From the NCBI RefSeq assembly GCF_900109345.1, contig NZ_FNZN01000001.1, positions 69,883-133,882 on the forward strand: a stretch of DNA of 64,000 nucleotides. Direction: 5' to 3'. This document shows, piece after piece, positions 1 to 64,000 of this stretch (its first letter is position 1; each line of letters opens with the position of its first letter). The position numbers were made by a program, and so were the translations under genes. This DNA comes from Maribacter orientalis. GTDB lineage: Bacteria; Bacteroidota; Bacteroidia; Flavobacteriales; Flavobacteriaceae. The notes below the pieces were generated by a model, which had not been told where the DNA came from, did no database searches, and saw nothing but the letters and a program-made list of their open reading frames with translations.

Positions 1-2010
1 GTACAGCTTAAAGGTGAAAAAGGTAACCTGGATGGCATAGGGGCCACTATCAAAATTACGACAGACAGCATTACCCAATTTTATGAACAATATCTCAGTA
101 GGGGATACGAATCTGCCGTTGACCGTACGGTGCATTTTGGTATCGGAAAATTTACCTCCATTGATTCTCTTAAAATTACCTGGCCAGACGAAAGGGAACA
201 AATACTTACCAATATAAAGGCCAATCAGCTGTTGACACTGGATCAATCATTGGCAAAATTTAAGGATAGTACAATCAGCGGTAGTAGTTATGATTTTTCT
301 TTGTTCACTAATGTTACGGATTCTTTAGGGATATTCTATAACCACAAGGAAGACCCTATGGTAGATTTCAATATACAATATATTTTGCCCCATATGCACT
401 CCCGGAATGGACCTGGAATTGCGGTAGGTGATGTCAACAATGATGACTTTGAGGATTTCTACATTGGAGGGGCGGCTGGATTTCCTGGAAAGTTATTTTT
501 ACAAAATTCAAAGGGACAATTTAGCGCCAGCCCTTTTGCTCCTGAAGCTAATTTTGAGGATATGGGTGCTCTTTTCTTTGATGTGGATGGAGACCAAGAC
601 CAAGATTTATATGTAGTAAGTGGAGGCGTGTCATCGGATAATAGCAATACATCTTACCAAGATCGTCTGTATATTAATGATGGTAAAGGTAATTTTATCC
701 GTTTTTTGGATTTCCCAGAATTAAATTCCAGTGGTTCAGTGGTTAACGCTTCAGATTTTGATCATGATGGCGATTTGGATCTATTCATTGGTGGAAGGGT
801 AAGTCCTGGGTCTTATCCAACACCGGCAAAAAGTTATCTATTGGAAAACGTTTCGGACTCCAAAACTGGAAAAATAGGGTTTAGAGACATAAGCGCTTCC
901 ATTAATAATTGGAATAAACTTACTATGGTTACCTCTGCATTATGGACCGATTATGACAATGATGGCTGGACAGATCTTATGGTAGTAGGTGAATTTATGC
1001 CCATTACTCTATTTCATAATAACCGAGGAAAATTGGAATATGTAGAACCGGTAAAAGCAGGTTTATTAAATACTAGTGGGTGGTGGAATAGTGTGTCAGG
1101 TGGCGATTTTGATAATGATGGTGACATTGATTACCTACTGGGCAACCTTGGTCTTAATAATAGATATAACGTTTCAAAGCAAACGCCAGTGTCCATTTAT
1201 GCAAAGGATTTTGATAAAAATGGAAAAATAGACCCGGTGATGAGCTATTTTACGGAAGGAGAAGAATATATTGTGCATTCACGCGATGAGATTATTGGTC
1301 AAATCAAAGCTATGAGGGCCCGCTTTAAAACTTATGAGTCCTATTCGGATGTTACCTTTGAAGATGCCTTCCTCCCAGACGAAGTAGATGGTAGTTACAT
1401 ATTGCGTAGTAACCTTTTTGAAAGTTCATTTTTGGAGAATCTAGGTAACGGACAGTTTTCCGTTAAAGCTTTGCCGAAAAGTTGTCAAATGGGTCCAATT
1501 GAGGGTATACTTGTTGACGATTTTGATGGAGATGGTGCTTTAGATGCATTATTAACAGGTAATTCATATACAACGGAAGTCTCTATAGGAAGGTATGATG
1601 CCATTAAAGGAATTGTTTTAAAAGGAAACGGCAAAGGTCAATTTTCAACCTTACCTTTTGAAAAAAGCGGTTTTTTGAATGATTGGGACGCTAGTGCATT
1701 ATCTAAATTGACAAAAGCAGATGGTACAATGTATGTGCTTGTGGCAAATAATGATGCTCCCTTAAAAATATTTGAACTAAATAATCAACAAGAAGCTCCA
1801 TTAAGCAGTATCAAAGTTCCTGCAAATATAGTCAGTGCCGAGATTATTCTAAAAGACGGAACAAGCTACAAACGGGAATTTTATCTTGGTGAGGGTTACT
1901 TGTCGCAAAACAGCAGAAGCATCTTTTTAAATAATCATATGAAGACCATAAAATTGAAGGATAATCGTGGCGATAGTAAAACGGTTTATGAGGAAGGTTC
2001 GGTGCTATAA
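1..2010 (+). CDS. VCBS/FG-GAP repeat protein with ASPIC/UnbV domain (5' end outside window)
   Basis: The reading frame is open from base 1, so the gene begins left of the window; the GTG at 130 is internal. The first ~60 residues read like the end of an ASPIC/UnbV domain (IGATIKI, then VHFGIGKF and LKITWPD). After it come aspartate-rich calcium-binding-type repeats such as DVDGDQDQD, DFDHDGDLD, DFDNDGDIDY and DFDGDGALD, spread to about residue 520. These proteins are ~1,100 aa, secreted or surface-attached, and in Bacteroidetes they often accompany SusC/SusD loci. The order repeat-ASPIC-repeat is typical of the CRTAC1-like group. The exact ligand is unknown. The next gene is 186 bp downstream on the same strand. 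Confidence 0.85.
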   Translation, partial: VQLKGEKGNLDGIGATIKITTDSITQFYEQYLSRGYESAVDRTVHFGIGKFTSIDSLKITWPDEREQILTNIKANQLLTLDQSLAKFKDSTISGSSYDFSLFTNVTDSLGIFYNHKEDPMVDFNIQYILPHMHSRNGPGIAVGDVNNDDFEDFYIGGAAGFPGKLFLQNSKGQFSASPFAPEANFEDMGALFFDVDGDQDQDLYVVSGGVSSDNSNTSYQDRLYINDGKGNFIRFLDFPELNSSGSVVNASDFDHDGDLDLFIGGRVSPGSYPTPAKSYLLENVSDSKTGKIGFRDISASINNWNKLTMVTSALWTDYDNDGWTDLMVVGEFMPITLFHNNRGKLEYVEPVKAGLLNTSGWWNSVSGGDFDNDGDIDYLLGNLGLNNRYNVSKQTPVSIYAKDFDKNGKIDPVMSYFTEGEEYIVHSRDEIIGQIKAMRARFKTYESYSDVTFEDAFLPDEVDGSYILRSNLFESSFLENLGNGQFSVKALPKSCQMGPIEGILVDDFDGDGALDALLTGNSYTTEVSIGRYDAIKGIVLKGNGKGQFSTLPFEKSGFLNDWDASALSKLTKADGTMYVLVANNDAPLKIFELNNQQEAPLSSIKVPANIVSAEIILKDGTSYKREFYLGEGYLSQNSRSIFLNNHMKTIKLKDNRGDSKTVYEEGSVL

Positions 2011-2196
2011 ATATTATTATCTAGGACTTTTCTTTCCGCTAAGTCCGTATTGGGAGTACAATTAAATTACTTGGATTTTTTTGAATAACCTCACACTACC
2101 TAAAATAAGTTGACAGATGAAATATCAAACCATATAAAATTCGAGTACTTTTTTTAAAATTTGAAATTAAGATTACCAACCTATAACAGACAAACC

Positions 2197-3300
2197 ATGG
2201 CAGTATCAACCGAAAAATTATCGAATCGTTTATTTTCATTAGATGTCTTTAGGGGCCTAACTATGTTCCTGCTCATTGCTGAAGCGGCAGGTTTTCACCA
2301 TAATTTTTATGATTTTGCCGAGCATACGTTCTTGGAACCCGTAGCATTGCAATTACACCATCATCCATGGCATGGATTACGCTTTTGGGATTTGATACAA
2401 CCTTTTTTCATGTTCATCGTTGGGGTTGCCATGCCCTTTTCTTTGCGTAAAAGGCTTGCAACCAGCTCTAAAAGTCAGGTAAATAAACATATTCTTAAAC
2501 GTTGTTTGCTCTTGTTTGCATTTGGTGTCTTACTTCACTGTGTTTACAGTCATGAGTTGGTTTGGGAGTTATGGAATGTATTGGTTCAATTGGCTTTCAC
2601 TATTCTTATTGCGTATGCAATCATGAACCTGCCCCATAAATATCAGCTTTTAATATCTCTGGGATTGCTAATTCTTACAGAGGTATTGTATAGAATGTAT
2701 GATTTTCAGGATCCTTATAATAATGGGGCGAGTTTCGGATCCTACATGGATATGCTTTTGATGGGTAAAATAAATAACGGTGGTTGGGTGACAATAAACT
2801 TCATGCCTACTGCTGCACACACCATTTGGGGTGTTGTCTGTGGTCAAGTATTATTATCAAAACGCGCAGAAAAAGAGAAGTTGAAAATGTTTGTAATTGG
2901 TGGTTTTATTTTACTGTTAAGTGGCTATTTTCTAGATTTGACAGGCATTACACCAATTGTAAAAAGGATAGCTACAACTTCGTTTACCCTTGTTTCCGGC
3001 GGATTTACCCTTTTGGCCTTGACTTTGTTCTATTGGTACATAGACGTGCGTAACAATCGCAAAAAGTGGTTGCAGGTTTTTTCTGTTGTAGGTACCAATT
3101 CAATATTTATTTACTTGTTTTCGGAAACAGTGGGCATACAATGGTTCAGGGGTTTCGGATTAATATTTACCAAAGGAATTTTTGGTCCGCTCAATATTTC
3201 TGAAGATCTAATACTTGTTTTAAACTCCCTATTTGTACTTTTTATATTTTGGTATATCACGTATTTTTTGGATAAGCATAAGATTTATTTTAAAATTTAA
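2197..3300 (+). CDS. DUF5009 / HGSNAT-like membrane acyltransferase (COG4299)
   Basis: Polytopic inner-membrane protein with about ten hydrophobic segments. The N-terminal motif SLDVFRGLTMFLLI and the block WHGLRFWDLIQPFFMF with FIVGVAMPFSLRKR are hallmarks of the COG4299 family, which includes lysosomal heparan-alpha-glucosaminide N-acetyltransferase and bacterial NagX-like proteins. The role in bacteria is probably acyl transfer to, or handling of, (amino)sugars across the membrane. A TTG lies 36 bp upstream in frame, but I prefer the ATG at 2197 because the motif then starts at the usual distance. Placed beside a GH31 enzyme and a VCBS-ASPIC protein it fits a carbohydrate locus; substrate unknown. 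Confidence 0.8.
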   Translation: MAVSTEKLSNRLFSLDVFRGLTMFLLIAEAAGFHHNFYDFAEHTFLEPVALQLHHHPWHGLRFWDLIQPFFMFIVGVAMPFSLRKRLATSSKSQVNKHILKRCLLLFAFGVLLHCVYSHELVWELWNVLVQLAFTILIAYAIMNLPHKYQLLISLGLLILTEVLYRMYDFQDPYNNGASFGSYMDMLLMGKINNGGWVTINFMPTAAHTIWGVVCGQVLLSKRAEKEKLKMFVIGGFILLLSGYFLDLTGITPIVKRIATTSFTLVSGGFTLLALTLFYWYIDVRNNRKKWLQVFSVVGTNSIFIYLFSETVGIQWFRGFGLIFTKGIFGPLNISEDLILVLNSLFVLFIFWYITYFLDKHKIYFKI

Positions 3301-3551
3301 AATCCAGGTTTGTAGTTCTAATTTTATCAAATGCCAAAGTTGATTTGGAATCAAGGAAAGATTAGGTGATTAGTGTTAGGTAAAGTCTATTAATTGAAAG
3401 GTTGAAATGTTTTTTTCATTTACTTGACAAACTTGTTTTTGACTTGAAGTATGGATTTACAAAAAATTGAACGACCAAGGTTTTTGTAAAGTCAACAACA
3501 TGTTTGAATACAATTGGTTTTTTAAATTTTACGTAAAGGTCAAATAAAAAA

Positions 3552-3597
3552 GCCTGTTTAAAGACCATTGGAAAATGAAAAAACAGGCAAGCTTTTT
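3552..3597. terminator. bidirectional terminator hairpin between converging genes
   Basis: GCCTGTTT (3552-3559) pairs with AAACAGGC (3581-3588), flanked by A-rich sequence on the left and CTTTTTATT on the right. It lies between the acyltransferase (+) and GH31 (-) stop codons, as expected for a shared terminator. Confidence 0.6.
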
Positions 3598-3598
3598 A

Positions 3599-5215
3599 TT
3601 ATTTCTTTGTAAAGTAGGGTAAGCGACTCATGGGGACTTCAATATCAATGGCTCTTCCTCCTCTAAAAGTTACTCCTTTCTCATCTATCCAGGAGCCTTT
3701 AGGTAAAATTACCTTTCGGTTACGTCTTCCTTTTTGAACAACAGGGGCAACCAATATTTGGTCTCCGAGCATAAATTGGTCCTTTATGTTTTCATAACCA
3801 CTATTGGGATATGCCAAAGCCATTGGTTTTACGATGGGTTCCCCGGTTTTTGAAGCTTTTTTAGCCAAATCTAGAATCAAAGTTCCCATTTTAACATGTA
3901 GTAAAGCGGCTTCAAGACATAATCTGTTGTTTTCCTCTGAAAGGACCCGCCAAGGGGCAACAGAAAATTGCATCATAGGCATCAAGGCGTGTACTTGTGC
4001 TGAACGCACCACCAATTCTTCATCTATAGTTGTAGAATTTTGAAAAGATTGATATTCACCTCCACCAATCATGTCCGGGCATGTATAGGCATATCCCATA
4101 ATACTTTGAGACATTAAATCCGGAATGAGTTTTTGAAGGTCATTCCAATCATGATTTTTATCCCTTAGGCGTTGCACTAAAGGCAACCCTGCCATTTTCC
4201 AAGATGCTCTATATTCATTCAACGGAAACTGCAATCCCAATCTTGCAAAATAGGTCGTATGATCATTTGGATTTAATTCCGGTACAAATGACAAAATATC
4301 ATCGGTATAAAAATCAGCATCGCCCGCATCAAATTTAAATCCATCAACACCATATTCATCCATCAAAAATTTCAACCTATCTACAAACCAGTCTTGGGTT
4401 TTTGGATTGCTTAAATCTAGGCAAGCACTTGCCCCATTCCACCATCGAATAATAGCCGCTTTGTTTTTTGTATTTGACCATAAAACCTCTTGCGTTTTAT
4501 CGTCATCCAGTAACAACATTCCTTCTTTTGCCAAATGTCTGAAAACTTCGGTATCTGCACTTACAAATGGACATACCCATAGCATAACCTTAAAACCCAT
4601 ATTGTGGAGTTTTTTGATCATTTCCTTTGGATTCTTGAATCGTCGCGGGGAAAACTCCCATGTGCCATAGCTTTCCTGCCAATTGTCATCTATCATTAGT
4701 ACTCCAGGGGGGTATCCTTTATCGATTATGGCCTTGGCATATGCTAAGATGTCATCTTCATTCTGGTTATAGGTTAGCTCTATCCAAGTGTTATATTGTG
4801 GTTTTGTAAATAAAAGTTCATCAGGAATTTTTCCATTTGGAGGATAAAAATGGGAAACGGCAAAGTTGAAAGCATCCGATAAATTATTACCTGCACTTCC
4901 AAATTGAATTTCTCCAGATCTGGTGGTTAAGGTTATTTTTCCTCTATCAAATGAATATTTTATAGGTGATTCACTCCAAACATACCTTCCTTTATTTGAC
5001 AAAAGCAAAGGTTGAGCTTGGTTTCCTTTATTATCTCCCCAAAGATCATGGCTTTCAACACTTTTGGAATCATAAGGGGTATTATGACCAATAGCACTAA
5101 GTCCGCCCCACCAATATTCGCCCTCTAGCATTACTATTTCAACTTTTTCCTCATATTGGGTAAATGCTTTAATAGTAGTAATCAATAATATTGAAACTAG
5201 TACTATTTTTCTCAT
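3599..5215 (-). CDS. secreted GH31-family alpha-glycosidase
   Basis: Signal peptide of ~19 residues (MRKIVLVSILLITTIKAFTQ). The catalytic barrel carries YNTWIELTYN near 141-150, LMIDDNWQ, MLWVCPF and the nucleophile motif DGFKFDAGD with D296 as predicted nucleophile; CPDMIGGGEYQ supplies the likely acid/base D381. The FKFDAG and PDMIGG pair resembles the MYORG/alpha-galactosidase branch of GH31 more than classical alpha-glucosidases; that is inference from motifs. 538 aa is short for GH31, consistent with a single barrel plus small beta domains. Single gene, converging with the acyltransferase. Probably periplasmic or surface cleavage of alpha-linked oligosaccharides. Confidence 0.85.
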   Translation of the reverse strand: MRKIVLVSILLITTIKAFTQYEEKVEIVMLEGEYWWGGLSAIGHNTPYDSKSVESHDLWGDNKGNQAQPLLLSNKGRYVWSESPIKYSFDRGKITLTTRSGEIQFGSAGNNLSDAFNFAVSHFYPPNGKIPDELLFTKPQYNTWIELTYNQNEDDILAYAKAIIDKGYPPGVLMIDDNWQESYGTWEFSPRRFKNPKEMIKKLHNMGFKVMLWVCPFVSADTEVFRHLAKEGMLLLDDDKTQEVLWSNTKNKAAIIRWWNGASACLDLSNPKTQDWFVDRLKFLMDEYGVDGFKFDAGDADFYTDDILSFVPELNPNDHTTYFARLGLQFPLNEYRASWKMAGLPLVQRLRDKNHDWNDLQKLIPDLMSQSIMGYAYTCPDMIGGGEYQSFQNSTTIDEELVVRSAQVHALMPMMQFSVAPWRVLSEENNRLCLEAALLHVKMGTLILDLAKKASKTGEPIVKPMALAYPNSGYENIKDQFMLGDQILVAPVVQKGRRNRKVILPKGSWIDEKGVTFRGGRAIDIEVPMSRLPYFTKK

Positions 5216-5787
5216 TCTCTAATTATTCAATTTAAGTTTAGGTGTTGAAATTATTCTTGTTTGATTACCAAAGTGCATGTTGTTAAACATCTATGATTCT
5301 TTTATTTGTTTCAGCATGAGATGTGATTGTCGCCAATATTTTAATTAACAATTTAGACAGTGTAAATGGTATAATTTTCGAATTTATACTAATTTTCTTT
5401 TTGGTTTTACGCAAATTCTTACTAGTTAAAAATAGTAACTAAAGTGCTACTAATACAATTTATTATAAAACTCGTTTAATTTTTCACCTCTCCGAATAGC
5501 TTAAGAAAAAACATCTACCACTTGATAAACATATGATATTGATAGATATCAAATTTTGACGCACATAATTATGACCTCCATCCGTCAATTTTATTTTTCA
5601 GGAATAAATAACTGTCCAGTTCAAAAAGTTAGTTTACCGTTTTAATTCTTTAGCTAATACTCTTAAATGTCATATGAATGGCTTGTTTTAATATTCAATC
5701 AAAAGCTAATTAGACTCATATTGCCTTAATATTTAAGTATTGTTATTGAATTCAAATACAATAGTTGTGTTGGTTGGTTATTAAACC
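5216..5787. other. 572-bp AT-rich intergenic region, no gene seen
   Basis: Several stops in all frames and no coherent peptide. It separates the GH31 gene from the Gfo/Idh gene, both on the minus strand, and should hold the GH31 promoter. One perfect TGAT-N4-ATCA palindrome lies at 5540-5551 but without a correctly spaced -7 element. Confidence 0.5.
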
Positions 5788-7134
5788 CTAACTCAAAACG
5801 TCAGTTACTCCTGGCGTTGGTATGGGATACAGTCCATCCGGTCCCGGTAGGCTTGGTGGCTTCGAATCCCAAGTGAGTTCACTGGGCATCAAAAGTTTTT
5901 TGGATTCCAAAGCATCTTCCCAAGTAATCACTTTACCGGAATAGGTGGCCATTCTTCCCATAATTGCGGTCATGGTACTTTTGGCCCCATTCTCGGCATC
6001 GCTGATGACTTCATTGTTCCGGATGGATGCGAATAAACGGTCATGCTCCACTTGGTACGGATTGGGATCGTTGCGGTTACGGTAGTCGAACATTTTTTCA
6101 CCGTCCAGTCCCACGATACTAGCGGCGCCAGCGTCGTTCATTTCAATACTGCCCTTGGTGCCCTGAAAATTCTCTCCCACCTTGGACCAGGTGCCCGGTT
6201 GGTGACGGCATTGACTTGCGATCACCGCCCCACTAGGGTAGGTGAACTCCACGAAATGATGGTCAAAAATTTCGCCATGTTCCTTTCCGGTACGTACCAG
6301 TCTGCCGCCCATGCCCTGCGCTGAAATTGGATATTCCCCAATGAACCAGTTGGCCACATCGATGTTGTGGATGTGTTGCTCCAGGATGTGGTCTCCACAA
6401 AGCCAATTAAAGTAATACCAGTTGCGCATTTGGTACTCCAGTTCGGACTGGCCTTCCTGACGTGGTCGTACCCAAACTCCGGCACTGTTCCAATATACTT
6501 GTCCGGAAACGATTTTACCTACATCGCCCTGTTGTATTTTATCGGCTATCGCCAAATAGTTATTTTGATAATGACGTTGAAGGCCAACGACCACGTTCAA
6601 TTTTTTCTCCTTGGCCACTTTAGCCATTTCCAGTACTTTTCGTATGCCAGGTGCATCGGTAGCTACCGGTTTTTCCATGAAGACGTGTTTTCCGGCATTG
6701 ATGGCATATTCAAAGTGGTACGGTCTAAATCCCGGTGGTGTTGCCAGGATCACAACATCCGCTTGGTCTATGGCTTTTTTATACGCATCTAGCCCCACAT
6801 ATTTATGGGCATCCTTCACGTTCACTTTTTTGGTCCCTTCGAACTCCTTTTGCAAATTGGAAAGGCTATTGTCCAGCTGGTCTTGAAAGGCATCGGCCAT
6901 GGCCACCAATTCAATATTTTCATCTGCCTTTAACGCTTGGTTGGCAGCACCAGAACCACGACCGCCACAACCTATTACGGCCAATTTCAATTTCTTATCG
7001 TTAAAAACATTGACCATGGCACTCATTTCCAGTCCCGGTAATAGCATTCCTGCACTTACGAGAGCTGTGTTTCTACAAAATCCCCTTCTGGAGGTCTTGG
7101 GGTTTAGACTGGTTTCATTCTTAGAACTTTTCAT
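5788..7134 (-). CDS. Tat-exported Gfo/Idh/MocA-family oxidoreductase
   Basis: N-terminus has a twin-arginine signal (SRRGFCRNTALVSAG, about residues 15-30). A Rossmann fold starts at LKLAVIGCGGRGSGAANQ (NAD(P)-binding GxGxxG type), followed by MEKPVATD, the family lysine/proline motif, and a C-terminal alpha/beta domain containing HHFVEFTYPSGAVIASQ. 448 aa is normal for the secreted members common in Bacteroidetes and Planctomycetes, which act on sugars or sugar derivatives in the periplasm. Substrate cannot be told. It lies 24 bp downstream of the FGE-like gene, so the two are probably co-transcribed. Base composition here looks nearer 50% GC, higher than neighbouring genes. Confidence 0.9.
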   Translation of the reverse strand: MKSSKNETSLNPKTSRRGFCRNTALVSAGMLLPGLEMSAMVNVFNDKKLKLAVIGCGGRGSGAANQALKADENIELVAMADAFQDQLDNSLSNLQKEFEGTKKVNVKDAHKYVGLDAYKKAIDQADVVILATPPGFRPYHFEYAINAGKHVFMEKPVATDAPGIRKVLEMAKVAKEKKLNVVVGLQRHYQNNYLAIADKIQQGDVGKIVSGQVYWNSAGVWVRPRQEGQSELEYQMRNWYYFNWLCGDHILEQHIHNIDVANWFIGEYPISAQGMGGRLVRTGKEHGEIFDHHFVEFTYPSGAVIASQCRHQPGTWSKVGENFQGTKGSIEMNDAGAASIVGLDGEKMFDYRNRNDPNPYQVEHDRLFASIRNNEVISDAENGAKSTMTAIMGRMATYSGKVITWEDALESKKLLMPSELTWDSKPPSLPGPDGLYPIPTPGVTDVLS

Positions 7135-7158
7135 GAGTGTTTATTTTTAGGTTATGGG

Positions 7159-8136
7159 CTACTCGCCCCAATAATTATGTATTTCGCTTTCTGTTGGCAC
7201 ATTGGGGTCACGAACGATACGGAAACCTACAAAAGGAGCATCGGTATTCCACCATTTGCTCTTTGGGAATTGGGGATCACGCATCTTCCAGTTTTCCGTG
7301 GAACCCATCCGTGCGGCACTTCTTAGATATTCGGGATCGTCATAATAGGAACCGCCTCTAACGGAAATAGGATATGCCTCCGCCGGAAATTCCACAGGAG
7401 CTTCCGAAATACCGTTTCTGGAGTTATAGTTTTCCGGTTCATATTGGTCTAAGGTCCATTCCGCCACATTGCCATGCATATCGTAGAGACCCCAAGGATT
7501 GGGTTGTTTTTGACCAACTTGATGATAGGTATCCCCGCTATTTTCGTACGACCATGCATAGTCTTCCAATTCTTTGGGGTCGTCACCAAAATGATAGGCG
7601 GTCGAGGTTCCTGCACGGGCCGCGTATTCCCACTCGGCCTCCGTGGGCAATCGATAAAAATACCCGGTCTTGGCAGAAAGCCATTTACAGAATTGAGATG
7701 CCGCGTACTGCGTGACGTTACCAACAGGTAGTCCCTTGCTTGTGCCCATACCCAAGCTCATATCCACATAGGGTATGGTCGCGCCGGCTATGGCATCGAT
7801 TTCCAAATATAATTCAGTGGCTTTATTGTTTTGCTCGATACTATCAATGGCTCTGTTTACGAAAAGGTTATAAATTTCCCATGTAATCTCATATTTAGAC
7901 ACCCAAAAAGCATCTAATTTCACTGTATTGGTGGGTCCTTCATCAATATTTCTATTTTCTTCCGATGTGGGGCTTCCCAATAAAAAGTTTCCCGAAGGAA
8001 TCGCAACCATTTCTATTTCCAATTTGGAACCTTCAATGGTCTGTGTGAAATCCTCCAATACCTCTCTTTGGGAGTGCGCAGAATTAATTCCCATTAAAGT
8101 GATTAAAAAAAGTAGTGATCGATTGAATATTCCCAT
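7159..8136 (-). CDS. formylglycine-generating-enzyme-like (SUMF1 fold) secreted protein, catalytic cysteines absent
   Basis: Signal peptide (MGIFNRSLLFLITLMG...SAHSQ), then an FGE-sulfatase/C-type-lectin-like domain: MVAIPSGNFLLGSP, EITWEIYNLFV, VTQYAASQFCKWLSAKTG, YRLPTEAEWEYAARAG, WGLYDMHGNVAEWTLD, SVRGGSYYDDPEYLRSAARM and PFVGFRIVRD. A true aerobic FGE has a copper-binding cysteine pair in the segment after RGGSY; here that segment has none, and only one cysteine (FCKWL) remains in the mature protein, so sulfatase activation is unlikely. A TTG start two codons upstream is possible; the ATG at 8136 is preferred. Operon with the downstream Gfo/Idh oxidoreductase, sharing its raised GC. Confidence 0.85.
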   Translation of the reverse strand: MGIFNRSLLFLITLMGINSAHSQREVLEDFTQTIEGSKLEIEMVAIPSGNFLLGSPTSEENRNIDEGPTNTVKLDAFWVSKYEITWEIYNLFVNRAIDSIEQNNKATELYLEIDAIAGATIPYVDMSLGMGTSKGLPVGNVTQYAASQFCKWLSAKTGYFYRLPTEAEWEYAARAGTSTAYHFGDDPKELEDYAWSYENSGDTYHQVGQKQPNPWGLYDMHGNVAEWTLDQYEPENYNSRNGISEAPVEFPAEAYPISVRGGSYYDDPEYLRSAARMGSTENWKMRDPQFPKSKWWNTDAPFVGFRIVRDPNVPTESEIHNYWGE

Positions 8137-8343
8137 GAACAAAAAAAAATTATACTATAGTCAAATGGCTGAGTCTTTTAAATAGCTAAAGAGGCTGAAA
8201 CTTATCATAAATTTTGTGGGCGCTATTTAAAAAGAAACTAAATATAAGTTAAACGAAATTTAGTGAAAGAGATACAATTACCAAAGTATTTGATAAATAT
8301 TAATTTGTAGGGTAAGAACAATCATTGTATTTCAGAACGAGAC

Positions 8344-9438
8344 TTATTTTAGGTTCAAGAAATTCTTTATGTTGGTAGCATATATTTTTTGAAGTACTTC
8401 TTTTGGCAAGGAAAGTCCCACATTAGCCTGTCCTCTAATCAAAACCGAATCAGACGTACTCAAATAGGCATGTAATCTGTCATAATTTGCGGCCAATTCT
8501 TCCTGTTCCGCAGCTAGTTCTTCAGCACTAAGATTATTTTGGTCGCCATTATTTCCAAAATCTGTTCCGAATAAAATTCGGTCTTGGTACTTTTCAAAAA
8601 AGGTCCTCACTTTTTTGGAATCTTGTGTGGCAAGGTCACCAAACCTTGCGGCCAGTTCAACTTTCATGTTAGGAAAGCTGTCCAAGCGTTGCGCAACCAT
8701 AGCAACATCATGTGACATGCTTCCAACGTGTGCGCAAAGAATTTGAAGGTCGGGATTGTTCGCTATCCAATTGTCTCTTGCGGCAATGATAGTTTCATAT
8801 GACGGTATCTTTGGAAAATTATAAGCGTGATATTCTGGATGTTCACTGTAATAGCCAAAATGGGGGCTATTGGGATTTAGTGGCCTCCAGGCTTGTACGG
8901 GTTCCGCTATATGTGCCATGACCGGAATATTTTGTTCCTTTAGAAAATTCCAAATAGGTTGTAGTCTTTGGTCATCTATCTGTATGTATTTACCTGAATT
9001 GTCTTTGGTAACCATGCCAAAATTTTTCCAAACCTTCACCATTTTAGCTCCTTGGGCAATTTCTTTCTTTAAACGTTCAATTTCATTTTGAGCGAAATCG
9101 GGAGAATCGATTCCTACGCCCATTAAAGAAGAACATAGCCAAAAAAGATCAGGGTGCTTTTCTGCTAAGGCCACATAATCGTCCCAACTTCGCTCAACTT
9201 GGGTAGAGTCTGTGGGGTTATGTTTGGCCACATCCACCAAAATCGTTTTCATTTTGCGATTTTCCATGAAATCATTGAAATAATTTCGGTCTTTCTGAAA
9301 ATGGGTATGTACATCTATTATCTCAGCTTCATAACTTTTAGGAATAACTTTCATTTCACTACCCGATTCTTTATTGGTCGTTTTTTGCTTACATGACACA
9401 AATGAAAATACAACGAAAAGAAAGAATAAATTTCTCAT
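8344..9438 (-). CDS. amidohydrolase-family lipoprotein (TIM-barrel metal-dependent hydrolase)
   Basis: Lipoprotein signal peptide with lipobox FVSC (C16). The amidohydrolase_2-type barrel shows DVHTHFQ (metal-binding HxH), VKVWKNFGM, IPVMAHIAEP, LCAHVGSMSHD and the C-terminal metal aspartate in ILFGTDFG. Members are decarboxylases, lactonases or hydrolases; the reaction here is unknown. Anchored at the membrane facing the periplasm. It lies on the minus strand upstream of the FGE-like/oxidoreductase pair with a 207-bp gap, so it is probably a separate transcript. Confidence 0.85.
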   Translation of the reverse strand: MRNLFFLFVVFSFVSCKQKTTNKESGSEMKVIPKSYEAEIIDVHTHFQKDRNYFNDFMENRKMKTILVDVAKHNPTDSTQVERSWDDYVALAEKHPDLFWLCSSLMGVGIDSPDFAQNEIERLKKEIAQGAKMVKVWKNFGMVTKDNSGKYIQIDDQRLQPIWNFLKEQNIPVMAHIAEPVQAWRPLNPNSPHFGYYSEHPEYHAYNFPKIPSYETIIAARDNWIANNPDLQILCAHVGSMSHDVAMVAQRLDSFPNMKVELAARFGDLATQDSKKVRTFFEKYQDRILFGTDFGNNGDQNNLSAEELAAEQEELAANYDRLHAYLSTSDSVLIRGQANVGLSLPKEVLQKIYATNIKNFLNLK

Positions 9439-9616
9439 TTTATATAAATTGAAAGTTAATTGCTTTTTAATGAAATTAAATATAAGTTATTTTTTGATTT
9501 TTAAGTTGGTTTAAGATAAATACTTATTATTTTAACCGATTTCCTATTTTTTTGAATAGTACATTTATAAAATTCTTCAATTTAGGAAAGTTCAGATAAA
9601 GGATAAATTAAATATA

Positions 9617-9815
9617 AATCGTTTTGGTATTGATCAGCTATCTGCAGGTAATGAAAGTATCAAACAGCCTTTCGGGTAGACCTATTCGGTTACCTATTTT
9701 GAAAAATTGATCGTAACATATTGGTTATTAATGTGATAGGGTAGGGGTTCTAACTCTGCCACCACGACTAATTGAAAGTAAAACCCTTATAATCAATTGA
9801 TTGTCAGGGTTTTCT
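9617..9815 (+). repeat. structured intergenic repeat, copy R1
   Basis: First of three related ~200-bp elements (also 23500-23710 and 30416-30621). In order: AATCGTTTTGGTAT; a segment aligning with the first hairpin of the other copies; a GTAGACC...GGTTAC hairpin; the conserved CTATTTTGAAAAATT; TATTGGTTATTAAT; a tRNA-3'-end-like stretch at 9744-9770 (GGTTCTAACTCTGCC followed by ACCACGACT); then a terminator-like hairpin AACCCT...AGGGTT with a T-rich tail at 9782-9815. Not protein coding as far as I can see. Could be a small RNA family or a decayed tRNA-targeted attachment site. Confidence 0.6.
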
Positions 9816-10224
9816 GTTTTTAAAAATGCTGCCAAGACGTACCAAAACGGTACAAATTATATATCGAACGTGTCCTATTTTCATCAAATATCTTCTTAAG
9901 TTCTTTGTATAAAGGGTTTTAACATTTGAGTTCTCGGTGAACTCGGACTAGAACTAAATATGGAACTTTTCCACACCCAGGGTAAAAGTGTTATTTCTTA
10001 AAACTTTTACTAAGATTTATACATATGTTAAAATGTCTCACAAAAGGTTAATTAACGAGAATACTAAAAGAGACCAAGAATAGGAATCTTTTCGAAAAGA
10101 GTTTTCATTTTATAAAAGTGTCCTATAAAACCGTGTCTTTATAGGGCTACTACTTCGAAATAGTGCTAAACGTATTTTATAGTTGTGGCAATAAAGCATT
10201 GCAAGAAAAGTAGAGTTTAATACA
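9816..10224. other. intergenic region downstream of R1, no gene seen
   Basis: About 410 bp with no convincing coding frame. It contains a small inverted repeat GAGTTC-TCGGT-GAACTC at 9928-9944. It lies between repeat R1 and the stop codon of the AraC-TPR regulator. Confidence 0.4.
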
Positions 10225-12282
10225 TTAGATAAGGTCGTTTTCCTCTAAAGTCTTTTTGAGCTTGGCATGATTTTCCCAAAAGCGGTCTTTTATTTTTTGA
10301 ACCGTCGTCTTATACTCAGGATGTCTTTTCAGCTGCTTGTTAAGCTGATCCTTTTCCAGGAACAACAAAATCCAATATTGATAATTATCTTGTGTCGCAA
10401 AAACATTAAGCTGCTCGATACCCTCGTCGATTTTTCCTTCATAGGCGTACTTTTGCGCCATGCTGGCACTCTTGTAAATGGATTCGTCCTCTTCGCAGTA
10501 TTCAGCATATTCCTTGAAAAAATTAGCCGCTTGTTCTTTTAGCCCCATTTTCTCATAGACCAGAGCTATCTTTCCGTTTTCTTGAGGATAAATTTTCATG
10601 TTACGTTTTTTCCTCGTTTCTACAAATTTCTTGTAGTAGGTAAAAGCGCCATCGTAGTCCTCTTGGAAATAGTGAAGCTTAGCGACTTCCTGTAGGATAT
10701 CTAGACGTGTGCTATCCTTTTCTAATTCTTCTATTAAAGACTTTTTGGCTTGCTCCAAATCTCCGTCCTTTGCATATTGGATGTAGACTTTCAAATAAGG
10801 TGCATAGTCGTTCGTTGGATTATAATCAAGCGACTTGTTAATGTATTCCATAGCTTCAGCGATAAAACCGGTCTGGGCCAGCGCGTTGCTAAGTGTTAAA
10901 TAAATATAACTTTTAGCAACTGAGTCGTTGGCGGCAATATCTAGCTGAATACCCATTAGTGCGTATTTGAGGTATTTGGCAGTATCTGGAATGTAACTGT
11001 TGTATAATAGAGAAAGTACTTGTACCACATCGGCCGAATTGGGACTGTACTCCAAGGCCTTCTCTAAATGGGGCAATGCCAATCTGTATTCCTCGGTATG
11101 CATGTAATACAGGGCCCTAGAGATAAGGCTTACATCATTTTTAGGATCATATAGTAATGCTTTGTCAGAATAATTATTGATAAGATCGGTATATTGTTTT
11201 TGCCTTTGGAATATATCAAGATAATAGTACGAGATAGCCAGATTGGCATAGGCGCGCGCGAATTGGGGATCTTGTTGTACTGCCTTTTGAAATAGCGGAA
11301 TTGCCTCCTCCAAGCCTTCCGTTGTCTGTGAATAAAAAGGATCTAATGCTTGGAGAAAATAGTCATAGGCAATCAGATCTTCAGTCGGCTTTCTCTCGAT
11401 TTGCTCCAATTCGGAAGGTGTCACTACTGCAGCAATGGCATCTGCGATTTTCTTGGCTACATCGTTCTGTAAGCCAAAAATGTCCTCTACTTCTCGATTG
11501 TATTGCTCCACCCAAATAGGGGTGTCGGTTGAAGCATCTATCAATTGAATATTGAGTAAAACCTGATTACCGACACGCTGGCCACTGCCTTCAACCAAAT
11601 AGTTCACATTAAGTTCTTCTGCGATGGCTGGAATACCCTTGTCCGTTTTTCTGTATTTCTCTACCGAGGTTCTACTAATGACCCGCAAATCCTCAATCTT
11701 CTGTAGGTTGTTCAAAGCAGATTCCATGAGTCCGTTTACAAAATAAAGATTGGTGGAATCGTTGCTCTCGTTTTTGAACGGCAACACGGCGATGGATTTT
11801 TCAATTTTCAGTTCCTTTATTTTATCCTTTTTATTGAATATAACCAAAGCGGTAACTAGAAGCGCCGCAGATATACCAGCAATAAGAGGCCAACGGTATC
11901 GTACCAAAATGCTGGAATGAACCTTTTCTGTTTCCAACTCTACAGAATCTTTTCCCACCTCCCCGGGAGGATATCCATAGTGTTCCCGAAAACATTTAAT
12001 AAAATAGGAGGTACTTCCAAACCCTACTTGATACGAAATTTCTGAAACAGTCGAGGAGCCTTCCTTAAGTAAATCCATAGCTTCTTTAAGGCGGACTTGA
12101 CGAATGAATTGGCTTGCGGAAAGTTTAGTTTGCTTCTTGATTTTCCGCAACAGGTTGGACCGGCTCATATTCGTGGCCTCGGCCAGCTCGGAAACACCAA
12201 ATTGTTCATTGGCCAAATTCTCCAGAATCAGGGCTTCCGCTTGTTCAATAAAGGTTGATGTGTTGGCCGAAGGATTTGACAT
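10225..12282 (-). CDS. AraC-family regulator fused to a TolB/adenylate-cyclase-type domain and TPR repeats
   Basis: Residues ~10-115 form an AraC HTH pair (VSELAEATNMSRSNLLRKI, then ISYQVGFGSTSYFIKCFREH). A single transmembrane helix follows at ~130-148, then the SIAVLPFKNES...YFVNGL domain with VLLNIQLIDASTDTPIW (FlgO/TolB-like, residues ~160-290), then TPR repeats to the end (DPQFARAYANLAISYY and others). This one-protein membrane-spanning layout, with DNA-binding in the cytoplasm and TPRs outside, is a common Bacteroidetes signalling design; the sensed signal is unknown. It is transcribed divergently from the micropeptide/ankyrin cluster, its likely target. Confidence 0.9.
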   Translation of the reverse strand: MSNPSANTSTFIEQAEALILENLANEQFGVSELAEATNMSRSNLLRKIKKQTKLSASQFIRQVRLKEAMDLLKEGSSTVSEISYQVGFGSTSYFIKCFREHYGYPPGEVGKDSVELETEKVHSSILVRYRWPLIAGISAALLVTALVIFNKKDKIKELKIEKSIAVLPFKNESNDSTNLYFVNGLMESALNNLQKIEDLRVISRTSVEKYRKTDKGIPAIAEELNVNYLVEGSGQRVGNQVLLNIQLIDASTDTPIWVEQYNREVEDIFGLQNDVAKKIADAIAAVVTPSELEQIERKPTEDLIAYDYFLQALDPFYSQTTEGLEEAIPLFQKAVQQDPQFARAYANLAISYYYLDIFQRQKQYTDLINNYSDKALLYDPKNDVSLISRALYYMHTEEYRLALPHLEKALEYSPNSADVVQVLSLLYNSYIPDTAKYLKYALMGIQLDIAANDSVAKSYIYLTLSNALAQTGFIAEAMEYINKSLDYNPTNDYAPYLKVYIQYAKDGDLEQAKKSLIEELEKDSTRLDILQEVAKLHYFQEDYDGAFTYYKKFVETRKKRNMKIYPQENGKIALVYEKMGLKEQAANFFKEYAEYCEEDESIYKSASMAQKYAYEGKIDEGIEQLNVFATQDNYQYWILLFLEKDQLNKQLKRHPEYKTTVQKIKDRFWENHAKLKKTLEENDLI

Positions 12283-12518
12283 TTTGTTTTTTTACTGGCT
12301 CTAATTTAGTGAAAATCTAGGGAATTACCTGTTGTCCCTAAGGTCGCTTATTTATCGGAAAAGACATCTTTTGCGTCATAATTTATATGCCTGCGCCATA
12401 TTTTTTATACCCTCCCGAAACTTAATATAGTTCGCTGCATAGCTTATAGGGCTTGCTTCAAGTTCCATGGCATCTTTGTAACCACAAAAATCATAACGAA
12501 CAATTTAAAATAATAATT

Positions 12519-12632
12519 ATGAAAGCATCAATCACAAGAACGGCAACGGAAACAAGAACTGGACAGTACTTCTCATCTTTCAGCAACAGCAAGAGAACCC
12601 AATGGGCGCAGTACAGAAACTATAACCGCTAA
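12519..12632 (+). CDS. 37-aa peptide, tandem paralogue 1
   Basis: A 38-codon frame beginning MKASITRTATETR and containing YFSSFSNSKR, ending in NYNR. It aligns without gaps over its whole length with the 37-aa peptide starting at 12669: shared M-K, I, E, R, Y-F-S and S-K-R at the same positions. Equal length, conserved spacing and a similar A-rich leader before each ATG argue that both are translated. Rich in Ser, Arg and aromatic residues; no signal peptide or membrane segment. Function unknown; situated between a divergent AraC-TPR regulator and an ankyrin lipoprotein. Confidence 0.5.
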   Translation: MKASITRTATETRTGQYFSSFSNSKRTQWAQYRNYNR

Positions 12633-12668
12633 TCACAGTTAATAAAAATAATAATCAAAATCATAGTC

Positions 12669-12782
12669 ATGAAAACATTCATCAGTCAATCGCCAATGGA
12701 ATCTAGAAGGTTCACTTACTTCAGTCACTTGAAGGACAGCAAGAGAATCCGTTTGGCAACACCAAAAGAATACCTTCATTAG
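12669..12782 (+). CDS. 37-aa peptide, tandem paralogue 2
   Basis: Frame beginning MKTFISQSPMESRR and containing YFSHLKDSKR, ending in KEYLH. Same length as the upstream peptide and collinear with it (MK-I-E-R-YFS-SKR). Its leader (ATAATAATCAAAATCATAG before the ATG) resembles those of the first peptide and of the ankyrin gene 98 bp downstream. Basic, no export signal. Unrecognised family. Confidence 0.5.
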   Translation: MKTFISQSPMESRRFTYFSHLKDSKRIRLATPKEYLH

Positions 12783-12879
12783 AATCCCACTTTATAGGGT
12801 TAGAAAAAGGGGTAGGCCCTCATCAAAGGCTATCCCTTCTCATAACAAAAATTATAACAAACAATTAAAAATCAAAATC

Positions 12880-13530
12880 ATGAAATCAAAGATGCACGAA
12901 CACCTATTAAAATTAAATAACAAAGCCGTGAGTAAAAAACTAAAAATTAGTTCTTTAAAAAATCTAGCCTACATTTCGTTTGGTCTTTTTCTACTGACCG
13001 CTTCATGCGCTCAGTCGGGTAACAAGTCTAAAAATCAAGCCGATACTAAAGTCGAAGCCAAGACCATTATCGAGACACCACAAATGAACATTCAAACAGC
13101 AATACTTTCGGATAACCTTGAAGCTGTTGAACAACATGTTAAGGCTGGTACAGACTTGAATAAAAAAGATGCTATGAGCGGAGCTACACCATTGATCACC
13201 GCCGCGAGTTTTGGAAAAAACAAGATTGCCCAAATACTTATTGACGCCGGTGCAGACCTACGCTCAAAAAACAATGATGGTGCCACTGCTTTGCACACGG
13301 CCGCATTTTTTGGTAGGATTGAAATTGTGCAAATGCTTTTAGACGCGAATGCCGACAAATCCTTAAAAAACAATTTTGGCGCCACTGCGCGCACGACCGT
13401 TATGGGACCTTTTGATGAAATAAAACCCATCTATGAAATGCTACAACAACAATTAGGACCATTAGGTCTACAGATTGATCTGATGGAAATTGAAAAAACA
13501 CGTCCGGTTATTGCTATGATGCTACAATAA
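12880..13530 (+). CDS. ankyrin-repeat lipoprotein
   Basis: Long basic N-terminus, hydrophobic segment and lipobox LTASC (C43), so a periplasm-facing lipoprotein. After a charged linker come about four ankyrin repeats from residue ~70: NIQTAILSDNLEAVEQHVKA, SGATPLITAASFGKNKIAQI, DGATALHTAAFFGRIEIVQM and a last degenerate one. 216 aa. Ankyrin domains mediate protein contacts; the partner is unknown. A leader rich in AATTAAAAATCAAAATC precedes the ATG, like those of the two micropeptide genes, suggesting shared or recently duplicated expression signals. The acyltransferase gene follows after 22 bp, probably the same operon. Confidence 0.85.
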   Translation: MKSKMHEHLLKLNNKAVSKKLKISSLKNLAYISFGLFLLTASCAQSGNKSKNQADTKVEAKTIIETPQMNIQTAILSDNLEAVEQHVKAGTDLNKKDAMSGATPLITAASFGKNKIAQILIDAGADLRSKNNDGATALHTAAFFGRIEIVQMLLDANADKSLKNNFGATARTTVMGPFDEIKPIYEMLQQQLGPLGLQIDLMEIEKTRPVIAMMLQ

Positions 13531-13552
13531 TTGAACTACAATCTCTATTCAA

Positions 13553-14689
13553 ATGAAAACAGAAAGAAGACATGATATCGATTGGCTAAGGGTGATTGCC
13601 ATTGGTTTATTACTTATCTATCATATAGCTATAATTTTCCAGCCATGGGCGATGTTCATAGGTTTCATAAAGAGTGATGAACCGTTGGAGGTGCTATGGA
13701 AACCCATGACCATGCTAAACGTGTGGAGAATTCCATTCTTATTCTTTGTATCGGGAATGGGACTTTATTTCGCCATGCGTACACGAAACTGGAAACAATT
13801 GCTTTTGGAACGTACAAAGCGGATTCTCTTGCCTTTCCTATTTGGTATTGTTGCCATCACAACCTTACACATGTTTGTTTTTCAGCTACACTATAATATG
13901 CCTTTAGGTTATTTTCCCCATCAAGGCCATTTATGGTTCTTGGGAAATATCTTTGTTTATGTAGTTCTGCTTTTGCCGGTTTTTTACTATTTGAAGAATC
14001 ATGAAAAAGGTAAAATCCAAAAAGGGTTGTCCGCTTTAATGAGCCATCCCGGTGGGCCCTTGTTGATATCCCTATTTTTTGTCATCGAGGTATTGCTGGT
14101 AAAACCCCAAATATTTGCCTTATATGCCCAGACTTGGCATGGCTTTTTTAATGGATTCCTAGCTTTCTTTTTCGGTTTCCTTTTGGTGTACAGTGGCAAA
14201 ACGTTCTGGCAGACCATTTTAAGGTGGAGATGGTTGTATGTTAGTTTGGCAGCTATCCTGTATGGTATCCGATACCTTGCTTTTGCTACCGAAGCGCCAG
14301 GGTATCTAATGGCCATCGAATCCAATTGCTGGATTTTTGGGGTATTTGGTTTTGGTTATAAATACTTGAACAAACCTAGTAAGATCCTAAGCTATTTAAG
14401 CCAGGCAGCCTATCCGGTCTACATCATTCATATGTTCGTACTGTATGCAGGGGCCATGCTCATATTACCTTTGGAAATGCCCACCGTGCTAAAATTCATC
14501 GTTATTACTGCTTTTACGGGTATTATGTGCTATCTTATTTATGAATTCATCATCAGAAGAATCGGTTTCTTACGGCCATTGTTTGGGCTGAAATGGCAAG
14601 TCAACCAAGTGGCCAACGTCAAAAAGCTAACAGAACCCACTGGAACAAAGAATTCGGAACTTCCAGAATTCCTTAATTTAGATAAGTGA
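13553..14689 (+). CDS. acyltransferase family 3 membrane protein
   Basis: Polytopic membrane protein of ~10 segments. DIDWLRVIAIGLLLIYHIA at residues ~8-26 and WRIPFLFFVSGMGLYFAMR followed by RTKRILLPFLFG are the Acyl_transf_3 signature (MdoC/OafA-type), as is YPVYIIHMFVLY near residue 290. Such enzymes O-acylate exported glycans or small molecules using cytoplasmic acyl donors; the acceptor cannot be inferred. 378 aa is normal. Sits in a run of same-strand genes (ankyrin, this, two serine hydrolases). Confidence 0.85.
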   Translation: MKTERRHDIDWLRVIAIGLLLIYHIAIIFQPWAMFIGFIKSDEPLEVLWKPMTMLNVWRIPFLFFVSGMGLYFAMRTRNWKQLLLERTKRILLPFLFGIVAITTLHMFVFQLHYNMPLGYFPHQGHLWFLGNIFVYVVLLLPVFYYLKNHEKGKIQKGLSALMSHPGGPLLISLFFVIEVLLVKPQIFALYAQTWHGFFNGFLAFFFGFLLVYSGKTFWQTILRWRWLYVSLAAILYGIRYLAFATEAPGYLMAIESNCWIFGVFGFGYKYLNKPSKILSYLSQAAYPVYIIHMFVLYAGAMLILPLEMPTVLKFIVITAFTGIMCYLIYEFIIRRIGFLRPLFGLKWQVNQVANVKKLTEPTGTKNSELPEFLNLDK

Positions 14690-14831
14690 ACTGTAGTTAA
14701 TTGATATACAGTTATTTAATATCGATTTACGGATGACTTTATGAGGAATCGGTCTTCGTCGAAGGCTATCTTGAAATCATGGCCTTATCACTATAAGCAA
14801 GTTAATAAAAGCGCAACGTCCTTTAAATATC

Positions 14832-15887
14832 ATGAAAAAGAAACAAACAAAACGAATACTCAAAATCATATTTATTATGGCAAGCATCAGCTCCCTAATC
14901 TTTGTACCATGGATTTTGTTAAGAATACTGTTAACACCATTACCTAATACGGTTCAGGAACAGCTCAATGATGCCATTGGATACGGATTGGACGGTATCA
15001 TTGTGTATGTAGACCAAGCTGAGAAGCCACCTCAATTTTATGCCGCTGGTTGGAAGGATAGAAAAAATAAAATTCCTGCCAACCCAAAAGCTTTGTTCAG
15101 GATTGCCAGTATTAGCAAGTTATATATTGCGGTTTCGGTCGCTAAATTAGTCAATGACAAACAATTGTCTTTAAATAAAACGCTCGCTGATTACTTGCCG
15201 GAACTCGTGGGACGAATTGAAAATGCCGATAAAATTACCTTGAGAATGATGGTTCAACATAGAAGTGGCATTCCCAACTACACCGACTCACCGGGTTTTT
15301 GGGAAAACGATTATTCGAAAAACACCAACGAATCGCTCGATTTGGTACTGGATACCCCTGCCGATTTTACACCGGATAAAAAATATAGGTACTCTAATAC
15401 CAATTATCTGTTGATCGGCGAAATTTTGGATAATACACTGGGATATAGTCATCACCAATTTATCAAAAAGGAAATTTTAATGCCCCTTGGACTGAACCAT
15501 ACCTACAGTTTGCTAAGTGAAGTAAATTTAGACGATGTTATGAGCGGATATGCCGTAAATTATGATCCCGATTTAAAGCCCAATGATTTTATAAGCCCTG
15601 CCGGTTCAATGGTGGCTACAGCACAAGACGTGGGCATATTTCTGAGGGCCTTGAACGATGGCTCTTTGCTAAATGATAATGAACAAGCTATTTATTCATC
15701 AATTTATGTATATGAACATACAGGATTATTGCCTGGATATTCTAGTATTGCCAAGTATCACAAAGATATTGATGCCGTCGTTATTCAATTTGTAAATACC
15801 AGTGGTGGATATTCATGGAATGTATCGGAAAAAGTATATAAACGTATTGTGAAAGTACTGAGAAATACTAAAGAAGACCGTACTTAA
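14832..15887 (+). CDS. beta-lactamase-fold serine hydrolase (tandem copy 1)
   Basis: N-terminal membrane anchor (residues ~9-33), then a class C beta-lactamase/esterase-like domain: nucleophile motif S93-I-S-K96, Y187-S-N189 and H296-T-G298 in the place of KTG. HTG is usual for esterases and D-aminopeptidases of this family rather than beta-lactamases. Probably a periplasmic peptidase or esterase; substrate unknown. The second copy starts 9 bp downstream and is very similar from the anchor onward, so this is a recent tandem duplication. The ATG at 14832 begins MKKKQTKRIL, matching MPKKKQIKRIF of copy 2. Confidence 0.85.
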   Translation: MKKKQTKRILKIIFIMASISSLIFVPWILLRILLTPLPNTVQEQLNDAIGYGLDGIIVYVDQAEKPPQFYAAGWKDRKNKIPANPKALFRIASISKLYIAVSVAKLVNDKQLSLNKTLADYLPELVGRIENADKITLRMMVQHRSGIPNYTDSPGFWENDYSKNTNESLDLVLDTPADFTPDKKYRYSNTNYLLIGEILDNTLGYSHHQFIKKEILMPLGLNHTYSLLSEVNLDDVMSGYAVNYDPDLKPNDFISPAGSMVATAQDVGIFLRALNDGSLLNDNEQAIYSSIYVYEHTGLLPGYSSIAKYHKDIDAVVIQFVNTSGGYSWNVSEKVYKRIVKVLRNTKEDRT

Positions 15888-15896
15888 AATTAAGAC

Positions 15897-16946
15897 ATGC
15901 CGAAAAAGAAACAAATAAAACGGATATTTATAATATCATTTATTATGGTAAGCATAGGCTCATTGTACTTTGTACCATGGGTTTTGGTTAAGGCTTGGAT
16001 AGTACCACTACCGGGTACGGTTCAAGAACAACTAAATGAAGCTATTGATCACGGATTTGATGGCATAATCGTTTACGTCGACCAAGCTGGGAAGCCACCA
16101 GAGCTGTATGCCGCTGGTTGGCATGATCGAGAAAATAAAATACCTGCCTACCCACAAGCCTTATTCAAGATTGCGAGCATTACCAAATTATATGTTGCGG
16201 TCGCTGTCGCCAAATTAGTCAAAGACCAGCGTTTGTCGCTGGATACAACACTTGCTGAATACTTTCCAGAACTTGCAGACCGAATTGAAAATGCAGATAG
16301 GATTACCTTAAGAATGATGGTACCACACCGAAGTGGGATTCCTAATTTTGTAGCCCACCCTGATTATTGGACAAACCCACCAAAAAATAAACAAGAAACA
16401 CTTGAATATGCGTTAGATCTACCGGCGGACTTTGAACCCGGCGAAGATTCCGGTTATTCGAACACGAATTATATGTTGATTTCCGACCTAATTGATAAAA
16501 CACAAGGGTATCCCCATCAAGAATATATTAAAAAGGAAATTTTAACACCCTTAGAACTCGACCATACCTTCGGGTCGCTTAGTGAGGTGAATATCGACAG
16601 TGTTATGAGTGGTTATTATGTTGGTGTTGAAGAAGATTTTAAGACAGAAGATACAGGTTTAATGCTTGCTACGGCAGAAGATGTAGGCATATTCTTAAGG
16701 GCATTGAACGATGGTTCTGTTTTTAATGAAGGGGAACAGGAAATCTATTCTTCCATTTACGGGTACGAGCATGCGGGTCTGCTGGTTGGCTACCAGAGTA
16801 TTGCCAAATATGACAAAGACATAGACACAGTCGTCATTCAATTTAACAATACCACCAACTTCGATGGCTATAATTGGAATTTAGCAGAAATCTTTTATAA
16901 TAGAATTGTGAAAATAGTGAGAAGGAAAAAGAAAAAAAATCAATAA
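15897..16946 (+). CDS. beta-lactamase-fold serine hydrolase (tandem copy 2)
   Basis: Close paralogue of the preceding gene. Motifs: S94-I-T-K97, Y187-S-N189 and H292-A-G294. The HTG of copy 1 has become HAG, and the segment around residues 225-250 is shorter (loss of NYDPDLKPNDFISPAG equivalent), so substrate binding may have diverged. Same membrane anchor. Probably translated from the same mRNA as copy 1. Confidence 0.85.
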   Translation: MPKKKQIKRIFIISFIMVSIGSLYFVPWVLVKAWIVPLPGTVQEQLNEAIDHGFDGIIVYVDQAGKPPELYAAGWHDRENKIPAYPQALFKIASITKLYVAVAVAKLVKDQRLSLDTTLAEYFPELADRIENADRITLRMMVPHRSGIPNFVAHPDYWTNPPKNKQETLEYALDLPADFEPGEDSGYSNTNYMLISDLIDKTQGYPHQEYIKKEILTPLELDHTFGSLSEVNIDSVMSGYYVGVEEDFKTEDTGLMLATAEDVGIFLRALNDGSVFNEGEQEIYSSIYGYEHAGLLVGYQSIAKYDKDIDTVVIQFNNTTNFDGYNWNLAEIFYNRIVKIVRRKKKKNQ

Positions 16947-17183
16947 AGGATGTATAACCCTTTGGCAAAATCTAAAAATAAGACATAAAAATCCGGCTCT
17001 GTTGTGATTCAAAAATTAAGAGTCTTTTTACACGCTACGTTTCATACCCAAGACCGTTGAAAGTTCAAACAAAGGATTATTTAAAGTCCGTAAATTCATT
17101 CTTTTTCCACTTACTATTAATTTTATCGTATAATGGGTATATCATCAATTTTTAACCTGTAGCTATGGTTCATTACAAGACAA

Positions 17184-17930
17184 TTAGTCATCTTTGGATT
17201 TTGCGGCCCCTTTCTTACTTATCTCATTAATCATGGCAAGAAATTCCTCTCTGTAATTACTGCTAATAGGTATTTCTTTAGCATCAATGACCACACAGTA
17301 TTTTTTGACCGTTTCTATATGTTTTAAGGCTACCACATAGGACCTATGTATTCTAATGAAAAGTTCTTTCGGAAGTATTTCTAAAACTTCAGATAATTTA
17401 TAACGCGCCAATACAGGTCCTTTACCGGTGTGGAAAGTGACATAATTGCCATCGCTTTCTACGTAGTTTATATCTTGAATATATAATTGATGAAATTCAG
17501 ATCCGCTTTTTATGAAAATTGTTTGTTCCCCACCATCATTTGAAACTTCAGCACTTGAAGTTTTTATACTACTATTTTTTTCTAAAAGCTGTTGTGCCTT
17601 CATAACCGCTTGCAGCAGTCTATTAAATTCAATGGGTTTTAAAAGATAGTCCACCGCTTTCAATTCATAACTTTCCAAGGCATATTCGGAATAGGCGGTA
17701 GTAAATATAATAAGGGGTGGATTTTGCAAAAACTTAGGGAAGCTGATCCCTGATAATTTTGGCATGTTGATATCCAAAAAAATAACATCTACGGTATGCT
17801 TTTGAAGGTATTCAAGCGCATCTAGGGGATCTCTGAACGTTTTCTCCAAATCGACAAAAGGAATACTGCTTAAATGGAATTTAAGAACATCTATAGCAGC
17901 TGGTTCGTCATCAATTAGTATACAGTTCAT
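17184..17930 (-). CDS. LytTR-type response regulator
   Basis: Receiver domain at residues 1-120 with the acidic pocket IDDEP, phospho-acceptor D53 (FLDINMPKLSG), FTTAYSEYALESYELKAVDYLLKP, then a LytTR DNA-binding domain at ~140-240 (YVESDGNYVTFHTGKG, LPKELFIRIHRSYVVAL). The start codon overlaps the stop of the upstream histidine kinase by 4 bp, so kinase and regulator are translationally coupled. The divergent 600-aa serine hydrolase at 19194 or the tandem hydrolases downstream are candidate targets. Confidence 0.93.
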   Translation of the reverse strand: MNCILIDDEPAAIDVLKFHLSSIPFVDLEKTFRDPLDALEYLQKHTVDVIFLDINMPKLSGISFPKFLQNPPLIIFTTAYSEYALESYELKAVDYLLKPIEFNRLLQAVMKAQQLLEKNSSIKTSSAEVSNDGGEQTIFIKSGSEFHQLYIQDINYVESDGNYVTFHTGKGPVLARYKLSEVLEILPKELFIRIHRSYVVALKHIETVKKYCVVIDAKEIPISSNYREEFLAMINEISKKGAAKSKDD

Positions 17931-18970
17931 ATGGGTCGTTCATCGAGTTGCAGCGTAAGTAAAGATATAAAATACCCCATTTCCTCTTTTGCTTCCAACG
18001 TATGGGCATTTTGATACAGAATGGAGAGTCTCTTTTTTAAATTATCAAGTCCGAAGCCGGATGGCTCATTCGTTAAGCCAGTGATTCCTCGATGTATTGT
18101 ATTGGTTACTTTAAAAGATAGTTTATTTTGTTCTACCTCTAACGATATATCGATAAGGGATTTTGTTTTGGGATCAATACCATGTTTGATTGCGTTTTCA
18201 ACAAAAGGGATAAGCAACATGGGACTTATGTTTACGCCTTTGACATTCCCTTTGATCTTAAAATTAATGTAGACCTCGTCTTCGTCAGCGATGCGTAATT
18301 GATACACCTGAATAAAATTTTTAAGGTGATGAATTTCCTTTTCCAGCGGCACTTTATCTTCATTCGTTTCATAAACCATATATCGCATCAATTCTGCGAG
18401 TTTGGCAATTCCATCAGCTAATTCCGGCACATTATGTTTTAGTGATTTGGCATAAAAACTATTTAAAACATTGAACAAAAAATGAGGGTTGATCTTAGAT
18501 TTTAAAAAAGCCATTTCTGTGGAAAGCTTTTCTTCCAGTAATACGCGTTTAAGTTTTTCATTTTGTATCCAATATTTAATCAGGGCATAAGACAAGGCGA
18601 CTAGTAAGATAAAAAAACTGACCACTGAATTATAAAGTAGATACACTAGAAAAGACTCATTTGCGGAGGAAAAGAAGACAGCTAAATACCTATAATCAAC
18701 GATACTCTCAAACACGTTGATGACTACAAAACCACTTAGCAAAGAAATAATCAAAGCCCTTATTTTTTTAAGACGCAAAAATTTTGGGACCAAGAAAAAT
18801 GCAGTAGTGTAAAAAACAGCATTGTTCATAAGCATCCCGAAAAGGAGGGCAACCCAATATGGGCCCTTGTCTTTTCTGAAGTCACCTATAGTCGATGTAT
18901 AGTTTAGAATTAGAAAGTACCCTATTCCCCAAACCAAAACGTGAATTATCGGTTCTATATATTTTTTCAT
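17927..18970 (-). CDS. LytS-type sensor histidine kinase
   Basis: Four transmembrane segments in the first ~130 residues without an obvious extracellular sensor domain, then a His_kinase (PF06580-type) domain with KSKINPHFLFNVLNSFYAK carrying the phospho-histidine, and a HATPase_c domain with PMLLIPFVENAIKHGI (N box) and GFGLDNLKKRL (G box). Membrane sensor of the LytS/YehU type that phosphorylates the coupled LytTR regulator. Signal unknown. Confidence 0.92.
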   Translation of the reverse strand: MKKYIEPIIHVLVWGIGYFLILNYTSTIGDFRKDKGPYWVALLFGMLMNNAVFYTTAFFLVPKFLRLKKIRALIISLLSGFVVINVFESIVDYRYLAVFFSSANESFLVYLLYNSVVSFFILLVALSYALIKYWIQNEKLKRVLLEEKLSTEMAFLKSKINPHFLFNVLNSFYAKSLKHNVPELADGIAKLAELMRYMVYETNEDKVPLEKEIHHLKNFIQVYQLRIADEDEVYINFKIKGNVKGVNISPMLLIPFVENAIKHGIDPKTKSLIDISLEVEQNKLSFKVTNTIHRGITGLTNEPSGFGLDNLKKRLSILYQNAHTLEAKEEMGYFISLLTLQLDERPI

Positions 18971-19193
18971 TATGAACAGCTTCGTATCAAAAGTAGCGTT
19001 TAAAGTAAATCAGATTCATAAAAAGGGCAGAAGGTAGTATTGTAGGGACGAAATTGCCCTTTGCTGTGAAATTTATCCTTTTTCACATATTTATGAGTTT
19101 CCATCACAGGAAAATAGGTAGCAATCACATTCTTTTTATGGTGTCGTTCAAGCATTCTAATATTGGATAACAATAATTAAAAATCAAAAGGAA

Positions 19194-20996
19194 ATGAAAC
19201 AGGTTACAGCAATTTTAATCGCCTTGGTCTTCGGGATTAATTCTTTTGGACAATCAAGTTCCAATAAAGAATTAAAAAAGGATATCGATGTACTATTTGA
19301 AAGTTATGCACATTACAATCGCTTTGTGGGAAGCGTTTTAATTAGTGACAACAACACCATCATCTATCAAAAAAGTTTTGGTTATGCCGATATAGAAAGT
19401 AAAAAAAAGAATACCAAAAACTCGATATTTAGTATTGCCTCGCTTACCAAATCATTGACGGCCGTTGGTATTATGAAATTGGTGGAAGATGGTAAATTGA
19501 CATTGGAAACCCCTATTTCGATCTACTTCCCAGATTTTATGCCTAACAATTCAAAAGATATTACAATTCAACATTTACTCAATAACAGTTCTGGTATGGA
19601 GGCCAATATTGGACGGACTGATGAAAGTGGAAACGGACTTATGCCCGAAGTAACGCCAATTACTTTGGATGAACTTTTGGAAAAATTTAAGGCTTCAAAA
19701 TTAAAATTTGAACCAGGAACGGGGTATGAATACAATAATTTTGGATACTTGCTCTTAGCACAGATTATCGAAAAAGTGAGCGGTCAACGTTATGCAGACT
19801 TTATGGAACAAGCTGTTTTTAAACCTGCAAATATGAAAAATTCAGCAGTCGCAGCATTTAAACCAAACCATCAAAAAGCCCACCCGTATTTAGGTTTGGG
19901 AATGAATGAATTTCAAAACTTCAATTCGTCTTTCCATCCTTCTTGGCTTCAAGGAGCGGCCGATGTAAATTCGACCACAGTTGATTTATTCAAATTTATG
20001 CAAGCTTTGGAGAATGGTACATTGTTGAAAGTAGCATCCAAAAATAAACTATACACAGCTACACAAGCAATGGGTGTAAATGATATGGTATCTGGTCTGG
20101 GTTGGGTAATTGATCAAAAAGAAGGAGAGAAATGGATTTATAATACCGGATTACTTCCTGGCTATGCTTCAGTAATGGGTTCAATGCCAGCAAAAAACAT
20201 TAAAATAATCATTCTATCCAATGCCACTTCTGTAAACCCTGTATTAGAAGAGTTTCAAGGTGAAGTTACCTTTGTTCCTGAAATTACTGATAAAATTATT
20301 TCACTGTTTCAAGGTAAACGTGTAGAAAACCTAGCGTTACCAATTAAAAATAATAGCATTGTTGATTTTACCAATACCTATCAATTTGATGATGAACACG
20401 CGCTTGTCTTAAAAAAGGAAGAAGGCATCTATTCATTAGAAACGGCCGGCAAAGAGCCTTGGTCGGTTTTTACCTATACCTTTTCAAGAAATTCAGAAGA
20501 AAATAATGCCAGCAGTAAAACAGCTTTGTTTTTTGCGAATGCCATGAGCACACAAAATTTTGAAGGCCTTGTAGACTATGCTAATGAACAAATGAAGGGT
20601 TTTATAGGCACAGAGGAAGGCTTAGGTCAATTAAGAGGAATGTGGGGGAACTTTTTACAACATGCGGGTAAATTTATTTCGTACAACATTTATAAAATTG
20701 AAGGTGATGAAGTCAAAAATGTCCATGTCAGATTTCACTTTGAAACAATTGATGTTGGAATGGTATTAAGTATTAACTCCAATCATAAAATACAAGGAAT
20801 GTTCATGGACGATTCCGTTAAAACAAGTCACTTAAGTACCGTAAAATTAATTCCAATAGGTGACAATGAATATTTTATCAATGGCCATCAAAATGCAGGT
20901 ATGCAAGATTTAAAAGTCATTGTTACCGATGCCCATCTAACGCTTATAGATGGATCCCAAGAATTTAAGGGAAAATTAGTATCCGGTCGTCAATAA
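19194..20996 (+). CDS. secreted beta-lactamase-fold serine hydrolase with extra C-terminal domain
   Basis: Signal peptide (MKQVTAILIALVFGINSFGQ). Hydrolase domain at ~30-370: GYADIESKKK, nucleophile S83-L-T-K86, YEYNNFGYLL (Y-N-N in place of Y-S-N) and NTGLLPGYAS. The C-terminal ~200 residues form a separate domain including a long helix-rich stretch (FANAMSTQNFEGLVDYANEQ) that resembles DUF3887-like add-on domains of stress-related hydrolases; that match is tentative. Divergent from the LytS/LytTR system (223 bp between), followed 32 bp later by a CPBP protease. Likely cell-envelope peptide or ester turnover. Confidence 0.85.
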   Translation: MKQVTAILIALVFGINSFGQSSSNKELKKDIDVLFESYAHYNRFVGSVLISDNNTIIYQKSFGYADIESKKKNTKNSIFSIASLTKSLTAVGIMKLVEDGKLTLETPISIYFPDFMPNNSKDITIQHLLNNSSGMEANIGRTDESGNGLMPEVTPITLDELLEKFKASKLKFEPGTGYEYNNFGYLLLAQIIEKVSGQRYADFMEQAVFKPANMKNSAVAAFKPNHQKAHPYLGLGMNEFQNFNSSFHPSWLQGAADVNSTTVDLFKFMQALENGTLLKVASKNKLYTATQAMGVNDMVSGLGWVIDQKEGEKWIYNTGLLPGYASVMGSMPAKNIKIIILSNATSVNPVLEEFQGEVTFVPEITDKIISLFQGKRVENLALPIKNNSIVDFTNTYQFDDEHALVLKKEEGIYSLETAGKEPWSVFTYTFSRNSEENNASSKTALFFANAMSTQNFEGLVDYANEQMKGFIGTEEGLGQLRGMWGNFLQHAGKFISYNIYKIEGDEVKNVHVRFHFETIDVGMVLSINSNHKIQGMFMDDSVKTSHLSTVKLIPIGDNEYFINGHQNAGMQDLKVIVTDAHLTLIDGSQEFKGKLVSGRQ

Positions 20997-21028
20997 AGTA
21001 TCTAGGGAATTAATTTTAGATCTTAAAT

Positions 21029-21841
21029 ATGTTAACTACAATCAAAAATCAATCACCCTTCGTCATAGCGATCGCCATGCTTGCGGTTATAGCTTTTATA
21101 ATGCTTATGCCCTCACAAGCAATATTCAGCAAAGTCATTACTGATGATTTTAAGTTGGAGTACGTAGATCGCATCTTTAAAATGGGCTTGCTTTTTCTCA
21201 TAGGCTATAGCTTCATAAGAATGCTGAAGATTAGAACACTTGCAGGTTTAACAGTTCAATTCCCCTGGAGATTTAAATATTTGAATTTACTGCCAGCATA
21301 TTTAATCATAATTGCAATGGTTGGACTTTCAAATCTAGACTTATCAAAAATAGCGGCCGCCAACTTGACCCTATTGTTTTTGGGATGCCTAATGGTTGGC
21401 TTTGCTGAAGAATATCTCTTTAGAGGTCTATTACAACCCCTCTTCTTAAAAAGATATGGTTCACGTAAAAACGGTATCTTTATGAGTATCCTTTTAACAT
21501 CCGTGTTTTTTGGTACTTTTCATCTACTAAATCTGACCAAGAATGATAATACCGGTCAAGTACTGGTTCAGGTGGTCTTTGCGATATTTATTGGATTCTT
21601 TTTTGGGGTATTGGTGCTTAAAACGAATAAACTTGTTCCAGTTGCGATTACGCACGCGCTCATCAACTTTTCCTTTTCACTGGCTTTTTTACCAAGCCTG
21701 AAACCCATGCAAGATGATGTTGTAGACACCTTATCTATAGCACCAGTAATCGTAACATTACCACTTTTCATTATTGGTCTGTTGATCTACAAAAAATTAA
21801 ATAAAATAGAGATTATTGAAAAATTAAAGATTGAAAATTAA
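21029..21841 (+). CDS. CPBP-family intramembrane glutamic protease
   Basis: Seven to eight transmembrane segments. Complete catalytic set of the CAAX-processing/bacteriocin-self-immunity family: E127-E128-xxx-R132 (GFAEEYLFRGLL), F161-xxx-H165 (FFGTFHLL) and H209 (ITHALIN). Cleaves peptides within the membrane; in bacteria linked to bacteriocin immunity or signalling, but the substrate here is unknown. Follows the secreted hydrolase by 32 bp, probably the same operon. Compare the truncated relative at 22443. Confidence 0.9.
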   Translation: MLTTIKNQSPFVIAIAMLAVIAFIMLMPSQAIFSKVITDDFKLEYVDRIFKMGLLFLIGYSFIRMLKIRTLAGLTVQFPWRFKYLNLLPAYLIIIAMVGLSNLDLSKIAAANLTLLFLGCLMVGFAEEYLFRGLLQPLFLKRYGSRKNGIFMSILLTSVFFGTFHLLNLTKNDNTGQVLVQVVFAIFIGFFFGVLVLKTNKLVPVAITHALINFSFSLAFLPSLKPMQDDVVDTLSIAPVIVTLPLFIIGLLIYKKLNKIEIIEKLKIEN

Positions 21842-21932
21842 GGAACAATAAAATATGAGCTATTAAGGCCTATACCTCTATAAAAAAGTTATTAGTTGAA
21901 TACTTAGAATGTTTCATTCCATTAACAAAAAA

Positions 21933-22307
21933 ATGAATTCAAAAATAAACATACCGATTGCTCTAAATGATATTCAGAATCATTTTTATCCACGAATCAT
22001 TGGTGAGGTGAATGATGTTTATGTCAAGATTGTAAAGATCTTAGGTGAAAAAGTTCCATGGCACCATCATGAAAATGAAGATGAACTTTTTTATGTTGTT
22101 GAGGGTGCCCTTCTTTTTGAGATTCAAGGGAAAGATAGTTTTACAATGGAGGCAGGGGATATTTTTATTGTAAAAAAAGGGATCAATCACCGAGTTTCAT
22201 CTATTGAAGAGTGCAAAATTCTATTAATAGAAAATAAAACTACTGCACACACAGGAGATGTAAAATCTAAAATAACTAAAAGTATAAACGATCAACTGCA
22301 AAGCTGA
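21933..22307 (+). CDS. small cupin-domain protein
   Basis: One cupin barrel with both motifs: VPWHHHENEDELFYVVEG (metal ligands H-H-E/H) and AGDIFIVKKGINHRVSS. 124 aa from the ATG at 21933; another ATG eight codons upstream (21909) is possible but adds an unconserved lead. Cytoplasmic, likely metal binding. Single-domain cupins of this kind act as small isomerases, dioxygenases or detoxifying proteins; no specific role can be assigned. Confidence 0.82.
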   Translation: MNSKINIPIALNDIQNHFYPRIIGEVNDVYVKIVKILGEKVPWHHHENEDELFYVVEGALLFEIQGKDSFTMEAGDIFIVKKGINHRVSSIEECKILLIENKTTAHTGDVKSKITKSINDQLQS

Positions 22308-22442
22308 CCTTAATGCTAAGGACAATTTAAAAAATCAAAAAAATCGGTTTTAAAACCAACGCAATTCTCATATCAACCACCAACCAATAGGCGTATTGTA
22401 ACTATTATGCTACTGTTTCGTCATTTATAAAAGCAACCTAAA

Positions 22443-22937
22443 ATGCTTCAAAAAGTATCGGAACCTAAAGACGTGTGGAGAACAATCTTTATTTTCTTAA
22501 GTATTGTTACAATCACCAGTGCTCTCTTTCATTATGCAATAGTCAATTTTTACCCCTCTAGTATCTACATCGGGGGACTTATGTGGTGTCCGGCATTAGC
22601 AGCGATCGTTACCTTAAAATTGAAAAGACGATCTGTTTCTTCTTTGAAATGGAATTGGGGAAATTGGAAATATATTCGCCTATCGTATTTCGTTCCCGCC
22701 TTGGATGTCTTGATTACGTATTTATTCATCTGGTCTTTTAGTTTTGGAGGATTACCAAATGGGCAAATGATTTTAGATTGGGCCGAAGAGCTTGGTTTAG
22801 TTGGAATTGGGACATTCAGTCCAACATTTTCAGTAATCGTGGCAGTTATCTTGTTAGGTATTGTTGGTGTTATTCGGGCAATGGCAACAAAACGGTTAAG
22901 GCTACATAACCTTATCACATTTTTAAAAAATAAATAA
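22443..22937 (+). pseudogene. CPBP-family protease cut just before its catalytic motif
   Basis: 164 aa with four hydrophobic segments. The sequence (LMWCPALAAIVTLKLKRRS, WGNWKYIRLSYFVP and IVGVIRAMATK) follows the N-terminal half of larger CPBP proteases, in which the equivalent of VIRAMA is followed at once by the catalytic GEE-xx-WRG motif. Here it diverges into KRLRLHNLITFLKNK and stops, so no catalytic residue remains. Its stop codon abuts the ATG of the P-loop kinase gene. I read it as a gene truncated by deletion or replacement; a small non-catalytic membrane protein is the alternative. Confidence 0.55.
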
Positions 22938-23426
22938 ATGATTCACTTAATAGTTGGAAATACAGGCTCAGGAAAAACCACATATTCAAATGAATTGAAA
23001 AGAATGACCAACGGAATTATTTTTTCAATAGATAAATGGAATAATACATTATTTCTTGCTGATAAAAAACCGACTGATGGACTGGAATGGTTTCTCGAAA
23101 GAATTGAACGAGCCGAAAAATTGATTATGGATTTAGTTAGACAGTTGGAAAACTCGAAAACTGATTCCATTCTTGATTTGGGCCTTTCAAAATTTGAACA
23201 TCGTGAAAAATTCAGAAAATTTGGCAATTTGAATAACTACCAATTAACAATACATTATTTAGATGTATCAAAAGATATTCGATGGAATAGAGTGATGAAA
23301 AGAAATGGAGAAAAAGGAGAAACTTTTGAGTTTGAAGTAAGTAAAGAAAACTTTGATTTTATGGAAAACTGGTTCGAAAAACCAAGTGAGGAAGAAATGA
23401 TTGGAGGAATAATCGTTAAAGAATAA
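22938..23426 (+). CDS. P-loop kinase-like ATPase (AAA_33 type)
   Basis: 162 aa. Walker A at the extreme N-terminus (VGNTGSGKTTYS, residues 6-17), a short Walker-B-like strand SILDLGLSKFEHR and the C-terminal arginines (WNRVMKRNGEKGE) typical of small-molecule or zeta-toxin-like phosphotransferases. Resembles the kinases often found as solitary genes in chromosomal accessory regions; substrate unknown. Starts immediately after the truncated CPBP frame. Confidence 0.7.
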   Translation: MIHLIVGNTGSGKTTYSNELKRMTNGIIFSIDKWNNTLFLADKKPTDGLEWFLERIERAEKLIMDLVRQLENSKTDSILDLGLSKFEHREKFRKFGNLNNYQLTIHYLDVSKDIRWNRVMKRNGEKGETFEFEVSKENFDFMENWFEKPSEEEMIGGIIVKE

Positions 23427-23499
23427 ATAACGAAAGCACAATAAAGAACTGTGACAGCCAAAGCTCAAATAACGATTGAATTAAATACGAATCGTTCTG

Positions 23500-23710
23500 A
23501 ATCGTTTTGGAATTCATTTAGTATTTTTAAGGTGCGAAAGCGTCAAAACGCTGATAGACATGTCCTTACACGTGTCCTGTTTTAGAAAAATATTGTAATA
23601 AACTGATTTTCAAACGAATGTGGATAGGGTTCTAACTCTGCCACCCCGACTAACACATTTTATTAATATTTAAACCTAGCTAATCAATTGATTAGCTAGG
23701 TTTTATTTTT
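23500..23710 (+). repeat. structured intergenic repeat, copy R2
   Basis: Second copy of the element. Shows AATCGTTTTGGAAT, hairpin AGCGT-CAAA-ACGCT at about 23540, hairpin GACATGT...ACGTGTC, a diverged middle, the tRNA-like stretch GGGTTCTAACTCTGCC with ACCCCGACT (23628-23651), then the palindromic terminator at 23672-23703. Base changes in the two hairpins relative to R3 (GGCGT/ACGCC and GACC/GGTC there) keep pairing, which suggests RNA structure is under selection. Confidence 0.62.
23672..23710 (+). terminator. perfect palindromic terminator at the end of R2
   Basis: A 32-nt perfect inverted repeat, left arm AAACCTAGCTAATCAA and right arm its exact complement, followed by TATTTTT. Strong enough to stop transcription of the RNA from R2. 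Confidence 0.7.
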
Positions 23711-24460
23711 AAGGGCTTTTTTTAAAAAGCACATTTTTTCTCTAAAATCGCCTTAAAAAGTCAAAAAATCGGTCAACATAATACTTTCAATTTTATTAAC
23801 CTTTGATAAACAGCGGTCTTCGTAAATAGGATCATCGGGGAACAAGGATATTCGAACACAAAAGGTCAAATAAATTTTATCATGGTTATTAAAAAGCAAA
23901 ATATAAATTCTAGTTCTTTCATAGGCTGTTCCTTCCGTTATATTATTAAAGCTTCTTAAGCTAGTCAACTTTAAAAGTAACGGAAAAGTTAAGGCAACAT
24001 ACAATTGACTTCATTGATACTGAAAAATACTGAATTTAGTAAAAATCGTGAGTTAGTTAATTCGATTGTACGAATGGTTTTATGAACTATGCGAAACACA
24101 AATCCTAGCATTTGAAGTAAAAAGATTTTATCTTAAGTTTTCTATTCCTAAAAAGGGTTTCATAAATGGACCGTTTTTAGGGACTAACTATTCTTTCATC
24201 GCCATTAGGGAAATCAATAGAAATATCTTTTAAATTCAAATATAGATTAAGGGTGGCTAAAATTAAATTGAACTACACACTAAAGCTACCTAATCGATAT
24301 TAAGGTTATTATTTAAATCTTAATATTTGATTAAGGTCTTTAACCTTTCATTAATCTTTTTGATTTTTCCTTAATCCCTAGGTAAGATTAATGCCGTTAC
24401 ATTTGCTTTCAAGTTGAGTTTGTTAAGATGTTGTTTAAGTGGCATCGATAATACTAGTAA
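23711..24460. other. 750-bp region without a confident gene
   Basis: The only sizeable frame is on the minus strand, 23753-24004, 83 codons from a TTG (contains YERTRIYILLFNN and FPDDPIYEDRCL). It has no ATG and no family I recognise, and may be a gene remnant. The rest is AT-rich with repeated TTAATATT and TTAATC runs around 24300-24380, probably promoter DNA for the following operon. Confidence 0.4.
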
Positions 24461-24531
24461 AATGACCGGCCAACTTTGGTCGGTCATTTATAATAAACAA
24501 TCAATCTAAAAACCAATTCCTAAAATGACCG
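24461..24531 (+). promoter_or_regulatory. leader with two mutually exclusive pairings, one hiding the start codon
   Basis: AATGACCGGCCAA (24461-24473) pairs with TTGGTCGGTCATT (24476-24488), a 13-bp stem with one G-T pair. The right arm's CGGTCATTT (24481-24489) is also exactly complementary to AAATGACCG at 24523-24531, which contains the ATG of the next gene. The left arm thus copies the start region. A 15-codon leader peptide frame beginning MTGQLWSV starts at 24462, echoing MTGK at the true start. It looks like a translational switch; function is inferred. Confidence 0.45.
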
Positions 24532-25517
24532 GAAAACTACTTTTACTCTTACGTTATAAACGAAAGACACAGAAGGATTTGAACATCTTAATTTTATTAT
24601 TGTTTATGGTGGCTTTTGCCCATGGACAGACTCCTACCGATGGCTTAATGATGCCATCCAAAAATATATGTATTCTTTTAAATTATGAAGCCGGTCATTT
24701 TGATCGTTATTGGGAGGGAGATGATTTACGAAGAAATGAGACCATAGCCACGGTAAATCGCACGACAATTTTGCCTATGGCCGCTGTTGGCATTTTTGAT
24801 GAGCTCAATTTTTATATTGGGCTGCCCTACGTTAAAACAAAATCATCCGAAACGAATGGGGGTAGATTTGAAGGAGCAAAAGGTTTTCAAGATTTTATGG
24901 TCGCCCTAAAATATAAAGCCCTGGAAAGATCACTTGGCTCCGGTCGGTTATCCTTGTTTACAACAGTTGGGTATTCAACACCAGCCACCAATTATTTATC
25001 CGATTATATGCCCTATAGTTTGGGTTTTGGAGCGCCCGAGTTTTCCCTACGTGGCATTACCCAATACCAGCTTAATAATGGTTTTTATGTGCGTGGAACA
25101 GTAGCTCATTTATGGCGTGGTTATACTGAGGCAGAGCGTGACTATTACTATAACAGCGGTAGTTTTTATACCGCTTTGATGGACGTTCCAAATGCTTGGA
25201 CCTTTGAGACAGTTATCGGTAAATGGTTCATGAGCAATACATTAAAGTTAGAACTGAATTATACCGGCCTAAAATCTACAAGCGGGGACAATATTAGGGC
25301 TTACAATGCGGCACAACCTACCAATAAGGTGAAATATGATAGGCTTGGGGTTTCTATCCAATATTATTCCCCTTCACTTAAAGGTCTTGGAGTAGTAGGA
25401 TATTATAATAATGTGGTAAACGGTTTAAATACAGCAAAGATGAGTAATGTAGGTTTAGGTTTGACCTATCAATTCAATTTTATCAAAAACACAAACAAAG
25501 ATCAAGATGCGCAATAA
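24525..25517 (+). CDS. outer-membrane beta-barrel protein, MetA-pathway-of-phenol-degradation-like
   Basis: Signal sequence ending at ...LLLFMVAFAHGQ, preceded by a longer basic lead than usual, so a later start is possible. The rest is alternating beta-strand sequence typical of the phenol_MetA_deg/transporter family of outer-membrane proteins (LPMAAVGIFDELNFYIGLPY, GAKGFQDFMVALKYKAL, SLFTTVGYSTPATNYLSDY) with a C-terminal strand GLGLTYQFNF. Likely a barrel for uptake or export of small organic molecules. Overlaps the next gene by 11 bp. Confidence 0.7.
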   Translation: MTGKLLLLLRYKRKTQKDLNILILLLFMVAFAHGQTPTDGLMMPSKNICILLNYEAGHFDRYWEGDDLRRNETIATVNRTTILPMAAVGIFDELNFYIGLPYVKTKSSETNGGRFEGAKGFQDFMVALKYKALERSLGSGRLSLFTTVGYSTPATNYLSDYMPYSLGFGAPEFSLRGITQYQLNNGFYVRGTVAHLWRGYTEAERDYYYNSGSFYTALMDVPNAWTFETVIGKWFMSNTLKLELNYTGLKSTSGDNIRAYNAAQPTNKVKYDRLGVSIQYYSPSLKGLGVVGYYNNVVNGLNTAKMSNVGLGLTYQFNFIKNTNKDQDAQ

Positions 25518-27048
25518 AATATACAAATCAATCCTTTTCATTTGTAGTCTACTATGGTTCATTTCATGTGAAAAAGATCTGCCCACCTATCTGGAATATA
25601 AGGACTACTCTTATTCAAGTACTGATGAAAATGGAGGTACTTGGCAACCCATTTTAATCGATGAAGGTGCTGCTATAAACATTGGAGTACCGGAAGACAT
25701 CTCGTCGCAAAGCTATCAGGCAGAAATTTCAGCAATAAAAGCATCTACAGATGAAATAAATGCCCCACAAAGAAAGGCATTGACCTACTGGGGCAATAAT
25801 GCCGTTGTTCGATGGAACGAAATTGCTTTAGAGCTGATAGCTAAATATAACCTGATTCCAGGGCCCAATGATGATGGGTCCTATACCTTGCCCAACCCAA
25901 GTGACCCAAATGGTCCACCTGCTTTTCCATTTGCACATCCACCCTATGCTTGTAGGGCATTGGCCTATCTTTCAGTTGCGCAGTTTGATGGATTGATTTC
26001 CGCATGGCATTATAAGTATTTGTATAATAGGGCCGCCCCTTATCAAATAGACGGCTCCATCACCTATGCCTATGAACCGAACGATATACCTTCATACCCA
26101 TCGGACGGTGCGGTTTTGGCTAGAGTGTCCAAAAAAGTGCTTTCAGCAATGTTTCCCTTGGAAAAGGAATATTTGCAAAAACTGGAGGATGAACATCTGG
26201 AAAGCCTTTTACTTTCCGGAGGAAATGTACCCAGTGATATTTCTGCTGGTATTACAATAGGCGATGAAATTTCTGAGATAGCATTGGCCAGGGCGGCCAA
26301 TGATGGTATGAAAAATGCACAGGCACCTAAAGTCGTTTCCGATTCTATAAAAGCTGCAGCCTTCGAACGTTTTGGTTGGCAGTGGGAAAATCTTGAGATA
26401 CCTGTGCGACCTGTGGGACTTACCCCGCTGTTCGGAAAAGTTAAGATGTGGAATGTTGCCAATGTAGAAAATGTGCGCCCCGTTCCGCCTCCTGCAATTG
26501 ATTCTGATGCTTATTTGGCTGATGTATCAATTTTAAAGGACTATGCCGATAATATGACCGAAGAAAAAAGGAGCATTGCCAATTTCTGGCAAGATGGGTT
26601 GGGCACGTATACTCCTCCGGGGCACTGGAATCGTTTTGCAAATGAATTTATGGTAGAAGATAAAATGAACCCATTACGATCAGCCAGGACCTTGGCCTAT
26701 ATGAACATGGCCATTATGGACTCGGGCATCAGCTGCTGGGACGCCAAATATTACTACCACTATCCCAGGCCTATACAAACCATAGAAGGATTTAAGACCA
26801 TTGCGGGTACGCCCAATTTCCCAAGTTATACTTCGGGCCATAGCGTATTCTCCGCAGCTGCATCAGAAGTTCTAGCCTATATCTTTCCTGAAAAGGCAAC
26901 GTTAGTGCGTGGTTGGGCAGAGGAAGCAGCCATTTCAAGGGTATACGGTGGAATCCACTGGACATTTGACGCAACCGTGGGAACGGACCAAGGCAGGGAA
27001 GTCGCCAAATTTACCGTTGATATCGCTAAATTGGACGGAGCCAATTAG
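25507..27048 (+). CDS. vanadium-dependent haloperoxidase / PAP2-type lipoprotein
   Basis: Lipobox FISC (C21). The C-terminal half carries the complete vanadate/phosphate site: K414...R421-P422 (DAKYYYHYPRP), P439-S-Y-T-S-G-H445 and S487-R-V-Y-G-G-I-H494. The N-terminal half contains what looks like an eroded second copy: KYLYNRAAP (170-178) and PSYPSDGAV (196-203), with the catalytic Gly-His replaced. So one active and one dead PAP2 half are fused. It may halogenate organics or act as a phosphatase; sequence alone cannot decide. Operon with the barrel protein upstream and, 92 bp later, a TonB receptor. Confidence 0.85.
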   Translation: MRNKIYKSILFICSLLWFISCEKDLPTYLEYKDYSYSSTDENGGTWQPILIDEGAAINIGVPEDISSQSYQAEISAIKASTDEINAPQRKALTYWGNNAVVRWNEIALELIAKYNLIPGPNDDGSYTLPNPSDPNGPPAFPFAHPPYACRALAYLSVAQFDGLISAWHYKYLYNRAAPYQIDGSITYAYEPNDIPSYPSDGAVLARVSKKVLSAMFPLEKEYLQKLEDEHLESLLLSGGNVPSDISAGITIGDEISEIALARAANDGMKNAQAPKVVSDSIKAAAFERFGWQWENLEIPVRPVGLTPLFGKVKMWNVANVENVRPVPPPAIDSDAYLADVSILKDYADNMTEEKRSIANFWQDGLGTYTPPGHWNRFANEFMVEDKMNPLRSARTLAYMNMAIMDSGISCWDAKYYYHYPRPIQTIEGFKTIAGTPNFPSYTSGHSVFSAAASEVLAYIFPEKATLVRGWAEEAAISRVYGGIHWTFDATVGTDQGREVAKFTVDIAKLDGAN

Positions 27049-27140
27049 ATATCATTTGAATTATTAGAAAATTATTTTGAGAAGGATATAATTGATATTG
27101 GAAACTGTATTCAGTATTTTTTAAATCAACATTACATTTT

Positions 27141-29786
27141 ATGAAATTAAGAAGAAGGATACCATTTTTATTTTTTGTTTTACTTTTTATCCAACTACAA
27201 GTAGTTGCCCAGATTACGGTTACTGGGAAAGTTATTGAAGAAGGGAATAACGAGCCACTGATGGGGGCACAAATCGTACTGGATAATGGAAGTGGGGCTA
27301 TAACCGACAGGAATGGCAACTTTTTATTTAATTTAAAGGCCGGCAACTATGCTGGTACAGTTAATTATTTGGGCTATGAAAAAAAAACGATTACCATTAA
27401 TACCCAAAATCCTGAACTAGGCGCTATCCCGCTCCAATTGAGCAATACGACTTTAGATGAGGTCATTGTAAGTGCCTCTCCAAAAAGTTTTAAGGATGAA
27501 TTCAAGGGAAGTAACTTCCTCATTACTCCAATCACACTTAAAAATAGTAACCCTCTGAGTACGGAAGAAATGCTCAGAACCGTTCCAGGGCTAAATATAG
27601 TCGGAGATATGGGGCTGTCCAACCGTCCCAACATTAGTATCCGGGGTTCATGGGGCAGGCGTTCCAAAAAAGTTTTGCTTATGGAAGATGGCACTCCGTC
27701 CGCACCGGCGCCGTATATTGCCCCAGGGGCCTACTACAATCCAGTAAGCGACCGTATTACAGCCATAGAAGTATATAAAGGAGCGGATATGCTCCGTTAT
27801 GGCCCGAACAACATGTATGGCGCCATCAACTATATTACCGCTTTGCCTCCTCAGAAGCCGGAGTTGAGAGTGAAGTTGATCGGAGGACAACGAAATTATA
27901 GAACAGGTTTGATTTCATATGGCGGCACCTGGAACAATCTTGGGGCATTGGTAGAAGGAGTATATAAGAAATTTGATGGGTTTACGGATAACTCATCGGT
28001 TGAAGTATTGAACTTGAACGCTAAAATATTTGCCAAACTCTCAGATAACCAATCGCTTTATTTTAAAGTTAGCGCTCAATCGGAAGACAATCAAGCCTCT
28101 TTAAGTTCGCAAACTCCTTTTACATTTGATACTGATCCTACCCAAAACCCTTTAGATGCAGACCAGTTTACCATGAGAAGGTATGGGTTGGATATAATCC
28201 ACAAATGGTTGCCCTCAAAAAGATTGAGCTTTACTTCAAAAGTATATGCAAGTGACTTTGAACGCGATTGGTGGCGACAGACCACGGCCAAAATCAAAGC
28301 CTCCGAAGTGCAAGATTATGTTGGCGATGCCATTTTTAACGACCGATACGGCTATTTGAACGGACGGACTTTTGGGGAGGAAGATTATGTTATTGTTGGT
28401 AGAGTTAACAATGGAAGGGAGAGCACTACCGACAGCCGTTGGACCTATACCGTATCCGGGGTCAAAGAAACCATGGACTACGAATGGAAAGCCTTTGAAA
28501 AAGGACAGCATTTGGAAGCTAGTTTTAATCTGCACCGCGAAACTTTTAAGGACCGTTTTCTGGTTGCAGACAGTAGCCGTTGGGCAAGAAGTGGTCGCGC
28601 CACTACTGATTTATGGTATCGACTTTGGTCTGCCAATGGGTTCATACGGAACGAATTCAATATTGGAAAATGGGGTATTACCCCAATTCTCCGCTTTGAG
28701 CATGTAGACATGTATCGCCAAGATTTGATTGCCGTAGCTCAAGATCCTAATATCAGTAGTACCGAAGAAGGTCGGGAACCAAACGTGTATACCCAATTCC
28801 TGCCGGGAATTACGTTGGATTATCAAACAAACTATGGTGAATTCTACGGTAGCATTTATGAAGGAATGATTGCACCCTCCAAAGTTTTTGGATTTTTGGT
28901 GGAACAAGACGGTATTGTCACCAATCCGCTTGCCGGGCAAAGTATCAATATTGACCCAGAATTAAGTTGGAACAGGGAAATTGGGTGGCGCGGAGATGTA
29001 TTCGATAATCGCGTCGATGGCCAATTCACCTACTTTAACAACACCAGCCGTAATTTCTATGCCGGCGGACGAAATGAAGTTTTTCAGGAATTGGGAAAAA
29101 TAAATGTTCAAGGTCTGGAAGTGGCTTTGGGTGTTGAATTATTGAACAAAAACCAACATCAGCTCAGACTTGTAGGAAATCTTAATCTCATGCGTTCCAA
29201 AGTATCGGCCGGTAAATTAGAGGATAAAGATCTCTTTTCGCAGGTCATCCACAGTTCGGCCACCCAAAATGAATATATCAATACCGTAAATGCCAATAGA
29301 AACGCTTATGAAATATATGTTTCGGACGGTTTAGGTGGTGAAACCCTGTTAACGGACCAAACCATTGAATCATCCACATTCCAAAATATCACTAAAAGTG
29401 TCATCCAATTTGGGAAGCAGGGACTAGTTGATGCAGAGGCTCCCTATACCCCTAGGAGAACAACAAATATTGGAATAAATTACGATTACAAAAAATTGTC
29501 GCTAGGAGTAAGCGGCAATTTTGTAAGTAGTCAATTTACTGAATTTCATAATTTCAGCAATGAATCTGCGGATGGTGCAATCGGAAAATTGCCAGGCTAC
29601 CGAACTTTTGATGCTTTTGTAAACTATGACTTTATTGTTGGTGATAATGTCCACATGAACGCTTTTATCAACGGTAAAAATATCACCAATGACATTTACA
29701 GGGCATCCCGTTTGAACCGTGCAACCTCTGGTATATTTGGTGGTGGTTTTCGTCAACTTATTTTTGGGGTTAACATAAGAATATAG
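27141..29786 (+). CDS. TonB-dependent outer-membrane receptor (FecA/HmuR-like) with CarboxypepD_reg domain
   Basis: Signal peptide to ...QLQVVAQ, carboxypeptidase-regulatory-like beta-sandwich at ~25-110 (VTGKVIEEGNNEPLMGAQIV, AITDRNGNFLF), plug domain from ~115 (STEEMLRTVPGLNI, NISIRGSWGRRSKKVLLMED, EVYKGADMLRYGPNNMYGAIN), then a 22-strand barrel to residue 881. The plug wording is that of siderophore/dicitrate receptors rather than SusC; no SusD partner follows. Imports a chelated metal or similar ligand. Beside the haloperoxidase, vanadate or iron chelates are speculative candidates. Confidence 0.88.
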   Translation: MKLRRRIPFLFFVLLFIQLQVVAQITVTGKVIEEGNNEPLMGAQIVLDNGSGAITDRNGNFLFNLKAGNYAGTVNYLGYEKKTITINTQNPELGAIPLQLSNTTLDEVIVSASPKSFKDEFKGSNFLITPITLKNSNPLSTEEMLRTVPGLNIVGDMGLSNRPNISIRGSWGRRSKKVLLMEDGTPSAPAPYIAPGAYYNPVSDRITAIEVYKGADMLRYGPNNMYGAINYITALPPQKPELRVKLIGGQRNYRTGLISYGGTWNNLGALVEGVYKKFDGFTDNSSVEVLNLNAKIFAKLSDNQSLYFKVSAQSEDNQASLSSQTPFTFDTDPTQNPLDADQFTMRRYGLDIIHKWLPSKRLSFTSKVYASDFERDWWRQTTAKIKASEVQDYVGDAIFNDRYGYLNGRTFGEEDYVIVGRVNNGRESTTDSRWTYTVSGVKETMDYEWKAFEKGQHLEASFNLHRETFKDRFLVADSSRWARSGRATTDLWYRLWSANGFIRNEFNIGKWGITPILRFEHVDMYRQDLIAVAQDPNISSTEEGREPNVYTQFLPGITLDYQTNYGEFYGSIYEGMIAPSKVFGFLVEQDGIVTNPLAGQSINIDPELSWNREIGWRGDVFDNRVDGQFTYFNNTSRNFYAGGRNEVFQELGKINVQGLEVALGVELLNKNQHQLRLVGNLNLMRSKVSAGKLEDKDLFSQVIHSSATQNEYINTVNANRNAYEIYVSDGLGGETLLTDQTIESSTFQNITKSVIQFGKQGLVDAEAPYTPRRTTNIGINYDYKKLSLGVSGNFVSSQFTEFHNFSNESADGAIGKLPGYRTFDAFVNYDFIVGDNVHMNAFINGKNITNDIYRASRLNRATSGIFGGGFRQLIFGVNIRI

Positions 29787-30120
29787 CCATAAAGCCTTGT
29801 CTAGAGAAGATATTATAACCTATTGAACCAAAAATTAAATTTTGGGCGTTGGTTCCAATTTAGAAATTTCCGACTTAGCGGATTTGACCATTTGTTTAAG
29901 TTGTTGTTTCTTTTGTCTAAATCTAGCCGTCTTTAGTTCAAATTTGATTCTTTTGATCAATCACTGGCAGTACTCCCTTCTTGTTGTAAGTGGTAGTTGA
30001 TAAATAGCATTGCCGCAGATATCGTCCAAATCACACAATGATCTACATTGGACGTTCTAAACCTAATAAAAAATGTAATTTTTTAATCATATCTAAGGCT
30101 TCTATTGTTTTCGTACCTAA
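29787..30120. other. gap with possible minus-strand gene remnant
   Basis: On the minus strand a frame ends at 29835 and reads as a charged helix (KFELKTARFRQKKQQLKQ, then MVKSAKSEISKLEPTPKI) but has no start before an upstream stop. A second frame just upstream reads DHCVIWTISAAMLFINY. Together they look like a frameshifted relic of a small membrane protein. No intact gene. Confidence 0.3.
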
Positions 30121-30363
30121 ATGGAATTTAATGAGGCCTTTTCAGCACAGGCCTTGGCTTGTATACGTGAACTAGGTTTGGCAGATGACGACCCTAGAAT
30201 CAATCTAAATGGAGGTGCTATTGCTATAGGGCACCCGTTGGGAATGTCCGGCACCAGAATCCTTCAATCGGCTACCAATGAGTTGATTCGTTCTGGTGGA
30301 AAATATGCCTTAGCTACTATGTGTGTGGGTTATGCGACAATTATTGAGAATGTTTATTATTAG
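30121..30363 (+). pseudogene. C-terminal fragment of a thiolase (acetyl-CoA acyltransferase)
   Basis: 80 codons after an in-frame stop at 30118. [39 protein letters not shown] and [10 protein letters not shown] are the C-terminal thiolase signatures, including the catalytic histidine of GHP and cysteine of MCVG. Intact thiolases read CIGVGQG at the end; here the VGQG codons are missing ([12 protein letters not shown]). About 310 N-terminal residues are absent, so it cannot function. It lies ~50 bp before repeat R3, consistent with a deletion junction. Confidence 0.85.
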
Positions 30364-30415
30364 TGGTTTTAAAATAGTTAATTGGAATTTTAGGTGTTAG
30401 GATTAATTCGATTTG

Positions 30416-30621
30416 AATCGATTTGTCCTGTTTTGGTATAACCTTTCTATCTTTAAGGTACGAAGGCGTCAGAACGCCTTGCTAATAGACCTTTTCGGTC
30501 ACCTATTTTGAAAAATTTATTGTAATATATTGGTTATTAATAGGATAGTGCAGGGATTTCTAACGCTGCCACCCCGACAAAAATCATGTAAATCTTATGA
30601 TTTATTTGGTTTTTTTATTTT
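30416..30621 (+). repeat. structured intergenic repeat, copy R3
   Basis: Third copy. TTTAAGGTACGAAGGCGT leads into hairpin GGCGT-CAGA-ACGCC, then hairpin GACC-TTTTC-GGTC, the conserved CTATTTTGAAAAATT and TATTGGTTATTAAT (very similar to R1), tRNA-like CAGGGATTTCTAACGCTGCC with ACCCCGAC (30551-30578), and a hairpin AAATCAT...ATGATTT followed by a long T tract (30582-30621). See R1 and R2. Confidence 0.62.
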
Positions 30622-30910
30622 TTGGTATTATTGAGCAGAACTACCTATATAATGTAAAAGGTGCGTTATTTAGAGAACACCTTCAAATTTTCAGTTTATA
30701 AAAATAAAAAAGTGTTTTACAGTGATTAGACTTTATGAAAGCGGAATTAATTATGGTTGAAAATGAGAGTGACAGTACAATTAATCCTCCTCTATACGTA
30801 GACATTACGAAATAGTTAAATAGTAGTTTATCAATAATTTACAGTAAATTTAAACGAACTTCAGTGATTATTTCTTTCCATCATTGGCGATTTTTAATGA
30901 ATAGAACGAT
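30622..30910. other. intergenic region upstream of the GH3 gene
   Basis: 289 bp, AT-rich, no coding frame; must contain the GH3 gene promoter. Nothing further recognised. Confidence 0.4.
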
Positions 30911-33184
30911 ATGAAAAAATTTTTAGTAATTGGATTTGGTTTATTGGCATTCTGTCAAAGTAATTATGCACAGGTAAACCTTGATAATCGTATTGAAGAG
31001 AAAATTGATTCCCTAATGGCCAAAATGACCTTAGAAGAAAAAGTTGGGCAAATGAATCAATATAACGGTTTTTGGAATGTTACTGGGCCAATACCGGAAG
31101 ATGGTGATGCCTCAAATAAATACGAGCATCTTAAAAATGGTTGGGTAGGATCAATGTTAAATGTTACGGGTGCAGACGAAGTTCGTAAAGTACAAAAGAT
31201 AGTGGTTGAAGAATCACGTTTAGGTATTCCATTAATAATAGGTTTTGATGTCATTCATGGTTATAAAACTCAGAGTCCTATACCCTTGGCAGAATCTGCT
31301 AGTTGGGATATGGAAGCCATAAAAGCTTCGGCCGCAATGGCAGCTGATGAAGCTGCTGCGAGTGGTATCAACTGGACCTTTGCTCCAATGGTAGATATTT
31401 CAAGAGACCCTCGTTGGGGAAGGGTAATGGAAGGAGCTGGTGAAGACCCTTATTTAGGTAGTCAAATAGCTAAGGCACGTATTACGGGGTTTCAAGGTGA
31501 AGATCTTTCTGCAGTAAATACTATTGCAGCTACAGCTAAACATTTTGCAGGTTATGGCTTTTCTGAAGCCGGTAGAGATTACAATACAGTAGATGTTGGT
31601 ACCTCAACATTGTATAATATTATTTTTCCGCCGTTCATGGCTGCGATAGAAGCAGATGTAAAGACCTTTATGAATTCGTTCAACGTACTAAATGGAATAC
31701 CCGCTACTGGAAATGCGTATTTACAACGAGATATTTTAAAAGGGGAATGGGGCTACCAAGGTTTTGTGGTTTCAGATTGGGGATCGATGGCAGAAATGAT
31801 AGCTCATGGTTATTCTAAAGATGGAAAGGCAGCTGCTGAAAGCGCTGCAAATGCTGGTAGTGATATGGATATGGAATCCTATTTATATGTAAAACATTTG
31901 AAAAATTTAGTGGATGAAGGAAAAGTATCGTTGGATAAGATTGAAGATGCGGTTCGAAGAATTTTAAGGGTGAAATATGAATTAGGGCTTTTTGATGACC
32001 CTTATAAATATTGCAATGAAGAGCGAGAGAAATCTGTGATAGGAAGTGATAAAAATATGGAAATCGCTCTTGATATGGCCGAAAAATCTATAGTGCTTTT
32101 GAAAAACGAAAATCAATTATTGCCTTTAAAAAAAGAAGGAATGAAAATAGCGGTAATTGGTCCGTTAGCAGATGATAAGAACAGTCCGTTAGGAGGTTGG
32201 AGACTTGCAGCCGAAGATAATTCTGCAGTGTCGGTAATTGAAGGTTTAAAGAAATACAAAGGAAATAAGGTTTATCACGAAAAAGGAGTGGAGTTAATAA
32301 AAGGAACAGAAGCCTTTGTCTTTGAACTTGATATTAATACCACTGATAGAACTGGTATTTCTGAAGCTGTAGAAGTTGCTAAGAATAAGGATGTGGTAAT
32401 CATGGTTCTAGGCGAGCATGGTTTTCAATCTGGGGAAGGTAGAAGTAGGGCGAGTTTAGATTTGCCTGGGCTACAACAAGAATTACTGGAAGCCGTATAT
32501 GCCGTAAATAAAAACATAGTTTTAGTTTTAATGAACGGAAGACCCTTAACTATTAATTGGGCCGATGAGAATATACCTACTATCGTAGAAGCTTGGCAGT
32601 TAGGTTCTAAGAGCGGAGATGCCATCGCTAAAGTACTATATGGTGATTACAACCCAAGTGGAAAATTACCCATGACATTCCCTAGAAATGTTGGTCAAGT
32701 GCCATTATATTATAATTATTTAAGTACGGGAAGACCTAAGTATCCAGGTGATGATCTTGTATTTTGGACACATTATACCGATGAGGTCAATACACCTTTG
32801 TATGAATTTGGTTATGGTTTGAGCTATACTGAATTTAAGTACGATAATCTAAAGTTGAGTGCAAATTCACTCAACAAAACAGGGGAGTTAAGTGTACGTA
32901 TAGATTTAACGAATACAGGCAAATATGAAGGTAAAGAAGTAGTGCAATTATACATTCAAGATCTGTTTGCAAGCAGAGCTAGGCCAGTAAAAGAGTTGAA
33001 AAATTTTAAAATGATTACTTTGAAACCAGGGGAAACCAAAGAAGTAAGTTTTACTATTAATAGTAAGTCATTGGAGTTTTATACTGCAAACAATACCTGG
33101 GAATCTGAAATAGGTGATTTTAAAGTATTTATTGGCGGAAGTTCTAACACCATTTTAGAATCAAAATTTACACTAAAAGACTAA
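30911..33184 (+). CDS. bglX: periplasmic beta-glucosidase, GH3 family
   Basis: Signal peptide (MKKFLVIGFGLLAFCQSNYA), GH3 N-terminal TIM barrel (MTLEEKVGQMNQ, PLIIGFDVIHGYKT, WGRVMEGAGEDPYLG, ATAKHFAGYGF) with nucleophile D289 in GFVVSDWGSM, GH3 C-terminal sandwich (VIGPLADDKNSPLGGW, VLGEHGFQSGEGRSR holding the acid/base glutamate), and a fibronectin-III-like domain from ~residue 650 (EVVQLYIQDLFASRARPVKE). 757 aa is full length. Hydrolyses beta-linked gluco-oligosaccharides in the periplasm. Stand-alone gene after R3. Confidence 0.93.
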   Translation: MKKFLVIGFGLLAFCQSNYAQVNLDNRIEEKIDSLMAKMTLEEKVGQMNQYNGFWNVTGPIPEDGDASNKYEHLKNGWVGSMLNVTGADEVRKVQKIVVEESRLGIPLIIGFDVIHGYKTQSPIPLAESASWDMEAIKASAAMAADEAAASGINWTFAPMVDISRDPRWGRVMEGAGEDPYLGSQIAKARITGFQGEDLSAVNTIAATAKHFAGYGFSEAGRDYNTVDVGTSTLYNIIFPPFMAAIEADVKTFMNSFNVLNGIPATGNAYLQRDILKGEWGYQGFVVSDWGSMAEMIAHGYSKDGKAAAESAANAGSDMDMESYLYVKHLKNLVDEGKVSLDKIEDAVRRILRVKYELGLFDDPYKYCNEEREKSVIGSDKNMEIALDMAEKSIVLLKNENQLLPLKKEGMKIAVIGPLADDKNSPLGGWRLAAEDNSAVSVIEGLKKYKGNKVYHEKGVELIKGTEAFVFELDINTTDRTGISEAVEVAKNKDVVIMVLGEHGFQSGEGRSRASLDLPGLQQELLEAVYAVNKNIVLVLMNGRPLTINWADENIPTIVEAWQLGSKSGDAIAKVLYGDYNPSGKLPMTFPRNVGQVPLYYNYLSTGRPKYPGDDLVFWTHYTDEVNTPLYEFGYGLSYTEFKYDNLKLSANSLNKTGELSVRIDLTNTGKYEGKEVVQLYIQDLFASRARPVKELKNFKMITLKPGETKEVSFTINSKSLEFYTANNTWESEIGDFKVFIGGSSNTILESKFTLKD

Positions 33185-33380
33185 TTAAATTAGGACAAAT
33201 TCTAAATATGTATAATTGATATTTAAATTTTGCGATATATCATTTCAACAAATACTATTGGTACTTATGATTGAAAACGATATTACGGAATTGTAAAATG
33301 TTGAAATAACGGATTTAAGATAACGATACAGATTCATAAAGGTCTAAGATGGATATTTATTAATTTTAAGATGAAGTACA

Positions 33381-33782
33381 TTAACGCAAAATACCACCGG
33401 TATAGTTAAAAATTCTGGTTTTATAATCGTTAAATTCGGTATAGAATTTCTCAAAACGATTCTTCAAAGTCCTATGGTTCTCCAAATAGAATGTATCACA
33501 AGAAATATCCTGACATTCCAAAATACCCTTTAGCTCAACCCCATATTCATTGATTTCTTTTTTGAAATTCTTTAACTCCCTCGTTTTTGTTTTCATCTCG
33601 TGTAAATAGTTTTGTAAACGTTCAAAAAGATTGGGTACCTTATCCTTAAAAGCTTTGGAATTTAGTAATCTATTTATGAACTGTAAATCATTTTCCATAT
33701 AGCCAAGCATTGATATCCAAAGTAGTGTATCATTATGGAGTTCTGTCAAAATCTCTTGATCACTATTTTTTAAATTCGCCAT
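33381..33782 (-). CDS. small helical protein, paralogous family member A
   Basis: 133 aa, predicted all-alpha, no signal peptide. One of four relatives in the window (with 33997, 35440 and 62217). Family pattern: an N-terminal tryptophan helix (LLWISMLGYMENDLQFINRLL), a charged coiled-coil middle (TRELKNFKKEINEYG), then F-Y-LENH-RTL and a last helix ending in K-x-RIF (FEKFYTEFNDYKTRIFNY). Function unknown. It is preceded by an FNR-like box at 33840-33851 and a TAGCTTTC -7 element, giving a predicted 22-nt leader. Cytoplasmic. Confidence 0.75.
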   Translation of the reverse strand: MANLKNSDQEILTELHNDTLLWISMLGYMENDLQFINRLLNSKAFKDKVPNLFERLQNYLHEMKTKTRELKNFKKEINEYGVELKGILECQDISCDTFYLENHRTLKNRFEKFYTEFNDYKTRIFNYTGGILR

Positions 33783-33814
33783 TTTATCTAAATTTTAATA
33801 TCCTACCTGAAAGC

Positions 33815-33851
33815 TAGTTTAGCGAGAGCGACTTACAAATGATTTTAATCA
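33815..33851 (-). promoter_or_regulatory. FNR-like box and -7 element for helical protein A
   Basis: TGATTTTAATCA at 33840-33851 (TGAT-N4-ATCA), centre 33845.5. On the minus strand the -7 element TAGCTTTC starts at 33816, exactly 29.5 bp from the box centre, placing the box at about -41.5. Confidence 0.7.
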
Positions 33852-33927
33852 GTATTGTCATTCATCTCTACTGTTTGGTTTGCTCTTTTCACTAATAATG
33901 GTATTCATTATTTTAAGTATTTACCCA

Positions 33928-33970
33928 TGATGTAAATCATTTTATTCTTTGCCCAGCATACCTACTTTTA
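33928..33970 (+). promoter_or_regulatory. FNR-like box and -7 element for helical protein B
   Basis: TGATGTAAATCA at 33928-33939, centre 33933.5; TACTTTTA begins at 33963, 29.5 bp away. The surrounding CATACCTACTTTTA closely matches CATACCTCTAGTTTTA in front of atpD at the same spacing. Confidence 0.72.
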
Positions 33971-33996
33971 GATTTCAAATGTAAATTATAGTGCAA

Positions 33997-34446
33997 ATGA
34001 GCGACTTTAGATATAGGCCAAAAGGCAAATACATTTACGATGCAGATTGGCAGGGAATTTACATATTAACAGAACATTGGAAGAACGATCTTGAATTTTA
34101 TAGAGACGATTTAAGATTCTTACAACATCTTATTGACAAATATTTTATTTGGATGACCCAAAAGGAAAATTTGGATGAAGTAAGGGACATTGAAACAGAT
34201 TTGATAGAGATTGATCGCAAATGTTATCAGTTACTGAAAAAAACCAACAAACACCTTACTAATCTTGCCGATTTAATTGATGACCCATTTAAATACGATT
34301 CACATAAATTTAGAACCGAGCATGAAGAATTGGAGGATAGTATTGCCGATTTCGTAAAATCATTCAGATCTAACCGCAAAAAGGTGTTCGCAATAACCGA
34401 ACATGTAATGGACAGTGAAAAGTTGAACCGTTTGTTAAAAGCCTAA
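33997..34446 (+). CDS. small helical protein, paralogous family member B
   Basis: 149 aa from the ATG at 33997; a GTG two codons upstream is the alternative. Same pattern as its paralogues: TEHWKNDLEFYRDDLRFLQHLI, then a coiled coil (LLKKTNKHLTNLADLIDD), KYDSHKFRTEHEEL and a final basic helix (FVKSFRSNRKKVFAITEHVM). Divergent from member A, with an FNR-like box on each side of the divergence. Followed after 11 bp by the 74-aa gene. Histidine-rich positions in the third helix could bind metal, but this is conjecture. Confidence 0.75.
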   Translation: MSDFRYRPKGKYIYDADWQGIYILTEHWKNDLEFYRDDLRFLQHLIDKYFIWMTQKENLDEVRDIETDLIEIDRKCYQLLKKTNKHLTNLADLIDDPFKYDSHKFRTEHEELEDSIADFVKSFRSNRKKVFAITEHVMDSEKLNRLLKA

Positions 34447-34457
34447 AAGAAAAAAAT

Positions 34458-34682
34458 ATGCCACAGATTATGGATGAACTTTCGAAGATATTTACGGAAA
34501 TTACAGAATTGACCTATGAAATTGAAAAGGAATATCCGGAAATTTATAAGTTTTTGGAAGAGGATCCTATAACCATTCCCAATATGGCCCATCCAAATAC
34601 CGATGAAAAAGTGATGCAAGCCTACCTAGATGATTTAAAGCAGTTGGTAAGACGGTATAAAGAAACCCATGAGAGCAATTGA
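34458..34682 (+). CDS. 74-aa acidic helical protein of unknown function
   Basis: Acidic, all-helical, with LTYEIEKEYPEIYKFLEEDP followed by ITIPNMAHPNTDEKV and a C-terminal helix LDDLKQLVRRYKETHES. The EYPExYKFLxEDPxTIP wording recurs, as I recall, in short hypothetical proteins of Bacteroidetes, but no function is attached. Eleven bp after member B of the helical family, so one operon under the same FNR-like box. Confidence 0.65.
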   Translation: MPQIMDELSKIFTEITELTYEIEKEYPEIYKFLEEDPITIPNMAHPNTDEKVMQAYLDDLKQLVRRYKETHESN

Positions 34683-34863
34683 TTTTTCTATCATGAATGC
34701 TTTGATCTTATTTATAGATTTATGTAGAAAAAGGGCCGCCTTTTCACTGAATAAAATAAGAAAGCATATAGTGTTTAAAACTAATTTTATGATAATAAAA
34801 AATTTCACCTCACATGAAAGTCCTCAAGAGGCTATTGAAGATGCAAATAAAGGGATTTAAGAA

Positions 34864-35010
34864 ATGAAGAAAGATAAGTATGGGGTCAAGCAAATAACCC
34901 AGTCAGAATCTTCATACTTTAATACCATTCTAGAATCTAAGGAATTTCATTTTACGCGAACAATTCTCTTAGAGAAAGAGTATGTTCTTTCGACATTAAA
35001 AGTAAAATGA
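34864..35010 (+). CDS. possible 48-aa peptide
   Basis: Frame beginning MKKDKYGVKQITQSESS and ending STLKVK. It is positioned after the 74-aa gene and stops 7 bp before the convergent gene. No family recognised and no paralogue in the window; may be a chance frame. Confidence 0.25.
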   Translation: MKKDKYGVKQITQSESSYFNTILESKEFHFTRTILLEKEYVLSTLKVK

Positions 35011-35017
35011 GACGTTT

Positions 35018-35440
35018 TCAAATTTCGTCAGGTTTTTTATGCTTTCTCATAACTGTTATTGCATAATCAAAAATTTCAGATTTCAGCTTCCTATAATCTT
35101 CTGAAGTCTTTTGAACCAATACATTTATATCATCATGCTCTATATAAAAACTAGAGTCTCCGAAATGATCTATAGAATCCATTATGCCACCTATACTTGC
35201 TTCATGCCCATCAATTTGAACTTTTAGATTATTTTTCGCAAATTTTATTTCGTCTAACTGTTTAAGGTATTTATGATAACGCTCATAAAGTTCTGCGGTA
35301 TCTGGCTCAAAATGGTAAGAGTGTAATAGATGTTCCAAAAAGATAATTTCCTCTTCCATGAAAAGTATAATAGATTTCCATTCAAGACTTTGTTCATGAA
35401 GGCGATCCATCATCATTTGGTGATTAGTTTTTTTTTTCAT
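35018..35440 (-). CDS. small helical protein, paralogous family member C
   Basis: 140 aa from the ATG at 35440 (MKKKTNHQMMMDRL). Other starts at 35446 (ATG) and 35473 (TTG) exist, but the predicted transcription start near 35455 excludes the TTG. Pattern: SLEWKSIILFMEEEIIFLEHLL, coiled-coil middle (LKQLDEIKFAKNNLKVQ), GHEASIGGIMD, SSFYIEHDDI and a final helix KLKSEIFDYAITVMRKH. Closest in spacing to the other three members. FNR-like box upstream. Function unknown. Confidence 0.72.
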   Translation of the reverse strand: MKKKTNHQMMMDRLHEQSLEWKSIILFMEEEIIFLEHLLHSYHFEPDTAELYERYHKYLKQLDEIKFAKNNLKVQIDGHEASIGGIMDSIDHFGDSSFYIEHDDINVLVQKTSEDYRKLKSEIFDYAITVMRKHKKPDEI

Positions 35441-35460
35441 AATCATATTGTTAGCACTCT

Positions 35461-35502
35461 TAAAATAGGGCAATTTTGGAATTTCGAAAATGATTTACAT
35501 CA
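35461..35502 (-). promoter_or_regulatory. FNR-like box and -7 element for helical protein C
   Basis: TGATTTACATCA at 35491-35502, centre 35496.5; minus-strand TATTTTA starts at 35467, again 29.5 bp away. Predicted transcript start about 35455. Confidence 0.65.
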
Positions 35503-35588
35503 GAATATCATTTGATTATTCCAGAAAAGCTGTTGGCTTATTATATTTAGAAATGTTCAAATATGTTATGCTTGATTAATCAAAAATT

Positions 35589-36488
35589 TCAACTTTTCAT
35601 CCTGACATCCATCAAAGGAAACTTAAGTAACTGAAGGGTTGAAGAAGCGATGCTTACCTTTCCTTTGGTCTCCAGAATCGATTTCTCGATATTTTCGAAA
35701 AGTTCATGTTTTGTAACCCTCCTCCGTTTATAATCCGTGATATATCGCAGGTTGAGTTCAATCCAATTGTCGGTTAGTTTTATTGCTATTGTTGGATCCA
35801 ATGTCGCATCTTCGATATAGTACCGTTTTACCATTTCTTTCCATGTTTCCTTGGAATTTTCAATGTAATCTGATAAATGATCTATCGCAACATGGAGAAT
35901 TATTTTCTTTGCCAGTTCAACATCCGATTCATAAGTTATTGGAATGTTTAGTTCATCCCAAACAAAAGGAAAATCCATTGAATAGTTTTTGATGGGGCCC
36001 TTGAACACGAAGGCATTACTGATTTTGACGATTCTACCGGAATAATTATCGCTGCTTACCCATTCGCCCATTTCCATAATCGTGGTGTACATACTGTTTA
36101 TGTCGATCACATCTCCTTTTATACCATTAATTTCGATACGATCTCCAGGCTTGTAAACCCTTAAAGCAAAAATATAGAAAGATCCAGCGACACTTAAGAT
36201 AAGCTCTTGCAATGTAAACGCGATACCAGCGGTAAAAAGCCCTATGATGACCGTGTAGTCTTTCAAATTGTCTAGCGTAAATGATAAAAGAATAATAAGG
36301 ACAATCAAAAAAATACCGACCATTTCTATCATTTTTTGAATCTTGTATCGATAGGCTATATCAGCTATTCTCCGTTTTACCAGTTTTCGAAGAAACATGA
36401 TTAAAATTCCAATGATGACAATCCACAGGGTTGTCCTCATGATTTTGATTATCGTTGGATCTTTTAATAAATCTGTTAGTGTTTGCAT
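35589..36488 (-). CDS. MscS-family mechanosensitive channel
   Basis: 299 aa. Two to three transmembrane helices, then the pore-lining helix and the MscS beta domain (TVIIGLFTAGIAFTLQELIL, VAGSFYIFAL, YKPGDRIEINGIKGDVIDIN, and the conserved N in VKISNAFVFKGPIKNYS). It opens under membrane tension to release solutes during hypo-osmotic shock. Starts 13 bp downstream of the degraded universal-stress gene and is probably transcribed with it from the FNR-like promoter at 36944-36985. Confidence 0.88.
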   Translation of the reverse strand: MQTLTDLLKDPTIIKIMRTTLWIVIIGILIMFLRKLVKRRIADIAYRYKIQKMIEMVGIFLIVLIILLSFTLDNLKDYTVIIGLFTAGIAFTLQELILSVAGSFYIFALRVYKPGDRIEINGIKGDVIDINSMYTTIMEMGEWVSSDNYSGRIVKISNAFVFKGPIKNYSMDFPFVWDELNIPITYESDVELAKKIILHVAIDHLSDYIENSKETWKEMVKRYYIEDATLDPTIAIKLTDNWIELNLRYITDYKRRRVTKHELFENIEKSILETKGKVSIASSTLQLLKFPLMDVRMKS

Positions 36489-36501
36489 ATTATGTTGGTT
36501 A

Positions 36502-36921
36502 TTAAGAAATCGAAATTTCCAGAACAGGAATAATTGAATGCCTATCTAATTCCCTAAGTAAAGGCTTTGACAATCTATTACCAAAAAAATGCGTTCTCCT
36601 GTTCATGAATATGACCATATCGCTTTCTCTACTTTCAAATACAAGAAATAGTTTTATTGGTGTGTTTTGGGTTTGGTGATAAAGCTCAAAAGTGTCTTTC
36701 AATCTATCAAGGCTTCCTTCGGAGATTGTTTTGGTATTTTTATGTTCTATTGTACCCAACTCCTCGATCATCATAAAATCACATTCAGAATATCCATCTA
36801 CTTGAAAACCATTAAAAAAATAAAAACCACACTTTTTGTCATTATACAACTTAAAGACTTATTCTGTAGCGTTCCGTATATCTTTAGAAGAATCGGTGGG
36901 TATTAGAATTCACTTTTCCAT
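36502..36921 (-). pseudogene. universal stress protein (UspA-like), two nonsense codons and internal deletion
   Basis: From the ATG at 36921 the frame reads MEK-stop-ILIPTDSSKDIRNATE-stop-VFKLYNDKKCGFYFFNGF. This aligns with the start of the intact neighbour (MEKRIVLPTDFSNNALNAIE, YAIDLHKNQKCVFYILNAF). The remaining ~95 codons align with that neighbour's last ~80 residues (LVVFLDEKSNYLGNELPKFL versus MVIFMNRRTHFFGNRLSKPL), so roughly 150 middle codons are gone. The part from 36849 down is an open 115-codon frame that may still be translated. The promoter box upstream survives and now drives mscS. Confidence 0.8.
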
Positions 36922-36943
36922 AATTCTGATTGTTTCATTTTGT

Positions 36944-36985
36944 GAATTTAGAGCCCTTGGGCCACTTGCACCATGACAATTATCA
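36944..36985 (-). promoter_or_regulatory. FNR-like box (one mismatch) and -7 element before the broken usp gene and mscS
   Basis: TGACAATTATCA at 36974-36985 (TGAC instead of TGAT), centre 36979.5; minus-strand TAAATTC starts at 36950, 29.5 bp away. Confidence 0.55.
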
Positions 36986-37079
36986 GTCATTTTTCGAATT
37001 TATGATTCATTTAGATGAAATGAACATAGTTTGGCCTAGATAAATATTTCTGACTTTTTTATTTTGAAACCTATTTTTT

Positions 37080-37925
37080 TTAGGGGTTAATTACCAATAC
37101 CGGAATCATTAAATGGGACTTGATTTCCTTAACCAAAAATTTTGGTAGTTCATTGCCTAAATAATTTGACTTCTCGTCTAAGAAAACAACTAAGTCACAG
37201 GTTTCACTTTCGATAAAGGAATGAATTCCTTTATTTACAGCAATACCCGTTAGAACATGAAAGCTATATGCCACACCTTTGAAAATAGATTCCAAAATCC
37301 CCTTATTTTTTTCTTGGGATTCATCCAACTTGCGTTCTTTCTTGATATGCAATATTTGTATTTCTGATTTGTTTGATTTTGCTATTTCTAATATGTATTT
37401 GAGTTTATTCTCATTAAAAACCATTTCATAATCGGTAGGGAAAACAATTTTTTTAAGCCCTGAAAATGTATAGTGTCCAGGGACCGCTAAAATGGGGCAT
37501 TCCGTAATATATTCCATAATACTAAGGGTATTGGAACCAAATAGCGTTTCTTCTTCATCTGAGGTGCCTTTGGTACCCATGACAACTAGCTCAATATTGT
37601 TCTTGGCTATCGAATCTTTCAAGGCAAATAGTAAAGAACTATAACTCGAAAGGGTATGGTATCTATGTTTAGAATTTTTTGAACGAAGTTGTACTATTGG
37701 TAACAAAGTGGTCAAGCCATCTTCCGAAAACTTTTTGGCAGATGTATATTCGACATCTCCACGCTCGGGTATCAATGGAGCAATATCGGTAGGTTCCTTA
37801 TCTCCCCAAAAAGCATTTAAGATATAAAATACGCACTTTTGGTTTTTATGTAAATCTATTGCATACTCAATAGCATTCAAAGCGTTGTTTGAAAAATCAG
37901 TAGGCAATACGATTCTCTTTTCCAT
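37080..37925 (-). CDS. tandem-domain universal stress protein
   Basis: 281 aa from the ATG at 37925 (MEKRIVLPTDFS); a TTG seven codons earlier lies upstream of the predicted transcript start and is rejected. Two Usp domains: 1-145 with KNNIELVVMGTKGTSDEEETLFGSN (ATP-binding G-x2-G-type loop, degenerate) and 150-281 with KIVFPTDYEM, ETCDLVVFLDEKSNYLGNEL. The second domain lacks the glycine-rich ATP loop. Usp proteins accumulate in starvation and anoxia. FNR-like box upstream. Confidence 0.85.
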   Translation of the reverse strand: MEKRIVLPTDFSNNALNAIEYAIDLHKNQKCVFYILNAFWGDKEPTDIAPLIPERGDVEYTSAKKFSEDGLTTLLPIVQLRSKNSKHRYHTLSSYSSLLFALKDSIAKNNIELVVMGTKGTSDEEETLFGSNTLSIMEYITECPILAVPGHYTFSGLKKIVFPTDYEMVFNENKLKYILEIAKSNKSEIQILHIKKERKLDESQEKNKGILESIFKGVAYSFHVLTGIAVNKGIHSFIESETCDLVVFLDEKSNYLGNELPKFLVKEIKSHLMIPVLVINP

Positions 37926-37943
37926 AGTTTCATAGTCTTGAAA

Positions 37944-37985
37944 CAAAATTAGAAAGTGCCTATCATTTGCCTATGATTAAAATCA
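37944..37985 (-). promoter_or_regulatory. FNR-like box and perfect -7 element for the usp gene
   Basis: TGATTAAAATCA at 37974-37985, centre 37979.5; minus-strand TAATTTTG (perfect TAnnTTTG) starts at 37951, 28.5 bp away. Predicted transcript start about 37939. Confidence 0.72.
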
Positions 37986-38271
37986 GTTTAGGTAATAATG
38001 GCATGACTAAAAACAGCTATTTTGTAGTCTAGTAGCTATCTTAAATTCTAATAAAAAAGCTAAACTTCAACTTATGATAGTATCAAAAAGGGAACTCTGG
38101 AAGGTAAAGCAACCTTTTTAATTATAGATTCTTGAAATAGCCTAAAAAAAATAGGTGCTTTTTTTTTCATCATGGCAATCATGCCAACTGCGGGGTTTTT
38201 GAAGGTCAATTGACAAATGGCCTCAGCAATTTTCGTAGTAGCGCTACTAACCTTAAATGCGTATGGCATCC

Positions 38272-39075
38272 TTAAATATCATTTTGAAAGAATAAGGCCA
38301 ATAACAATATACGTAGGTACATCATTGTCGTGGCAAGCAGAATGGCGAGTACTACTTTTTGGGTATCTCCTTGTTCTTTACTTTTTCTTGCCAAGATAAC
38401 GTAGCCGCAGTGCTGCTATACAGACCTCCTAATACTCCTTTCAATAAGATTCCTGATTTGGGAAATACAAACTTTTTAAGTAAATAACTGAAATACGAAA
38501 TACCAGAAACAGCAACTATGGCCATCTAAAATTTTTAAGGGGAAATATTTATTATTACTGAGGTCGGCTTATCGGGAAGTAAGGGTAGAATCACACTAAC
38601 GATGACAAGAAATTTAGCAAGTGGGACAAACTCCCAATCATCGAATTTTTTCGTAAAATTTAAAAAAGATTCTTTCTGTTCGGTCAACCATAAGACCATA
38701 ACCACTATTAAAATAACCAACCAAGAAGGTTGTAGATAAATCAATGGAGCCAAGCAATAGGTAATCAAGGCAGTAATCAAAGAGGTAATCCCAAACTTTT
38801 GTTTTTCCCTTATATTGCCCTGATAGTAGACAGCAAGAAGTGCGGTTATTGCGATTCTAACCCAGCAAAGAATGTTAAGTTCATCGGAGTTAACAAATAA
38901 AGAATATATCCAAAAATTCAAATTAGGTAAACGTTCTGTCCGTACCGAATCTACTTTCAAACTGCTCGTTTAAATGTTTACTTCTCTGCTCTAGTCCCCT
39001 ATGTAAAGAAAATAGTGTAACCAGCAGGAAATTTAAGAAGTCTCGAGGTATATTACTCAGTATATCTTCAAACAT
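38272..39075 (-). pseudogene. MgtC/DUF4010 membrane protein, multiply frameshifted
   Basis: Pieces of one gene appear in different frames. From the ATG at 39075: DFLNFLLVTLFSLHRGLEQ to FGTDRTFT (MgtC/SapB start), then a stop. A second frame at 38960-38535 carries EKQKFGITSLITALITY and FDDWEFVPLAKFLVI with LPLLPDKP, typical DUF4010. After two in-frame stops comes SGISYFSYLLKKFVFPKSG and GGLYSSTAATLSWQ, then a shift to VVLAILLATTMMYLRILLL ending near 38272. The C-terminus is missing. The 65-codon minus frame at 38072-38269 beyond it is unrecognised. Intact relatives are ~410-aa inner-membrane proteins. Confidence 0.75.
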
Positions 39076-39162
39076 GCAACAGATCAGCTAATATTTTTCT
39101 AAACTAAAACTCAATTTTAATCGGCAATATTAAGTAGATTTTTAATTCTTCGTTTTACATTC

Positions 39163-40233
39163 TTATTTGAGTACCATTGCCGCATAATATGCGGCCCCTA
39201 GAAGTGCAGTTTTTTCGTTTAAGATTACTTTTACCGGAATCATTTGTAAAAGAGAGTTCATACGTGCGGATTGCACAAAATTGCCATAGAAGATTTCTCG
39301 GTTTATCCCTTTTATAATTTTTGGCATAATGCCTCCACCTATATAAATTCCTCCCGTGGCTTTAAATTTCAGGGCCAATTGTGCAGATTCTATAGCTAAG
39401 AACCGAATAAAAAGTTCCAAAGTCTCCACACATACCGGATCGCCGTTTTTGAGAGCAACTTGGGTTATTGTTGCCGATGCATCTTCCTTAATCATTTTTT
39501 CCTCAAGCCATTGGGGCTCTTTCTCTTCGCTAACACGTCTAATCAATTGATATATATCATAAATCCCTGGGCCGGAAATTAGACGTTCCCAACTCACATG
39601 CCCATATTTTTGTTGAACATATTGCCATATTTCCATATCAGCTTCATTACGGGGACTAAAATCGCAATGACCTCCTTCTGTGGCAAAGGGATGATAGTGC
39701 GATCCATCCCAAAATAATCCGGCTTCGCCCAGACCGGTACCAGGTGAAATTATGGCAGCGTTGCCAGGTATTTTTGGTCCATATTTCAAGGTGTAGAAGT
39801 CCTTTTCGTGGAGTCCCGCTAGGCCGAAAGCATTGGCTTCCATGTCGTTTATAAGTGAAACGGACCTAATATGCAGTTCTCTGCCAATTTCCTCGCCATA
39901 GATTTCCCATGGAAAATTGGTTCCATGTACCTTACCTTGAGTTACCGGCCCTGCCACACCTAGGCATATTCCGTTCACTTTTGGTATGCCATCCTTATGA
40001 AATGCATGGAAAATATCCATAAATGATTTATATTTTTTGGTGGGATAGGATTTTTCTTTTAATAGGATTAGGACCCCGTTCTTGATTTGAAAAAGGGCCA
40101 AATTTGTTTTCGTACCACTTATATCACCAGCTAATACGACCCCTTTTTCATGGGACTTAGTGGTGTTCAAAAAAGCCAACGGTATTTGTCCTTTATGAAT
40201 AACAGGTAATGCAAGGCTTTCTGTCTTTTTCAT
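39163..40233 (-). CDS. glk: glucokinase
   Basis: 356 aa. ATP-binding VLAGDISGTKTNLALF, sugar-binding LGVAGPVTQGKVHGTNFPW and LINDMEANAFGL, SPGTGLGEAGLFW and EGGHCDFSPRNE, and the C-terminal GGIYIGGGIMPKI are those of the bacterial Glk (proteobacterial-type) family. Phosphorylates cytosolic glucose to glucose-6-phosphate with ATP. The ~30-residue N-terminal extension before the ATP site is longer than in E. coli Glk. Last gene of the ldhA-STAS-gpmA-sORF-fbaB-glk run, 12 bp after fbaB. Confidence 0.92.
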   Translation of the reverse strand: MKKTESLALPVIHKGQIPLAFLNTTKSHEKGVVLAGDISGTKTNLALFQIKNGVLILLKEKSYPTKKYKSFMDIFHAFHKDGIPKVNGICLGVAGPVTQGKVHGTNFPWEIYGEEIGRELHIRSVSLINDMEANAFGLAGLHEKDFYTLKYGPKIPGNAAIISPGTGLGEAGLFWDGSHYHPFATEGGHCDFSPRNEADMEIWQYVQQKYGHVSWERLISGPGIYDIYQLIRRVSEEKEPQWLEEKMIKEDASATITQVALKNGDPVCVETLELFIRFLAIESAQLALKFKATGGIYIGGGIMPKIIKGINREIFYGNFVQSARMNSLLQMIPVKVILNEKTALLGAAYYAAMVLK

Positions 40234-40245
40234 TATACGTTGCTT

Positions 40246-41292
40246 TTAGGCGATGGTTATATTCTTGTCCAAATATATATCTTGAATCATATGCAACAGT
40301 TCAATCCCTTCTTTCATGTGTCTTTGAAAGGCTTTTCGACCAGAAATCAATCCCATTCCCCCGGCCCTTTTATTAACGACTGCCGTTCGGGCCGCAGCCG
40401 CAAAATCATCCTCTCCAGAAGCCCCACCGGAATTGATCAATCCCGCCCGGCCCATATAGCAATTCGCTACTTGATACCGTGTCAAGTCTATAGGGTGGTC
40501 AGTCGTTAGTTTACTGTAAACCAAATCGCTAGTCTTTCCAAAATTGTCTAAGGCGAGATATCCCCCATTGTTGGTAGGTTGTTTTTGTTTGATGATATCG
40601 GCCTCAAGAGTAACTCCTAAGTGATTGGCCTGTCCCGTAAGGTCAGCACTTACACTATAATCCCTTTCAATTTTAAAGGCATCGTTTCTAAGGTAACACC
40701 AAAGAACGGTGGCCATGCCCAATTCATGGGCACGTTTAAAAACCTTGCTCGTTTCCTGTATTTGCCGATCAGATTGTGGAGAGCCAAAATAAATTGTCGC
40801 ACCAACCGCTATCGCTCCCATATTCCATGCTTGTTCTACCTGGGCAAAATAGACCTGATCAAAGGTGTTGGGGTACGATAGTAGTTCATTGTGGTTCAAT
40901 TTTACCAGAAAAGGAATTTTATGTGCATACTTCCGAGATACCGAACCCAATACCCCAAGGGTAGAGGCCACGGCATTACAGCCTCCTTCCATAGCCAGTT
41001 TTACAATATTTTCAGGATCAAAATAATCGGGATTCGGTGCAAAACTTGCTCCCGCGGAATGTTCGACCCCTTGATCTACCGGAAGTATAGACACATAACC
41101 CGAACCTCTAAGCCGACCGTGATTAAAAATATGTTGAAGGTTTCCCAAGACCCTTGGCGAACGGTCTGAAAGAGCAAATATTCTATCTACAAAATCGCTT
41201 CCAGGGATATGCAATTTTTCTTTGGGGAAAGTGGTACATTTATGTTCTAGAAGGAAACCGGCCTCCTCTTTTAATATTTTTTCTATATCCAT
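40246..41292 (-). CDS. fbaB: class I fructose-bisphosphate aldolase (DhnA/FbaB type)
   Basis: 348 aa. [47 protein letters not shown] and the Schiff-base lysine region [10 protein letters not shown] identify an FbaB-type aldolase; [19 protein letters not shown] forms the phosphate site. It interconverts fructose-1,6-bisphosphate with DHAP and glyceraldehyde-3-phosphate without a metal ion. In E. coli this isozyme is linked to gluconeogenesis and stationary phase. Its place beside glk and gpmA suggests a second, condition-specific set of glycolytic enzymes. Confidence 0.93.
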
Positions 41293-41427
41293 CTGCCTCT
41301 ATTTTATTTTGATTGTTTAGAAATTTTTCTATCTTTTTATCATTCATACAATTTGTCAACGTTTTCTTTATTGCATAATTCCTAACCTCTTGCCTAATGG
41401 CCTCAGCACCTCAGGCTACACCGTATT

Positions 41428-41607
41428 TTACCATTTCGCCAAAGCTGCTGCCCTTACTGCCGCCATGCTGTCGCAAGCACTAATCATATTATTTTGAAGT
41501 CTTGTGGTTGCCGTACAGGGTAACTTAGTATTAAGAGTTATACCTGCCACGTTAATACTCTTATCGATTTCGGGATTTACGGCAAGTGTAATTTCTCTCT
41601 TGTGCAT
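41428..41607 (-). CDS. 59-aa conserved-looking small protein in glycolytic operon
   Basis: ATG at 41607, stop at 41428. Begins MHKREITLAVNPEIDKS and ends AAVRAAALAKW, with two cysteines (LPCTATTR and SACDSM). Located 20 bp after gpmA and 135 bp before fbaB, same strand. Codon use is balanced and the stop is followed by non-coding DNA, so I think it is real, but no family is recognised. A truncated remnant is the alternative. Confidence 0.45.
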   Translation of the reverse strand: MHKREITLAVNPEIDKSINVAGITLNTKLPCTATTRLQNNMISACDSMAAVRAAALAKW

Positions 41608-41627
41608 TTAAAAGGTTTTTAGGCTCC

Positions 41628-42317
41628 CTATTTTAATTTATAGTGTTCAGTTAAGTTGAGGTTGTCATCAAATTCATAAAGGTTAGGTTCCCCTGTCGGC
41701 ACTTCTAAATGGGCAATATCTTCTGGGGGAATATTTTTGATGTAGCCGATTAAGGCACGTAAAGAATTACCATGCGCTGAAACGAGTACTGTATTTCCCT
41801 TTACCAACTGTGGCACTATAGCTTCAAAATAATAGTTGACAACCCTTTTTGATGTATTTTCGAGCGACTCTGAAAGAGGGAGCAGAGCGGGATCTATGTT
41901 TTTGTAATGAGCATCGAATTTCGGTTGTTGTTTATCTTTGGGGTCCAATTTGGGTGGCGACAAATAATATCCTCTCCGTACGCCCCAATAGGTTTCTTCG
42001 CCTACATCTTTCAATATCTGATTTTTATTGTGACCCTGCCATGCTCCGTAGTGTCTTTCATTCAGCTTCCAATGGTATTTTGTGTCTACATGCATTTGAT
42101 TGGCGGTATCCAAGGTAATCCATGCCGTTCGTATGGCCCTTTTTAGATATGAGGAGAAACAAACATCGATGCAGATATCATTACTTTTTAATAATTCTCC
42201 AGCTTTTTTAGCTTCGGCAATGCCTTCAGTGGCAAGATCTATATCCGTCCATCCCGTGAAAATATTTTGTACGTTCCACAAGCTTTTCCCATGTCTTACG
42301 AGTATTAGTTTTCCCAT
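41628..42317 (-). CDS. gpmA: 2,3-bisphosphoglycerate-dependent phosphoglycerate mutase
   Basis: 229 aa, normal length. LILVRHGKSLWN contains the phospho-histidine RHG; FTGWTDIDLATEG, KLNERHYGAWQGHNKNQI (acid/base E and R) and VLVSAHGNSLRALI (second catalytic His) complete the active site. Converts 3- to 2-phosphoglycerate in glycolysis and gluconeogenesis. Same run as ldhA upstream and fbaB/glk downstream. Confidence 0.95.
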   Translation of the reverse strand: MGKLILVRHGKSLWNVQNIFTGWTDIDLATEGIAEAKKAGELLKSNDICIDVCFSSYLKRAIRTAWITLDTANQMHVDTKYHWKLNERHYGAWQGHNKNQILKDVGEETYWGVRRGYYLSPPKLDPKDKQQPKFDAHYKNIDPALLPLSESLENTSKRVVNYYFEAIVPQLVKGNTVLVSAHGNSLRALIGYIKNIPPEDIAHLEVPTGEPNLYEFDDNLNLTEHYKLK

Positions 42318-42378
42318 TTTTTATTTTTTTAAATCGATGGTATTAGCTATAACTTATTTAATTTCGTGGACCGTCTCA

Positions 42379-42765
42379 TTATTTGTTCGACTCCACGAAT
42401 GCCATGGCCTCGTCCATCTGTGAAATGTCAAAATAGCGTTCTTGCCGTCCTTTACTGGCCCTTTCGAAGAAAAGATTATCGATTGGAACCAAAGCCTTTA
42501 AAACATTTGAATGAGCGACAATGGCAAGATGACCTAATTTCTTATAGTTTCTTAGTGCCCATAAGGTATCTTCAAAAAAGGCTTTGGTACTGCTGTGGGA
42601 AATTTTCAGTTCATCCAACTTCACAAGCACATTTACATAATCGTAACCCTCGTCTAGTTTTGCCTTAAAGAACTTTTGACATAGTGCTTCATCTGTTTTC
42701 GTAAAACCATCAATAACCTCAATTGCCAAGGTGTTGCCCTTGAATTTTTTTAATTTTTCTAACAT
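42379..42765 (-). CDS. STAS/SEC14-type (SpoIIAA-like) protein
   Basis: 128 aa. LAIEVIDGFTKTDEALCQKF, YDYVNVLVKLDELKIS, HLAIVAHSNVLKALVPIDNL and a final helix match the SpoIIAA-like/STAS-SEC14 domain family, small cytoplasmic proteins thought to bind lipids, nucleotides or partner proteins. It lies 51 bp after ldhA and 61 bp before gpmA, so it is expected in the same transcript. Its occurrence amid glycolytic enzymes suggests a regulatory role; unproven. Confidence 0.7.
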   Translation of the reverse strand: MLEKLKKFKGNTLAIEVIDGFTKTDEALCQKFFKAKLDEGYDYVNVLVKLDELKISHSSTKAFFEDTLWALRNYKKLGHLAIVAHSNVLKALVPIDNLFFERASKGRQERYFDISQMDEAMAFVESNK

Positions 42766-42816
42766 GATGTTTATTTTATTTGCATTTGTTTTTAACGTAT
42801 TCGGAAACGGTTTTAA

Positions 42817-43806
42817 TCATTTGATTTCATTTTCACAGGCTTCCCCTTTTTCCAAGCAATCCAGATTTTCTATAGTAGTCTTTGCAATATTTTTTAAAGC
42901 GGTATCCGTTAAAAATGCCTGATGGCTGCTAATAAACACATTATTGAAGGCCATCAAACGAGCTATTTGGTCATCCTCAAGAATATCCTCGGAATGGTCT
43001 TCGAAAAAGAGTCCTTTTTCTTCCTCGTATACATCCATTCCGAAGTAACCGATGTGTTTAGATTTTAGTCCGTCGATAACATCTTTGGTATTTACTAGTG
43101 CCCCACGACTGGCATTTATCAGCATTACACCGTTCTTCATTCGCACAATGCGTCTTTCATTGATCATATGGTGGGTCTGGGCTGTTAAGGGGGCATGTAA
43201 TGTGATAATATCTGATTGATGGCACAGGGTATCTAAATCTGTATATATCAGGCCATATTGTTCAATCAACTCTGGATCTTCCACCACATCATATGTCAAT
43301 AATCGGCAACCAAAGCCATGCAAAATCTTTACAACGACCCGCCCGATTTTTCCGGTACCGACAATACCAACCGTCTTCCCGTGCATATCAAAACCCACAA
43401 GCCCATCCAAGGAATAGTTCATTTCCATAATCCTGTAATGGGTACGTGTCAACTTTCGGTTCAACGATAGCATGACCGCAACTGTAAATTCGGCCACTGC
43501 ATAGGGCGAGTATTCGGGTACCCTTGCCACTCGAATCCCTAATTTTTTTGCATGCGCAATATCTACATTGTTAAAACCTGCAGAACGAAGAACAATGAAT
43601 TTTACACCTAATTTTTTTAATTTGTCCAATACTTTTTCAGATGCATCGTCTTCTGTAAATATGGATATGGCGTCATAGCCATTGGCTAATTCTACGGTAT
43701 CAACCGTTAGATAAGTATCCAGAAGTTTCAGTTCGTTTTTTTCGCCGTTTGCTTCTAAGAGGTACTCTTTTTCAAATTTATGTGTGTCGAATACTGCAAC
43801 TTTCAT
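42817..43806 (-). CDS. ldhA: D-lactate dehydrogenase (2-hydroxyacid dehydrogenase)
   Basis: 329 aa. NAD-binding GKTVGIVGTGKIGRVVVKIL, substrate arginine in VLRSAGFNNVDI / INASRGALVN, catalytic Glu in FGMDVYEEEKGLFF and His in VFISSHQAFLT: the LdhA-type D-LDH pattern. Reduces pyruvate to D-lactate with NADH, the redox-balancing last step of fermentation. First gene of the operon running to glk, with an FNR-like box 80 bp upstream. In E. coli ldhA is induced anaerobically, which fits the box. Confidence 0.92.
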   Translation of the reverse strand: MKVAVFDTHKFEKEYLLEANGEKNELKLLDTYLTVDTVELANGYDAISIFTEDDASEKVLDKLKKLGVKFIVLRSAGFNNVDIAHAKKLGIRVARVPEYSPYAVAEFTVAVMLSLNRKLTRTHYRIMEMNYSLDGLVGFDMHGKTVGIVGTGKIGRVVVKILHGFGCRLLTYDVVEDPELIEQYGLIYTDLDTLCHQSDIITLHAPLTAQTHHMINERRIVRMKNGVMLINASRGALVNTKDVIDGLKSKHIGYFGMDVYEEEKGLFFEDHSEDILEDDQIARLMAFNNVFISSHQAFLTDTALKNIAKTTIENLDCLEKGEACENEIK

Positions 43807-43849
43807 TTGTTCTATTCTTGAGTACAGGATAGTACCCTGATTCTAAACA

Positions 43850-43892
43850 CAAAGGAAGTGAGTATAAACTATGCGAAGAATGATTTAAATCA
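43850..43892 (-). promoter_or_regulatory. FNR-like box and -7 element for the ldhA-glk operon
   Basis: TGATTTAAATCA at 43881-43892 inside the longer palindrome ATGATTTAAATCAT, centre 43886.5. Minus-strand TTCCTTTG starts at 43857, 29.5 bp away (one mismatch to TAnnTTTG). Predicted 39-nt leader. Confidence 0.7.
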
Positions 43893-44025
43893 TCATTCCA
43901 ATACTCTTTTGGAATATAAATGGGTTTTCTAATTTCTTTTTGAAAGGATTGTAAACCAGTACAATCTTGGAGGGTAGGTTTTGAAGGAAATTGCAGTTTT
44001 CCTAGAATTAAATTATTGATTTTCG

Positions 44026-44487
44026 TTAACGATATATAAGGTTTTCCAATTCAGTAATAAAAGGTATTTGCCCCGGAACAATTTTCAATTTTGCTTCTCC
44101 TGTGCTAAACCATGAAGTCTCATTAACCTCAGGAAATGCTTTTTTCTTACCTGATTTTGGAGGCCATTCTATTTCAATAGCATTGCTTTTGAAATCTGAG
44201 GGCTCAAAGTTGCCCTGTAATGCCCAAGCATGTATAATCTTCCCGCTTTTTTGTTTTAGGGGAGATAATGCAATGAATTTTCCTTGTGACTTTATTCCAG
44301 TTTCTTCTTCGGTTTCTCGAATGGCGGCTTGCAATAAATCTTCATTTGGTTCTATTTCTCCTTTGGGAATGGACCATGTGCCCTTATCTTTTTTTGCCCA
44401 AAATGGACCGCCGGGATGTACCAATAAAACTTCTGGGTCACTATTGTTCAACCGATACAATAAGATTCCTGCGCTTATTTTTGGCAT
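44026..44487 (-). CDS. NUDIX hydrolase
   Basis: 153 aa. Complete Nudix box GEIEPNEDLLQAAIRETEEE with TG following (G-x5-E-x7-REUxEExGU). The N-terminal SAGILLYRLNNSDPEVLLVHPGGPFW resembles diadenosine-polyphosphate or nucleotide-sugar pyrophosphohydrolases of the MutT group. Cleaves a nucleoside diphosphate linked to X; substrate unknown. It starts 35 bp after the ppsA stop on the same strand, so it probably shares that transcript. Confidence 0.85.
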   Translation of the reverse strand: MPKISAGILLYRLNNSDPEVLLVHPGGPFWAKKDKGTWSIPKGEIEPNEDLLQAAIRETEEETGIKSQGKFIALSPLKQKSGKIIHAWALQGNFEPSDFKSNAIEIEWPPKSGKKKAFPEVNETSWFSTGEAKLKIVPGQIPFITELENLIYR

Positions 44488-44522
44488 GGTTCAAAAAAAT
44501 CTCTTTTTGATTACAAGCATAA

Positions 44523-46931
44523 TCAATTACTACTCTCTGCCATACCAAATACTACCTTGTGCCCCTCTGCAGTATTGATATTCTTGATTCCTGTAATCAA
44601 CGCATCTGGGTTAAAAGAAATGGAGTTAATCCCATTTTCTACCAGAAACTGCGCAAACTCAGGATAATCACTTGGTGCCTGTCCGCACAAACCGATTTTT
44701 GTATGGGTCTTATGCGCAGAAGCAATGACCATAGCAATCATTTTTTTGACCCCTAAATCGTTGATGTCGAAAATATCGCTTAGCAGCTCTGAATCTCTAT
44801 CTACTCCTAAAGTCAGCTGGGTAAGATCGTTAGAGCCGATAGAGAAGCCATCGAAATATTGAGCAAATTCTTCTGCCAGAATTACGTTGTTGGGTATTTC
44901 GGTCATCATATAAAGCTGTAATCCGTTTTCTCCCCTTTTCAATCCGTTTTCGGCCATCAAGTTCACTACTTTTTCGGCTTCTTTAATGGTACGACAAAAG
45001 GGAATCATAATTTTTACATTGTCGAAGCCCATGTCTTCCCTCACCATTTTCATTGCCTTACATTCCAACTCAAAAGCTTCTTGGTATCTTGAATGATAGT
45101 AACGAGAAGCACCGCGAAAACCGATCATAGGGTTGCTCTCCACAGGTTCAAATTCAGTGCCACCAATCAAATTAGCGTATTCGTTGGATTTAAAATCACT
45201 GGTACGAACGATGACATCTTTAGGATAGAAAGCCGCTGCAATAGTTGCTACCCCTTCGGCTAGCTTATGCACAAAATAATCGGCCTTGTCGGGGTAATGG
45301 TGGGTCAGTTTTTCGATTTCTTTTTTGGTCGAAGCATCTTTTAAGGTTTCAAAATGCCTTAAGGCCATAGGATGTATCTGTATGGAATTATTAATCACAA
45401 ATTCCAATCGCATTAACCCGACACCCTCGGCAGGATAAAACGATAGTTTGAATGCTTGATCCGGGTCTGCCAAAATAAGCATGGGTTGTGTTTCAGGTTT
45501 TTTAAGGAATTTGGTATCGACCTCATTCTCCTCCCATTTTAATATTCCGTCATATACTATGCCTGTATCACCATCGGCACAGGAAATCGTAATCTCTTGT
45601 CCATCTTTGATAGTTTTAGTTGCATTTACAGATCCCACAATGGCCGCTACACCAACTTCACGGGCCACAATGGCCGCATGACTGGTACGCCCACCCTGAT
45701 CCGTAATAATTCCTGCCGCTTTTTTAAGGATGGGATCCCAATCGGGATCGGTCTTTTCAGTTACCAAAATTTCTCCTGGTTGCAGTTTATCGGACTCTTT
45801 CGGACTATGTAGTATTCTTGCTTTTCCAGCGGATATTTTGTTACCCAGTCCCATTCCCCTTGTAATTTCCTTACCTTTTTCCCGTAATTTAAAGGTTGTG
45901 ATTTTAAGTTTGTCCTTTATTGCACTCTGTACTGTCTCTGGTCTTGCTTGAACAATGAAGAGTTCGTTGAGAATACCATCTTTCGCCCATTCGATATCCA
46001 TGGGACGTCCATAATGCTCTTCAATTATGATTGACCATTCGGCAAGTTTTACTACTTCTGAATCGGTCAATACGAATTGTTCTTGTTTCTCTTTTTTGGT
46101 ATCAAGGTTAACGGTACCGCTACCCGAAGAATCATAGATCATCGTTTTTTCCTTGCTTCCCAGTTTTCGTGAAATGATTGGTTGCCGAATTCCCTTTTTC
46201 AAACTGGGTTTGAAAACGAAGTATTCATCAGGATTGATACTTCCCTGAACAATATTCTCTCCCAAGCCCCAAATGCTAGAAACTAGAACCACTTTATCAA
46301 AACCGGTATCGGGATCCAAAGTAAAGTTTACGCCCGAGGCGGCAAGATCGGAACGTACCATCAATTGTATGCCAATAGAAAGTGCCACTTTGGTCTGGTC
46401 GAAATGATTGTCTTCCCGGTATTTTATGGCTCTATCGGTAAACAGCGAGGCATAACATTTATGGCAAGCCGCAATCAATTCATCAAATCCCTTTACGTTG
46501 AGATAGGTCTCTTGTTGTCCTGCAAAACTAGCGTTCGGTAGGTCTTCAGCAGTGGCACTACTGCGGACCGCCAAGGAAACATCCTTTCCGTACTTTTTTA
46601 CTAAAGCATCATATCCTTTTTCTACGGACATTTTAATAGATTGGGGGAATCGCGCTTGTGCAATGGTATTCCTTATCGAAGTCCCAATTTTTCGTAAATT
46701 GGAAAAATCTTTTTTATCCAGGTTTTCGAGTTCATTGAAGATTTTATCCTTGATTTTTGCCTCCTCCAAAAAAAGCCAATAAGCGTCAGAAGTGGTAGCA
46801 AAACCATCTGGAACCTGAACGCCCTTTGAGGTCAGTTTTTGGAACATTTCGCCCAAAGAAGCGTTTTTACCACCTACTTTGGGAACATCGTGTATATCTA
46901 TTTCGTTAAAGTATTTGATGTAATTTTTCAT
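44523..46931 (-). CDS. ppsA: phosphoenolpyruvate synthase
   Basis: 802 aa from the ATG at 46931 (MKNYIKYFNEIDIHDVPKVG), the usual family start; an ATG 33 bp upstream would leave only a ~6-nt leader from the predicted promoter. ATP-grasp domain at 1-340 (VGGKNASLGEMFQKL, SLAVRSSATAEDLPNASFAG), swivelling phosphohistidine domain (GGRTSHAAIVAREVGVAAI) and PEP-binding barrel (GVGLMRLEFVI, FSIGSNDLTQLTLGVDRDS, KIGLCGQAPSDYPEFA). Converts pyruvate and ATP to PEP, AMP and Pi. Divergent from the atp operon with one shared box. Confidence 0.95.
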   Translation of the reverse strand: MKNYIKYFNEIDIHDVPKVGGKNASLGEMFQKLTSKGVQVPDGFATTSDAYWLFLEEAKIKDKIFNELENLDKKDFSNLRKIGTSIRNTIAQARFPQSIKMSVEKGYDALVKKYGKDVSLAVRSSATAEDLPNASFAGQQETYLNVKGFDELIAACHKCYASLFTDRAIKYREDNHFDQTKVALSIGIQLMVRSDLAASGVNFTLDPDTGFDKVVLVSSIWGLGENIVQGSINPDEYFVFKPSLKKGIRQPIISRKLGSKEKTMIYDSSGSGTVNLDTKKEKQEQFVLTDSEVVKLAEWSIIIEEHYGRPMDIEWAKDGILNELFIVQARPETVQSAIKDKLKITTFKLREKGKEITRGMGLGNKISAGKARILHSPKESDKLQPGEILVTEKTDPDWDPILKKAAGIITDQGGRTSHAAIVAREVGVAAIVGSVNATKTIKDGQEITISCADGDTGIVYDGILKWEENEVDTKFLKKPETQPMLILADPDQAFKLSFYPAEGVGLMRLEFVINNSIQIHPMALRHFETLKDASTKKEIEKLTHHYPDKADYFVHKLAEGVATIAAAFYPKDVIVRTSDFKSNEYANLIGGTEFEPVESNPMIGFRGASRYYHSRYQEAFELECKAMKMVREDMGFDNVKIMIPFCRTIKEAEKVVNLMAENGLKRGENGLQLYMMTEIPNNVILAEEFAQYFDGFSIGSNDLTQLTLGVDRDSELLSDIFDINDLGVKKMIAMVIASAHKTHTKIGLCGQAPSDYPEFAQFLVENGINSISFNPDALITGIKNINTAEGHKVVFGMAESSN

Positions 46932-46974
46932 AACAGAATGTTTGTGGATACTATTATCATTCATAGTACAGCGA

Positions 46975-47048
46975 CAAATATCTATTCGCTCAACGCTTTT
47001 TGAAATGATTTAAATCATTTTAAGTCTTTTACCATACCTCTAGTTTTA
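46975..47048. promoter_or_regulatory. divergent FNR-like box serving ppsA and the N-ATPase operon
   Basis: Perfect 18-bp palindrome AAATGATTTAAATCATTT at 47003-47020 with core TGATTTAAATCA at 47006-47017, centre 47011.5. Rightward -7 TAGTTTTA starts at 47041 (29.5 bp); leftward GATATTTG starts at 46982 (29.5 bp, one mismatch). Both promoters would have the box near -41.5. Leaders are ~21 nt for atpD and ~39 nt for ppsA. Confidence 0.78.
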
Positions 47049-47058
47049 CAAAGAATAA

Positions 47059-48546
<1,488 letters not shown>

Positions 48547-48552
48547 ATACCG

Positions 48553-48945
48553 ATGGATTTAAAAATTCTTCTTCCATACAAAGTTTTTATGAACAGCATC
48601 CGTGTAAATCGTGTAACGGTAGATACCAATGCGGGTTCTTATGGGTTTTTACCACAGCGTCTCGATTGTGTTGCGGCATTAGTACCGGGAATACTGACCT
48701 ACGAAACGGCAACTGGTGGTGTGTACTATGTCGCGATTGACGAGGGAGTATTGATAAAGACCGAAAACGAAATACAGGTTTCAGTTCGTAATGCAATTGG
48801 TGGTGCGGATCTCGGAAAACTTCGGGAAACTATCGAGAGAGAATTTAAAAACCTTGATGAAAATGAACGTATTGCACGCTCGGCAGTAGCAAAACTTGAA
48901 AGCGAATTTATTCAGAGCATAAAAAAGTTGCGTCAGGAACAATAA
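48553..48945 (+). CDS. atpC: N-type ATPase epsilon subunit
   Basis: 130 aa. N-terminal beta sandwich (YGFLPQRLDCVAALVPGILT, VYYVAIDEGVLIKTENEIQV) and a C-terminal helical hairpin (LRETIEREFKNLDENERIA). Central-stalk subunit. Second gene, 6 bp after atpD, as in other N-ATPase operons. Confidence 0.88.
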   Translation: MDLKILLPYKVFMNSIRVNRVTVDTNAGSYGFLPQRLDCVAALVPGILTYETATGGVYYVAIDEGVLIKTENEIQVSVRNAIGGADLGKLRETIEREFKNLDENERIARSAVAKLESEFIQSIKKLRQEQ

Positions 48946-48952
48946 TAAATCG

Positions 48953-49270
48953 ATGGAGATAAAAAATGAGGATACGTTCAAGCAGGAGGTAGGCCAAAAG
49001 GAAAAACAGAAGCTTAAAGCCCTCTATGAAAAAAAGCGGAGTGTTTGGGCAGGTTTGGGGACTTTCGGTATGGTAGGTTGGTCGGTTGCCGTGCCAACGG
49101 TTCTCGGAGCGGCCTTGGGTATGTGGTTGGATAAGTATTATCCAGAAACTATCTCTTGGACCCTAACCTTTTTGGTCGCAGGGTTATTTATTGGCTGCAT
49201 GATTGCATGGCAATGGGTAGCCAAGGAAAATAAAATGATGCATCAAGATAAAGAAGAAAAAAATGAATGA
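48953..49270 (+). CDS. atpQ: N-ATPase membrane protein AtpQ (AtpI-like)
   Basis: 105 aa, charged N-terminus then two transmembrane helices (WAGLGTFGMVGWSVAVPTVL, LTFLVAGLFIGCMIAW) of the AtpI/AtpQ type, joined by GAALGMWLDKYYP, the usual family linker. Accessory or assembly factor of the Fo part. Overlaps atpR by 8 bp. Confidence 0.8.
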   Translation: MEIKNEDTFKQEVGQKEKQKLKALYEKKRSVWAGLGTFGMVGWSVAVPTVLGAALGMWLDKYYPETISWTLTFLVAGLFIGCMIAWQWVAKENKMMHQDKEEKNE

Positions 49271-49565
49271 TTATCTATTTAGCGTTTTAGTGTTCATCGT
49301 GGGTTTAGCGTTAGGAACCCTATTTTTTGGTGGACTATGGCTTACCGTGAGAAAAGCGTTGACCTCTAAAAAACCAACTCTATGGTTTTTGGGAAGCCTG
49401 TTTCTAAGGGTAGGAATCACTATGTTGGGTTTTTACTACGTCGCAATGGGTGATTGGATCAACATGCTTATTTGTCTTCTAGGTTTTGTAATAGCCCGTT
49501 TTATGGTACTAAATTTTGCCAAAACAAAAGATAAAAAAGAAGTAGAACTAAAAAAGGAAAGCTGA
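49263..49565 (+). CDS. atpR: N-ATPase membrane protein AtpR
   Basis: 100 aa with three transmembrane helices (LVFIVGLALGTLFFGGLWLT, LWFLGSLFLRVGITMLGFYY, INMLICLLGFVIARFMV). The arginines R-V and A-R in the second and third helices follow the AtpR pattern proposed to contact the c ring. Found only in N-ATPase operons, so it confirms the type. Confidence 0.82.
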   Translation: MNDYLFSVLVFIVGLALGTLFFGGLWLTVRKALTSKKPTLWFLGSLFLRVGITMLGFYYVAMGDWINMLICLLGFVIARFMVLNFAKTKDKKEVELKKES

Positions 49566-49566
49566 T

Positions 49567-50268
49567 ATGGAACTTAGTCCTGATGAAACTATTTTTTGGG
49601 AACATGGTTTTATAACCATCAACCTTACCCTTGTTACAACATGGGTATTAATGCTTTTCCTGATAGTTACCTCGATATTGATTACAAGACGACTCAAAAC
49701 CGATATTCAGATTTCACGTTGGCAATGTGTACTTGAAATGCTGGTAACGGGCATGAACAAGCAGATCAAGGAAATAGGTTTAGAAAAACCCGAAAAATTT
49801 ATCGGGTTTATAGGAACCATGTTCATATTCATAGCATTCGCGAATCTGTGTATCATTTTCCCAGGATATATACCGCCTACCAGTTCATTATCGACGACAG
49901 CGGCACTAGCCATAAGCGTGTTTCTGGCCGTACCCATGTTTGGGATTGCGGAAAGTGGGATTTTGGGATATCTAAAAACATATGTGCAACCCACCTTCAT
50001 CATGCTGCCTTTTAATATTATCAGCGAGCTTTCACGTACACTTGCCTTGGCCGTGCGATTATTCGGTAATATTATGAGCGGTGGGTTGATCGTAACTATA
50101 CTTCTTAGCATTGCCCCCTTACTGTTTCCTGTACTAATGACCGTACTTGGCCTGATTACGGGCATCATTCAGGCCTATATTTTTAGCATTTTGGCGACAG
50201 TATACATCGCAGCTGCCACCCAAGAATCTGAATCAAAAAGAGTAAAACGAAAAAAAGTAATACAATAA
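49567..50268 (+). CDS. atpB: N-type ATPase a subunit
   Basis: 233 aa, five to six helices. Essential arginine in the motif SRTLALAVRLFGNIMSGGLI. Provides the two half-channels against the c ring. Starts 1 bp after atpR's stop. Confidence 0.92.
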   Translation: MELSPDETIFWEHGFITINLTLVTTWVLMLFLIVTSILITRRLKTDIQISRWQCVLEMLVTGMNKQIKEIGLEKPEKFIGFIGTMFIFIAFANLCIIFPGYIPPTSSLSTTAALAISVFLAVPMFGIAESGILGYLKTYVQPTFIMLPFNIISELSRTLALAVRLFGNIMSGGLIVTILLSIAPLLFPVLMTVLGLITGIIQAYIFSILATVYIAAATQESESKRVKRKKVIQ

Positions 50269-50280
50269 AAATAAATTATT

Positions 50281-50550
50281 ATGGATAATTCAACTATAAT
50301 CGCAATGGTCTCCATCATTACCGCTGGCGTAACCACTGGTATCGGGTGTATGATACCCGCATTGGGCCAAGGAAAATCTATTTCTACGGCCTTGAGTTCA
50401 ATGGCACAACAGCCAGATGCCGGGCAGACAATAACCCGTACGCTATTCGTAGGATTGGCGATGTTGGAGTCGCTTGCAATATATTGTTTCGTGATTTCGA
50501 TGATCCTCATTTTTGCTAACCCATTTTGGAACCATTTCATCGCTAAATAA
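50281..50550 (+). CDS. atpE: N-type ATPase c subunit with Na+-binding pattern
   Basis: 89 aa hairpin. First helix carries PALGQG with Q30; second carries MLESLAIYC with E63, S64 and Y68. In the Ilyobacter Na+ c ring the ligands are Gln32, Glu65, Ser66 and Tyr70, at the same relative spacing. So the rotor ring should bind Na+. Followed 8 bp later by atpF. Confidence 0.9.
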   Translation: MDNSTIIAMVSIITAGVTTGIGCMIPALGQGKSISTALSSMAQQPDAGQTITRTLFVGLAMLESLAIYCFVISMILIFANPFWNHFIAK

Positions 50551-50558
50551 GAGTTATA

Positions 50559-51341
50559 ATGAAAATAAATTGGTTCACATTAATAGCACAGATTATCAAC
50601 TTCCTCGTTTTAATGTGGTTGCTTAAGCGCTATTTATATAAGCCCATTTTAAATGCCATAGACGAACGGGAGAATAAAATCGTAGCCCAACTCAAGGATG
50701 CCGAAGCGAAAAAAGCCGAAGCGGAAAAAGAACGTAACGAATTCAAAAAAAAGAATGAAACCTTTGATAGGCAAAAGGGCGAACTTATGCAAAAGGCAAT
50801 TGAGGAAAGTAATGCGGAAGGCTTGAAAATCAAAGAAGAAGCTAGAAATGAAGCCAATGCATTAAAGGCTAAATTGGAAAAAAATATACAGGACAGCCAA
50901 GAAAATAGGAATCGTGAGATAGCCCAAAAGATTCAGCAAGAGGTGGTGACAATTACCAAAAAAACACTTACCGACCTTTCTTCGGCTAGTTTGGAAGAAC
51001 AATCCGTACTGACCTTTATCAAGAAAATCAATGAACTAAAAGAGGATGAAAAGCAAAAATTGATTTTGACCTTAACATCAAGAAAAAACCCCATTTTGGT
51101 AAAAAGCGCCTTCAAGTTATCGAATAAACAGCAAACCGAAATCCAGCAATCGATAAATGCCGTATTGGACGTGGAAAGCCAATTTCAGTTTAAAATAGCA
51201 CCAGAACTTATTATCGGAATAGAATTATCGGCTAATGGCTATAAACTATCGTGGAGTATCTCGGAATATATCAATTCTCTTGAGAAAAGTATGAATGACA
51301 GCGCAAAGGAAAATGTTAAAACTGCATTAGAAAAAGGATGA
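50559..51341 (+). CDS. atpF: N-type ATPase b subunit with delta-like C-terminal region
   Basis: 260 aa, about 100 longer than a standard b subunit. One N-terminal transmembrane helix ([20 protein letters not shown]), long coiled coil (residues ~35-130, [18 protein letters not shown]), then ~110 residues with [19 protein letters not shown] and [13 protein letters not shown]-ATPase operons lack a separate delta gene, and this extension probably does delta's job of binding the top of F1. Confidence 0.88.
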
Positions 51342-51342
51342 T

Positions 51343-52893
51343 ATGGGCCTAAAAAGAGATAAGGATTTCATTGAGCGTACATTCGACCAATTGGTTAAAG
51401 GACGTGAAAAGCACCACTTTTCCCTTTCCCCTCGAGAAGTAGGAATCGTTAGTAGTGTATCTTCTGGGGTGGTCAAGGTCTCCGGCCTGCCTAGTGCAGG
51501 ATTTGAAGAATTATTGAAGTTTCCTGGAGATTTGTACGGAATTGCCTTCAACATTGACGAACATGAGATAGGCGCAGTATTACTTGGAGAAGATTCATTA
51601 ATAAATGCTGGCGATGAAGTGGAGCGGACTGGTCGTGTAATGGATATTCCCGTTGGTAATGCGTTGATAGGGAGGGTTATAAATCCATTAGGGGAGCCCA
51701 TGGATGGGAAAAAGGCCATAGCTACTGATCAACGCTTACCTATTGAACGTTCTGCCACTGCGATAATGGATCGTTCTGCGGTTACCGTTCCCTTGCAGAC
51801 GGGACTAAAAGTGGTAGATGCGCTTATACCTATTGGTAGAGGGCAAAGGGAATTGATTTTAGGGGACCGCCAAACGGGTAAAACGGCCATTGCAGTAGAC
51901 ACCATCATCAACCAAAAAGATAAAAACGTACTCTGTATCTATTGTGCCATCGGGCAACGTGCCTCATCGGTGGCCAAAGTCATTGCTAATCTTAAGGAAA
52001 AGGGAGCCATGGAATACACCACTGTCATGGTTACCGAAGGAAATAATTCTCCTGGATTACAGTACATAGCACCTTATGCAGCCACAAGTATTGCAGAATA
52101 TTTTATGCATCAGGGCAGAGATGTGTTGATAGTATATGATGATCTGACGAACCATGCGAGGGCTTATCGCGAACTTTCATTGCTTTTGAGAAGACCCCCG
52201 GGAAGGGAGGCGTTTCCAGGGGATATTTTTTACATCCATTCCAGGTTATTGGAACGTTCTACACATCTAAATGATGCACTAGGAGGGGGGTCACTGACTG
52301 CTTTGCCTATTGTTGAGACCGAGGCACAAAATATATCTGCATACATCCCTACCAATTTAATCTCTATTACAGACGGACAGATTTATCTCTCTCCAAAATT
52401 ATTTGAATTGGGAATTTTACCAGCTGTTGATGTCGGGAAATCCGTTTCTAGGGTAGGGGGGAAAGCACAGTTGCCCGCATATCATTCCATAACCGGAAAT
52501 CTAAAGCTCGCCTATTCCCAATTTGAGGAATTGGAGACCTTTGCCCGCTTTGGTTCGCATTTGGATGAAAACACAAGAAAAATCATTGAACATGGTAAAC
52601 GAATCAGGGCCTGCTTGAAACAAAAGGAACTCCAGCCCATGTCCGCTCCTGAGCAAATAATAGTATTATTGGCCCTAATGGATGGCCTTTTTGATGGGGT
52701 GCCATTGGAGAAAATACAAATAGCGGAGACTGAATTACGTAAAATTATTGGGGAGCTCCCTGCCGATATGGTCAAACGCCTCAATTCAGCTACCGCATTG
52801 GAAACCTCCGATCGAGAATCCATTTTTAGCCGGGCGAAAAATATAATGATCTCTTTTGAGGCCAAATCTGAACCAATACCTGATAAGAACTAA
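51343..52893 (+). CDS. atpA: N-type ATPase alpha subunit
   Basis: 516 aa. P-loop [16 protein letters not shown], catalytic-interface arginine in [33 protein letters not shown] at the N-terminal barrel. Non-catalytic nucleotide-binding subunit. Its TAA stop overlaps the atpG ATG by one base (TAATG), so translation is coupled. Confidence 0.95.
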
Positions 52894-53789
52894 TGCGCAC
52901 TTTAGAAAGTTTAAAAAGAAAAATTGTAGGTGCGGGGGAGCTAAAGTCCATTGTACGTACCATGAAGGCCATGGCTGCAGCAAATATCGGGCAATATGAG
53001 TCAGCAGTCGGTTCTTTGGGCGATTATTATACTTCGATTTCCTTGGGTATTGTTGCTTATTTTAATGAGACGAACATCGGTCCTATTCTTGAAATTGAAA
53101 AACCTAAAGATAATAGTGAAAACTCAATTTGTGCAATAGTGTTTGGTTCGGACCAAGGATTTGTGGGGCAATTCAATGACACCCTTACCGAGTTTGTGTC
53201 CCAATCTCTTTTGGACCTTCCCGGCAAAAAGGAAGTGTGGACAGTAGGCGCAAGAATTCCACTGCTTTTGACGGATGTAGGCTTTAACGTTACCAAGAAT
53301 TTTCCATTACCGAATTCGATAGATGTGGTTACCTCGCTAATTGGTTCCATTTTGATAAATGTAGAAGAAAGTCATTCGAAAGGCACCCTTCATGAATTTT
53401 ATATTTTTCACAACCATGCGATACCAGATACGATGTATGGTCCAAAAAGTCAGAGACTGCTACCCTTAGACGAAAAATGGCGGCAAGAACTGACTACACT
53501 TCAATGGCCTTCCAAGAAAATACCTCAGGTCATAGGAAAAAATAAAAACATCTTAAAAGCCCTCCTTAGCGAATATCTATTCGTGACCTTGTTCAAAGCC
53601 TGCTCAGAATCCCTGGCCAGTGAAAATTATAGTCGTTTGGCGGCCATGCAACGGGCGGAAAAAAACATAGAAGAGCTATTGGATAATGTTAACCATGCCT
53701 ACCATCGTTTGCGACAAAGTTCTATCGATGAAGAACTTTTTGATGTGGTCTCGGGGTTCGAGGCTCTTAAAAATGGGAACGTTCATTAG
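52893..53789 (+). CDS. atpG: N-type ATPase gamma subunit
   Basis: 298 aa. N-terminal helix RTLESLKRKIVGAGELKSIV with RTMKAMAAANI, and C-terminal helix ASENYSRLAAMQRAEKNIEE form the rotor shaft. More diverged in the middle than housekeeping gamma, as usual for N-ATPases. Last gene of the operon; converges with the PNPOx-like genes. Confidence 0.9.
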   Translation: MRTLESLKRKIVGAGELKSIVRTMKAMAAANIGQYESAVGSLGDYYTSISLGIVAYFNETNIGPILEIEKPKDNSENSICAIVFGSDQGFVGQFNDTLTEFVSQSLLDLPGKKEVWTVGARIPLLLTDVGFNVTKNFPLPNSIDVVTSLIGSILINVEESHSKGTLHEFYIFHNHAIPDTMYGPKSQRLLPLDEKWRQELTTLQWPSKKIPQVIGKNKNILKALLSEYLFVTLFKACSESLASENYSRLAAMQRAEKNIEELLDNVNHAYHRLRQSSIDEELFDVVSGFEALKNGNVH

Positions 53790-53849
53790 CTTATGGATTT
53801 CCTAGGTCCAACAGTTCAAGCAATCGACGCTGTAAGCTGTATTTAGTAT

Positions 53850-54302
53850 TCAGGTCTCTTTACGTTTTCCTGTAATCTCAAGTATATTTATTCTATATAC
53901 AATAGAATGCTCACCTGAGTACCGCTTACTAGAAAACTCATTGATAAATTCAACTTCTTTTCGTTCTTTGCTGTGGATAATACTTTTTATACCATCGGCA
54001 AATAGATGTAATTTCTTTTTGGCATCATCACCGTTAAGCTCTTCAAATATGCCATGCACAAGAACCGATTCCCAATTGTGTACGGATTGAACTTCATCGA
54101 CCTGTAAAGAAACAAAATGGTTTTTGCGCATCGCTTCTATTTTATGACCATTCCCTGAATAACTGATAATACTATTATCTTTCGAATCAAAATAATAGGT
54201 TATTGGGATAGTGAAAGGCTTATTTTGAGCTATAAAAGCCAAATGACCCACATAATTGTTCCTGAGAATACGCAAACCTTCGTTTGTTTTTAGATCTGTC
54301 AT
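53850..54302 (-). CDS. pyridoxamine-5'-phosphate-oxidase-like FMN-binding protein, copy 1
   Basis: 150 aa split-barrel. NNYVGHLAFIAQNKPFTIPI, TYYFDSKDNSIISYSGNGHK and VSLQVDEVQSVHNWESVLVH are the NimA/PNPOx-like signatures (flavin- or heme-binding). True pyridoxal synthesis is unlikely; such proteins reduce nitro compounds, bind F420/FMN or act in stress. Paralogue next door (54441). Confidence 0.82.
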   Translation of the reverse strand: MTDLKTNEGLRILRNNYVGHLAFIAQNKPFTIPITYYFDSKDNSIISYSGNGHKIEAMRKNHFVSLQVDEVQSVHNWESVLVHGIFEELNGDDAKKKLHLFADGIKSIIHSKERKEVEFINEFSSKRYSGEHSIVYRINILEITGKRKET

Positions 54303-54440
54303 TATTACTACATTTTATATTTTTTTACTCCTTTCTTAAATATCTTAAACCTGGGTTATTCAATCTTACCCATAGGCCACAAAACCGATATCTACTGCTT
54401 GTTAATATTGAGAAGTAGATGGTATTATTATTATTATTAT

Positions 54441-54896
54441 TTATTCTTCCCTTTTTCTCCCAGTAACTTCGCCAATTTTTAATCGATAAACTACAGGGAC
54501 TCCACCTCCATGTAATTTAGTTGAAAATTCACCAATAGATGAAGGCTTATAGTTTTCCTTTTTCTCAATAATACTTTTTATGCCTTTTGCGAATTCGTGT
54601 AGTTCATACTTGGCATCGATTTGAAATAACTCTTCAAACGAGGCATGTACCAATACAGATTTCCATTCATGGATTGAATCAATTTCTTCTACCTGTAAGG
54701 AAACGGTCCGCCTCTTTCGCATTGCTTTAATCTTATATCCCTCTGAAGAATACGATACTAAACAATTGTTCTCTTGGTCATAGTAATATGTAATGGGCAC
54801 AACATAAGGTATACCATTACATATATAGCCTAAATGGCCCAAATAATTGTTTTTAAGAATATTAAGGCAATCTTTAGTATTTAATTCTTTGATCAT
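54441..54896 (-). CDS. pyridoxamine-5'-phosphate-oxidase-like FMN-binding protein, copy 2
   Basis: 151 aa, collinear with copy 1: NNYLGHLGYICNGIPYVVPI, TYYYDQENNCLVSYSSEGYK, VSLQVEEIDSIHEWKSVLVH. Its TAA stop lies inside a run of six ATT triplets (54424-54441). Upstream lies a third, broken copy and then glgP, so the group may be read through from the glycogen operon. Confidence 0.82.
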   Translation of the reverse strand: MIKELNTKDCLNILKNNYLGHLGYICNGIPYVVPITYYYDQENNCLVSYSSEGYKIKAMRKRRTVSLQVEEIDSIHEWKSVLVHASFEELFQIDAKYELHEFAKGIKSIIEKKENYKPSSIGEFSTKLHGGGVPVVYRLKIGEVTGRKREE

Positions 54897-54914
54897 AACT
54901 ATTTTTTTTAATTC

Positions 54915-55089
54915 TTAGTCTAAATCCATTTTATGACCCTCTGCCGAATAATTGATTATAGCAATACTTTCTAGGTCATAGAAATAAGTATTGGGTAAGG
55001 TAAAAAGACTGTCTTGAGCAATGTATGATAAGTGTCCTATAATTATCTTTAAGAAGCGCAATACTTTCGCTTTTCGATAAGTTTTCCAT
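54915..55089 (-). pseudogene. pyridoxamine-oxidase-like copy 3, frameshifted and truncated
   Basis: From the ATG at 55089 the frame reads MENLSKSESIALLKDNY, matching the N-terminus of copies 1 and 2. It then needs a frame change to continue as IGHLSYIAQDSLFTLPNTYF and YDLESIAIINYSAEGHKMDL before a stop at 54915. The C-terminal half (VSLQVDE onward) is missing. The 0-frame product runs on to nonsense. Confidence 0.8.
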
Positions 55090-55169
55090 CAATATTTGTA
55101 TTTGAAAATAATCGATAAGTTTATTGGTATTCACTGAGAGTATCTGATTCATTATTGATTTTTTTAAAT

Positions 55170-57707
55170 TTAATGTTGCCATCGTATCAGGTTATCTTCT
55201 AAGGGCACTGAAATACCTTCGTAGTTCGAAATTATCCGTACCGTATAATCACTAGCAGGTCGTGATGTGGTAATATGGGCATGATATCTATGTGCTTCTT
55301 CTTTTGGTTCAGAATCTCTTTCCATTTTAAGTATTTCAGGTATCCCTCCGTTCAGACCGTCAGCAAAAAGCTGAATCAAAATGGTATCGGGATTCATATT
55401 GTTCAGCGATACGGATATATTATACTGAAAACCTCCCTCTACATAATCAATCGAAACTTCTCCAAATCGTATTCCATCCCATTTGTTTCTTAGATCATGC
55501 TTGGTGTTAACAATTCTTTTTCCCATACTACCTTGTTTGGCCGCTCTTTTTAGGTATTTATTGGCGGCAGGTAGGTAATAATCCTCGGTATATTCCCTTA
55601 CGGCGCGATTTGCTGAAAATTTTGGGGTCAATGTCGCCATACTATTACGCATCTTTTTTATCCACAGCTCTGGGATTCCGTTATTATTACGATCGTAAAA
55701 TGCAGGAACAACTTCTTGTTCGAGTATTTGATATAAGGCATCTGCTTCTACTGCGTCCCAATTGGGGTCATTGCCGTGTTCCTGTGTATCGCCCAGTGCC
55801 CAACCTACTTCAGGAGTGTAGGCTTCGGCCCACCATCCATCCAATTCGGATAGGTTGATGCCCCCGTTGACCAGCACTTTCATACCACTTGTTCCACAGG
55901 CTTCCCAAGGGCGCCTTGGCGTGTTGACCCAAACATCGGCACCCTGCACCAACTGCTCTGCCATTAACATGTCATAGTCACTCAAAAAGATTACATGATG
56001 GGATAAATTATGATGTTGAATGAACTCAATCCATTGCCTTATTAATGCTTTACCAGATTCGTCAAACGGTGGCGATTTACCAGCAAGAACTAGCTGTACC
56101 GGACGTTCGGGATTAGTTAGTATTCGAATAAACCGCTCAGGATCATGTAATAATAAGTTTGGCCTTTTATAAGGGACAAAACGTCTTGCAAAACCGAGAG
56201 TTAACGTATTTTGATCAAAGATTTCGGGTAGAATATCTTCGATTTCAGGTCCTACCGCGATAGCCCTCATTTGTTTTGCAAAACGTTCACGTGTATAATT
56301 GACTAATTTTGCTCGGGAAGTGTTTCGAAGTTGCCATAGTTCTGTATCGGTTACTACCGAAATATCACCTTCTAGTGTTTCGAGATTTCCACGCCAACGT
56401 TCTTTTCCGCAAGACTCTGTCCAGATTTTATCCGCAAATTCCGAATCCCAATTTGGCGTATGAACACCGTTTGTTACTGATCCTATTGGCACCTCTTTTT
56501 CTGGCCATCTCGGAAACAAATTACCAAAAAGTCGGCGGCTAACTGCTGCGTGCAAACGACTTACTCCATTAACTGCTCCACTTCCTCGAATGGCCAAAAA
56601 AGCCATATTGAAATTCTCTAATGAATTATTGGGATTCTCCTTGCCTAAGGATAACAAATCATTAAAGTCAATACCCAAATCATTCTTTGCGTACCCTCCA
56701 AAAAACTGCCACATCAACGAAGGATGGAAATGATCAAAACCGGCAGCAACAGCAGTGTGTGTCGTAAATACATTACCGGCGCGCGTTATGGTCAATGCTT
56801 CTTCAAAGGAGGTTCCCGTTTCCTTCATAAAATTACTTGCACGTTCCAATACTAAAAATGCAGCATGCCCTTCGTTCATATGGTAAACCTCTGGGTTTAT
56901 TTTCAACTCTTTAAGTAATTTACATCCGCCAATTCCCAATATGATTTCCTGTTGTATACGTAGGTCAGTCCCTCCTCCATATACTTCACTGGTAATTGCC
57001 CTGTGCATTGGGCTATTGGCCGGGTCATTACTGTCCATTAGATATAGTTTTACCTTGCCTACTTGAACTTGCCAGGTACGTAGCCAAACCGTATGCTCCG
57101 CTAAATTTATCGCTAACCTTAACCACTCACCATTGGGTAGACGTAGTGGGCTTATGGGCAGTTGCCCAGGATCGTTATAGGGAAAAAGGGCCTGTTGTGT
57201 TCCGTATTGGTCTATGACCTGTCTAAAATAACCTTGTTGGTATAGCAATCCGATGGCCACGACTGGTACCCCTAGATCACTTGCCGACTTCAATTGATCA
57301 CCCGCAACATTACCTAGTCCGCCCACGTAAATAGGCAGTGCCTCACTAAGCATGAACTCCATACTAAAATAGGCAATGCATTTAAGTGGAGAATTCAGAT
57401 GGTTTTTTTGAAACCAAGCGGGATCTGAAAATGATTTTTCTTTCAATTTGATTATCTCATCTACCTTTTGTCTGAAGTCTTGATCGTTCATTAGCTTTTC
57501 AAGCTGGTCCCGGGATACATTCTGTAAGACTACCCAGGGGTTATGGGTTTCCATCCAAAGATCTGGATCAAGATGGTACCAGATTTCATCTATCGCATGG
57601 TTCCATGACCATCGTAGGTCTAATGCAAGTTCGGCAAGCGTATCTACCCCTTCAATATCCGTGGGTAAAAAACCATATACCTGATTATTGCTAATTAATT
57701 GTTTCAT
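55170..57707 (-). CDS. glgP: glycogen/alpha-glucan phosphorylase (GT35, with N-terminal DUF3417)
   Basis: 845 aa. N-terminal DUF3417 domain (ELALDLRWSWNHAIDEIWYH), then FSMEFMLSEALPIYVGGLGN, HMNEGHAAFLVLERA, SVTNGVHTPNW, LGFARRFVPYKRPNLLL and the pyridoxal-phosphate lysine motif EACGTSGMKVLVNGG near residue 600. Releases glucose-1-phosphate from alpha-1,4-glucan. Start abuts the GH57 stop codon (no gap), third gene of the GT-GH57-glgP operon. This short archaeal/Thermotoga-like type is typical of Bacteroidetes. Confidence 0.94.
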   Translation of the reverse strand: MKQLISNNQVYGFLPTDIEGVDTLAELALDLRWSWNHAIDEIWYHLDPDLWMETHNPWVVLQNVSRDQLEKLMNDQDFRQKVDEIIKLKEKSFSDPAWFQKNHLNSPLKCIAYFSMEFMLSEALPIYVGGLGNVAGDQLKSASDLGVPVVAIGLLYQQGYFRQVIDQYGTQQALFPYNDPGQLPISPLRLPNGEWLRLAINLAEHTVWLRTWQVQVGKVKLYLMDSNDPANSPMHRAITSEVYGGGTDLRIQQEIILGIGGCKLLKELKINPEVYHMNEGHAAFLVLERASNFMKETGTSFEEALTITRAGNVFTTHTAVAAGFDHFHPSLMWQFFGGYAKNDLGIDFNDLLSLGKENPNNSLENFNMAFLAIRGSGAVNGVSRLHAAVSRRLFGNLFPRWPEKEVPIGSVTNGVHTPNWDSEFADKIWTESCGKERWRGNLETLEGDISVVTDTELWQLRNTSRAKLVNYTRERFAKQMRAIAVGPEIEDILPEIFDQNTLTLGFARRFVPYKRPNLLLHDPERFIRILTNPERPVQLVLAGKSPPFDESGKALIRQWIEFIQHHNLSHHVIFLSDYDMLMAEQLVQGADVWVNTPRRPWEACGTSGMKVLVNGGINLSELDGWWAEAYTPEVGWALGDTQEHGNDPNWDAVEADALYQILEQEVVPAFYDRNNNGIPELWIKKMRNSMATLTPKFSANRAVREYTEDYYLPAANKYLKRAAKQGSMGKRIVNTKHDLRNKWDGIRFGEVSIDYVEGGFQYNISVSLNNMNPDTILIQLFADGLNGGIPEILKMERDSEPKEEAHRYHAHITTSRPASDYTVRIISNYEGISVPLEDNLIRWQH

Positions 57708-58934
57708 CTATTTGTTTTTAATGAGAGACCGAGTATTCTTTCTTTTTGAACTTTTCTTTGTTTTATCCTCGACTTTTAGCTGAAAGTCGGAAAGTACGTT
57801 CATGTATTTAAGAAAAGCGGCATAAGGGTTTTCATAAGGATTGAACAAATTGCCAAGGACTTCTTCAAAATTGTTCATATACAAAAAATGATCCGCAGTC
57901 TTTAGTCGCTCCCAATCTTGATGTAAGAACTTGTCCCTTGTGTTTTTGACCAAATCCTCCATTGCATATAAGGTATCGCAAGCTTCTTGTTGCATCTCAT
58001 TTTTTAACCATGCAGAAGCGTTCTTGTCCGTACCCGTGTAAGAAATCGGTTTTGAAACTTTGAGTTTGGCTTTGGCCGAAACGGATTTTAAAACTTCTAC
58101 GGGCGTACTTAATTTAAGGTCTTTAGATTCAGCTATATGACGGAATAGGAATTCTAAGAAGTCAAAAATGCCAGACTCCTTTTTATGGTGTTCTCCAAAA
58201 GTACCGTAATCCATTACCAGATTCACCAATTCATCCGATGCCGGAAGCGCATTTAACCAGCCTAAATACTTTTCGGAAGTCAAAGGCCATTCACTCCAGT
58301 TTCGTTGAGAAAACCTGAGCGCTATATCATCACTGAGAGATGTATTTCTTAAAAATAAGATTAAGGGTGGCCTTGATGTGCTTTTATATAGATTATTTGG
58401 GCTTTTTCCGTTCAAAATCACAGATGAACCTTCTGTAATGACGCCTTTAAAACCCAAATTGGAAATCATTTTTCCTATTTCATCTGAATAGAGAAGTCCA
58501 GTGTTTAAAAACACTTTGGGCCTTTTCCTAAAAAGCCTAGAGATAAGCCTTTTATGTTCTAAAACTTCCTCGTAAAAAGCACTTTCGCTCTTCAAAGAAG
58601 ATAATGAGGTCGAATAGTTCTGACCTAAAAATTCGACATTTCCTGTTGCCGCCAATTCTTTAAAACTTCCTAATACCTCAGGCACGTATTGCTCCATTTG
58701 ATTTAGTGCAGTGCCGGAAATTGCAAAACTTACTTTTATTTTGTTGCCAAAAGTGTTGATTAGGTTCAACATCAATTTATTGGTAGGTAGATAGCTTTCT
58801 TCCACAATTTGACGCATAATCTTTGCATTGGTTTCTTCGTCGAAGTAATTATAGTGATTACCTATCTCAAAAAAATGAAAATTGCGCAGACGATAAGGCT
58901 GGTGAACTAGAAAGGTAAAGCAGATATTTTTCAT
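57708..58934 (-). CDS. GH57 alpha-amylase-like protein, catalytic nucleophile replaced
   Basis: 408 aa. GH57 conserved regions are visible: HQPYR (11-15), GQNYSTS (104-110, usually GETYxHS), VFLNTGLLYSDEI (141-153, usually FRNTELIYS) and MDYGTFGEHH (241-250). The nucleophile glutamate is G146, while the donor D242 and TFGEHH remain. So hydrolysis of alpha-1,4 bonds is doubtful; GH57 'alpha-amylase-like' proteins lacking one catalytic residue are known. It may be a glucan-binding or regulatory partner of the flanking glycogen enzymes. Between the glycosyltransferase (12 bp) and glgP (0 bp). Confidence 0.85.
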   Translation of the reverse strand: MKNICFTFLVHQPYRLRNFHFFEIGNHYNYFDEETNAKIMRQIVEESYLPTNKLMLNLINTFGNKIKVSFAISGTALNQMEQYVPEVLGSFKELAATGNVEFLGQNYSTSLSSLKSESAFYEEVLEHKRLISRLFRKRPKVFLNTGLLYSDEIGKMISNLGFKGVITEGSSVILNGKSPNNLYKSTSRPPLILFLRNTSLSDDIALRFSQRNWSEWPLTSEKYLGWLNALPASDELVNLVMDYGTFGEHHKKESGIFDFLEFLFRHIAESKDLKLSTPVEVLKSVSAKAKLKVSKPISYTGTDKNASAWLKNEMQQEACDTLYAMEDLVKNTRDKFLHQDWERLKTADHFLYMNNFEEVLGNLFNPYENPYAAFLKYMNVLSDFQLKVEDKTKKSSKRKNTRSLIKNK

Positions 58935-58946
58935 TATGGATTAACG

Positions 58947-60158
58947 TTAGGCTACCGATTGATAGGTTGATGATACTGTTTCTGCTGCATGGCCCCAAGT
59001 CAAATTTTGCAACGCTACCCTATTCAGACCTTTAACCATTTTGGCGAATGATTTGTGGTTGAGTAGCCCGTAGATGGCCTCGGAAAGGCTATTCGTATCC
59101 CAATAGTCCACGATAAAAGCATGAGGCAGCACTTCGGCAACTCCCGATTGTCTTGAAATAATTACTGGAATATTGGCCTGGATGGCCTCTAACGGTGCTA
59201 TACCAAATGGTTCCGATATGGAAGGCATAACAAAAACATCGGTCATGGCAAGCATGCGATCCACTTCACGGCCTTTTAAGAATCCAGTGAAATGAAAATG
59301 GGAAGACAATCTTTTGGCTGCTACAATTTTTATCATCTCTGTCATCAAATCTCCGTTACCGGCCATTACAAACCTTACGTTTTTGTCTTTTTTTAAGACC
59401 TTTTCAGCAGCCTCGATAAAATATTCAGGCCCTTTTTGGTAGGTTATTCTACCCAGAAAAGTGACTATTTTTTCTTTGAATCTAGAAGTATCAAGATTTT
59501 GAGATGTATCCTTTTGCTTAACACCATTATAGGTTGTAATTACTTTTTTGGCATCGATGTGGTATTTATCGATTATGATTTTTTTGGTAAGGTTGCTTAC
59601 CGCCATAACCTTGTCGGCAACTAACATGCCTTGCCGCTCAATTTCATAAATTTCGTGGTTGATCTTGGCCGAACGATCAAATGCTGTGGCATGTACATGC
59701 ACTACTAAAGGTTTGCGACTTATTTCTTTAGCAATGATCCCCGCAGGAAAGGTAAGCCAATCGTGGGCATGTATAATATCGAACTCAAGTTCTTTGGCCA
59801 GTTTTGAGATCACTACCGCCAACCAGTAAACTTCCTCAATTAAATTCGGTCCGTAGGCTCCAGAAAAATTATATTTGTCGCCACTTAAGTTGTGAATTTG
59901 TGTAGGATCAACATTGGGTATTAACTTTCTTAGTAAGGGGTAAGTAATTGAATCTTTTTTTTTAGGAAGTTCAACGTTGCTCGCACTTATCAACCGAAAT
60001 CGCTCCGATTGCATTTCTTCTACTGCTTTGGGTAATAGAAACAACACTTCATGGCCTTTCTTTAATAAACTTTCTACCAATCCTTGACAAGCGGTCGCCA
60101 ACCCTCCTGAGATATGGGGCGGATATTCCCAGCCTAACATTAATATTTTCATTTTCAT
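58947..60158 (-). CDS. glycosyltransferase (GT4/GT5-like, glycogen-synthase-type)
   Basis: 403 aa GT-B fold. N-terminal MLGWEYPPHISGGLATACQG is the start typical of glycogen/starch-synthase-like enzymes; IIHAHDWLTFPAGIIAKE and FLGRITYQKGPEYFIEAAEK follow, with the nucleotide-sugar E-x7-E in SISEPFGIAPLEA. Probably elongates alpha-glucan from an activated glucose. First gene of the operon with GH57 and glgP, preceded by an FNR-like box; synthesis and breakdown enzymes are thus co-expressed. A capsular or trehalose-type GT4 remains possible. Confidence 0.85.
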   Translation of the reverse strand: MKMKILMLGWEYPPHISGGLATACQGLVESLLKKGHEVLFLLPKAVEEMQSERFRLISASNVELPKKKDSITYPLLRKLIPNVDPTQIHNLSGDKYNFSGAYGPNLIEEVYWLAVVISKLAKELEFDIIHAHDWLTFPAGIIAKEISRKPLVVHVHATAFDRSAKINHEIYEIERQGMLVADKVMAVSNLTKKIIIDKYHIDAKKVITTYNGVKQKDTSQNLDTSRFKEKIVTFLGRITYQKGPEYFIEAAEKVLKKDKNVRFVMAGNGDLMTEMIKIVAAKRLSSHFHFTGFLKGREVDRMLAMTDVFVMPSISEPFGIAPLEAIQANIPVIISRQSGVAEVLPHAFIVDYWDTNSLSEAIYGLLNHKSFAKMVKGLNRVALQNLTWGHAAETVSSTYQSVA

Positions 60159-60180
60159 TGTTTTAAGTTCATGGGATGCT

Positions 60181-60222
60181 AAATGTAGAAAGGGGAAAAG
60201 GCTTTATGAATGATATAAATCA
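60181..60222 (-). promoter_or_regulatory. FNR-like box and -7 element for the glycogen operon
   Basis: TGATATAAATCA at 60211-60222 within AATGATATAAATCATT, centre 60216.5; minus-strand TACATTTA starts at 60187, 29.5 bp away. Predicted leader ~17 nt. Confidence 0.73.
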
Positions 60223-60388
60223 TTAGTTGAAAATATTCTTAAGAATTATGAAAATTTCGGGTTTATGTAAATTGTTTTTTGATAACCTATATAGCTCTAG
60301 TTAAGCGTTTGTTTTATTAAGGCCTTTAATATTTATAATTATCTGAATACGCCCCAGTTGAGTTTTTAACCTTTTAAATTTAACCGCT

Positions 60389-60762
60389 ATGCAGTATGAT
60401 AAAATTCTAATTATTGAGGATTATCGTACAATTATAGAAAACACAGTAGAATTTTTGGACTTGGAAGGGTATATACCCATGACCGCTACCAACCGAAAAA
60501 TGGGATTGGAGAAAGTATTTCAATTGGTACCCGATTTAATTCTCTGTGACTTGCTAATGCAAGAAATGGATGGCTTTGAGGTATTGAGGACCTTGGGTGA
60601 ACATCCGCATTACAAAACTATACCCTTTCTATTTTTTAGTGCAAAAACGGAAAAAAAGACAAACGAGGAGGAATTGATGCAGGGGCAATCGATTATATTG
60701 TGAAACCATTTGATTTAGATAACCTGGGACAAAAAATTGAACAGTGTCTAAAAGAATCGTAA
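60389..60762 (+). CDS. single-domain response regulator requiring a -1 frameshift
   Basis: Receiver domain: IEDYRT acidic pair, phospho-acceptor D54 (ILCDLLMQEMDGFEVL), FLFFSAKTEK with the conserved Ser/Thr. The 0-frame stops after 104 codons in an unrelated tail (EELMQGQSIIL). Shifting -1 at A_AAA_AAG (60652-60658) continues as DKRGGIDAGAIDYIVKPFDL to a stop at 60760-60762, restoring the conserved lysine of VKPFD and a normal ~124-aa length. Either programmed slippage, a recent indel in the A7 run, or a sequencing error. No output domain; a CheY-like relay. Divergent from the glycogen operon. Confidence 0.8.
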
Positions 60763-60776
60763 GCACCCGATGATAT

Positions 60777-61976
60777 CTAAAGATTCGGAGTAGATAAAAG
60801 CCTATTGCTGGGTTTACTTTCAATAAAAATCAAGAAATACAAAATCACCAAGATAGTGGCCAACCCTGTGATAATAAAAGCCGTGTTTGCACCAAATGCA
60901 TACCAAATAAGTCCTGCCAATGAGCTTGCAATCATAGTACAAATACTCTGAAACCCGGCGTACATTCCAATGGCTGTCGCCGTCTCTTTTTTATCTGTAA
61001 TATTACTGATCCACGCTTTGGATATACCTTCGTTGGTTGCGGCATATATTCCATATAAAAAGAACAGACTTGCCAAACCATAGGTATTAGTAATCAATCC
61101 CATGCCAAAATATACGATTGCAAATAAAGAAAGCCCGATTACGAACATTTTGCGCAACCCTATTCTATCGGCCATTGCTCCAATGGGAAATGAAAAAAGC
61201 GCATATACAAGATTGTAAAAAATATAGACGCCAATAACCGCACTGTCATTTAGTCCTGCTTGTTTGGCTTTCAACAACAAAAATACGTCCGAACTATTGA
61301 TTAGAGTAAATGCCAATAAGCCTATAACAACCTTGCGGTATATTAAAGGACTTGTTTTCCAATAGCTCAAGAAAGAAAAGAAGGGGCTCCATTTCTTTTC
61401 TCCTGTTATATTCACATTTTTATCTTTCAGAAGCAAGGATATCAGAACGGCACATACTCCAGGGAAAAATGCAATATAAAATAAGGTTACATAATCTTGC
61501 GGATAATAATATAGATACCATAATGCGAGCGAAGGTCCCAATACAGCTCCCAAAGTATCCATAGAACGGTGCAGGCCAAAAACTTTCCCTTTGGTTTTGG
61601 TGGTAGCCTCTTTTGATAATATGGCATCCCTTGCACCTGTCCGTATCCCTTTCCCAAAACGATCCAAGGTGCGGGTAAGGAAAATCCATAAGGGATAAAC
61701 GAAAAATGCCAACATGGGTTTTGAAATAGCACTTAGGGTATAACCTATTTGCACAAAAGGTGCCCTTTTACCCAAATCGTCTGATCGTTTACCGAAATAC
61801 CCTTTGCTGAGACCCGCGGTTGCCTCGGCGACCCCCTCTAAAATTCCAATCAAGACAATGGAAAATCCAATAGATTTCAGATAGATAGGCATTATTGGGT
61901 AGAGCATTTCACTAGCCATGTCAGTGAACAAGCTTATTAGAGATAAGGTCCAAACGGTCCGCGAAATATATTTCAT
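60777..61976 (-). CDS. major facilitator superfamily transporter
   Basis: 399 aa, 12 predicted transmembrane helices. SLFTDMASEMLYPIMPIYL at the start, the loop motif FGKRSDDLGKRAPF between helices 2 and 3, RFGKGIRTGARDAILSKEA and YGIYAATNEGISKAWISNI are typical of the group annotated as MFS drug/metabolite exporters. Substrate unknown; in this context an organic-acid exporter is conceivable. FNR-like box upstream. Confidence 0.87.
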   Translation of the reverse strand: MKYISRTVWTLSLISLFTDMASEMLYPIMPIYLKSIGFSIVLIGILEGVAEATAGLSKGYFGKRSDDLGKRAPFVQIGYTLSAISKPMLAFFVYPLWIFLTRTLDRFGKGIRTGARDAILSKEATTKTKGKVFGLHRSMDTLGAVLGPSLALWYLYYYPQDYVTLFYIAFFPGVCAVLISLLLKDKNVNITGEKKWSPFFSFLSYWKTSPLIYRKVVIGLLAFTLINSSDVFLLLKAKQAGLNDSAVIGVYIFYNLVYALFSFPIGAMADRIGLRKMFVIGLSLFAIVYFGMGLITNTYGLASLFFLYGIYAATNEGISKAWISNITDKKETATAIGMYAGFQSICTMIASSLAGLIWYAFGANTAFIITGLATILVILYFLIFIESKPSNRLLSTPNL

Positions 61977-61996
61977 GGCTTATAAATTTATGGAGT

Positions 61997-62039
61997 TAAA
62001 AATATCCTTTAAAAATCAAGATCATACTGACTTAAATCA
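61997..62039 (-). promoter_or_regulatory. FNR-like box (one mismatch) and -7 element for the MFS gene
   Basis: TGACTTAAATCA at 62028-62039, centre 62033.5; minus-strand TATTTTTA starts at 62004, 29.5 bp away. Predicted leader ~16 nt. Confidence 0.65.
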
Positions 62040-62216
62040 TTTTATCTGCGGACTCTAGTTTGCATTTTTACTTCTTAAGATAAAGTAAGTACAATATTAT
62101 GATAGACTCCATAATCAAGAAGAGGAACAACTACTTGATTAAACAATGAAAAATCTTAAAATAAGCCTATATACTAGGTTTTGGTGAAATGATTTACAAT
62201 ACCTAAAATTAATACA

Positions 62217-62624
62217 ATGAAAACAACTACTTCAAATGTTAAAACAGAATTTCTACTCGGCGCAGGTCTGGATGTGCTTCATTTTGAAAGCAAAGAATGG
62301 ATGAATACCGTAGCTTTCTGGAAAGACGAAACCAAATTCTTTGCCGATTTGCTTAAGAAAAAAGAGTCTGCAGATGAGAATAAGCAGGAATATGGAAGTA
62401 TGTTGAAAGAACTGGACAAAATACATGCAGATCTTTATGAAGATTTGGCAGAGGATATTACTAATCATGAAAAAATTTTAGCAAGATTGGAAAAGGGCGA
62501 AAAAGGTTTATCAGATAGCGATTATCGAGATAAACACCGTCATATTAAATTTCAAATGGAAAGATTTGAGGCGGATTTTCAAAGGTTCAAGAGGGTGATT
62601 TTCCAACATATGAAGAATCTCTAA
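62217..62624 (+). CDS. small helical protein, paralogous family member D
   Basis: 135 aa. SKEWMNTVAFWKDETKFFADLL, coiled-coil middle (KELDKIHADLYEDLAED), TNHEKILARLEKG, SDYRDKHRHIKF and a final helix FQRFKRVIFQHMKNL follow the same plan as members A-C 28 kb away. Only a half box (TGATTTACAATA at 62190-62201) lies just upstream, at the wrong distance. First of three closely packed genes. Function unknown. Confidence 0.72.
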   Translation: MKTTTSNVKTEFLLGAGLDVLHFESKEWMNTVAFWKDETKFFADLLKKKESADENKQEYGSMLKELDKIHADLYEDLAEDITNHEKILARLEKGEKGLSDSDYRDKHRHIKFQMERFEADFQRFKRVIFQHMKNL

Positions 62625-62634
62625 AAATATATAT

Positions 62635-62985
62635 ATGGAAATGGCCATTTTTAGAAGAGATTACCACACAGCTGATAGTATTGTTCATTTTATGGATTTC
62701 TATAACAGTATGCAAATGAAATATCTTGCAAGTGATTTGCTGAATAAAGGATTATCGCCCAACAATATCTCTGATGCCTTTACTAGAGCGATAAAAGTCG
62801 CAAAATCTTCAGGAATCGATGTGCGTAAACATTTTAGACCTGTTTTTAGTGGAATAGGCAGCGAAATCATTAGCGATTGCAAACTGTCTCGCTTAGGCTA
62901 TGGCTTAGTGCTGTTGAATGCCGATGCTAAAATTTCGGTTGTTGCGTTATGGCAAGTGGACATTTTAAACAAATTTTTTGAATAA
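62635..62985 (+). CDS. 116-aa protein with weak similarity to DNA-damage-inducible protein D
   Basis: AFTRAIKVAKSSGIDVRKHF, ISDCKLSRLGYGLVLLNADA and VALWQVDIL recall the DinD/Bro-type helical segment (A-x3-SG-x-HF, D-x2-LSR-x4-L-x3-N-x-D, VA-x2-Q), seen also in phage antirepressors. The resemblance is short and I hold it loosely. No export signal. Ten bp after member D and 5 bp before the ArsC-like gene: one operon. Confidence 0.5.
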   Translation: MEMAIFRRDYHTADSIVHFMDFYNSMQMKYLASDLLNKGLSPNNISDAFTRAIKVAKSSGIDVRKHFRPVFSGIGSEIISDCKLSRLGYGLVLLNADAKISVVALWQVDILNKFFE

Positions 62986-62990
62986 ATACT

Positions 62991-63356
62991 ATGGGAGAAA
63001 TAGCAACATCAAACTGGGAGGTAATTTTATTTTATAATCCCAATTCCAATATTGCCAAGAAAGCATTGGCATATGCCAAGGCAGAAGGTTTTCCGGTAAG
63101 GGATGTAGATATATTAAAAACCCCTTTTACGGGCACTCAATTGGAAGAATTGGCCGATCGGCTTCATGTTCCGCTAGAGGAATTGGTTAACAAAGAGCAC
63201 CCAGACTTCCATAAACATTTTGGTGAGCCGGATTTGTCGGAAGATGATTGGATTAAAATTTTAAGAAAAAACCCAGAACTGCTCAAAGAACCCATTGCTA
63301 TAAGAGGCGATAAAACCATATTGGTTAAAAGCCCAAGTGATATTATTAAGATATAA
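62991..63356 (+). CDS. ArsC/Spx-family thioredoxin-fold protein without the catalytic cysteine
   Basis: 121 aa. ILFYNPNSNIAKKALAYAKA aligns with the ArsC start YNPxCSxxRxAL, but the catalytic cysteine position is serine, and no cysteine is present in the protein. RDVDILKTPFTGTQLEELAD, WIKILRKNPELLKEPIAIRG and KTILVKSP keep the rest of the family pattern. So not an arsenate reductase; a Spx-like regulatory or scaffold role is possible. Confidence 0.82.
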   Translation: MGEIATSNWEVILFYNPNSNIAKKALAYAKAEGFPVRDVDILKTPFTGTQLEELADRLHVPLEELVNKEHPDFHKHFGEPDLSEDDWIKILRKNPELLKEPIAIRGDKTILVKSPSDIIKI

Positions 63357-63607
63357 GAGGCAAAAAATCAATAAAGTTGATTTGTTCTTACTGGTACAGG
63401 ATAATACCTCAAGTTCTACTTTAACCCATAAGCTATAACAATCATAATAATAGATTAACAATACTAAAAAAAATATTCGATGCGACGTAGGTTTTTTCAG
63501 CGGAGTTCACAATATCCGAATGCCTAAAAAAATAGAGTATTAATGTAATTTACCAGTTCTTGATTCTGCTTATTTTCGAATCAAATACCCTTGTTTCCAT
63601 TATTTTT

Positions 63608-64000
63608 TTATTCATCTAATATGCTATCATCTGGTGTGATGATTTTCTTTAATGCTTTTTTAATTTCGTCTATATCATGCTTGATTTCCTGTTCAAACTT
63701 TTGTTCTTTTTCCTTTGTCGAAGTATTGAATACAATCAAATCTTCTTTGAACTCATGAGCGCGTTGGGCAAGCTTTTCTTTTAGTCTCGTATTTTTTTGT
63801 TCCAAACTATCCAAAGTTTTATGTAGTTTTTCCTGTTCTTTTTTATCGAATTTTGAAATCTTATCGCGAAGCTCCGTTACGCGATTTTCTGTATTTTTAA
63901 TGACTAACTCCGATTCATTTTTGAACTTTTCCCAGTCCTTTTTCACGGTAGTCTTTATATCATCTTTTGTCTCCTTTGCGACCACTTCTAAGTTTTCTTC
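63608..64000 (-). CDS. coiled-coil protein (5' end outside window)
   Basis: The frame is open through the right edge; the GTG at 63985 is only the first possible internal start. Highly charged heptad-rich sequence (NESELVIKNTENRVTELRDK, KKEQEKLHKTLDSLEQKNTR, EQEIKHDIDEIKKALKKIIT) with almost no glycine or proline, so a long coiled coil. Similar charged proteins in bacteria are stress-related apolipoprotein-like or structural. Function unknown. Confidence 0.6.
   Translation of the reverse strand, partial: EENLEVVAKETKDDIKTTVKKDWEKFKNESELVIKNTENRVTELRDKISKFDKKEQEKLHKTLDSLEQKNTRLKEKLAQRAHEFKEDLIVFNTSTKEKEQKFEQEIKHDIDEIKKALKKIITPDDSILDE

Follow-up and report, generated by a model that had tools for sequence, protein, structure and literature searches.

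A fixed-spacing CRP/FNR-type promoter composite in Maribacter orientalis and its candidate regulators

Introduction

The E. coli-type FNR site is TTGAT-N4-ATCAA and the CRP site is TGTGA-N6-TCACA, and the FixL-FixJ-FixK cascade links a kinase, a receiver and a CRP/FNR-type reader. Gene regulation in the Bacteroidota is poorly charted because promoters there differ from textbook ones. At mapped Flavobacterium psychrophilum transcription starts, the element TAnnTTTG occupies positions −12 to −5 (PMC9723704). In Burkholderia, the low-oxygen-associated lxa locus is a 50-gene cluster that includes six universal stress proteins (USPs), a heat-shock protein and a BON protein (PMC6127331, PMC9104464). 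Among the matches listed in the open-licence literature, a body of work that mostly leaves subscription journals aside, we recognised no description of the site, the regulon or the Flavobacteriaceae receiver-CRP regulators reported here.

The window we analysed is a 64,000-nucleotide stretch of the M. orientalis genome for which a regulon of TGAT-N4-ATCA palindromes, placed at the class II activator position, had been proposed.

Results

A box at one spacing from the −7 element

All nine palindromes of the original prediction are present in the window at the coordinates given there, seven as perfect copies of TGAT-N4-ATCA and two with one mismatch (Table 1). The box at 47006 does indeed serve two promoters, those of ppsA and the N-ATPase operon, which gives the ten promoters claimed. 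Counting two perfect copies beyond those originally listed (5540 and 39548), the window holds nine perfect copies versus 2.14 expected, the latter in agreement with the earlier estimate of about two by chance, and at least nine were obtained in 0 of 100 shuffles. From the box centre to the first letter of the −7 element the distance is the predicted 29.5 bp in nine of the ten promoters and 28.5 bp in the usp promoter, corresponding to 23 and 22 nt, respectively, between box and element. Both TA letters are found in eight of the ten −7 elements and TT in all ten.

Defining an oriented composite as TGAY-N4-RTCA followed at a spacer of 23 by at least four of the five −7 letters, we find 11 in the window (nine of the ten promoters and the opposite strands of boxes 33840 and 62028) versus a mean of 0.30 and a maximum of 3 in 200 dinucleotide shuffles, so that the comparison with shuffled DNA proposed with the prediction favours it. 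The looser box alone, TGAY-N4-RTCA, does not go beyond the shuffle maximum in the window (26 oriented occurrences; shuffle mean 8.6, maximum 28). A −7-like element stands at spacer 23 in eight of the window's 16 oriented intergenic perfect boxes, and at other spacers in a mean of 0.81 of them (means over other spacers omit 22–24 throughout).

Table 1. Boxes, −7 elements and genes in the window.
Feature	Position	Strand	−7 element (first T)	Predicted +1	Remarks
Perfect box	33840..33851	−	TAGCTTTC (33816)	33804	25.6 bits
133 aa helical protein	33381-33782	−			Under box 33840
Perfect box	33928..33939	+	TACTTTTA (33963)	33975	27.9 bits
149 aa protein	33997-34446	+			Under box 33928; without Pfam family
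Perfect box	35491..35502	−	TATTTTAA (35467)	35455	
142 aa helical protein	Start ATG 35446	−			Under box 35491
One-mismatch box	36974..36985	−	TAAATTCA		18.6 bits, weakest of the ten
Short ORF	36502-36774	−			Under box 36974; partial USP likeness; apparently a decayed gene
MscS	35589-36488	−			After the short ORF under box 36974
Perfect box, spacer 22	37974..37985	−	TAATTTTG	37939	
Universal stress protein (usp)	Start ATG 37925	−			Under box 37974
Perfect box	43881..43892	−	TTCCTTTG		
D-2-hydroxyacid (lactate-type) dehydrogenase	42817-43806	−			Under box 43881
Perfect box, shared, ppsA side	47006..47017	−	GATATTTG		
Perfect box, shared, N-ATPase side	47006..47017	+	TAGTTTTA		
Phosphoenolpyruvate synthase (ppsA)	44523-46964	−			NF005057, TIGR01418 above cut-off
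N-type ATPase operon	47074-53789	+			TIGR03305 829.8 bits (cut-off 752); AtpR
Perfect box	60211..60222	−	TACATTTA		
Glycosyltransferase (glycogen-synthase-like)	58947-60158	−			Under box 60211
GH57	57708-58934	−			Next in box-60211 run
Phosphorylase	55170-57707	−			After GH57
One-mismatch box	62028..62039	−	TATTTTTA		
MFS transporter	60777-61976	−			Under box 62028
Gene on + strand	62217-62624	+	CATTTTTA		−7-like element at spacer 23 from box 62028, which may serve this gene as well
Perfect box	5540..5551				Without properly spaced −7; excluded from regulon promoters
Perfect box	39548..39559				Inside the glucokinase gene; probably fortuitous

The dehydrogenase gene is followed on the same strand by genes for a SpoIIAA-like protein, a histidine phosphatase, a DeoC/LacD aldolase and glucokinase, and the N-ATPase operon combines an alternate F1F0 beta subunit with AtpR. 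Paralogues of the 149 aa protein are present in both other islands.

If the first T of TAnnTTTG lies at −12, as at the mapped F. psychrophilum starts (PMC9723704), the 29.5 bp spacing puts the box centre at about −41.5, which supports the class II geometry originally proposed; the starts in M. orientalis itself are predicted ones. They also bear out two of the start-codon corrections made on the same grounds. At usp, TTG 37946 lies upstream of the predicted +1, and TTG 35473 of the 142 aa helical protein does so too, which moves the start of that protein to the ATG given in Table 1.

Extent in the genome and consensus of the site

The regulon proved real, but its confinement to the island did not hold, since of the 81 promoters counted 70 are found elsewhere in the genome. 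Fifty-five of these 70 sit in two stretches of other contigs, and the outside promoters precede USP genes, other genes, the gene of an FNR-like protein and two operons that each encode a kinase and a receiver-CRP fusion. Outside DNA here means those stretches with promoter-model matches; in them, 87 of 146 oriented intergenic sites have the element at spacer 23 versus a mean of 8.4 at other spacers, and with three rearranged palindromes as controls the spacer-23 sites number 2, 6 and 6. The 81 promoters are drawn from 98 oriented spacer-23 sites, of which 17 with no downstream gene within 350 nt were omitted, and a box serving two genes is counted twice. The promoter model (R2, trained on G000) uses 69 of the 81; the 12 removed by hand all matched four of five −7 letters, and other such sites were retained. 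Genome searches score 150 candidates per genome and the family survey described below scores 50, so that high composite counts are lower bounds. The regulon would comprise some 80 promoters or more, grouped in a few genome stretches and at regulator genes. USP, Hsp20 and BON genes are clustered among the targets, with Pfam support for the window USP; the other USP, Hsp20 and BON genes were named by eye from resemblance.

Over the 81 promoters of this genome the consensus is (A/C)TGAY-N4-RTCA(T/g). TGA is preceded by A in 58%, C in 38%, G in 4% and T in none (0/81), and TCA is followed by T in 90%, G in 10% and A in none (0/81). In relatives, T before TGA is likewise rare (7 of 156 spacer-23 sites). 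These flanking-base counts, in both the genome itself and its relatives, go against the closeness to the FNR site that had been noted and lead us to reject the strict form TTGAT-N4-ATCAA; the broader consensus has the near-perfect ATGATTTAAATCAT as its AT-rich extreme. We also reject the CRP-type TGTGA-N6-TCACA, its half-site being other than that of the consensus.

Recurrence in relatives

To check the spacing in relatives we retrieved DNA solely through protein similarity and left out the genome itself. At spacer 23, as compared with the mean elsewhere, −7 elements matching in all five letters number 28 versus 0.65 at 43 ppsA loci, 23 versus 0.30 at 21 hybrid-A loci (hybrids A and B being the two receiver-CRP fusions), 27 versus 0.81 at 29 fnr loci and 13 versus 0.22 at a second set of 8 fnr loci. 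The fnr box is kept in 7 of 7 same-genus orthologues. Conservation at ppsA is weaker: by hand count the composite (TGAY-N4-RTCA at spacer 23 on the ppsA strand, no more than 100 nt from where the match begins) occurs at only 7 of 43 loci, two of the seven being weak. In Kriegella, the nearest relative among the listed ppsA loci, the composite is on the N-ATPase side only. This comparison covers 43 of 80 loci and a further one 39 of 80, those omitted being mostly from other phyla. Across the family, 28 of 30 fnr promoters have a TGA-N6-TCA box, but just 10 of 30 show a −7-like element facing fnr at spacer 23.

Candidate regulators

The genome encodes at least three candidate readers, the FNR-like protein and the two receiver-CRP fusions. 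The FNR-like gene is divergent from a CcoI-like ATPase gene, and the fusions are encoded directly after PAS histidine kinases. In M. orientalis, boxes precede the FNR-like gene and both kinase-hybrid operons, which suggests feedback.

Among solved structures, the FNR-like candidate matches FNR best (entries 5cvr/5e44, which we take to be Aliivibrio fischeri FNR). Four cysteines are invariant in the best 30 of its 75 family matches. Aligned with A. fischeri FNR at what we take to be the cluster positions, three of the four cluster cysteines coincide, the fourth is replaced by Asn, and there is an extra invariant Cys 56. The recognition helix reads E-S-L-I-R versus E-T-I-S-R, with Ile in place of the Ser of A. 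fischeri FNR, and the protein falls below the NCBIfam Fnr cut-off (111.6 versus 228 bits). That it is an Fe-S oxygen sensor is possible, judging by its sequence. The kinase of hybrid A has a PAS domain matching FixL (7e-12) and DosP (7e-10), an aligned histidine that is presumably the heme histidine, and HisKA and HATPase domains; it may bind heme and oxygen. By eye, hybrid B's kinase has no obvious heme-PAS histidine.

Composites accompany regulators

We surveyed 120 family genomes of 119 genera, calling orthologues by E-value cut-offs; counts are raw with respect to descent and genome size, and the high ones are lower bounds. Composites number 0–3 in the 18 genomes with neither regulator kind, 3–34 with hybrid only (n = 27), 0–23 with the FNR-like protein only (n = 42) and 2–50 with both (n = 33). 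Medians are 0 for neither, 4 for FNR-like only and 10 for hybrid only, and genomes with both exceed those with hybrid only (p about 0.006, uncorrected). Twelve of the 18 genomes with neither are below 3 Mb, and the six of at least 3 Mb have 0–1 composites. Within the genus (25 genomes, five of them 64–85% complete), ten with hybrid B have 27–96 composites and 15 without it have 2–24; hybrid B was called by eye here, and G012's hybrid-B-like frame is without a receiver. The idea that large regulons require hybrid B fits the genus and fails in the family, where genomes with no detected hybrid B reach 34. Assigning the regulon to a single regulator by co-occurrence is impossible because each regulator kind accompanies composites on its own, and we rejected it.

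Discussion

We consider it probable, on the strength of the sequence comparisons, that the composites mark the promoters of a low-oxygen survival regulon at which an FNR-like protein and receiver-CRP hybrids act as class II activators. A CRP/FNR-family activator would sit on the box at −41.5 and recruit the flavobacterial RNA polymerase, and the targets (USPs, PEP synthase, glycogen and glycolysis enzymes, a D-lactate-type dehydrogenase, the N-ATPase, Hsp20-like and BON-like proteins) would help the cell survive when oxygen or energy is low. The likely readers are the FNR-like protein and the receiver-CRP fusions behind PAS kinases, one of these kinases being FixL/DosP-like. The composite with its spacing, its presence in relatives and its joint occurrence with the regulators are observations; from there we infer which proteins bind, that they activate and do not repress, and that the signal is oxygen. 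A more specific version, on which we are evenly divided, would have (A/C)TGAY-N4-RTCA(T/g) at exactly −41.5 be a code of the Flavobacteriaceae's own, read jointly by an FNR-like protein with rearranged cysteines and by cascade-collapsing receiver-CRP fusions, with gain of hybrid B associated with a spread into large dormancy-like islands.

Somewhat unlikely, though it has to be reckoned with, is that the boxes are read mainly by the hybrids, with the FNR-like protein sharing just a few sites near itself and the CcoI-like gene. The genus counts track hybrid B without overlap and the hybrid-only median exceeds the FNR-like-only one, whereas FNR-like-only genomes reach 23 composites and genomes with both regulators surpass those with hybrids only. 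A classical FNR regulon, with the FNR-like protein as sole reader of FNR sites and the receiver-CRP targets elsewhere, appears improbable to us: the box before the FNR-like gene in all seven same-genus orthologues and the excess of FNR-like-only genomes over those with neither regulator (median 4 versus 0) agree with it, but the 27 hybrid genomes with no detected FNR-like orthologue have 3–34 composites, and the absent outer T, the Ile in the recognition helix and the failed Fnr cut-off all count against it. Even less do we expect a carbon or energy signal, rather than oxygen, acting through a CRP-type protein as has been suggested for the MalR-like regulators of Bacteroidota. Sugar and glycogen enzymes make up many of the targets, and Flavobacteriales CRP/FNR homologues have been proposed as carbon sensors (PMC8510549), but the genome encodes a kinase with a FixL/DosP-like PAS domain and an FNR-like protein rich in cysteines, the half-site is other than TGTGA, and the gene set is similar to the low-oxygen locus in which USPs, heat-shock and BON proteins are encoded (PMC6127331). 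That the constant spacing arose by chance from the AT richness of intergenic DNA is scarcely conceivable and we reject chance and composition, for although boxes and TAnnTT do arise by chance in such DNA and at least one of the 200 shuffles yields 28 looser boxes, the shuffles give so few composites and the single-spacer peak recurs in the genome's own and in independently fetched DNA.

A composite of one spacing that is readable from sequence yields predicted starts and targets for many promoters and puts names to candidate regulators. In addition, the direct wiring of a sensor kinase to a CRP/FNR-type DNA reader can be put to the test here.

Like an E. coli-type FNR regulon, class II activation by the FNR-like protein and the hybrids would use a CRP/FNR-family palindrome with a TGA/TCA core at the class II position; unlike it, the outer T is absent, the helix and cysteine set are altered, and two receiver-CRP proteins are present in addition. 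The Burkholderia lxa locus shares the clustered USP, heat-shock and BON genes but belongs to another phylum, whereas here the genes are linked by one composite promoter, occupy several genome stretches and have receiver-CRP proteins as candidate regulators. The oxygen-depletion regulon of Myxococcus NmpRSTU similarly includes USP and cbb3 oxidase, but its regulator is NtrC-like (PMC11841059). The Bacteroidota MalR-like regulators are also of the CRP/FNR family in Flavobacteriales and differ in their predicted carbon response and target lists (PMC8510549). With FixL-FixJ-FixK the likeness lies in a FixL-type PAS kinase, a receiver domain and a CRP/FNR-type DNA reader (PMC9104464); with receiver and reader joined in one protein, the signal would need one step less here than in that cascade to pass from kinase to promoter.

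A spaced promoter element in the window

Nine perfect TGAT-N4-ATCA palindromes lie in the window against an expectation of 2.14, and none of 100 shuffles reached nine. All nine boxes of the original prediction, seven perfect and two with one mismatch, were recovered, and its estimate of about two chance matches to the perfect core agrees with the computed expectation; two perfect palindromes beyond its list lie outside the promoter geometry. Oriented toward their downstream genes, the ten promoters can be aligned with a single one-base gap, and TGAT and TCA never vary. The −7-like element (TAnnTTTG) begins 23 nt past the box (22 in the usp promoter), bearing out the fixed spacing, with its TT invariant and both letters of TA in eight of the ten. 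Oriented composites of box and −7 element number 11 (nine of the ten promoters plus the opposite strands of 33840 and 62028), whereas 200 dinucleotide shuffles gave a mean of 0.30 and a maximum of 3, so the composite is far from equally frequent in shuffled DNA.

TAnnTTTG spans −12 to −5 at mapped transcription starts of Flavobacterium psychrophilum (PMC9723704). Since the box centre lies 29.5 bp before the first T, transfer of these starts from another genus would place it at −41.5, as originally proposed. The promoter-proximal half-site is the more regular half, as an oriented class II site should show. Start codons agree with the placement: in usp and the 35018 ORF the TTG precedes the predicted transcription start, which makes the ATGs listed below the better choice. 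The claim that spacing settles start codons thus holds for these two genes, but at ppsA the ATG would leave a leader of only ~6 nt, and a later in-frame ATG is plausible.

Coordinates of individual features (window positions unless a locus or contig is named)
Position	Strand	Feature
5540		Perfect palindrome, no promoter geometry
39548		Perfect palindrome inside the glucokinase gene, no promoter geometry
30121-30363		80-aa ORF matching the thiolase C-terminal part only; probably a fragment
33381-33782		Small helical-looking protein
33997-34446		Small helical-looking protein
35018-35446		Small helical-looking protein
62217-62624		Small helical-looking protein
35446		Preferred ATG, 35018 ORF
36502-36930	-	Apparently decayed universal stress protein gene, preceded by a regulon promoter
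37925		Preferred ATG, usp
46970		Predicted transcription start, ppsA
46964		ATG, ppsA
L003:1039-1734		FNR-like gene
G000:C11:278938-279460 (L035)		Remnant third receiver-CRP hybrid with internal stops

The spacing in other DNA

A genome search with R1, a sequence-only model of the ten window promoters, scored 150 candidates and found at least 19 further places (17 distinct boxes) at E<=0.1. Among the candidates scored, 17 of the 19 fall in C11:270-316 kb, C10:415-431 kb and C17:135-168 kb, the last of which lies on the same contig as the window; these stretches were picked with the matches known, and the clustering is a description, not a test. Of the 146 oriented intergenic TGAY-N4-RTCA sites that the fetched own-genome stretches contain beyond the window, 87 match four or more of the five −7 letters at spacer 23, whereas spacers outside 22-24 average 8.4; three control palindromes made by rearrangement gave only 2, 6 and 6 oriented intergenic sites. 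Because R1 matches had guided the choice of stretches, we repeated the count on relatives' DNA fetched by protein similarity.

−7 matches by spacer in relatives' loci
Loci (number)	Oriented boxes	5/5, spacer 23	5/5, mean elsewhere	4/5, spacer 23	4/5, mean of other spacers	4/5, highest other spacer
ppsA (43)	244	28	0.65	52	9.7	21
hybrid A (21)	54	23	0.30	26	3.4	16
fnr, larger set (29)	98	27	0.81	57	5.2	14
fnr, smaller set (8)	32	13	0.22	21	1.9	9

The spacer-23 peak in this independently fetched DNA is the strongest result. Conservation at orthologous promoters is uneven: the peak recurs across relatives' loci, but at the ppsA promoter just 7 of 43 loci carry the composite.

The FNR site has T before TGA. 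Among 81 own-genome promoters that have a gene no more than 350 nt downstream, selected on TGA, TCA, Y, R and −7 letters but not on the flanking bases, the base before TGA is A in 58%, C in 38%, G in 4% and never T, and that after TCA is T in 90%, G in 10% and never A; relatives' spacer-23 sites have T before TGA in 7 of 156. The proposed closeness to FNR therefore stands only in part: the TGA/TCA core is alike, but the outer T is absent in 81/81.

Genes of the predicted regulon

In the window, the genes encode a USP, an MscS-type channel, D-2-hydroxyacid dehydrogenase, SpoIIAA-like, histidine phosphatase, NUDIX and receiver proteins, DeoC/LacD aldolase, glucokinase, PEP synthase, an N-ATPase (operon), a glycogen-synthase-like glycosyltransferase, GH57, phosphorylase and an MFS transporter, together with small helical proteins. 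The latter matched neither Pfam nor NCBIfam at cut-off; all four tabulated have relatives in the C11 stretch, and one of them in C10 as well. R1 found no box at two pyridoxamine-oxidase-like window genes. Outside the window, where genes are our simple ORF calls named by eye, USP-like genes follow 12 of the 81 promoters, and other targets include two Hsp20-like, three BON-like, thioredoxin-like and ferritin-like proteins. BLAST relatives in C11 exist for 9/25 C10 and 14/62 C17 proteins, some links resting only on common signalling domains.

Candidate regulators

Four genes in the genome match HTH_Crp_2. The FNR-like gene (L003) is divergent from a gene identified by eye as encoding a CcoI-like ATPase and lies ahead of a USP gene; boxes precede both L003 and the USP gene. 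Hybrids B (L001) and A (L002) are receiver-cNMP-HTH fusions directly following PAS histidine kinase genes; both operons have an upstream box, ~340 nt from the B kinase gene and with a weaker −7 letter match for A. The fourth gene, L004, encodes a different CRP-type protein. Ahead of the tabulated remnant L035 are an ORF coding for a receiver alone and a PAS kinase similar to the hybrid A kinase. Several other Bacteroidota carry CRP-type genes in the vicinity of ppsA that share 35-39% identity with hybrid A (L055, L056, L061, L064, L080, L084).

The recognition helix reads E-x-x-I-R in the FNR-like protein and both hybrids, versus E-T-I-S-R in the FNR structure. The best PDB matches of the hybrid A kinase's PAS domain are a multi-sensor kinase, FixL and DosP, and their heme histidine is aligned. 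Four cysteines of the FNR-like protein are conserved without exception in the best 30 of 75 family matches (own genome included; L003 and L175-L204); three align with FNR cluster cysteines, the fourth position is Asn, and the extra cysteine, at 56, is off the FNR cluster positions. These cysteines may hold a cluster.

Among 25 genomes of the genus, composites scored with R2 (trained on the own genome, G000) number 27-96 in ten with a hybrid-B-like gene versus 2-24 in fifteen without (exact Mann-Whitney p 3e-7, or 8e-7 without G000, kinship ignored); hybrid B was called by us from identity and frame length, in G012 from a frame without receiver, and completeness is 64-85% for five of the genomes. 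Counts are 2 in G006, which lacks both hybrids and has only a different CRP-type protein, and 14 in G007, which has the FNR-like protein alone. Across 120 family genomes (119 genera) counts are 0-3 with neither regulator, 3-34 with a hybrid only, 0-23 with the FNR-like protein only and 2-50 with both; the first group is rich in small genomes, and its six of 3 Mb or more have 0-1. Both kinds of regulator thus accompany the composite, in calls that depend on cut-offs and counts that ignore shared descent.

The fnr promoter has the box at spacer 23 in 7/7 same-genus orthologues (an eighth locus encodes a different protein). Of 30 family fnr loci, 28 have a TGA-N6-TCA box and only 10 a −7-like element at spacer 23 on the fnr side; boxes lacking it may serve the divergent gene.

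Discussion

The promoter code seen in the original prediction is real, unusually clean and correctly placed. It is best classed as a predicted CRP/FNR-family class II regulon that has a site of its own, in Flavobacteriaceae-like bacteria, a family indicated by relatives such as Kriegella and Maribacter; the signal is probably low oxygen or energy stress. The kind of regulon is already known; judged by the open-licence literature, the variant appears new. The gene set resembles the Burkholderia lxa locus, described in PMC6127331 and PMC9104464 as a low-oxygen cluster of 50 genes that include six for USPs, one for a heat-shock protein and one for a BON protein.
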